This document shows, one piece after another, positions 1 through 23,220 of a stretch of 23,220 bases of DNA. This stretch comes from Candidatus Eiseniibacteriota bacterium (GTDB taxonomy: Bacteria > Arandabacterota > Arandabacteria > JAGLYR01). Position 1 is the stretch's first letter. Every line of letters starts with the position of its first letter. The position numbers and the translations under genes were made by a program. The DNA is taken from assembly GCA_023132135.1 (NCBI GenBank), contig JAGLYR010000211.1:1-23220 (forward strand), written 5' to 3'. The notes under the pieces were generated by a model. It did not search any database and had not been told where the DNA came from. It was given only the letters and a program-made list of their open reading frames with translations.

Positions 1-86
1 GCCAGTTGCCGGAGTCAGAATCCTTACCTTCGACCCGACACCGTGTTCATCCCGCGGGGCCCTCAATACCCATGGACAACCCTTAT
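1..86. other. Short edge region after cdaA
   Basis: This is the stretch downstream of cdaA on the minus strand. One minus-strand frame stays open to the window edge and has a possible TTG start, but it is too short to recognise. In many bacteria a cdaR (YbbR) gene follows cdaA; nothing visible here confirms that. No terminator hairpin is seen, so the operon may continue beyond the window. Confidence 0.3.
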
Positions 87-836
87 CTACTGAGCGGAGA
101 AGATCTGGGCGAGCTCCTTGCGGAGCGTGTTGGCGTCTATGTTGCGCCGGAGCCGCCCCTTGCTGGCGAGAGACATGACGCCGGTCTCCTCGGACACCAC
201 AATGACGACGGCATCGGCTTCCTCGGTCAGTCCGAGGGCTGCACGGTGGCGGGTTCCGAGGGTCTGCGCGAGATGGGGATTCTGGGAAAGGGGCAGGATG
301 CAGCCGGCGGCCACGATTTGATCGCCGTGGACAATCACGGCGCCGTCGTGGAGCGGCGAGCGGGGAGTGAAAATAGTCCCCAGCAGTTCAGCTGTAATTT
401 TGCCCTCGATCCGGGTTCCGGTTTCCACATAGTTGCGGAGACTGGCGTTGCGCGCCATGACGATGAGCGCGCCGGTCTGTGTCCCGGACATGTCCGAGGT
501 TGCCTTGACAACCTCGCCGATGGCCCCGGGCTCGGTGAAGCGGATGAAGAACCGCATGAACCGGTTCTGGCCCAACTGAGCCAGAGCTCTGCGGAGTTCC
601 GGCTGGAAGAGGATCACAAAGGCGACCACCCACACGGTTTTCAGGCTGGAGATGATCCAGTTGAGCTCGACAAGCTGGAGCGATTCGGCGGCGATGGAGG
701 CGCCGATGATGAGCAGGAACCCAAGAAACATCTGGGCGCCCCGGGTTCCCTTGGCAAGAGCCAGAAGCTTGTAGAACACGAAGGCGACAATCAGAATGTC
801 CAGGGCGGCAAGCAACCACGAACTCACCGAAGGCAT
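87..836 (-). CDS. cdaA: Diadenylate cyclase CdaA (c-di-AMP synthase)
   Basis: The 249-residue protein makes cyclic di-AMP from two ATP at the inner membrane. Three hydrophobic segments lie at about residues 8-28, 35-52 and 58-77. They are followed by a DisA_N catalytic domain with the DGA motif (164-166, in PLHDGAVIV) and the RHR motif (196-198, in TRHRAALG), the two signatures of active cyclases. Length and layout match the CdaA/DacA family. The ATG start lies inside the end of folP (13-bp overlap), so the two are probably translationally coupled. c-di-AMP usually controls potassium and osmotic balance and cell-wall homeostasis; that role here is inferred from the family. Confidence 0.95.
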   Translation of the reverse strand: MPSVSSWLLAALDILIVAFVFYKLLALAKGTRGAQMFLGFLLIIGASIAAESLQLVELNWIISSLKTVWVVAFVILFQPELRRALAQLGQNRFMRFFIRFTEPGAIGEVVKATSDMSGTQTGALIVMARNASLRNYVETGTRIEGKITAELLGTIFTPRSPLHDGAVIVHGDQIVAAGCILPLSQNPHLAQTLGTRHRAALGLTEEADAVVIVVSEETGVMSLASKGRLRRNIDANTLRKELAQIFSAQ

Positions 837-1720
837 GACTTGCTCTCCTCGCGCCGAATGGCGTCGACCACGCGAATGGCCTGAACGGTCTGTTTCACAT
901 CGTGGACCCTCACGACGTCCGCTCCGTTCATCACAGCGGCTGCAGCGGCGCCCAAACTGCCCTCCAGCCGTTCCTCCTCCGGCACACCGAGCAGAAGCCC
1001 TATGAAAGATTTCCTGGAGGCGCCCACCAGAACAGGATATCCGAGTTCCTTCAGTTCCGACAAGCGGCGAAGAAGTTCCAGGTTTCCCTCCACGGATTTC
1101 CCGAACCCGATACCCGGATCGATGACAATCCGGGCCGACTCGAGGCCGGCTCCCGAGACAGCGCTTGCCCTCTCGAACAAGTAGGATTTCACCTCACCCA
1201 CCAGATCGTCATATCTGGTGTCGACCTGCATGATTCCGGGGGCGCCGCGCATGTGCATCAGAACGACGGCGACTCCCTCTCCGGCCACGAGGGGAAGCAT
1301 CTCCCGATCATGGGTCAGGGCGGTGATGTCGTTGACGATGCAGGCGCCGCGGGAGATAGCGTACCGTGCGACACCGGAGCGGCAGGTGTCTATGGACACC
1401 GGCACATCGATGCGGCCCTGCAGGCGGTCCAGGACAGGCCCGATCCGCGCCAGTTCCTCTTCTTCCGTCACGGGTTTGGAGAATGGTCTGGACGACTGTC
1501 CTCCGATGTCGATCAGATCAGCGCCTTCCCGCACCATCTCATGGGCCCGCGCCACTGCCGCTTCCGTCTCGCTGTACCGGCCGCCGTCGTAGAAGGAATC
1601 CGGCGTGACGTTCAGGACTCCCGCTACCAGTGTTCGCGATTCCAGGGGCAACCTGTAGGCGCCACAGGCCAGGTACCGTGGAGCCGAGCCCCGGACGCGA
1701 TCTGATGGCAGCTGCTCCAT
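824..1720 (-). CDS. folP: Dihydropteroate synthase FolP
   Basis: This enzyme joins p-aminobenzoate to dihydropterin pyrophosphate in cytosolic folate synthesis. Visible family motifs in order are GVLNVTPDSFYDGG, DIGGQSSRP, VSIDT, IVNDI, LMHMRG, DPGIGFGK, GASRKSFIG and, near the C-terminus, VRVHDVK, covering the whole TIM barrel. I chose the ATG at 1720 (298 residues), which has GGTGG about 12 nt upstream. A TTG at 1750 would add ten residues but has no usable ribosome site. The gene lies just after ftsH on the same strand and its last 13 bp overlap cdaA. Nothing looks truncated. Confidence 0.93.
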   Translation of the reverse strand: MEQLPSDRVRGSAPRYLACGAYRLPLESRTLVAGVLNVTPDSFYDGGRYSETEAAVARAHEMVREGADLIDIGGQSSRPFSKPVTEEEELARIGPVLDRLQGRIDVPVSIDTCRSGVARYAISRGACIVNDITALTHDREMLPLVAGEGVAVVLMHMRGAPGIMQVDTRYDDLVGEVKSYLFERASAVSGAGLESARIVIDPGIGFGKSVEGNLELLRRLSELKELGYPVLVGASRKSFIGLLLGVPEEERLEGSLGAAAAAVMNGADVVRVHDVKQTVQAIRVVDAIRREESKSCLR

Positions 1721-1756
1721 GGGCGAAGGATCCCACCTCTCGGCTGGCAATCCGGA

Positions 1757-3829
1757 TCACGAGGACGCCTTTTCCGGAGGCTCCGGAGGAGGCGCCTCCT
1801 CTGTGTCTGCCTCATCGGAGAACTTGGCATCCGCCTTCGAGACATGTTTTCTCGGTTCCCTGCGCGCCCTCACGGGTGGGAGTTCCCGTCCTTCGAGGAC
1901 CGCCTCGATTTCCTTGCGGTCCAGCACCTCGCGCTCCAGAAGAACCGCCGCGAGGCGGTGCAGGGTATCGATCTCGCTGCTGAGGATCCCGCGGGCTTGC
2001 TCCTCACAGGCGTTGATGATCGCCCGGACCTCTTCATCGATGGCGACGGCTGTTTTCTCGCTGTAATCCCGGTGCTGGGAGATTTCCCGGCCCAGGAAGA
2101 TCTGCTCTTCCTTCTGCGCATAGGATATCGGGCCCAAGTGTTCGCTCATGCCCCACTCGCACACCATACGCCGGGCCAGCTTGCTGGCTTTCTCGATGTC
2201 GTCGCTCGCACCCGTGGTCGGCTCTTCTCCAACCAGAATGTCGGCCACGCGCCCAGCGAGGAGGACCGCAATCCGATCCAGACAGTATTGCTTGGAGAGC
2301 TTGTACTTGTCCTTTTCCGGGATCTGGAGGGTGGAACCCAGAGACTGGCCCCTTGGGATGATAGTTACCTTGTGCAGCGGGTCGGCCGACGGCAGGCGTA
2401 CAGCGACCAGAGCATGACCGGCCTCATGGTAGGCAATACCCTTCCGTTCCTCGTCGGTCAGAATGAGGCTTCGCCGCTCGGGTCCCATCATGACCTTGTC
2501 CTTGGCATCCTCCAGTTCCTGCATCGTAACGCGTGTGCGGTCGCGCCGGGCTGCGAGCAATGCCGCCTCGTTGACCATGTTGGCCAGGTCGGCGCCGGAA
2601 AAACCGGGGGTACCCCGGGCGAGGATCTCGAGATCCACCTTCTTCCCCAGGGGAATCTTGCGGGAATGAACTCTGAGAATCCCCTCCCTCCCCTTCGCAT
2701 CCGGCATGTCCACTACAATCTGGCGGTCGAACCGGCCGGGCCGAAGCAGCGCCGGGTCCAGTACATCCGGGCGATTGGTGGCCGCCACGAGGATAACGCC
2801 CTCGTTGGACTCAAACCCGTCCATTTCCACCAGCAGCTGGTTCAGTGTCTGCTCGCGCTCGTCGTGGCCACCGCCCAGCCCGGCGCCCCGATGCCGGCCG
2901 ACGGCGTCGAGCTCGTCGATGAAGATGATACATGGAGCGCTCTTCTTGCCCTGTTCAAAGAGATCACGAACCCGGGAGGCTCCCACCCCGACGAACATCT
3001 CGACAAAGTCCGACCCGCTCATGCTGAAAAAGGGAACATCGGCTTCGCCGGCGACGGCTCGGGCCAGAAGAGTCTTGCCGGTCCCCGGCGCTCCCAGAAG
3101 GAGGGCGCCCTTGGGAATCTTTCCTCCAAGGCGCTGGAACTTCCTCGGATCCTTGAGGAAGTCGATGATCTCCCCGAGCTCCTCCTTGGCTTCCGTCGCG
3201 CCGGCCACGTCATCGAAGGTCACCCTGGGTTGGTTCCCAGTGAGGAGACGGGCCCGGCTCTTGCCAAAGGAGAAGGCCCGATTTCCCCCCGACTGCATCT
3301 GTCTCATGAAAAAGATCCAGATCCCCAGAAACACGATGAGGGGGATCCACGAGATCAGGGCCGTGATCCAGTTGGTCCCGGCGGGTTTGCCGCGGACCTC
3401 TGCTTTCGGGTTCTTCTCATAGATCTTGTCCGGCAGCTCGGGATCGGGCGCGGGAATCCAGAGACGGAACTTGGTAGTCTGGACCGTGGTCCCGTCGAGA
3501 TTGATGGGCGCCGGCTGGAGCAATTCACCGCGAATCTCCCGCTCATCCACGGTGACCTTCCGGATGTTGGATGCTTCCACCTGATCGCGGAACCAGGTGT
3601 AGGACACCTCCCGCTCGTCATGGTTGCGCCCGCTGTAGAGCTGGAAGGCGAACAGCGCCAACAGAACAATGATGACCCACAGCGAGAGGTTGCGCAGCGT
3701 TCGGCTGGAATCGCCCGACCCGGGTTTCGGGCGCGAGCGTTGCTTGTCGCCGGGCGGCGCGGTCGGACCGTTGTTCTGTTCCCCCTCTGGCGGGGAGTCA
3801 GGTGTAGACTGCTTGGGTTCCTCAGACAC
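1757..3829 (-). CDS. ftsH: ATP-dependent zinc metalloprotease FtsH
   Basis: FtsH is a membrane-bound hexameric protease that degrades misfolded membrane proteins and some regulators. Numbering from the chosen GTG start (690 residues): a Pro/Gly/charged N-terminal tail, TM1 at about 48-67, a periplasmic domain, TM2 at about 155-175, Walker A GAPGTGKT (246-253), Walker [13 protein letters not shown] (300-311), the SRH region ending in RPGRFDRQ, the zinc site HEAGH (468-472) and the third-ligand region around TTGASDD. The GTG at 3829 has AGAAGGA 8 nt upstream and overlaps the end of hpt by 8 bp. A TTG at 3847 is less likely. The long cytoplasmic N-terminal extension and the Pro/Glu-rich C-terminal tail are variable parts of the family. 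Confidence 0.96.
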
Positions 3830-4415
3830 GGACGAGTTCCTTCTCAAGATTCCGTTTCAACGATTTTTCCAGATCGTCCACGATTCCAATGTCTGGAAGA
3901 TTCCTGAATCGTTCGGCGTAGTCGAGCCCATAGCCGATGACAAAGTAATCCTCGACGTCGAAGCCGGAGTACTCCATTGGTACATGCGCCACGCGCCGGG
4001 ATGGTTTGTTGAGCAGCGTGCAGACCTTGAGGCTGGCCGGTCTCCGGGTCATCAGGCGGGCGCATATCATTTCCAGCGTCAGTCCGGTGTCGACCACATC
4101 CTCCACAATCAGAACATCGCGTCCCTGTATGTCGATTTCCGCGTCCATCACAAATCTGACCGTTCCGGTGGATTTCGATGATGTAGGATAGCTGGACGCG
4201 GCGATGAAATCGATGTCCACGGGCAGGGCGATACTGCGAACGAGATCGGCAAGGAAGATGAAGCTGCCCTTGAGCACGCTGATGAGCACGATACGCTTGC
4301 CCTGGTAGTCCTCCGTAATCTGCTTCCCCATTGCCTGGATCCGGACACGGATCTGCTCGGCGGGAATCAGAATCCGAAACGACTTGCCTGGCTGCTCGGC
4401 CTGCGGAGTGGACAT
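3822..4415 (-). CDS. hpt: Hypoxanthine phosphoribosyltransferase
   Basis: The enzyme salvages hypoxanthine or guanine with PRPP to give IMP or GMP in the cytosol. The PRPP-binding loop is clear (VLIVEDVVDTGLTL), as is the early VLKGSFIFLADLVR segment that forms the active-site loop, and the C-terminal YFVIGYGLDYAERFRNL motif typical of bacterial HGPRTs. The ATG at 4415 gives 197 residues and has GGAGG 5 nt upstream. The ATG at 4430 would add five residues but lacks such a site. It sits 36 bp after tilS and overlaps ftsH by 8 bp, the usual tilS-hpt-ftsH order. Confidence 0.94.
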   Translation of the reverse strand: MSTPQAEQPGKSFRILIPAEQIRVRIQAMGKQITEDYQGKRIVLISVLKGSFIFLADLVRSIALPVDIDFIAASSYPTSSKSTGTVRFVMDAEIDIQGRDVLIVEDVVDTGLTLEMICARLMTRRPASLKVCTLLNKPSRRVAHVPMEYSGFDVEDYFVIGYGLDYAERFRNLPDIGIVDDLEKSLKRNLEKELVRV

Positions 4416-4451
4416 CTTCGCCTCCGTCATGCGGTTGGTCCGCGTTTCTCA

Positions 4452-5858
4452 CTAGCCATCCAGGGAAATGATCTGCAGCCGCAGGATTTCCCTTGTCTGG
4501 TCGGTCACCCTCGACGACTCACTGGTCCGGTATCCAATGACCCAGTGGAGTTCCTCCCCATCGATGAGCAGGGGAATCCGGTTCCTGACCGACCGTGGAA
4601 TCTTCGTGTCAACGAAGAAGTCCTGGATTTTTTTCGTCCCTCGCATTCCTGACGGCCGGAAACGATCTCCCGGTTTCCACCCGCGGACCTGGAGCGGCGG
4701 GTGGAGCGTTTCCCAATCAAAATGCGCTTCGTCCCCCCGGGCCGCGGTCGAGCTGTCGAGATCGGAAAAGGGGTGGAGCGAGGCCCGGATTTCCAGATCA
4801 AAGGCGGGAAGCAGTGTCGTTCCCGGAATTGCAATTACGCGCGCGAGCGGGTTTTCACGGGTGCCCTCCCTCGCCACCACGAGGTCATCGTGTTCCCGAT
4901 AGGCTACGAGCGAACCGGGAAGCATAATCCGCTTGAACGGTGTCTCTCCGCGGCGGGCCAAGCGTAGAAGCGCCTGAATGTGCTCGTAGGAGACGTCCGT
5001 CAGCCGACCCAGAACTCCTTCAATCGCTGCCCGCAGGATGTACAGTTGCAACGCTACATCGTAGCCTCGAAACCCGTCGATGGCAAGTCTGATTTTACCC
5101 GGCGACCCGGACGAGATTTCCCGAAGAGCACTCTCGGCTGCAGCCCGCAGGGAACTGTTGACCTCCTGTTCGACGGCTGCGATCCTGGCCAGGGCAGGCA
5201 CAATACCCGGGTTGAACTCCCCCTTCAGGAGCGGCAGCAGCCGGTGACGGACACGGTTCCTGAGCAGCGTGGTATCCTGGTTGCTGGAGTCATCTCTGGG
5301 GGTCAGGCCTGCTTTGACCAGGTACGAGGCAATCTCGCCGGACCGGCACCGGATCAGGGGCCGGATCACGCGTCCTTCCCGCACGGGCCGGATCCCGGCC
5401 AATCCGCCGGGGCCAGTGCCCTGGATCATCCGCATCAGGACCGTCTCCGCCTGGTCGTCCATGGTATGGCCCGTGGCAATGCGCCGGGCGCCCACATTGC
5501 GGGCAACTTCCCCAAGGAAATCGTAGCGAATCTTACGGGCAGCCTCCTCGAGCGATACACCCTTGGGTCGATCCCTCAGCTGCCTTCCAGCGCAGTGGAC
5601 GGTGAAGGGAAGAGCGAGAGATCCCGCCAGATCCGCCACGAAGTCGGCATCCTCCCTGGACTCGGTACCCCGGAGCTCATGGTTGAGATGGGCGACGTGG
5701 AGTTCGCAACCAAGATCCGGTTTCAATGCGTGGAGAACGTGCAGCAGGGCAACTGAATCGTGGCCCCCGGACACGGCTACGACAACTCCATCGCCGGAAT
5801 CGATCATCCGGTATTCCTGAATTGTTCTACGAACTTCCTGGATCAGCTGCGTCCGCAC
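4452..5858 (-). CDS. tilS: tRNA(Ile)-lysidine synthetase TilS
   Basis: TilS converts C34 of tRNA-Ile(CAU) to lysidine so that it reads AUA rather than AUG. The 468-residue protein has the N-type ATP pyrophosphatase P-loop SGGHDS (30-35), the HVAHLNHELRG segment, the GHTMDDQAETVLMRMIQG motif, RNRVRHRLLPLL, and a C-terminal domain with RGWKPGDRFRPSGM and KKIQDFFVDTKIP. This is a full-length enzyme including the TilS C-terminal domain. The GTG start at 5858 has GAGG about 10 nt upstream. It begins 56 bp downstream of a tRNA gene with a CAU anticodon on the same strand and heads the hpt-ftsH-folP-cdaA run. Confidence 0.95.
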   Translation of the reverse strand: MRTQLIQEVRRTIQEYRMIDSGDGVVVAVSGGHDSVALLHVLHALKPDLGCELHVAHLNHELRGTESREDADFVADLAGSLALPFTVHCAGRQLRDRPKGVSLEEAARKIRYDFLGEVARNVGARRIATGHTMDDQAETVLMRMIQGTGPGGLAGIRPVREGRVIRPLIRCRSGEIASYLVKAGLTPRDDSSNQDTTLLRNRVRHRLLPLLKGEFNPGIVPALARIAAVEQEVNSSLRAAAESALREISSGSPGKIRLAIDGFRGYDVALQLYILRAAIEGVLGRLTDVSYEHIQALLRLARRGETPFKRIMLPGSLVAYREHDDLVVAREGTRENPLARVIAIPGTTLLPAFDLEIRASLHPFSDLDSSTAARGDEAHFDWETLHPPLQVRGWKPGDRFRPSGMRGTKKIQDFFVDTKIPRSVRNRIPLLIDGEELHWVIGYRTSESSRVTDQTREILRLQIISLDG

Positions 5859-5914
5859 GGGAGTGGTTCCTCAACTCTATAAGGAAAACGCAGATTGTGG
5901 CTGCAAGAAGGGAA

Positions 5915-5988
5915 TGGCGGTGCAGGGATTCGAACCCCGGACACAAAGATTATGATTCTCCTGCTCTGACCAGCTGAGCTACACCGCC
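5915..5988 (-). tRNA. tRNA with CAU anticodon, probably elongator tRNA-Met
   Basis: The minus strand folds as a full cloverleaf. The 7-bp acceptor stem GGCGGTG/CACCGCC is perfect, the D arm is GCTC/GAGC, the anticodon stem GGAGA/TCTTT holds the loop ATCATAA, and the T arm contains GGTTCGAATCC. U33 precedes anticodon CAU and the discriminator base is A. CCA is not encoded. CAU occurs in initiator Met, elongator Met and Ile2. The G1-C72 pair argues against initiator, and the GGCGG acceptor looks like elongator Met, but Ile2 (the TilS substrate) is not excluded by eye. Confidence 0.93.
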
Positions 5989-6024
5989 ACCGAAGAAGGC
6001 AAGGGGCATTCCACCACCGCTGAG

Positions 6025-6053
6025 AAGCTATGGAAAAATCGCGCCGTTGTCAA
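6025..6053 (-). promoter_or_regulatory. Candidate promoter of the tRNA-tilS-hpt-ftsH-folP-cdaA unit
   Basis: On the minus strand a perfect -35 box TTGACA (6048-6053) is followed after 17 bp by TAGCTT (6025-6030). The expected transcription start near 6018 lies about 30 nt before the tRNA. The -10 is weak against TATAAT, but the same TAG--T form recurs at the other candidate promoters in this window. Confidence 0.6.
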
Positions 6054-6082
6054 GCGCATTCCGGCATTTTCCTTGACAACGG
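6044..6082. repeat. Perfect 11-bp inverted repeat carrying both divergent -35 boxes
   Basis: The arms CCGTTGTCAAG (6044-6054) and CTTGACAACGG (6072-6082) are exact reverse complements separated by 17 bp. Each arm contains TTGACA reading outward. The repeat lies between a minus-strand operon and a plus-strand envelope gene, so it may be only two symmetric promoters or also an operator that regulates both. Confidence 0.8.
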
Positions 6083-6101
6083 GGACTGCCGGCGGTAGCG
6101 T
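6073..6101 (+). promoter_or_regulatory. Candidate promoter of the lipoprotein/barrel pair
   Basis: TTGACA (6073-6078), a 17-bp spacer and TAGCGT (6096-6101) lie 44 bp upstream of the ATG at 6145. The -35 is consensus and the -10 is weak but matches the TAG--T form of the divergent promoter. Confidence 0.55.
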
Positions 6102-6144
6102 AGCGTGTGGATTTGCTTGGAGTTAGCTAGGCGGTGGGGGCTGG

Positions 6145-7332
6145 ATGTACAACAGAGCGCTGCTATGTATCGGGGTGCTGATTTTCCTCGTGACTCCTTC
6201 ATGCGGGGAGAAAGAGAACCCTATGGGGAAGGGATTAGTGGATGTCGGGCTTGCAAGCAGAGCCGACAGCCTGGTCCGATGCCCGATCACCGAAGCGGTG
6301 TCCTTCCAGTTTATCTGCCCCTCTGCCGAGGAGGAATGCGGGCGTGGGCCTGGTGGAGCCGGGACGCTTCTCCTTGGCGCCGGCTACGGGTACCAGGCCG
6401 TGATTGTGCTGTCCTTCGACAGCGTTCCGGTGGACTCGCAAGTGGTCGTCGATTCGGCCTGGGTCCGGTTGACGGCAGCCCGCCCACTGGAGGGAGCCCC
6501 GACAGATGTGACCGTGCATGCCCTCCTCGACACCTTGATAGAGGCAAACGTTCTGTTCGGAGACAGCCTCGACTACGATCCAGTCCCCTTGCCGGTGATT
6601 CCTGCGTATGATGACGATGGCCTGCGGATTGACCTCACGCAGGTGGTGGCCGAGTGGTATGTGAATGAGAGTCTGCGCGGCCTTGCGCTGGTGTCTCACG
6701 ATCCGGGGCCTTCCTTCGGATTTTTCCGGTCCGGCGAATTGGAATCGGTCCTGGACGATCCCTCCATGCGCCCGACGCTGTCGGTTCACCGGCACTTCGA
6801 GGGCGACACTACCTCCGCGATAAGCGGATTCTACCCGGCACACGACACCTATCTTCTCTGGTGGGATCCTTCAGCGGATTCTCTGTCGGCCGCCGAAGAC
6901 AGGATAGCCATTGGGAAAGGCCTTGCGACCCGCTCTCTCCTCAAGGCGGACGTGAGCTGCATCTCAATGGAAGCAACCATCAACCGCGCGAGGCTGATTC
7001 TTCACGTCGATACCAACCAGAGCTTCTTCGATTCATTGGACACGCGCGCTCACAGTGTGAAGGAAGACTGGAGCGGTTCGGCGACGGAATTCGAGACATT
7101 GAGCAGCGGTGGTGGTTGGGTGGGGTCGGATTCGGCGGTCGTGGACGTCACGACTCTGGTGCAGGTGTGGACCGCGGGGATGGTGGAGAACCATGGGTTC
7201 CTGCTGAAGACGTACGGTGAGCTGGACAACGTCGATTTCGTGAGGTTCTTCGGGCCATCGTATTCGGAGGACCTTCGGCCTGTGCTGATTATCGAGTACA
7301 GTGTGCCCCCTTTGCCTTGGCACCGGCAGTGA
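6145..7332 (+). CDS. Putative secreted lipoprotein with two DNRLRE-like modules
   Basis: The 395-residue product starts with a hydrophobic export signal ending in LVTPSCGEK. Cys20 could be lipidated, although the -3 residue is Thr, so the lipobox is imperfect. The mature part has two similar halves, about 35-215 and 220-390. Each has beta-rich text of the kind seen in DNRLRE-type surface modules (DSAWVRLTAARP...VTVHALLDT and INRARLILHVDTN...HGFLLKTYGELDNVDFVRFFG), ending in RPTLSV or RPVLIIEY. The role is unknown; such modules occur in secreted or surface proteins. The ATG has GGTGGGGG upstream. It probably forms an operon with the barrel gene 41 bp downstream. Confidence 0.75.
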   Translation: MYNRALLCIGVLIFLVTPSCGEKENPMGKGLVDVGLASRADSLVRCPITEAVSFQFICPSAEEECGRGPGGAGTLLLGAGYGYQAVIVLSFDSVPVDSQVVVDSAWVRLTAARPLEGAPTDVTVHALLDTLIEANVLFGDSLDYDPVPLPVIPAYDDDGLRIDLTQVVAEWYVNESLRGLALVSHDPGPSFGFFRSGELESVLDDPSMRPTLSVHRHFEGDTTSAISGFYPAHDTYLLWWDPSADSLSAAEDRIAIGKGLATRSLLKADVSCISMEATINRARLILHVDTNQSFFDSLDTRAHSVKEDWSGSATEFETLSSGGGWVGSDSAVVDVTTLVQVWTAGMVENHGFLLKTYGELDNVDFVRFFGPSYSEDLRPVLIIEYSVPPLPWHRQ

Positions 7333-7337
7333 TGCAG

Positions 7338-7369
7338 GCGGAGAAACAGAGAAGCGGAGAAACAGAGGA
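7338..7369 (+). repeat. Two tandem 16-bp purine-rich repeats in front of the barrel gene
   Basis: GCGGAGAAACAGAGAA (7338-7353) is followed directly by GCGGAGAAACAGAGGA (7354-7369), with one mismatch. The inner period is about 8 (GAGAAACA, GAGAAGCG). The second copy supplies the AGAGGA ribosome site of the next gene, so each unit carries a potential Shine-Dalgarno sequence. Confidence 0.85.
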
Positions 7370-7373
7370 CAAA

Positions 7374-8603
7374 ATGCCGTTACGACATCCAGGGGCACAT
7401 CGGCATTGGCTTCGTATAGTAGTGATTTCCGTTCTGGTGCTGGGAAGCACGGCCGCCGTGAGCGGGGAATCGGTCTTCTCATCCCTCGGCCTGGGCGAAA
7501 GTCTCTCGCCCACGACAAGCCGCGGCGTTGCGATGGGAAGAGCCGGGTTTACCCTGGTGGATACTACAAGCGGTTCCTTTCTCAATCCCGCGATCAACTC
7601 CCTGCTCCGGCGGGTGACGCTCTCTGTGGTCATTGCTCCGGAGGTTCGATTCCCGGATGGAGTGGAGGGGGCGTCACGGAACTGGGAAACCAGCCTGTCG
7701 GCGCTCAAAGTCATCTTTCCGTTTCCCCGTCACATTGCCCTCAGCGTGGGACTCCTGGTCTGGAGAGATGTCAGTTCCGAGGCGTCGTGGGCCGGCCGGA
7801 ATTCCTCGGCGGACTACGTCGGTGAGTACACGCGAGAAGGTGGAGTTTTCTCGCTTCCGGTTCACGTGTCTGCCATGCTGACCGAGCACGTGCTGATAGC
7901 GGGGGGAATGGATCTGGTACAGGTTTCGTCCCGGGAGACCTGGACCAAGAATTTCCCGGCCAGCGAATATCAGGATTCCAGGGACAACCTGGAAAGCGGG
8001 TTCTCGGGTGCGCAGCCCTCCGGCGCAGTTCTCATCATGTGGCCGGGAAGGGCAACTCTCGGGTTCGTGGCCGGGGGTGGCCGGGACCTGGACGGCACGC
8101 TGACAACGCGGCCCGTGTTCGGCAAGGAATTCGAGAGCAAGGCGACACTGCGTTTTCCCACCCGCTACGGCGCTGGGTTTTCCTTCCACCCCCATCCTGG
8201 GTGGACGCTGCTTATGGAAGGGCGGCAAACACGGTGGAAGAACTTCCGGATAGCGGGGGAATCGCCGCTTCCTGACCGCACGTCCAACCGGATCTCGGTC
8301 GGTGTTGAGAGGGTCTCCACTCGCAAGGCGGGAACCTGGATGTCGCGTATACCTCTCCGGTTGGGCTACTGGCGGGAACCCCAGCCCCTTGAATGGCCTG
8401 CTGGAGAACAGGTCGTCGCCGAGATGCTTACCTTCGGAATAGGTTTCCCTCTCAGCGGAGAATCGGCCTCCATCGACTTGGCTCTGGAAATCGGACGGCT
8501 CGGAACCATGTCCACCAACGGCGCCGAGGAGCGGATTGTCCGACTGTCGGTGGGCTTTACTGCATCGGAACGCTGGCACCGCAAGCGCCAGACAAAATAC
8601 TAG
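7374..8603 (+). CDS. Predicted outer-membrane beta-barrel protein
   Basis: The 409-residue protein has a signal peptide (basic N-terminus, core IVVISVLVLG, cleavage near AAVSG). After this, SRGVAMGRAGFTLVDTTSGSFLNPA resembles the N-terminal plug region of FadL/OmpP1 or PorV-type barrels, in which a small-residue GRAG segment precedes a conserved NPA. The rest alternates short amphipathic strands rich in Gly, Arg and aromatics, ends with RIVRLSVGFTA and has a short charged tail. The ATG at 7374 has GAGG 5 nt upstream; an upstream ATG at 7317 would lie inside the preceding gene. The substrate is unknown. It probably works with the upstream putative lipoprotein in the envelope. Confidence 0.72.
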   Translation: MPLRHPGAHRHWLRIVVISVLVLGSTAAVSGESVFSSLGLGESLSPTTSRGVAMGRAGFTLVDTTSGSFLNPAINSLLRRVTLSVVIAPEVRFPDGVEGASRNWETSLSALKVIFPFPRHIALSVGLLVWRDVSSEASWAGRNSSADYVGEYTREGGVFSLPVHVSAMLTEHVLIAGGMDLVQVSSRETWTKNFPASEYQDSRDNLESGFSGAQPSGAVLIMWPGRATLGFVAGGGRDLDGTLTTRPVFGKEFESKATLRFPTRYGAGFSFHPHPGWTLLMEGRQTRWKNFRIAGESPLPDRTSNRISVGVERVSTRKAGTWMSRIPLRLGYWREPQPLEWPAGEQVVAEMLTFGIGFPLSGESASIDLALEIGRLGTMSTNGAEERIVRLSVGFTASERWHRKRQTKY

Positions 8604-8606
8604 CTT

Positions 8607-8662
8607 GGGTTATTCATGAATCCCTGCTGTGACCCTCTCGCTACGGGATTCCTGAATAACCC
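8607..8662. terminator. Strong hairpin between convergent genes
   Basis: Arms 8607-8624 and 8645-8662 are 18 nt each and pair with one mismatch around a 20-nt loop. It begins four bases after the stop of the barrel gene and faces the end of the minus-strand kinase gene. There is no T-run, so intrinsic termination is only likely; it could instead be a dispersed palindromic element. Confidence 0.6.
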
Positions 8663-8684
8663 AGGCTACAACGGCAACTATCCA

Positions 8685-8796
8685 CAGCAGTATTCCCCAA
8701 TCTTGGCCTGCATTTCTCACCAGCCTCGTCGCTTGTCACCCTGTCACCTGTCACTGGATCTATTCATTGGCCTTTGGCCGTGTGACGTGGGCGAGT
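8685..8796 (+). repeat. Dispersed intergenic repeat, copy A
   Basis: This stretch matches the reverse complement of 15581-15669. Block 8685-8703 is identical over 19 nt and block 8729-8758 is identical over 30 nt. The 38 nt at 8759-8796 match 30 of 37 aligned positions. Copy A carries 22 extra bases between the two identical blocks. The second block contains the tandem pattern TTGTCACC-CTGTCACC-TGTCACT. It fills most of the 266-bp gap between the convergent barrel and kinase genes. Confidence 0.88.
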
Positions 8797-8869
8797 GACA
8801 AGTATCGAATGTCGAGGAAATAGGGCGGAGTTGGGAAGGCGGGATGGCTTCTGGCCAGCGCTGTCGCGT

Positions 8870-10537
8870 CTACTCATCCACCGTGAGCGCTTCGCGCACT
8901 CCCAGGCTCAGCGCATGAGCCGTGAAGGGTTTGTCGATAAAATGGACGCCCTCCTCGAAGACACCGTAATGAGCAATGTCTGGCTTGGGGTAGCCGGACA
9001 TATAGAGGATTCTGAAATCGGGGTGGATCTTGCGGAGCTCTCTGGCAAACTCGGGCCCACTCATTCCCAGCATAATCACATCACAGAGGGCGAGGTCGAT
9101 GGGTTTGCCCCATCGTTTGACCGCCTCGATGGCCTCCGGGCCGCTTGCAGCCTCTATGACCGTGTAGCCCAGTCTCTCCAGGATCCGGGCAGCCAGACTC
9201 CGCACGGTATCCTCATCCTCCACCACAAGGATGGTCTCGGTCCCGCCCGGAGTTTCCTCAACCGGATCCGGCCGTGAGACGGGTTCCGGGGCCGCATGCA
9301 CCCGGGGCAGGTATATCTTCAGGCACGTGCCATGGCCCGGTTCGGAGGAGAGCGAGATGTTGCCCCCGCATTGCTTGACCATCGCGTACACGATGGAGAG
9401 CCCCAACCCCTTTCTTTTCCCCTTTTCCATGGTCGTGAAGAAGGGCTCAAAGGCCCTGGTTCGGATCTCCTCCTCCATCCCGGTTCCTGTGTCGGACACC
9501 GATAGCATCACACCGGCCCCGGGGGGCGGCCCCGCGTGATATCCGGAATCGCCTTCGCCCATCTCCACGTTGGCCGTCTCGATGGTCAGTGTGCCACCAC
9601 CCGGCATGGCATCCCGGGCATTGGCGGCAAGGTCGGTGATGATCTGCTCAACGTGGTGGGGATCGGCTCGCGTGTTCCCGAGGTCCGGGGCCAGGCGGAC
9701 AACCACCTGGATGCCTTCGCCCAGGATAGGCTTCAGCATCCGGCCGACTCCCTTCAGGACGTCGTTCAGATTGAGCACCCTGGCGTCGGAGGAACGGGGG
9801 CAACTGATTGCAAGCAGGCGGTGCGTGAGGTTAGCCGCGCTCATCCCGGCCTTGAGGATCTGTTCCACGTCCGGGCGACCTGGGTCGTCCGGCGCCATCG
9901 AATCCAGAAGCATTGTACTGTGGCCGTTGATGGCCGTGAGAAGATTGTTGAAGTCGTGGGCGACCCCCCCGGCGAGCCTTGCGATGGCCTCCATCTTCTG
10001 TGACTGGCGGACTTCCTCTTCCAGGTTTGTTCTCCCGGTGATGTCGCGAATCGTCATCAGGAACATGACCCGCCCCTTGACTTCAAAACCACAGAAGCTC
10101 ACCTCGGCCGGAAAAGATGGGCCGTCCGATTGGGACCAGCGGCATTCGAAGACCTGTGATTCGCCGGGACGGGCGCGGGCGAGCCTGGCAGAAAGCCGCT
10201 CTGCCCAACCGGGGATGCCCGGGTCCGCGGCCCGGCAGAAATTGTCCAGCGTCTTCCCGACGATCTGCTCCAGTGGCAGGCCAAGCATCCGGAGCGCCGC
10301 CTGGTTGCATTCCACCACAACGTGTCCATCCACTACGACCATGATGTCGCGAGCGGCATCGAAGAGCGCTCGGCAACAAGCCTCGAGTTCAGTGGTGGGT
10401 GCTGTTCGCAGGATATCGAATGGGTGGGAATCGGCGGGTGTGTTCCGTTGGAGGCGTTTTCGCCCGAGGGACTTGCGGGCCGCGGCCCTTTTGGGTGTCC
10501 CCTTAGGCGGGGTCTTAGAGGGTTTCCTGGCGCCCAT
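8870..10537 (-). CDS. Hybrid PAS sensor histidine kinase with receiver domain
   Basis: A basic, disordered N-terminus (about 1-45) precedes one PAS domain (about 50-170), a dimerisation/phospho-acceptor helix with an intact H-box LAGGVAHDFNNLL (His194), an ATPase domain with N-box DLAANARDAM, G1 DTGTGM, F-box FEPFFTT and G2 GLGLSIV, and a C-terminal receiver (about 435-553) with acceptor Asp486 in ALCDVIMLGMSG and Lys536 in KPF. The receiver has Leu where Pro is usual after the Asp motif. No membrane segment is seen, so it is cytosolic. The ATG at 10537 has GGGGG 7 nt upstream; the ATG at 10543 adds two residues. No separate output regulator is adjacent; the ligand is unknown. Confidence 0.92.
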   Translation of the reverse strand: MGARKPSKTPPKGTPKRAAARKSLGRKRLQRNTPADSHPFDILRTAPTTELEACCRALFDAARDIMVVVDGHVVVECNQAALRMLGLPLEQIVGKTLDNFCRAADPGIPGWAERLSARLARARPGESQVFECRWSQSDGPSFPAEVSFCGFEVKGRVMFLMTIRDITGRTNLEEEVRQSQKMEAIARLAGGVAHDFNNLLTAINGHSTMLLDSMAPDDPGRPDVEQILKAGMSAANLTHRLLAISCPRSSDARVLNLNDVLKGVGRMLKPILGEGIQVVVRLAPDLGNTRADPHHVEQIITDLAANARDAMPGGGTLTIETANVEMGEGDSGYHAGPPPGAGVMLSVSDTGTGMEEEIRTRAFEPFFTTMEKGKRKGLGLSIVYAMVKQCGGNISLSSEPGHGTCLKIYLPRVHAAPEPVSRPDPVEETPGGTETILVVEDEDTVRSLAARILERLGYTVIEAASGPEAIEAVKRWGKPIDLALCDVIMLGMSGPEFARELRKIHPDFRILYMSGYPKPDIAHYGVFEEGVHFIDKPFTAHALSLGVREALTVDE

Positions 10538-10595
10538 GCGCATACCCCCATCCGGATCCAGTGGGAATCGGGCACTTCAACTCACAGAGAACAAT

Positions 10596-10625
10596 ATCAT
10601 ACTGCGCATCGGTTGGCAACAACAA
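10596..10625 (-). promoter_or_regulatory. Possible promoter of the hybrid kinase gene
   Basis: On the minus strand TATGAT (10596-10601) is one base from the -10 consensus. A poor -35 TTGTTG (10620-10625) lies 18 bp upstream. It falls in the 99-105-bp gap between the two kinase genes, so the hybrid kinase may have its own promoter besides read-through. Confidence 0.35.
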
Positions 10626-10642
10626 AACAGGGGGTCTCCAGT

Positions 10643-12937
10643 CTAGATTGTGTCTTCAGACGGATCGGGATCGCCTTCGGCCGGCAGGTACATGTGAACA
10701 CTGGTTCCCCGGCCTTCCTCGCTGTCCAGGAAAATAACGCCGGCGTAGTGCTGGATCACGGCGGAGGCCACGGCCATGCCGACGCCCCGTGCGGGATGGC
10801 CCTTTGTAGAGAAATAGGGATCAAAGACGCGGGCCAGCACCTCGGGGGACATCCCGCACCCGGTGTCGGCGATGCTGATGTGTACGTGTGGTCCCCGGGC
10901 CATTCCGGGTTGTGCAACAGGGGAGGAGGGAACCCGGGAGACGTTCGCCGTTCGCACGCGGATATCCCCGCCGTCCTTCATGGCCTCGACGGCGTTGCTC
11001 AGGACGTTGGCGAACACCGTGGTGATGCTTCCAGGATCCACCTGGATAGCGCGCACGTCCCTGGCAAGGTTCGTGGTGATCCGGGCCCCTGCGGGGAGCC
11101 GGTCGGCCAAACCCGCAATAGCCTGTTGCATGCACTCGTTGGGCCGGATGCGCTTTGGGTCGGGGAAGATTCCCCTCGCGTAGGAATAGAGCTGATCTAC
11201 AAGATTCGACAGGCAGGCACAGCCCGTCTCAATTCGATCGATTCCGGCGGCGAGCTCGTCCTGCCCGGAGGTTTGTCTTTTTAGCAGGGTTGCGCTTCCG
11301 GTTATGGTCATGAGGACGTCCCGGAAGCTCTGGGCGATTCCTCCGGCGAGGATGGCAATGGCCTCGTGCTTCTCGGCCCGGTGAATGCGCTCGAGCAGGT
11401 GTTCCCTCTCTGCCTCGGCGTGTTTTCGCCGCGTAATGTCCGTCGAGAAAACAACCAACCGATCCACCTTGCCGTCCTGGTTGAACAGCGGGTGCACGCG
11501 GTTGGCAAGCCACCGTTCGCCCCGGGCTTCTTCGTAGTCTGCGAGTTTCCCGGATCGGATTACTTCAGCCGCGATCTCCCTCCTCGCCCGGGCAACCTCC
11601 GGCGGGAAGAAATCGTAGACGCGCTCCCCGATGAGCTCCTCGGGGCCCCCGTCCAAAGCGCAGGCCATGGCCTCATTGACCGCGATCACTCGACCTTCGG
11701 TGTCGACCATGGCCGCAAGATCCTTGGTCGCATTCAGGAACGCGCGCGCAGTTTCCTCGCTCCGGCGAAGGGCCTCTGCCGCCTGCCTGCGTTCGGTGAT
11801 GCTACGGGAAACACCCAGGAGCCCTACAATGTCCTCGCCCTGGCGGATCGGAGTGGTGTTAATCTCAACGTAGAGGGACTCGCCGGATGCGCTGGGATAG
11901 GCCACCTCGTAAATCGGAACCGTCTCGCCGCGCATCACAGCCTCGAAGTTCCTCCTGGTCCGTTCATGGTGCTCCGGGAGGATGACGTCCAGGTACGTTT
12001 TCTCCAGGAACCACTCTCTCGTCTGCCCGGAGCGCTCCAGAATCACGTCGTTCACGTACGTGAAGCGTCCCTCGCGATCCAGAGTGTAGAGACCATCCAG
12101 CACATTCTCCATCAGGGTTCGGTACTTCTCCTCCGAGGCGCGCAGGGCTTCCTGGCTCTCCACGCGGTCCGTCACATCCAGGAAGGCCGCATGCACAGCG
12201 GCTTCCCCTTTGTACTGAATGCGCTTGGAGCGGATGTCGACCCAACGGATGGATCCATCTCTGTGGAGCGCGCGAAAAGTGTACGGACGCGACAAGGGTT
12301 TTCCCGCAAGGCGGTCCTTGAAGCGTTGCAGGAATATGTCCCTGTCCTCGGGATGGACCAGCCCGAGGATCTCTTCGCCAGTCAGGTTCAGTAATTCCTC
12401 AAGACTGTGACCGACGATGCCGGCCAGGGCGTGGTTAGCAAAGGCGGTTTTTGGGGGAATCCCTTGGCCAATGACAATGCCCGGTATGGATTCCTCGACC
12501 AGCGACCGGTACTTCTCTTCGGACTCCCGCAGCGCTTCCTCGACCTGTCTGCGCCTGGAGATGTCCCGCACAATCGCCACGACGAGCGGCTCGGCGGCCC
12601 CTTCAACCAGAGACAAGCTCAGTTCCACGGGAAGGATGGTGCCGTCCTTGTGGAGATTCTCCGCTTCGAAGGTCATCGCTTTCTGCTCGAGGAGGTGTTT
12701 CTCGATGGCGGGGAAGTTTTTTCGGATAGCGGGCGTTACGATGTCGGCCGCCTCGCGGCCAAGGAGCTCCTCAGGCTCGTAGCCCAGCATGTGGGCGCCG
12801 GCCGGGTTGATGTCGAGGATCGTGCCCTTGAGTGTCTGGAGGTACACGCCGTCCGCGGCGTGCTCGAACAGGGTATGGTAGTGCTCGAGGGAATCCGGTT
12901 TCCGTGTCGGGCGCTTCCCGGGTTTCCTGGTCGCCAC
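10643..12937 (-). CDS. Four-PAS sensor kinase-like protein lacking the phospho-acceptor histidine
   Basis: The 764-residue cytosolic protein has four PAS domains (about 18-130, 142-260, 270-385 and 395-505). The dimerisation helix reads LAGGIAQSFRDVL where the family has LAGGIAHDFNNLL. Gln536 (codon CAG at 11330-11332) replaces the histidine, and the following D, N and N residues are changed too. The ATPase domain keeps N-box FANVLSNAVEAM, G1 DTGCGM and F-box FDPYFST, while G2 reads GVGMAV instead of GLGLSI. It probably cannot autophosphorylate and may act as a sensory partner of the intact hybrid kinase encoded 105 bp downstream. The GTG start has AGAGG 7 nt upstream. Confidence 0.88.
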   Translation of the reverse strand: MATRKPGKRPTRKPDSLEHYHTLFEHAADGVYLQTLKGTILDINPAGAHMLGYEPEELLGREAADIVTPAIRKNFPAIEKHLLEQKAMTFEAENLHKDGTILPVELSLSLVEGAAEPLVVAIVRDISRRRQVEEALRESEEKYRSLVEESIPGIVIGQGIPPKTAFANHALAGIVGHSLEELLNLTGEEILGLVHPEDRDIFLQRFKDRLAGKPLSRPYTFRALHRDGSIRWVDIRSKRIQYKGEAAVHAAFLDVTDRVESQEALRASEEKYRTLMENVLDGLYTLDREGRFTYVNDVILERSGQTREWFLEKTYLDVILPEHHERTRRNFEAVMRGETVPIYEVAYPSASGESLYVEINTTPIRQGEDIVGLLGVSRSITERRQAAEALRRSEETARAFLNATKDLAAMVDTEGRVIAVNEAMACALDGGPEELIGERVYDFFPPEVARARREIAAEVIRSGKLADYEEARGERWLANRVHPLFNQDGKVDRLVVFSTDITRRKHAEAEREHLLERIHRAEKHEAIAILAGGIAQSFRDVLMTITGSATLLKRQTSGQDELAAGIDRIETGCACLSNLVDQLYSYARGIFPDPKRIRPNECMQQAIAGLADRLPAGARITTNLARDVRAIQVDPGSITTVFANVLSNAVEAMKDGGDIRVRTANVSRVPSSPVAQPGMARGPHVHISIADTGCGMSPEVLARVFDPYFSTKGHPARGVGMAVASAVIQHYAGVIFLDSEEGRGTSVHMYLPAEGDPDPSEDTI

Positions 12938-13009
12938 GCTGGAGCCTCTGAGTGCAGGTCAGGGAATCGGGATCTCCTGCCTTTCATTTCGACAGGTCTG
13001 GGGCGGGAG

Positions 13010-13588
13010 TCAACCCCGTATTTTCCTTCGAACGGCCACGACAATCCCGGCCGCGGCGGCCAGCTTGGCGACATCCCCCACGACAAACGGAAGTACACCC
13101 ATCGATACCAGCTCGTGAGTACTGGCGGGAACGAAGACGGAGAGTCTCATGATTCCCAGCAGGTAGATAGCGACAACGCCCACTGCCATCGCACCGCTGG
13201 TCCACACAAAGGACAGCCCTCTGCTCCCGCTCGTCAACCGGCCGACAATCAGAGCCGCAATGGCAAGGCCCAGGAGGTATCCGCCGGTTGGGCCGAGGAG
13301 CCCCAGGGAACCCGCTGCGAAGACAGGAATGCCGGCGGTCCCCAGGCCCAGGTAGAGAACCTGGCTCGCGACACCGCGCTGGGTCCCCAGCAGACCTCCA
13401 GCCAGGAGAGCGAAGAAGGTCTGGAGAGTGAAGGGAACGGGGGTAAAAGGCAAGGGAACCCGAATCAGGGATCCGATCGCCGTCAGGAAGGCGAAAGCCA
13501 CGATGAGAGCGGCGGAGATCAGCCAACCGTTTACGTTGGTGGCGGAGACGGCGCCGGCCGGATTGATGGTCGCCATTCTGTTTCTCAC
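13010..13588 (-). CDS. bioY: Biotin transporter BioY (ECF S-component)
   Basis: BioY is the membrane protein that binds biotin in ECF-type uptake. The 192-residue product shows the family text PFTPVPFTLQTFFALLAGGLLG, SQVLYLGLGTAGIPVFA, and GPTGGYLLG, plus about six hydrophobic helices and a basic C-terminus (VRRKIRG). The GTG at 13588 has GAGGGAA about 7 nt upstream; the ATG at 13576 would sit too far from it. No ATPase or EcfT gene lies beside it, so it either works alone, as reported for some BioY proteins, or shares an energising module encoded elsewhere. No biotin operator was recognised upstream. Confidence 0.93.
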   Translation of the reverse strand: MRNRMATINPAGAVSATNVNGWLISAALIVAFAFLTAIGSLIRVPLPFTPVPFTLQTFFALLAGGLLGTQRGVASQVLYLGLGTAGIPVFAAGSLGLLGPTGGYLLGLAIAALIVGRLTSGSRGLSFVWTSGAMAVGVVAIYLLGIMRLSVFVPASTHELVSMGVLPFVVGDVAKLAAAAGIVVAVRRKIRG

Positions 13589-13640
13589 GGTACGTTCCCT
13601 CGTGTTAATGTTGAGTATTCATATGCTTGAGTGCTCGCGA

Positions 13641-13669
13641 AGCATAGCATAGCCGTCAACTGGATGCAA
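13641..13669 (-). promoter_or_regulatory. Possible bioY promoter
   Basis: On the minus strand TTGCAT (13664-13669), a 17-bp spacer and TATGCT (13641-13646) each match four of six consensus bases. TATGC is duplicated here (GCTATGCTATGCT), so the exact -10 is uncertain. Confidence 0.3.
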
Positions 13670-13678
13670 TCGCAAAGC

Positions 13679-13772
13679 GACAAGGGACAAGGCGAGGGCG
13701 CGAGGACGGAGCACCGCCTATGATGCTCTTTTCCTTGCACGGAGCACGTGGCACGGAGCACCGCCTATGATG
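13679..13772. repeat. Tandem heptamers and a 20-bp direct repeat downstream of the DUF72 gene
   Basis: GACAAGG occurs twice in tandem (13679-13692). GCACGGA, GCACGTG, GCACGGA and GCACCGC follow one another with period 7 (13737-13764). In addition ACGGAGCACCGCCTATGATG occurs exactly at 13706-13725 and 13753-13772, 47 bp apart. The second copy contains the stop codon of the DUF72 gene. The repeats lie in the 176-bp gap between bioY and that gene. Confidence 0.9.
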
Positions 13773-14487
13773 TCCTTCTTGTCTTGAGCAGTGTCTTGAA
13801 CCTCTCCGCATCCTCGAGCCTGGTCTCGTTGTTGAAAAGGACGTAGGCGTCGTCCACATCCTCCACGAGGCGGCAAAGATCCATGAGATCCCGATCACTG
13901 TACTGCCCCGTTTTGTTCTCCGGGCCATGGAGCCTCAGGTACCAGGGCGTGCCGGTCAGCGGGCGCTGGACAAAGGGATCGCACCCAAGGCCGAGATTCA
14001 GGCCCCGGCAAAGCGACACGGCAAGGTCCGCCGGCCAGGGACTCCGAGGTTCCCACACCATAAGGAAGTTCTCCCGATGGATGGAGCCGAAGAACTTGGT
14101 CAGGTTGTCAATGCAGGTTTTTTCGGGAAGGAAGCCGGTCGGGGACTCAAAGAGAATCACGCGAGCATCCAGGCTTCGGGCCACCTCGACGGTTCTCTCC
14201 CAGGCGGACAGGACCTCCGGGGTCAGCTGGAACCACCCATAGTTCCTCAGACTCCGGGGTGGCAGACAATCCTTGAGTTTCTCGTAGGAGGGACTCTCCG
14301 GCGGGTGCGTGATCAGCTGCCAGGCCCGGACGGCGAACTCGAAGTTCCGGCCTGCCTCCTGTTTCCACCGGCGGGCCGTCTTCGGCAGAGGAACCTGGTA
14401 GAAGGTCTGCTTTGTCTCAACGAGGTCGAATTTCTTGAAATACGCCCCCCGGGTTTTCCCGAAGCCACAACAGCCGACCTTGATCAT
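13765..14487 (-). CDS. DUF72 (YecE-like) family protein
   Basis: The protein (240 residues from the chosen ATG) begins MIKVGCCGFGKTRGAYF, the usual DUF72 opening. It continues with family features: WKQEAGRNFEFAVRAWQLITHP, a central RVILFESPTGF strand, MVWEPRSPW, GLGCDPF and WYLRLHGPENKTGQYSD, then DAYVLFNNETRLEDAERF at the end. The family is a TIM-barrel of unknown biochemical function. The ATG at 14487 has GGGGA 9 nt upstream; the open frame extends 63 residues further but that part looks non-coding. The last codons lie in a direct repeat, so the C-terminal RTS may have been reshaped by repeat growth. Confidence 0.88.
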   Translation of the reverse strand: MIKVGCCGFGKTRGAYFKKFDLVETKQTFYQVPLPKTARRWKQEAGRNFEFAVRAWQLITHPPESPSYEKLKDCLPPRSLRNYGWFQLTPEVLSAWERTVEVARSLDARVILFESPTGFLPEKTCIDNLTKFFGSIHRENFLMVWEPRSPWPADLAVSLCRGLNLGLGCDPFVQRPLTGTPWYLRLHGPENKTGQYSDRDLMDLCRLVEDVDDAYVLFNNETRLEDAERFKTLLKTRRTS

Positions 14488-14686
14488 CGAGGGCATTCCC
14501 CATGTACGGGTTTTGGGCCCGCCGACACCCTGCCCTGGGCACATGAGACCGCGGAGTGTCAGATTCCCTGCGCCAGCATCCGAGACGAGCCTCGCAGCAT
14601 AGCGAACCGGTCCCATTTGGGGAAGCTCAAAATTCGGCTGGCAACACCGGAGTCCCGCTGGTAGAGTATGCGGCAAGCCAGTTGCC

Positions 14687-14716
14687 CTGTTTCCTGAGAC
14701 AGACAGCAGGAAACAG
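14687..14716. promoter_or_regulatory. Hairpin just upstream of the small membrane protein gene
   Basis: CTGTTTCCTG (14687-14696) and CAGGAAACAG (14707-14716) are a perfect 10-bp inverted repeat with the loop AGACAGACAG. It ends nine bases before the ATG at 14726 and holds the only AGGA nearby. It lies in a 238-bp divergent gap in which no convincing promoter was seen. Confidence 0.55.
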
Positions 14717-14725
14717 AAAACGGGA

Positions 14726-15175
14726 ATGGGGTGTGTGTTGACCTTGTGGAAATGGGTGGAGGCGGGGGTACTGACGGCCCTGGCCCATCAGGCGGTGCGG
14801 GCGGCATCCAGCATGTTGTTCCTGGGGCCCTTCTATATGGAACGGGGCCAGCTCTGGCGAGTGCCGGGCGACCGCACGTTTGCCTGGCTTCCCCTGGTCT
14901 ATCTTTTCCTTGGTTTCTCACTTGCCTACGTGTACAGGCGTGTCCGCGTAGCGATCGGGGGTTGTGGTTGGCGCAGCGGTCTCCGGTTCGGATTCGGAGT
15001 GTGGATCATCGCGGCCGTCCCGTACCAGGGCGCCCGCTTCGTCCTGATGCCCATCCCCGGGGGCATGGCGCTCACCGAGGTCGTTGGAGACCTGGTTGCC
15101 TACCTGATTTCCGGGCTCATCCTGGCGCGGTTGCTGGAGGACAAGGTTCCCGCTCCCGTTGCTCTCCCGGAGTAG
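14726..15175 (+). CDS. Small integral membrane protein of unknown function
   Basis: The 149-residue protein has about four hydrophobic segments (roughly 11-33, 53-70, 87-103 and 120-138). Basic loops YRRVRVAIGG and WRSGLRFGFG follow the second. The pattern FGFGVWIIAAVPYQGARFVLMPIPGG...GDLVAYLISGLILARLLED resembles a widespread class of small bacterial membrane proteins, but I cannot name the family. The start is not well fixed: GGGA lies directly before the ATG and the AGGA upstream is inside a hairpin. Its last 258 bp are antisense to the tail of the omega-like gene. The membrane-protein composition argues that this strand is the real coding one there. Confidence 0.62.
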   Translation: MGCVLTLWKWVEAGVLTALAHQAVRAASSMLFLGPFYMERGQLWRVPGDRTFAWLPLVYLFLGFSLAYVYRRVRVAIGGCGWRSGLRFGFGVWIIAAVPYQGARFVLMPIPGGMALTEVVGDLVAYLISGLILARLLEDKVPAPVALPE

Positions 15176-15418
15176 CATCTCTTGTCCCTGGGAAACAACC
15201 TGGAGGCGGGTTTTATCGTCCGCGCTCGGGTCCTCCGGAACATAATGAAGCAAGCCGGCATGCAGTCTCTCGATGGCCAGGTTCACCGGGTTCGGACAAC
15301 CGCTCCCGCCGAGGCTGCGGAATGCTTTGTTCAGACGACGGGCCTCTTCCACGGCAGCGCGCACGGCCACGTACGGGTTGTCCTCAATAGATGCTCTTCT
15401 TGGTGTTCCACGGACCAT
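14918..15418 (-). CDS. RNA polymerase omega subunit-like protein with antisense-derived tail
   Basis: The first 70 or so residues (MVRGTPRRASIEDNPYVAV..., AVEEARRLNKAF and NPVNLAIERLHAGLLHYV) resemble omega, which has N-x-Y-x-x-V, A-x-x-A-R-x-L-N and a PV-x-x-A-x-E-L segment in the same order. Omega helps assemble RNA polymerase. The ATG has AAGGAG 8 nt upstream, strong support for translation. After about residue 82 the frame runs antisense to the membrane protein gene and becomes Gln/Asp/Gly-rich text (QPRQDEPGNQVGNQ), unlike any omega; there is no earlier stop. The natural protein may have lost its stop and gained a long tail. It is not beside gmk as in many bacteria. Confidence 0.5.
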   Translation of the reverse strand: MVRGTPRRASIEDNPYVAVRAAVEEARRLNKAFRSLGGSGCPNPVNLAIERLHAGLLHYVPEDPSADDKTRLQVVSQGQEMLLRESNGSGNLVLQQPRQDEPGNQVGNQVSNDLGERHAPGDGHQDEAGALVRDGRDDPHSESEPETAAPTTTPDRYADTPVHVGK

Positions 15419-15580
15419 AGCTGTTTCTCCTTTGGCCTGTGACCTGGCGATCCTGCTGTGGTTTCGTTCCGAACTCCGAGCTCGGTACTCTTTGTCGGCA
15501 GGCGGGGGTGCGGGCTCAAGAGGTTTCGTGATGCCCCTTGGCAGGAATGACGTCGAGCTGTGAAATATTGAGAATCCTGT

Positions 15581-15669
15581 ACTCGCTCACGGCACACAGG
15601 CAAGGCCGATGCATAGGTCCAGTGACAGGTGACAGGGTGACAAGCGACTGAGATTGGGGAATACTGCTG
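15581..15669 (-). repeat. Dispersed intergenic repeat, copy B (inverted)
   Basis: Reverse complement of copy A at 8685-8796: blocks 15618-15647 (30 nt) and 15651-15669 (19 nt) are exact, and 15581-15617 is similar. Copy B lacks 22 bases found in copy A between the exact blocks. It contains AGTGACA, GGTGACA and GGGTGACA in tandem (15621-15642). It lies in the 329-bp gap between the omega-like gene and the membrane protein gene at 15748; the rest of that gap shows no recognised feature. Confidence 0.88.
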
Positions 15670-15747
15670 GGGGCCGCGTGTAACCGAATACAGATACAAT
15701 TCGTAGGTATGCGTGGGTAGAATCGGATAACAATGGAGGGAGGGGAA

Positions 15748-16068
15748 ATGCGGAAGGGGTCGGTGTTCTCAGGAATGATGTGGATGATTTTCCTGTCGGT
15801 GCTCCTGTTCTGGCTGCCTCTGTTTGGGCCTCTCCTCGCGGGGATTGTCGGGGGCAAGAAATCCGGAGGTGTTCTGCGAGCCCTTATGGCCTGCATCCTG
15901 CCGGCCATAATCCTGTCGGGACTGGTGTGGTTTTCCTTCCTGGTGATAGGGCTCCCGCTTCAGGGGTTTGTCGTGGCGAGCGTGCTGGCAGGATCACTCG
16001 TCGCGTATGTTGTCTTCCACAACTTCGCGCTCGTGTGCGGGGCCATCGTCGGAGGAGCGTTGGCATGA
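15748..16068 (+). CDS. Small hydrophobic membrane protein
   Basis: The 106-residue protein is mostly membrane: about residues 8-35 (VFSGMMWMIFLSVLLFWLPLFGPLLAG, broken by prolines), 44-68 and 72-100. A Gly/Lys loop GIVGGKKSGGVLRAL follows the first segment; this loop resembles small GP-x-x-AG-x-x-GG-x-K-x-GG membrane proteins, but no function is known. The ATG at 15748 follows GGAGGGG closely; the ATG at 15733 has no ribosome site. Its stop overlaps the next start as ATGA, so the secreted FG-GAP protein is probably translated by coupling. Confidence 0.68.
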   Translation: MRKGSVFSGMMWMIFLSVLLFWLPLFGPLLAGIVGGKKSGGVLRALMACILPAIILSGLVWFSFLVIGLPLQGFVVASVLAGSLVAYVVFHNFALVCGAIVGGALA

Positions 16069-17642
16069 ATCCGAGGCAAAGACGAACGATCACGGGTTTC
16101 CTGCTCCTGCTGGGAATTCCCGCCCCGCTGTTTGCCGGTACTCCGTACTACTCTGTTCAGATGCTGGATCTGGAGTGCGGTACGGAGTGTGTACCCCTGT
16201 TGGGGGATTTCGACGGGGACGGGCAGACGGACCTTCTGGTCTGGAATGGAGAGGGACTCCGACTGTACGCCGAGCGGCGCGGGACATTCGTTCCGGTAGG
16301 AGAGCAACAGGATCTGCCCAAAGGAACCCGGCTGTTCGACGTGGGGGATGCGGACGGAGATGGAGTGGACGACCTGATCTATCTCACGCCCAGCGGGGTC
16401 TTCTTCGCCCATCTGGAGGACGTCCAGTTTGGGCCAACGCGTCAGTGGGTCAGCGCTACGTGTGATCTTCCGGGTCGCTACGTTGGACCGGCGCAACTGG
16501 TGTCTGACATCGACGGCAACGGGCGGGATGATGTGTGGTTCATCGAGGACGGTCACTTGCGCATACACCTCGTTCCCCTCCCCGGACAGCTCGTTGCTGT
16601 CCAGCCTCTTCCCCTCGTCAGCGCCGGGAGGCGGGTCGAACCGAAAGGACTGCCCTTCCGCGTATTCCTCGGGGACGTAGATGAGGATGACGCTGAGGAC
16701 CTGCTCTGTATGACCCCCGACGGTGTGAGTGCCTTCCGCGCTGGCGCAGGTTGCTTTGATGCATCGTCGGGCTGGTACCTTCCGTTCGAGCCCTACTTGG
16801 AAGAGAAAGACGCCCGGGAAATTGTGGACCAGCGTCTGGATGACATCAGCCACATCAAGGATGTGACGGGGGACGGACACCCGGATTTGTTCCTGTCCTC
16901 CTGGTCCCGCGGTGAGGTCCTGATGTTCCTTGGCGATGACGACTTTTTTGAGGATGAACCGGCGCAGGTTCTGGAACCGGGGGCAGTCATAACGCAGATC
17001 GGGAGTCTCTCCCGGGAGGGTTTCGATCGACCGGGACTGGTCGTCTCGCGGTTCACGCCGCCAGGGAAGGTCTCGGCTGCACTGCGGCTCCTCACGGGTG
17101 GGAAGATCACGATCAAGGTTCACTTCTTCCTCTACGAACCGGACGAGGCCTCCGAATTTCTTTACCTCGGAGAGCCCGCTGTTGTGCGGGAGATTGCCTC
17201 CTATGCAAAACGAAAGGACTTCGGAGCGACATCGCCATACCTTCTTTTCCAGAGCAGGGATGGAGACTTCGATGGGGACGGATGGAATGATCTGGTCGTC
17301 ATGGGCGATTCCACGACGGTCGCTTTTTACTGGGCGCGGGCGGCGGAGGAATTCGGGAGGAGCAACGGCCGGGGACTTCGCGCCATCTTCTCCCGTCCCG
17401 ACCCCGAGCCCATGCCCATAGCGCGGTTTTTTGAATGGTCCCACCAGTTGATTCTGGAGCGGGCGGGCGCGCGCTCTCCTGATCTGGAAGTCCCTGTTCC
17501 TTCGGCCTGCGGGTACGCGGTAGATTCCGGGCCGGTCGCGGACCTGAACGGCGACGGGTGGCCCGACCTGGTTCTCCCGTACCATCCTGCCGATGATTCG
17601 AGGCCCTTCAAGCTCGTTATCCTGCTCACACATACGGAATAG
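16065..17642 (+). CDS. Secreted FG-GAP/VCBS repeat protein
   Basis: The 525-residue protein starts with a clear signal peptide (MNPRQRRTITGFLLLLGIPAPLFAG). The mature part holds several FG-GAP-type blades with calcium-loop motifs: GDFDGDGQTDLLV, GDADGDGVDDLIY, SDIDGNGRDDVWF, GDVDEDDAEDLLC, DVTGDGHPDLFL, GDFDGDGWNDLVV and ADLNGDGWPDLVL. This is typical of a beta-propeller exported to the periplasm or surface, for binding proteins or polysaccharides. GGAGGA lies 8 nt before the ATG at 16065, and the start overlaps the stop of the small membrane protein. There is no enzymatic domain or sorting tail. It ends 11 bp from the convergent patatin gene. Confidence 0.86.
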   Translation: MNPRQRRTITGFLLLLGIPAPLFAGTPYYSVQMLDLECGTECVPLLGDFDGDGQTDLLVWNGEGLRLYAERRGTFVPVGEQQDLPKGTRLFDVGDADGDGVDDLIYLTPSGVFFAHLEDVQFGPTRQWVSATCDLPGRYVGPAQLVSDIDGNGRDDVWFIEDGHLRIHLVPLPGQLVAVQPLPLVSAGRRVEPKGLPFRVFLGDVDEDDAEDLLCMTPDGVSAFRAGAGCFDASSGWYLPFEPYLEEKDAREIVDQRLDDISHIKDVTGDGHPDLFLSSWSRGEVLMFLGDDDFFEDEPAQVLEPGAVITQIGSLSREGFDRPGLVVSRFTPPGKVSAALRLLTGGKITIKVHFFLYEPDEASEFLYLGEPAVVREIASYAKRKDFGATSPYLLFQSRDGDFDGDGWNDLVVMGDSTTVAFYWARAAEEFGRSNGRGLRAIFSRPDPEPMPIARFFEWSHQLILERAGARSPDLEVPVPSACGYAVDSGPVADLNGDGWPDLVLPYHPADDSRPFKLVILLTHTE

Positions 17643-17653
17643 AACTAGCCTGA

Positions 17654-18649
17654 CTATTCTGCAGAGGACGATTCGAGACGCGTAGGCACGGGGCCATCCG
17701 CCCAACTGCTCCTCGCCCGTATTTTCCGGCGAAGCAGCCTGAGCCAGTTTCCGGGGAAACCGACGGCCCGTTTCAGGTTCTTCATCTCGCTGATTGTGCC
17801 GGCGTACCCGGCTCTCACGAATTCGTCGACTCTGCCGAAATCAGACCATGACGAATCGGTTTTGATGGGAGTCAGAACGACGTCGGCCTCGGACAAGCGG
17901 AGGGCATTGAAGGCGCGGGAGAGCAGATCGTCGCATCTCAGGAGAATGTCGGAGGCCGCGTTGAGCTTGGGACTGCGGTCGAACACCGGGCTCACATCCA
18001 CGGCAATCACGAGGTCGGCCCCCAGAGCATAGGCGGCACTGATAGGGACGAGGCTCAGAACCGCACCGTCCACCAGCCGCTGCTCGTGCCACTGGACAGG
18101 AGAGAATATCCCCGGAATGCTGGCTGAAGCGAGCACTGACCTGCGGAGCGGGCCACGGTCGAAAATCACCCGCTCCCCGGTAATCAGATCGACGGCAACG
18201 CTGGCAAAGGGGAGAGCAAGATCCTCAATTCTGAGATCCTCATCAAAGAGCATTGAGAGAGCTTCCCGGATTGTCTCGTCCTGCATGAGATGGTCCCGGG
18301 TTGCATACTGGAAAAGTCGGTAGAAGCGAACCAGCTGCTCGACCGGCGGTCCGAGGATCTTGTTTCGGGAAATGCGCTCGAGCTTCTGCGTGAGTTGAAT
18401 CCCGGAGCTCTTGAGGATGTCGCTCTCCAGCAGGTTCAGAACCTCTCTCCGTACCGCACGGGCGTCCGGTTCCCGGGCGTAGAGCGCGCCGATGATAGCG
18501 CCCATGCTCGTGCCGCAGATGAAGTCGATGGGGATGTGATGTTCCTCGAAAGCCTGGAGTACACCAAGGTGAGCGAACCCACGGGCCCCGCCCCCGCCGA
18601 GGGCAAGGCCTATCCTGGGACGGAATGGGTGATGGTGATTGCGGAACAC
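17654..18649 (-). CDS. Patatin-like phospholipase (RssA/YchK-type)
   Basis: A lipid acyl hydrolase with a Ser-Asp dyad. From the chosen GTG start (331 residues): oxyanion motif LALGGGGARG (15-24), nucleophile elbow GTSMG with Ser48, and VDGA with Asp194. IPGIFSPV and YALGADLVIAVDVS are also typical. No signal peptide or membrane helix is evident; it is probably cytosolic or membrane-associated. The GTG at 18649 has GGAAGGA 7 nt upstream. The frame stays open to 18847, and an ATG at 18775 would add 42 residues, but that part is low in recognisable sequence and lies across the divergent promoter region. The physiological substrate is unknown. Confidence 0.88.
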   Translation of the reverse strand: MFRNHHHPFRPRIGLALGGGGARGFAHLGVLQAFEEHHIPIDFICGTSMGAIIGALYAREPDARAVRREVLNLLESDILKSSGIQLTQKLERISRNKILGPPVEQLVRFYRLFQYATRDHLMQDETIREALSMLFDEDLRIEDLALPFASVAVDLITGERVIFDRGPLRRSVLASASIPGIFSPVQWHEQRLVDGAVLSLVPISAAYALGADLVIAVDVSPVFDRSPKLNAASDILLRCDDLLSRAFNALRLSEADVVLTPIKTDSSWSDFGRVDEFVRAGYAGTISEMKNLKRAVGFPGNWLRLLRRKIRARSSWADGPVPTRLESSSAE

Positions 18650-18774
18650 TCGAATGTCCTTCCGCTGCTCCAGTGACGATTCCTGACGGCGCGAACCGTG
18701 CGCGCGTCCATCTATCCCTATATCGGCATGGCGGGCCGTGTCAAGTACCAGTTGACGCGGACGCGGCTGCTCCA

Positions 18775-18804
18775 TTGACAAGCTGCACGGCTTCCGTCTA
18801 GACT
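18775..18804 (+). promoter_or_regulatory. Candidate promoter of the YihY/BrkB gene
   Basis: TTGACA (18775-18780), an 18-bp spacer and TAGACT (18799-18804). The predicted start near 18811 lies about 50 nt before the chosen start codon. The -35 is consensus and the -10 matches four of six bases and the TAG--T form seen at 6025, 6096 and 20311. Confidence 0.6.
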
Positions 18805-18861
18805 GCCGGTACGGGATAGCCGGATCTCTGGAGATTGTCCCCAACACAACGAGGCGTCGTC

Positions 18862-20262
18862 TTGACCTCTTTCCTCGAACGCATCGGAGACTTCTTCCAC
18901 ACGGGAATGTGGAAGAGCGATACCCGCCAGCTCTCCCGCTGGGAAGCCGTGCTTCACGGCCAGGCCAGGCTGTGGTTCATGATCGGACAACGGTCGCAGG
19001 CCAACCAGTGTTTCACCCGCGCCTCGGCGCTTGCATTCACCTCGGCCTTTGCCATTGTCCCGGTGCTGGTGGTCGTCTTCTGGCTCTTTGGCGGGGTCCA
19101 GAGCTTCCAGGGTTACGCGCCGGTGTTTGCCGAGCGGATTGTCGAGTACATCACAATCGGCGTGCCGGGGGAGCGGGTTCCGGCGCCGGGCGCGGATACC
19201 GGTGAGTCCGTGGGCCCGGATCTTCCACTGGAGAGCATGGAAGCTAACATCCGGCAGATGCTGGAAGCCTTGGCAAGCGATGTTGTCGGCTCCCGCGCTC
19301 TCAACTCCGTGAGTGTCGCTCTCATTATCCTCATCACGGTTTCCCTGCTGTCCACCATCGAGATGGCCTTCAACGACATCTGGGGAATCAAGCGGGGGCG
19401 GAGTCTCATCTACAAGTCCAACCTGTACCTCGGGACGCTGGTGATGCTGATTATCCTGGCGGGGATCTCCTTTGGGCTCCGGGACAACCAGATTGTGGAG
19501 AAACTGCGTACGCTCCCCTACCTGGGCAGCGGGATCTCCATTCTCGGGTCGCAGCTGTTCAGGTTGCTGGCTTTCACATTCCTGTTCGTCTACATGCCCT
19601 ACACGCGGATTAGCTGGCGAGCCGGGTTGGCCGGAGGGGTTTTTGCCAGTGCGCTGGTGCAGGTTGTGGCTTGGGCCGGAATCGTTTTCAATACCCGCGT
19701 CGTGACTTGGGGCAACGTGTATGGACCCCTGGCCGGGATCCCGGTGACGCTGTTCGGTCTCTACATCATCTGGACTGTTATCCTTCTGGGAGCGGAGGTG
19801 ACCTACGCCATCCAGAACCTCCGGACCTACGCGCAGGAGCGCAGAGTGGGCGAACTGACGCAGGCCATCAAGGAGTGCCTGGCGCTCAAGATCTGCCTGG
19901 CCATGGCGGAAGCCTTTTCCCAGGGAGCGGAGCCTCTCACGGGCAGGGAAATCTCCGATCGGTTCGACATCCCACCCGGAGCAGTGAATGAGATTACGCA
20001 CCGGCTGGTGCTGGGTAGCATCCTTGTGGAGACCGAGGATGCCGAGGGGAAGCTGGTTCCGAGGCAAGATCTGCGGTCCATGGAGGTAAACCGGGTGGTC
20101 AGGATCCTGCGGAAGGGGGGCGACGCGCAGGATCTAGCGTGCGCGGGCCCTGCCAGCGCGCATTTGGACGAGGCAATCTCCGCTGCCGAGGAGACCATGG
20201 AAACCGCCTACGGAAACATGACTTTCGGGGATCTGCTTGCGGCGCAGGGGACTCAGGGCTAG
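18862..20262 (+). CDS. YihY/BrkB-family membrane protein with C-terminal winged-helix-like domain
   Basis: Members of this family (once called ribonuclease BN) are polytopic inner-membrane proteins of unsettled function. From the TTG at 18862 (466 residues): cytosolic N-terminus, then about six membrane helices near 50-78, 148-166, 190-207, 228-245, 254-278 and 294-315. The signature YGPLAGIPVTLFGLYIIWTVILLGAEVTYA is at about 287-316. A soluble region of 40-50 residues lies between helices 1 and 2. The C-terminal 150 residues include LTGREISDRFDIPPGAVNEITHRLVLGSILVE, a winged-helix-like segment known from long YihY proteins. The start has GAGG 7 nt upstream; a TTG at 18835 is the alternative. 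Confidence 0.88.
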   Translation: MTSFLERIGDFFHTGMWKSDTRQLSRWEAVLHGQARLWFMIGQRSQANQCFTRASALAFTSAFAIVPVLVVVFWLFGGVQSFQGYAPVFAERIVEYITIGVPGERVPAPGADTGESVGPDLPLESMEANIRQMLEALASDVVGSRALNSVSVALIILITVSLLSTIEMAFNDIWGIKRGRSLIYKSNLYLGTLVMLIILAGISFGLRDNQIVEKLRTLPYLGSGISILGSQLFRLLAFTFLFVYMPYTRISWRAGLAGGVFASALVQVVAWAGIVFNTRVVTWGNVYGPLAGIPVTLFGLYIIWTVILLGAEVTYAIQNLRTYAQERRVGELTQAIKECLALKICLAMAEAFSQGAEPLTGREISDRFDIPPGAVNEITHRLVLGSILVETEDAEGKLVPRQDLRSMEVNRVVRILRKGGDAQDLACAGPASAHLDEAISAAEETMETAYGNMTFGDLLAAQGTQG

Positions 20263-20287
20263 CCTGCGTTTCTCACCAGTTTTCGGC

Positions 20288-20316
20288 TTGACCACCGGGT
20301 CGTTTCGGAGTAGTCT
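20288..20316 (+). promoter_or_regulatory. Candidate promoter of tRNA-Asn
   Basis: TTGACC (20288-20293), a 17-bp spacer and TAGTCT (20311-20316), located 75 bp before the mature tRNA. It begins 25 bp after the YihY stop. Confidence 0.5.
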
Positions 20317-20335
20317 TTCGGCTGGAAATGCAAAG

Positions 20336-20362
20336 AGGAGAGAGGCGATTCTCCTCTCTCCT
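20336..20362. terminator. Hairpin in the tRNA-Asn leader or after the YihY gene
   Basis: AGGAGAGAGG (20336-20345) and CCTCTCTCCT (20353-20362) pair perfectly around a 7-nt loop. It lacks a T-run. If the upstream promoter is used, this hairpin is in the 5' leader of the tRNA transcript and may be a processing feature rather than a terminator. Confidence 0.4.
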
Positions 20363-20391
20363 TATCATCTCTCTGTAATCCGAAGAACTGC

Positions 20392-20466
20392 TCCTCGGTA
20401 GCTCAATGGTAGAGCATCCGGCTGTTAACCGGAGGGTTGTAGGTTCAAGTCCTACCCGGGGAGCCA
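20392..20466 (+). tRNA. tRNA-Asn (anticodon GUU), CCA encoded
   Basis: Cloverleaf with acceptor TCCTCGG/CCGGGGA (one G-T pair), D arm GCTC/GAGC, anticodon stem TCCGG/CCGGA with loop CTGTTAA, and T arm GTAGG/CCTAC with loop TTCAAGT. Discriminator G73 is followed by an encoded CCA (20464-20466). The other tRNA in the window does not encode CCA. Confidence 0.97.
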
Positions 20467-20506
20467 GAAAAGGGGCGCCACACTGGCGCCCCTTTTCTGG
20501 CTCCCC
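20458..20506 (+). terminator. 23-bp perfect palindrome overlapping the tRNA-Asn 3' end
   Basis: Arms 20458-20480 and 20484-20506 are exact reverse complements with a 3-nt loop (CAC). The left arm contains the last nine bases of the tRNA, including G73-CCA and most of the 3' acceptor strand. The right arm contains CCCCTTTTCT but no terminal T-run. It probably stops transcription, but its overlap with the mature tRNA is unusual. Confidence 0.8.
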
Positions 20507-20511
20507 AGAGT

Positions 20512-20610
20512 AAGAGAGAAGTAGACAATAGAAAATAGATCCCGGACAAAGGCATCATAGAAACCCTGCCCACTTCTCTCTTGCGGTCTATTTTCTATTG
20601 TCTATTTTCT
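20512..20610. repeat. Period-7 A/T-rich repeats on both sides of a short spacer
   Basis: On the left, AAGAGAGAAGT (20512-20522) is followed by AGACAATAGAAAATAGA (20523-20539). On the right, their exact reverse complements occur at 20572-20582 and 20587-20603, in swapped order relative to a simple inverted repeat. The right side reads TCTATTT, TCTATTG, TCTATTT, TCT with period 7 (20587-20610). The stop codon and last residues (EENRQ) of the four-helix-bundle gene lie inside the right array. Confidence 0.9.
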
Positions 20611-20978
20611 TCCGATGCTTTTGGTTTGCGCCCCACCGCTCGAACCAACCCCATGATCATCGCACAGATTTCATCCAGCTCGGCCCTCAGCTCCTGATAC
20701 ACATCCTTCTCGATCAGCTCCAGCCGCTGCGCAACGTCCAGAAGTGGTACACACTCAAACGCGCTCCCACGAGCAATCATGAAGAAGTGTTTCTTCTCCT
20801 TCTCATGCCACCTCCCATTCCCCTCGGCGATGTTGCACGAGATGCTGATCACCGCCCGCCTCAACTGATCCGAAATGGCGTACGTGCCTGACGGAAAATC
20901 GCCAGTCAGCCGGGCAATCTGCTCTGCAAGGCCAACCGCCCGCTTATACACATCCAGATCCTCAAACAAGAACGCCAT
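20595..20978 (-). CDS. Four-helix-bundle protein (S23/23S rRNA-intervening-sequence family)
   Basis: The protein (127 residues from the ATG at 20978) begins MAFLFEDLDVYKRAVGLAEQI, the typical S23 opening. It continues with GTYAISDQLRRAVISISCNIAEGNGR, the core motif of the family, and a helix pair near ARGSAFECVPLLDVAQRL. These small pentameric proteins are encoded inside 23S rRNA spacers in some bacteria and as stand-alone genes in many genomes; Avd of diversity-generating retroelements is related. Their general function is not established. GGAAGGA lies 6-7 nt upstream. No 23S rRNA or reverse transcriptase gene is in the window. Heptamer arrays flank the gene on both sides and one encodes its C-terminus. 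Confidence 0.9.
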   Translation of the reverse strand: MAFLFEDLDVYKRAVGLAEQIARLTGDFPSGTYAISDQLRRAVISISCNIAEGNGRWHEKEKKHFFMIARGSAFECVPLLDVAQRLELIEKDVYQELRAELDEICAMIMGLVRAVGRKPKASEENRQ

Positions 20979-20990
20979 GCTCTTTCCTTC

Positions 20991-21045
20991 CTCCCCCCTC
21001 CCCCCTCCCCCCGCCACCCGAGAACCGAAAGCCGAAAGCCGGAAT
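20991..21045. repeat. Two heptamer arrays upstream of the four-helix-bundle gene
   Basis: CTCCCCC is repeated three times without error (20991-21011). CCGAAAG is repeated twice and followed by CCGGAAT (21025-21045). Both have period 7 but unrelated units. On the minus strand the first array is a G-rich tract (three runs of G) that ends 12 bases before the start codon, just ahead of the ribosome site. Confidence 0.9.
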
Positions 21046-21404
21046 CACACCACGCCATACCCCCTACAAGAGCAACTCCCATGCCCGAATGTCGCAGGAA
21101 GGTCGGGAATAACCCGACGCGAGGTGCCGGAAGAGAGCCGCTGGGCAGGTTCACCCCGGAGCTGCCCGCAGACGGCAGATAGAGCGGTTACAGCGGGCAA
21201 CTCGCGCGACGTGTTTCGATGTTCGTTGCTCGTCGGATCGAAGCGAATCCCCTCTTGCCAATCAGATATGGACAGGTGGTGCCGGAAAGGTGCACGATAA
21301 GCTAACTACGTCCCGGAAAGCCGCTATATTCAGAACACTGAAAGTGACAATCCGTAGTTCTTGAAACCTTTGGATGGGAAATCTCGGCTAAGGAGGTGAC
21401 GTAG
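21046..21404. other. Gap without a recognised gene
   Basis: This 359-base stretch holds short open frames with no family resemblance. A TATATT at 21325-21330 could be a -10 box for the next gene, but no matching -35 is visible. The last bases hold the very strong ribosome site AAGGAGGTGA (21390-21399) of the DUF3795 gene. Nothing else was seen. Confidence 0.5.
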
Positions 21405-21821
21405 ATGGCAGAAGAGATCTTGGGCAGATGTGGGTATAGATGTGATCTGTGTCCGGGCTATGATGGAAACATCCGTACTGATGAGGACAAGCAGCGCGTG
21501 AGCGATGGTTGGTTCAAGTATCTGGGTTTCCGAGTACCGACTGAGGATATTGGGTGTGGAGGTTGCTTCGACGACAAATCCGGTGACCCCAATTGTCCAA
21601 TCCGACCCTGCGTCAAGAAAAGGCAGCTGGAAAACTGTGCCTGCTGTGAGGATTTCGATTGCGATAACCTCCGAACTAGAATGAACTTCGTTGAAGACCA
21701 TGTGAAAGACCTGACAGGCATTCCGGAGGATGACTATGATACTTACATCAAACCGTATAGGGGCAAGGAACGTTTACTGAAGATTCGTGCGACGCAGCGA
21801 AATCGGGATTCGAAGGAGTAG
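21405..21821 (+). CDS. DUF3795 cysteine-rich protein
   Basis: The 138-residue protein has the DUF3795 arrangement: N-terminal LGRCGYRCDLCPGY, a middle IGCGGCFDDKSGDPNCPIRPCVKKRQLENCACCEDFDC split by short spacers, and a charged C-terminus. The regularly spaced cysteines suggest metal (probably zinc) binding; the function is unknown. It is preceded by a near-perfect Shine-Dalgarno AAGGAGGTGA about 5 nt before the ATG. Its base composition is more A/T-rich than the flanking blocks, which it shares with the next gene, so the two may have arrived together. Confidence 0.88.
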   Translation: MAEEILGRCGYRCDLCPGYDGNIRTDEDKQRVSDGWFKYLGFRVPTEDIGCGGCFDDKSGDPNCPIRPCVKKRQLENCACCEDFDCDNLRTRMNFVEDHVKDLTGIPEDDYDTYIKPYRGKERLLKIRATQRNRDSKE

Positions 21822-21862
21822 GACGATCATTTGGAAAGAAAGGGTCTGATGCGGAGATGACT

Positions 21863-22309
21863 ATGAAGCAACAAGAAAACATGATGGAGAAATTCGATTT
21901 TCTATTAGGGGACTGGAACCTGGAATCCAGGATTCCAGAAAGCAAGCACTCCAAAGCAGCGACAGGCACCGGTACCGGAACATTGAGAAGAGCGCTGAAC
22001 GACAAGTACGTCTATTTTGACTACTCATCATCTATGGGAGCGGGACCAGAAGGACAAGCACATGCAGTTTTTGCCTGGGATGCAAAAGCCAAGGTCTTTA
22101 GGTTTTGGTGGTTCGAGAGCTCAGGCAGCTTCATGACAGCAACCTGCAACTTCATCAATGATGAGACTTTGTTCTTGAATTGGCACGATTGTCTGCTAAT
22201 ACAGACTTTTCAAAAGGCCGGGCCGGACAAAGTAGTATTGAAAATGGAGGAGCCTAACTCTGAAGGGAAGTATGTACTAATACTGGAAGTGGTGTTTTCA
22301 AGGAAATAG
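21863..22309 (+). CDS. DUF1579-like / lipocalin-like small protein
   Basis: The 148-residue cytosolic protein opens with MEKFDFLLGDWNLESRIPES, like DUF1579 and related beta-barrel folds with FDFL-x-G-x-W near the N-terminus. It goes on through alternating strands (KYVYFDYSSSMG, AHAVFAWDAKAKVFRFWWFES, TLFLNWHDCLL, KVVLKMEEPN). No catalytic motif is evident. The ATG at 21863 has GGAG 6 nt upstream; the ATG at 21857 is too close to it. It lies 41 bp after the DUF3795 gene on the same strand and is even richer in A/T (24 of 60 G+C at 21841-21900). Confidence 0.7.
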   Translation: MKQQENMMEKFDFLLGDWNLESRIPESKHSKAATGTGTGTLRRALNDKYVYFDYSSSMGAGPEGQAHAVFAWDAKAKVFRFWWFESSGSFMTATCNFINDETLFLNWHDCLLIQTFQKAGPDKVVLKMEEPNSEGKYVLILEVVFSRK

Positions 22310-22314
22310 TCTGA

Positions 22315-23022
22315 ATGGAATTCGCAATTGATCGTCCGAAATTGGGAGGCTTTGGAGTGGAAAGCCCGATTCGCCTTGTTGGTCTCATCTTCGGAATTCT
22401 GGTGGCGGCGGGCATTTGCCTTCGGCTCGTGGCCCGATACGCCCACATTCCCTGCCCCTTCTGGCTGAGTGGCGTTCTTCAGAATCCGCTGGCGGAACGA
22501 CGCATAGGGAGTGGGATGCTGCTGCGCCGCGCGGGTGTAGGGCGCGGAATGAAGGTCCTCGACGTGGGGTGCGGAACCGGTCGGATTGCGCTACCGGCGG
22601 GGGAGTGTGTGGGAGCAGGCGGAGAAGTTGTGGCCCTGGACATCCAGTCCGGCATGCTGCGCAAGCTTCGGGCGCGCATCGAGCAGCATGGGCTCATCAA
22701 CATTCGGACCGTCCACGCGGCAGCCGGGAGCGGGAATGTTGAACGGGACTACTTCGATCGGGCCCTCCTCGTCGGCGTACTGGGCGAACTCCCCAGTCCG
22801 ACGGAGGCTCTGCGCGAGATCTACGATGCGCTGGTCCCCGGCGGTCTGCTTTCGGTGACCGAGATGTTGCCGGACCCTCACTACCAGAGTCGCGGGAGGG
22901 TTCGCAGGCTTGCCGAGGGCGTGGGCTTTCGGTTCAGGGAATCCTTTGGAAACGCTTTCGTGTTCACACTCAACTTCGAGAAGCCGTCTCCAAGCGAGAT
23001 ATATGGCAGGATTTCATCTTAG
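22315..23022 (+). CDS. Membrane-anchored class I SAM-dependent methyltransferase
   Basis: The 235-residue protein has one N-terminal membrane helix (about 19-41), a linker YAHIPCPFWLSGVLQNPLAERR, then a Rossmann methyltransferase: motif I MKVLDVGCGTGRIALP (about 79-94), acidic end of strand 2 VVALDIQSGML, and post-motif DRALLVGVLGELPSPTEALREIYDALVPGGLLSVTEML. The substrate is unknown; the sequence resembles UbiE/COQ5-type Methyltransf_11 and Methyltransf_25 enzymes. The ATG has AAGGA about 10 nt upstream. It starts 5 bp after the previous gene but returns to high GC (43 of 60 at 22561-22620). Confidence 0.85.
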   Translation: MEFAIDRPKLGGFGVESPIRLVGLIFGILVAAGICLRLVARYAHIPCPFWLSGVLQNPLAERRIGSGMLLRRAGVGRGMKVLDVGCGTGRIALPAGECVGAGGEVVALDIQSGMLRKLRARIEQHGLINIRTVHAAAGSGNVERDYFDRALLVGVLGELPSPTEALREIYDALVPGGLLSVTEMLPDPHYQSRGRVRRLAEGVGFRFRESFGNAFVFTLNFEKPSPSEIYGRISS

Positions 23023-23089
23023 ACATTGGGAATCGGAGCTCGGAGAAGACCATCCCCAATGGGATCCAACCGTGAATGCCGGTCAACTC

Positions 23090-23220
23090 CTATTCCTGTC
23101 TGCGCTCGCCACTCTGCCCTGTCTTGAGAAGGTGTTTCCTGAAGAACGCAAGCTGGTCGCTCACGCACTTCTCGAAGTTGCTCCCCAGGTAGATACCGAA
23201 GTGACCAGTAGGATAATGAA
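23090..23220 (-). CDS. C-terminal end of an alpha/beta hydrolase, possibly polyhydroxyalkanoate synthase-like (partial)
   Basis: The minus strand is open from the window edge to a TAG at 23090-23092. The last residues read HYPTGHFGIYLGSNFEKCV, then SDQLAFFRKHLLKTGQSGER. A GH-x-G-x-Y/F-x-G-S/G segment followed by an amphipathic helix is how PhaC-type and related alpha/beta hydrolases end; the His would be the catalytic base. Only 43 codons are visible, so the family is tentative. It converges on the methyltransferase gene. A weak hairpin (CATTGGG at 23024-23030 with CCCAATG at 23055-23061) lies between them. Confidence 0.5.
   Translation of the reverse strand, partial: HYPTGHFGIYLGSNFEKCVSDQLAFFRKHLLKTGQSGERRQE

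Follow-up and report, generated by a model that had tools for sequence, protein, structure and literature searches.

Period-7 tandem arrays as probable arms of small mobile DNA hairpins, some of them carrying an S23 gene

Period-7 tandem arrays, both in the DNA analyzed here and in many bacteria, represent in our judgment, for the most part, arms of small hairpin elements that are mobile and either carry or lack an S23 gene, a reading that we consider probable. We observed an excess of period-7 arrays, their association with S23 genes, inverted arms with a locus-specific unit, filled and empty sites, and forms with and without S23 at one and the same site. Whether these elements constitute a mobile class spanning phyla, with ends set by period and mutual complementarity instead of sequence, with inverted heptamer arms with or without S23, and with the 23S intervening sequences (IVSs) as rRNA-inserted members, is in our view an evenly balanced question.

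Heptamer arrays in the window and in its genome

The window, i.e., the whole stretch of 23,220 nucleotides (nt) that was analyzed, contains the following features.

20595..20978, minus strand: S23 (23S_rRNA_IVP) four-helix-bundle gene (PF05635), 127 amino acids (Pfam E value of 1.5e-30; translation)
20587..20610, plus strand: heptamer array TCTATTT, 3.4 copies, 3' hairpin arm at the 3' end of the S23 gene (Tandem Repeats Finder [TRF]; inverted repeat I9; fold)
20519..20539, minus strand: AAGTAGACAATAGAAAATAGA, inverted partner arm of the TCTATTT hairpin (I9, 95% complementary)
20990..21012, plus strand: heptamer array CTCCCCC, 3.3 copies, immediately 5' of the S23 start codon (TRF, 100% matches)
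21025..21041, plus strand: heptamer array CCGAAAG, 2.4 copies, 5' of S23 (TRF)
8682..8774, plus strand: S23-less dispersed repeat with a TGTCACC array, copy 1 (inverted repeats I1 and I7; genome hits; 19-copy alignment; paired arrays)
15602..15672, minus strand: TGTCACC dispersed repeat, copy 2, inverted (I1, 94%; I7, 95%)
13679..13777, no strand assigned: arrays of GACAAGG and of GCACGGA/GCACGTG, plus two direct copies of ACGGAGCACCGCCTATGATG (TRF; repeat comparison)
7338..7369, plus strand: GAGAAACA/GAGAAGCG array of period 8 (TRF, 3.4 copies, 78% matches)

The initial annotation had pointed to arrays of period 7, sometimes 8, in at least six gaps, and each array that it named is present. 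TRF called period 7 at most of these sites (8734-8754, 13737-13761, 20587-20610, 20990-21012 with 3.3 perfect copies, and 21025-21041). The exceptions were the array at 15622-15642, fitted with period 8 and one indel, and that at 7341-7367, which has period 8; the latter array (7338-7369) adjoins the end of the frame at 6145-7332 and is at most a candidate member of the heptamer-arm class. Several of the window arrays are short, with just 2.4 to 3.6 copies. Compared to 100 order-3 Markov simulations of the window, two strict imperfect period-7 arrays were observed for 0.03 expected, no other period being prominent at this cutoff, and a looser cutoff gave six arrays for 0.97 expected (simulated maximum, 3).

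The excess was also seen in sampled contigs of the genome, which is the point on which the initial annotation had staked its reading beforehand. In 286 kb, we counted 23 intergenic exact period-7 arrays for 0.55 expected, although this sample is biased because its contigs were mostly picked by TGTCACC hits; in 160 kb of contigs picked by number, all sequence included, the excess was weaker (6 arrays versus 1.6). Imperfect arrays in 446 kb numbered 41 at period 7 and 19 at period 14, and 0 to 7 at each of the remaining periods from 4 to 15. The period, which had been proposed as the shared property of the arrays, is thus real and specific, and contacts with stop codons and ribosome sites do occur, as had been described. 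Their attribution to the lineage was not borne out in the sampled genomes of the same class: seven with no S23 hit (G001 to G007) showed no period-7 excess in 133 kb, and the arrays are therefore not established as characteristic of the lineage in its entirety.

The view that the units are unrelated and not copies of one element stood only in part. The sequences at 8728-8774 and 15602-15648 are 94% identical and inverted, representing one dispersed repeat, while 20519-20539 and 20587-20607 form the inverted TCTATTT pair, and units recur genome-wide. A 14-mer pattern of the TGTCACC repeat gave 31 genome hits, many of them at contig ends, and in further copies of this repeat, an AGTGTCG array, weakly inverted, follows the TGTCACC array after about 40 nt. 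CCGAAAG or a near unit was seen again at three loci of the genome (L006, L007, and L150), and GCACGGA-type arrays were found on other contigs (L016 and L022); in the window, the direct copies accompanying the latter lie at 13706-13730 and 13753-13777. The shared period had thus been read correctly, but most of these arrays are not new tandem repeats that arose independently: many are hairpin arms, and a large class of them brackets S23 genes across many phyla.

Three of the window arrays, CTCCCCC, CCGAAAG, and TCTATTT, surround the S23 gene, whose protein family is matched by the solved structure 2GSC/XCC0516, which we take to be from Xanthomonas campestris. The TCTATTT array contains the last S23 codons and the TAG stop, and CTCCCCC reads GGGGGAG on the S23 coding strand. 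The TCTATTT/AAGTAGACAATAGAAAATAGA hairpin has a 47-nt loop and a predicted folding energy of -41.8 kcal/mol. This gene is one of three strong S23 copies in the genome, of which a second (L003) is followed by a homologous 3'-end hairpin with compensatory changes in its arms. The flanks of the window copy displayed no significant complementarity (score of 17) and no stem around the open reading frame (ORF), and those of the other two copies scored 18 and 20. A tRNA-Asn gene lies 129 bp from the window copy, and no rRNA was found there. Overall, the window contains a single S23 copy flanked on either side by heptamer arrays that do not match as arms, one intact small hairpin at the S23 3' end, and a dispersed repeat lacking S23 that is present twice.

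Arrays and inverted arms at S23 loci across phyla

Around 83 S23 genes sampled across many phyla, the density of exact period-7 arrays was 5.73/kb within 50 bp, compared to 0.12/kb at 800 to 1,500 bp, a 47-fold ratio; the remaining periods were nearly flat, save for 14, a multiple of 7, and smaller increases at 8 and 15. For 22 S23 loci of named genomes, the densities were 5.81/kb within 100 bp and about 0.15/kb beyond 1.6 kb. Control ParE (PF05016) loci of the same genomes had no arrays within 50 bp, and none of 28 had inverted flanks. Among 71 non-redundant S23 loci, 68% displayed inverted complementary flanks with a locus-specific unit, scored as an own-locus value above the 99th percentile. 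The arm complementarity score was 37.8 within the own locus and 16.1 between loci (0 of 10,000 permutations), and the arm sequence was not conserved from locus to locus. Arms were not detectable at about one-third of the surveyed loci. Where present, they frequently lay about 20 to 60 nt from the S23 domain, and the 5' arm had more G than C on the coding strand at 46 of 48 loci. Protein similarity and unit similarity were correlated (Spearman coefficient of 0.13, with 0 of 999 permutations as high), a relation that explains little.

S23 genes shared the orientation of their upstream neighbor in 72% of cases versus a baseline of 64% (P = 0.11) and that of their downstream neighbor in 54%; general co-orientation with neighbors was thus not found, which weakens a purely RNA-level account. 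Genomes with S23 had 3.4 arrays per 100 kb and those lacking it had 1.1, a difference that is no more than suggestive of array density rising with the presence of S23 across whole genomes. One genome (G054) gave no PF05635 hit yet has many period-7 arrays, indicating that S23 is not required for arrays to persist. No S23 relatives were found in a phage collection, and an Rfam scan placed none of 20 S23 loci inside rRNA.

Filled and empty sites and the accounts they bear on

At four junctions on Nostocales plasmids, an S23 element was present or absent between flanks that were mostly about 75 to 97% identical, the unit that is there or missing being S23 together with both arms. S23-less hairpins were found at the same plasmid spot (L278 and L280). 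BLAST matches limited to S23 and its arms (query positions of about 540 to 960) were obtained on Aulosira, Trichormus, and Scytonema plasmids, and the Aulosira match sits beside other genes. In two genomes of one genus, the same intergenic spot harbored different S23 genes with different units (L091 and L095); in another such pair, it harbored an S23 element in one genome and an S23-less GAAGTGG hairpin in the other (L105 and L170). At two further sites (L096 and L109), the flanks were on different contigs or missing. Whole hairpins, with or without S23, thus come and go as units, and the plasmid sites in cultured Nostocales provide a laboratory system for watching movement.

The plasmid elements contained no transposase, S23 being their sole ORF, and no clear target-site duplication was seen at the plasmid junctions, including loci B and C; TTCTA on both sides at locus A is explicable as part of the arm. 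Terminal inverted repeats are present as the inverted heptamer arms, their sequence not being conserved between elements, and are absent at the window S23 gene. Elsewhere, S23 with inverted heptamer arms was found between tRNA-Pro and tRNA-Arg and between tRNA-Tyr and tRNA-Gly. A tRNA gene lay within 300 bp of 8 of 60 S23 loci and 1 of 30 controls, a gap too small to claim a preference.

In a more specific version of the mobile-hairpin account, hairpins resembling REPs or REPINs would travel as single-stranded DNA, mobilized in trans by Y1 (HUH) transposases of the RAYT or IS200 type, with S23 as cargo or helper. We regard this as possible but doubtful. At least one Y1_Tnp match was found in all 16 S23-containing genomes tested and 10 in the array-rich, S23-less G054, while three S23-less genomes in which arrays were scarce or absent (G019, G043, and G030) had none, and recognition of hairpin shape would permit ends of no fixed sequence. 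However, such transposases are common anyway, the genome of the window has a single weak and partial match (in a 112-amino-acid frame), none is annotated beside the plasmid elements, and inspection of the arms revealed no conserved tetranucleotide such as GTAG.

Polymerase slippage, a 2007 hypothesis cited in PMC4692102 and PMC4679880, would have a polymerase contact of about 7 nt favor heptamers, tandem repeats arising anywhere in spacers. The initial annotation took a view close to this one. In many bacterial genomes, long simple repeats are reported to include heptamers more often than expected (PMC4692102 and PMC4679880), and array length differs between close relatives, in our data (L089 and L090) as well as between Coxiella strains (PMC4990558). 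Slippage, however, gives no second, inverted array of the same unit 40 to 500 bp away and no reason to single out S23 genes, and it cannot insert a gene and both arms at once. As the sole cause it is disfavored by the filled and empty sites, and we consider it unlikely, although it may lengthen arms. Slightly less likely still is an immobile S23 gene, inherited vertically, around which local selection maintains the arms as RNA-processing stems or as translation signals. Their closeness to the S23 domain, the G-rich, Shine-Dalgarno-like 5' arm, and the compensatory changes in the hairpins of two S23 copies of the window's genome would fit this reading, but the occupied and vacant sites, the exchange of elements with different units at one spot, and the versions lacking S23 do not. 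Filled/empty polymorphism, which such immobility forbids, was found. Least likely is copying via RNA by a reverse transcriptase, with S23 in the role that Avd has in diversity-generating retroelements: the two are related four-helix-bundle proteins and the elements lie in transcribed spacers (tRNA operons and gene operons), but RVT_1 (PF00078) was undetected in eight genomes, several of them incomplete, that all have S23 elements, some with turnover (G066, G067, G071, G072, G047, G062, G063, and G064), and the absence of PF00078 reverse transcriptases disfavors this as a general mechanism.

A proposed element and its relation to known systems

In the mobile-hairpin account that we favor, an element would consist of a 5' degenerate heptamer arm and a reverse-complementary 3' arm, which enclose either a short loop or one S23 gene (about 120 codons). 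The 5' arm of S23 elements would be G rich and C poor, and what is kept would be the period and the arm complementarity, the unit sequence varying per element. Insertion would occur in spacers, namely, operon stop/start junctions and the gaps between tRNA genes, as well as rRNA helices, as in the known 23S rRNA IVSs. By analogy with the latter, the arms may pair into a stem of double-stranded RNA for excision by RNase III, which could make insertion tolerable. The purine-rich 5' arm may supply a Shine-Dalgarno sequence for S23, which, as an Avd relative, may bind the RNA or DNA of the element, and movement might proceed through recognition of hairpin shape by machinery acting in trans. If this is true, ends that match each other and not a fixed sequence would represent an unusual mode of end recognition. 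Three loose ends, the abundance of heptamers among bacterial long simple repeats, the role of the S23 protein, and the origin of 23S IVSs, would become one testable question.

REPIN/RAYT systems consist of short inverted-repeat hairpins that are dispersed in spacers without a gene of their own, with a conserved palindrome and a linked transposase. The hairpins described here are alike, but the sequence of their units is not fixed and they have no linked transposase. The short tandemly repeated repetitive (STRR) sequences of filamentous cyanobacteria are tandem heptanucleotides in spacers, of which a given unit recurs in one genome; to our knowledge, they have not been described as arms of an inserted element. 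The heptanucleotide repeats in P6b of the Nostoc trnL intron are likewise degenerate, and their two arms pair as an RNA hairpin, but they have a fixed intron location, no S23, and two unit classes only (PMC3488679). The G-rich heptamers of Xanthomonas and Nostoc (GGGAATC and GGGGAYT) share the period and a mostly intergenic location, many Xanthomonas ones forming inverted pairs; in contrast to our arrays, there is one unit per genome, they are treated as G-quadruplex repeats, and they are linked neither to S23 nor to mobility, the main text being silent on S23 and XCC0516 (PMC4692102).

Another close comparison is with the 23S IVS of Coxiella burnetii, which encodes S23p, contains GACAGAT heptamers in tandem, and has a terminal stem of 28 bp that RNase III cleaves in vitro (PMC4990558). 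The pages devoted to it describe it within 23S rRNA and note heptamers for this one element; family-wide heptamer arms, filled and empty sites in operons or beside tRNA genes, and S23-less hairpins do not figure in it. The window S23 gene shares the PF05635 ORF with this IVS but neither the complementary termini nor the location in 23S rRNA. The elements as a group resemble it in their single S23 ORF, in complementary termini forming a long stem, in heptamers 5' of the ORF, and in a size of about 430 nt, and the same pages suspect an old mobile element (PMC4990558). The Coxiella 23S rRNA IVS thus looks like one specialized case of such elements.

Period-7 arrays in the window and in its genome

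Every array named in the initial annotation was present in the sequence, and their shared period of 7 proved specific, both in the window and in 446 kb of its own genome; the array at 7338 has an actual period of 8 and is left unassigned. At a strict cut-off, the window held 2 imperfect period-7 arrays versus 0.03 expected, and no other period was prominent; at a looser cut-off, there were 6 versus 0.97 expected. In the 446 kb, period 7 accounted for 41 imperfect arrays and period 14 for 19, and the other periods from 4 to 15 had between 0 and 7 each. A first own-genome sample (286 kb), in which the majority of contigs had been chosen via TGTCACC matches, gave 23 exact intergenic period-7 arrays versus 0.55 expected, and contigs chosen by number (160 kb) gave 6 versus 1.6 expected over all sequence.

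The claim that the units are unrelated and are not copies of one element had to be restricted. It failed for the TGTCACC pair, since its two arrays belong to oppositely oriented copies of a single dispersed repeat (94% identity over 47 nt and 95% over 22 nt), for the TCTATTT arrays, which form an inverted pair, and for the GCACGGA type, which was also found in other contigs. The TGTCACC copies are a dispersed repeat without S23, and a 14-mer pattern taken from it has 31 matches in the genome, many at contig ends. Between the TCTATTT and CTCCCCC arrays lies a reading frame that encodes an S23 (23S_rRNA_IVP) four-helix-bundle protein (PF05635, E 1.5e-30). This S23 gene has heptamer arrays on either side, and the genome holds three strong copies of S23 in all.

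Features of the window
4433-4455, 8601-8668, 8701-8723 and 20257-20279: second dispersed element family, GGCTAGCCTGCGTTTCTCACCAG plus palindrome TAGCTTGGGTTATTCATGAATCCC...GGGATTCCTGAATAACCCAGGCTA, which also adjoins several TGTCACC copies in other contigs
13679-13764: arrays belonging to the recurrent GCACGGA type
20458-20506: perfect 23-bp inverted repeat with a 3-nt loop, resembling a terminator; its left arm takes in the tRNA-Asn 3' end, and the hairpin would pair with the acceptor end of this tRNA
20519-20607: small hairpin with a 47-nt loop, one arm being the 3' array of the S23 gene
20595-20978, minus strand: S23 gene, its stop codon inside that hairpin arm

A homologous hairpin lies at the 3' end of the genome's second S23 copy (L003); between the two hairpins, a change in one arm is matched by one in the other (CTATTTT to CTAATTT and AAAATAG to AAATTAG).

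Heptamer arms around S23 genes

Since S23 loci of unrelated genomes carry heptamer arrays with other units, association with S23 was made the test. At 22 loci from named genomes (Bacteroidota, Cyanobacteria, Planctomycetota, Omnitrophota, Verrucomicrobiota, Thermodesulfovibrionales and others), exact period-7 arrays reached 5.8/kb within 100 bp of S23 versus about 0.15/kb beyond 1.6 kb. Over 83 loci, the density was 5.73/kb within 50 bp versus 0.12/kb at 800 to 1,500 bp; the remaining periods were almost flat, with exceptions at 14, a multiple of 7, and more weakly at 8 and 15.

Over 71 non-redundant loci, the two flanks of S23 (160 nt per side) are inverted complements of each other. The mean local score for inverted flanks was 37.8 within a locus and 16.1 between loci, against 19.7 when the two flanks of one locus were compared in direct orientation (permutation test, 0/10,000), and 68% of the loci lay above the 99th percentile. 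At the window S23 gene, such complementarity was absent (score 17). Arm units are locus specific (GAAGTGG, AGAAGAC, GGGAATT, GTAGGTC, GGTAAAA, GTCAGTG, TGGTTCC and others), and G exceeds C in the 5' arm, on the coding strand, at 46 of 48 loci. ParE toxin genes (PF05016) of the same genomes lacked arrays within 50 bp, and none of 28 loci had inverted flanks.

One genome (G015; L039, L050 and other loci) has 19 partial PF05635 matches, many of them in twos, close together and on opposite strands, an arrangement suggestive of back-to-back S23 halves or degenerate copies.

Filled and empty sites

Cyanobacterial plasmids carry S23 genes, and all of the first six loci retrieved were flanked by inverted heptamer arms, while related plasmids have the same operons with the element absent. 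Locus A reads TTCTAGGTTATGC when empty (gene 1 stop, gene 2 start) and TTCTA-AATCAGGAGTCAGAAGTCAG...S23...CTGACTTCTGGATTCTA-GTTATGC when filled. On plasmid pNsp_c, the following junction of this operon holds another S23 element, whose unit differs (GGGAAAA type); L261, L266 and L267 have no element at that junction. The locus B element occupies the gap between an integrase gene and the gene after it; in four plasmids, a 3-nt spacer is all that separates these two genes. Locus C has S23 with GGGAACA arms in two plasmids, hairpins without S23 and with other or related arms in two, and is empty in two. On plasmids of Aulosira, Trichormus and Scytonema, there are BLAST matches limited to the S23 gene with its arms (about 418 bp), the Aulosira copy adjoining different genes. 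No clear target-site duplication was seen at the plasmid junctions. The simplest reading is that the whole unit was inserted. On the Nostoc plasmid pNPM1 (L271, 860-1225), an S23 gene is broken by a stretch bearing arrays of the AGGAGTC type, which looks like one element nested in another.

Chromosomal sites also differ between genomes. The same intergenic spot in two genomes of one genus holds different S23 genes and units (GGAGGTT in L091, GTCAGTG in L095). Another (L105/L170) holds an S23 element in one genome and, in the other, a hairpin of 204 bp that lacks S23 and has GAAGTGG arms; this unit is also that of an S23 element in the first genome and of many dispersed arrays in the second. 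S23 elements also lie in tRNA spacers, between tRNA-Pro and tRNA-Arg (L034) and, at two loci whose units differ (L098 and L101), between tRNA-Tyr and tRNA-Gly. On own-genome contig C249 (L001, 2110-3000), three 299-bp tandem copies, each holding a CGGCTTT heptamer array, start inside a tRNA-Glu gene. S23 is unnecessary for array persistence, because genome G054 (L204, L205) has many long period-7 arrays (GGCAAGA/AATAGGC type) and no PF05635 match; it also has ten Y1 transposase matches.

Mechanism and known systems

An element with heptamer arms, inserted as a unit and occurring with and without S23, might be tolerated through RNase III processing of its RNA, by analogy with the Coxiella intervening sequence (IVS), for which such processing has been shown in vitro (PMC4990558). 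The 5' arm may provide the ribosome site. S23, a family with a solved structure from Xanthomonas, 2GSC (XCC0516), could be a nucleic-acid-binding helper related to Avd of diversity-generating retroelements. As to the mover, Y1 (HUH) transposases may act by recognising single-stranded hairpins by shape: all 16 S23-bearing genomes tested have them, but Y1 genes are widespread. Mobilization by a reverse transcriptase is disfavored, as PF00078 finds none in many S23-bearing genomes.

A general link between S23 and heptamer arms was not found in full-text literature, mostly without subscription journals, so that priority is not proven; there, PF05635 is mentioned in one paper, on diversity-generating retroelements. 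The heptamer excess itself was already known, from 2007 work cited in PMC4692102 and PMC4679880, as were inverted pairs of one heptamer unit in Xanthomonas (PMC4692102) and heptamer hairpins in the Nostoc trnL intron (PMC3488679). The Coxiella IVS resembles the S23 elements: it too has an S23-type gene, together with a 28-bp stem and GACAGAT heptamers in tandem (PMC4990558).

Follow-up and report, generated by a model that had tools for sequence, protein, structure and literature searches.

The window, as we call the whole stretch of DNA that was analysed (23,220 nt of contig JAGLYR010000211.1 from Candidatus Eiseniibacteriota), raises the question why a small gene for a four-helix-bundle protein, situated downstream of a tRNA gene, should be framed by tandem arrays with a period of seven nucleotides. 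The original prediction was that the gene is part of a small cassette that inserts with its repeats, or that the repeats are generated by the same activity. The gene itself had been recognised correctly. Positions 20595–20978 of the minus strand encode a 127-residue protein of the S23 (23S rRNA-IVP) family (PF05635, 1.1e-30; TIGR02436, 6e-29), the PF05635 profile being matched with 106.4 bits against a cut-off of 33.8, over positions 1–105 of 106. Among solved structures, sequence similarity pointed to a single relative, the Xanthomonas campestris protein XCC0516 (PDB 2gsc chain A, 2.9e-14). To our knowledge, no function has been established for S23, which is a common bacterial family with a solved structure, and we know of no transposase-like activity in it.

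As predicted, TRF finds heptamer arrays on both sides of the gene. The array on the 3′ side (TCTATTT/TCTATTG, 20587–20610, period 7, 3.4 copies; arm A below) indeed supplies the end of the protein, since the stop codon TAG (20595–20597) and the preceding residues ENRQ lie within it. On the 5′ side, a CCTCCCC array (20990–21012, period 7, 3.3 copies, 100%), which reads as G-rich AGGGGGG on the coding strand, adjoins the start of S23 at the position that is usual for an upstream arm in other S23 loci. It is followed by a CCGAAAG array (21025–21041, 2.4 copies), the word of which is common to other hairpins of the same genome (L001, L004). The repeat scores of these three arrays (46, 41 and 34) are little above those at other spots in the window (up to 40), so that the window on its own is weak evidence. 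Furthermore, when the ORF was tested for enclosure by complementary terminal repeats, only the upstream arm was left: the downstream partner of the AGGGGGG array is absent, and its position is taken by another hairpin.

This hairpin had been regarded as the boundary of the S23 cassette itself, but it is a separate, S23-less element of a multicopy family. The description of its structure held up well. Arm A recurs in inverted form as arm A′ (20519–20539), which forms with 20587–20607 an inverted repeat of 21 nt that is 95% complementary, and arm B (ACTTCTCTCTT, 20572–20582) and arm B′ (AAGAGAGAAGT, 20512–20522) are exact reverse complements of each other; along the sequence the inverted arms follow one another as A B .. 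A′ B′, with the order swapped. With the conserved core TTTCTATGATGC (20552–20563, minus strand) they make up a unit of 104 nt (20506–20609, minus strand; order A, B, core, A′, B′) that overlaps the 3′ end and the stop codon of S23. The unit is dispersed in its own genome in about 18 longer copies and many fragments (78–94% identity, E down to 1e-33), some of them located at contig ends, and the core is present in 16 exact and 14 one-mismatch copies as compared to 1 for the reversed control. Copies near another S23 gene, on contig C301 (L003), have the same core and other arm words (AAATTAGA-like versus AAAATAGA-like), and the complementarity of A with A′ and of B with B′ is kept in each of the L003-type and window-type copies. 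In chimeric copies (L153, L156, L160, L171), another array substitutes for one side. No known RNA family in Rfam corresponds to the hairpin. The order A B A′ B′ might reflect an RNA pseudoknot, but the copies are too similar to one another, and have too many heptamers in common between their arms, for this to be more than a possibility. The overlap with S23 suggests that the hairpin reached the site later than the S23 element.

The tRNA end, which was thought to belong to the setting of the cassette, does not. Both the tRNA-Asn gene (20392–20466; the only feature scoring above the Rfam gathering threshold in 20250–21400) and its 23-bp terminator palindrome (20458–20506) are real, and both are unrelated to S23. 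A tRNA lies near two of the three S23 genes of the window's own genome, and within 600 nt of S23 in none of 80 other loci, which excludes an integrative cassette that uses tRNA sites. The palindrome is perfect and takes in the last 9 nt of the tRNA-Asn gene (GGGGAGCCA); owing to this overlap, folding of the terminator hairpin and folding of the acceptor stem would be in competition. Elsewhere in this genome (L001, ~2040–3315; G000:C249), tandem copies of about 300 nt, consisting of a tRNA-Glu fragment and a heptamer hairpin, adjoin another S23 gene. The gene neighbouring S23 in the window is kept in no sister genome. At 18835–20262, the window encodes a BrkB/YihY membrane protein that carries, as a C-terminal fusion, an Rrf2-like winged-helix domain (a weak match, 1e-4), and none of the seven sister genomes searched has a counterpart.

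The flanks of S23 genes in general were examined in 80 stand-alone loci, obtained by scanning GTDB with each species represented by one genome. A single S23 protein served as query, and the loci are its best matches and not a random sample. They come from Cyanobacteria, Chloroflexota, Planctomycetota, Acidobacteriota, Pseudomonadota, Bacteroidota, Spirochaetota, Patescibacteria, Archaea and others. At a looser threshold, an array of period 7 (sometimes 8) lies within 400 nt of S23 in 70 of the 80 loci and on both sides in 50; about 10 loci have no array at the threshold used. The strictly defined arrays within this distance number 77 for period 7 and 16 for period 8, against 0–3 for each other period except 14, which is twice 7, and period-7 arrays are 12-fold rarer at more than 1.5 kb from S23 than near it. 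When S23 genes are compared with other ORFs of the same loci, arrays are found on both sides in 38/72 versus 2/301 (Fisher P 2e-29), upstream in 47/72 versus 11/301 (P 1e-30) and downstream in 45/72 versus 20/301 (P 8e-24). Complementary array pairs accompany 27 (period 7) and 6 (period 8) of 72 S23 genes and none of 703 control places at periods 5 to 12, and inverted arrays at close spacing enclose either S23 or nothing. Several detection thresholds were used, and the main contrasts stand at every one. The association of S23 with such arrays is overwhelming across loci and far wider than the original prediction assumed. In random stretches, 9 period-7 arrays were found in 395 kb of S23-bearing genomes, as compared to none in 346 kb of S23-free genomes and none in 72 kb of sister genomes, a modest contrast in which 7 of the 9 arrays come from one genome. 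A general description of the link between S23 and heptamers was not found in open-access papers; an earlier account may exist elsewhere.

The properties of the arms are informative about how the arrays relate to the gene. After removal of duplicates, 129 non-identical elements were available for comparison, 79 of them with both arms. Unit length is equal between the arms in all 79 (69 at 7, 9 at 8 and 1 at 9 nt), and the consensus word is equal in 54, as compared to 3.4% between different elements, a level of agreement reached in none of 5000 permutations. Since the arms match in unit length and usually also in word, the S23 ORF sits in the loop of a heptamer stem. One Nostoc genome contains many words, a different one for each S23 copy. 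Word identity rises from 0.55 at less than 35% protein identity to 0.80 at 70–90%, and this rise holds across phyla too. The words are thus passed on with the S23 protein lineage, for which reason insertion of the gene with its repeats is the better fit of the two options that had been offered; the other option, generation of the repeats by the same activity, fits less well, even though copy number does change in place.

That the gene moves as a unit can be judged from orthologous sites. At one site in Mesorhizobium, between what we take from its sequence to be an acyl-CoA dehydrogenase gene and the gene that follows it, the arrangement (TAGGCAG)n-S23-(CTGCCTA)n is present in 27 of 119 species and about 90 are empty, where a genome scored as not filled may carry S23 elsewhere. 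The words are unchanged across 26 species, whereas n ranges from 2 to 14 and differs independently between the arms; an array length that is fixed, for example at five units to suit a pentamer, is thereby ruled out. In certain filled sites the array provides the stop codon of the upstream gene. In a tree built from the flanks, filled and empty states are intermingled, and supported branches account for at least three changes of state. Genomes with the element are also richer in TAGGCAG arrays at other places (median 19 versus 4.5, P 0.001). In Brevundimonas, where 4 of about 120 sites are filled, the element replaces about 230 nt of intergenic DNA instead of adding to it, and in Mesorhizobium the intergenic bases around the element also differ between filled and empty alleles. 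Recombination that exchanges alleles must therefore be involved, and homologous recombination of whole alleles must explain part of the distribution at these two best-studied sites.

Orthologous empty sites also exist in Anabaena, and two Nostoc genomes carry one element at different sites with different flanks (L284, L294). In a third Nostoc locus (L287), the S23 ORF is interrupted by a hairpin of about 155 nt without an ORF, and this hairpin is absent from the 97% identical copy L284. Neither this insertion nor the Mesorhizobium site shows a recognisable target-site duplication, and no partner enzyme for S23 elements was found. Mobility of the S23 element is supported by these comparisons, and hairpins that have arms of this kind but lack S23 spread too. 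The notion of a small bounded cassette delimited by its own repeats is thus upheld by the array association and by the existence, in Mesorhizobium, Brevundimonas and Anabaena, of orthologous sites that lack the element; the opposite finding, a gene fixed at the same place without arrays, was not made. The cargo is conserved: dN/dS of S23 is 0.08 over 26 Mesorhizobium species, as compared to 0.06 in the neighbouring gene, and an open frame of 120–122 codons is kept in 25 of the 26 genes. These values point to purifying selection and to a protein that is functional, whether the host or the element benefits, in contrast to the reductive evolution reported for S23p of Coxiella (PMC4990558).

The explanation that in our opinion best joins these observations, at a probability of roughly 60%, is that a widespread mobile element of very small size carries S23 genes as its cargo. 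It would be about 0.45 kb long, with an inverted pair of degenerate arrays of 7-nt (sometimes 8, rarely 9) units around the looped-out ORF, and it would be a stand-alone relative of the intervening sequence (IVS) of 23S rRNA. The ORF-less hairpins (about 100–250 nt) with the same kind of arms would be its non-autonomous relatives. In the window, S23 would have kept its G-rich upstream array, with the last codons and the stop supplied by the genome's own multicopy hairpin. Layout, arm matching within elements, orthologous presence and absence, occurrence at different sites, insertion of a hairpin in a gene and purifying selection are all supported by comparison of sequences. We further infer that S23, presumably a basic homopentamer (S23p in PDB 2gsc is cited as a pentamer in PMC4990558), recognises and binds the arms as DNA or folded RNA and thereby assists spread or protects the element, whereas strand synthesis and joining would be carried out by host replication and repair or by another enzyme in trans. 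Slippage would alter the unit number, copying across the hairpin would keep the two arms matched, and the G-rich upstream arm probably doubles as a ribosome binding site. If so, the arms of the elements are a candidate nucleic-acid substrate for the S23 family. The origin and mobility of the IVS have been at issue for decades, and S23 as cargo of an element bears on both; such elements could also explain why bacterial genomes contain heptamer repeats in excess.

Part of this evidence could also be produced by local mutation, if S23 genes are situated at sites prone to polymerase slippage, or give rise to such sites, and if slippage there makes arrays that template switching turns into inverted pairs, with no moving unit. 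The independent variation in unit number at the Mesorhizobium site is what slippage would give, and heptamers are ascribed to polymerase slippage in work cited in PMC4692102 and PMC4679880. This explanation is nevertheless quite improbable, as gene and both arrays are present or absent together, as words stay constant across species and follow the protein from site to site, as one Nostoc genome holds a separate word for each element, and as a hairpin was inserted in L287. We regard it as unlikely, too, that the element exists at the RNA level without autonomous mobility, its stem being cut from transcripts by RNase III, which would make it harmless in operons, and its spread being due to horizontal transfer and homologous recombination in the flanks. 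Excision by RNase III is known for the Coxiella IVS (PMC4990558), the upstream neighbour is co-directional with S23 in 53 cases and not in 13, and the alleles of Mesorhizobium and Brevundimonas are interspersed and linked to flank variants; however, true insertion is needed for one element at different sites in Nostoc and for the dispersed ORF-less hairpins, and in the window the neighbours of S23 run in the other direction. Finally, the arrays might be mere signals of the S23 gene, a ribosome binding site upstream and a terminator downstream, in agreement with upstream arrays whose coding strand is rich in G in 44 of 50 cases and which end directly before the start codon. This leaves the period, the matching of arm words, the ORF-less copies and the presence/absence alleles unexplained, and being already contradicted, it has hardly any chance of being correct. 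A role of the arrays as all-frame stop signals was rejected, since stops occur in all frames in only 16 of 50 upstream arrays.

The small mobile element that we prefer resembles several known systems. In the 23S rRNA IVS of Coxiella, Leptospira and others, inverted repeats likewise form a stem that has an S23p/IVP ORF in its loop; in Coxiella the terminal stem has a length of 28 bp, and tandem GACAGAT heptamers are found ahead of S23p (PMC4990558). Enclosure of this type, by complementary terminal repeats, was found in most of the other S23 loci. The differences are that stand-alone loci are intergenic, with none of the 80 in rRNA according to a scan for conserved rRNA/LSU motifs and the window gene likewise outside 23S rRNA, that their arms are open-ended heptamer arrays with element-specific words, and that ORF-less relatives are abundant. 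The STRR of cyanobacteria are heptanucleotide repeats as well. Other published heptamers, such as the GGGAATC arrays of Xanthomonas, where 70–75 close inverted pairs occur, and GGGGA(C/T)T of Nostoc (PMC4692102), or TAACTGA of Beggiatoaceae (PMC4679880), have the same 7-nt units, often in close inverted pairs. The link to S23 was never made in these two papers, one of which reports no general association of heptamer repeats with mobile elements, whereas here the arrays are the boundary arms of S23.

MITEs and REPINs/RAYT also are short inverted-repeat elements with non-autonomous copies dispersed between genes, but the S23 elements have no transposase, their ends are arrays of conserved unit length and variable word, and no target duplication was seen. 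A MITE or IS-derived element with constant terminal inverted repeats does not agree with words that differ per element even in one genome. The protein bAvd of diversity-generating retroelements has a related four-helix-bundle pentamer fold; in an unsystematic look, the reverse transcriptase and template/variable repeat of such retroelements were not noticed beside S23 genes.

A second cargo may exist. In S23-bearing genomes, GxxExxY genes (TIGR04256, PF13366; PD-(D/E)XK-like) have complementary arrays of period 8 in 6 of 23 and of period 9 in 4 of 23 cases, and never of period 7. In loci L323, L324, L327, L336, L338, L340, L345, L346 and L348 the arrays flank the gene near 1450–1900 in the S23-type layout with longer units, for example ACCACAAAGGCACAAAGACAC and CACTGAGAACACTGAGAA. 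With 7 or 8 nt for S23 and 8 or 9 nt for GxxExxY, unit length differs with the family of the cargo, and this favours the view that the encoded protein takes part in reading the arms; by analogy with S23, the unrelated GxxExxY family would be expected to act likewise with a different unit length. Tentatively, and with slightly less than an even chance of being right, one may envisage a new class of bacterial and archaeal mobile elements with inverted arrays, in which the encoded protein sets the unit length (7–8 nt for S23, 8–9 nt for GxxExxY) and the word drifts freely. If true, the protein would act as if it reads spacing and arm complementarity and no fixed sequence, and the class would unite the 23S IVS, the cyanobacterial STRR and the unexplained heptamer excess in bacteria.

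Some further observations concern arrays and S23-like genes in other settings. A longer four-helix-bundle relative with a weak PF05635 match (L004, G000:C249:4102–4314) has a GGCTTTCGGCTCTCGG array of period 7 directly upstream, and the array-framed layout may extend to its subfamily. In genome G015, S23-like genes occur many times, in divergent pairs that are a few hundred bases apart (C7:104028–104554, C2:122174–122711, C3:436717–437275). Many period-7 hairpins are dispersed among apparent pilin or prepilin-like genes in a member of the Phycisphaerae (L106). In L298 (457–778) and relatives from Anabaena, an array region of the AGGGAAC/AGGAAAT type beside S23 matches dozens of places per Anabaena-group genome.
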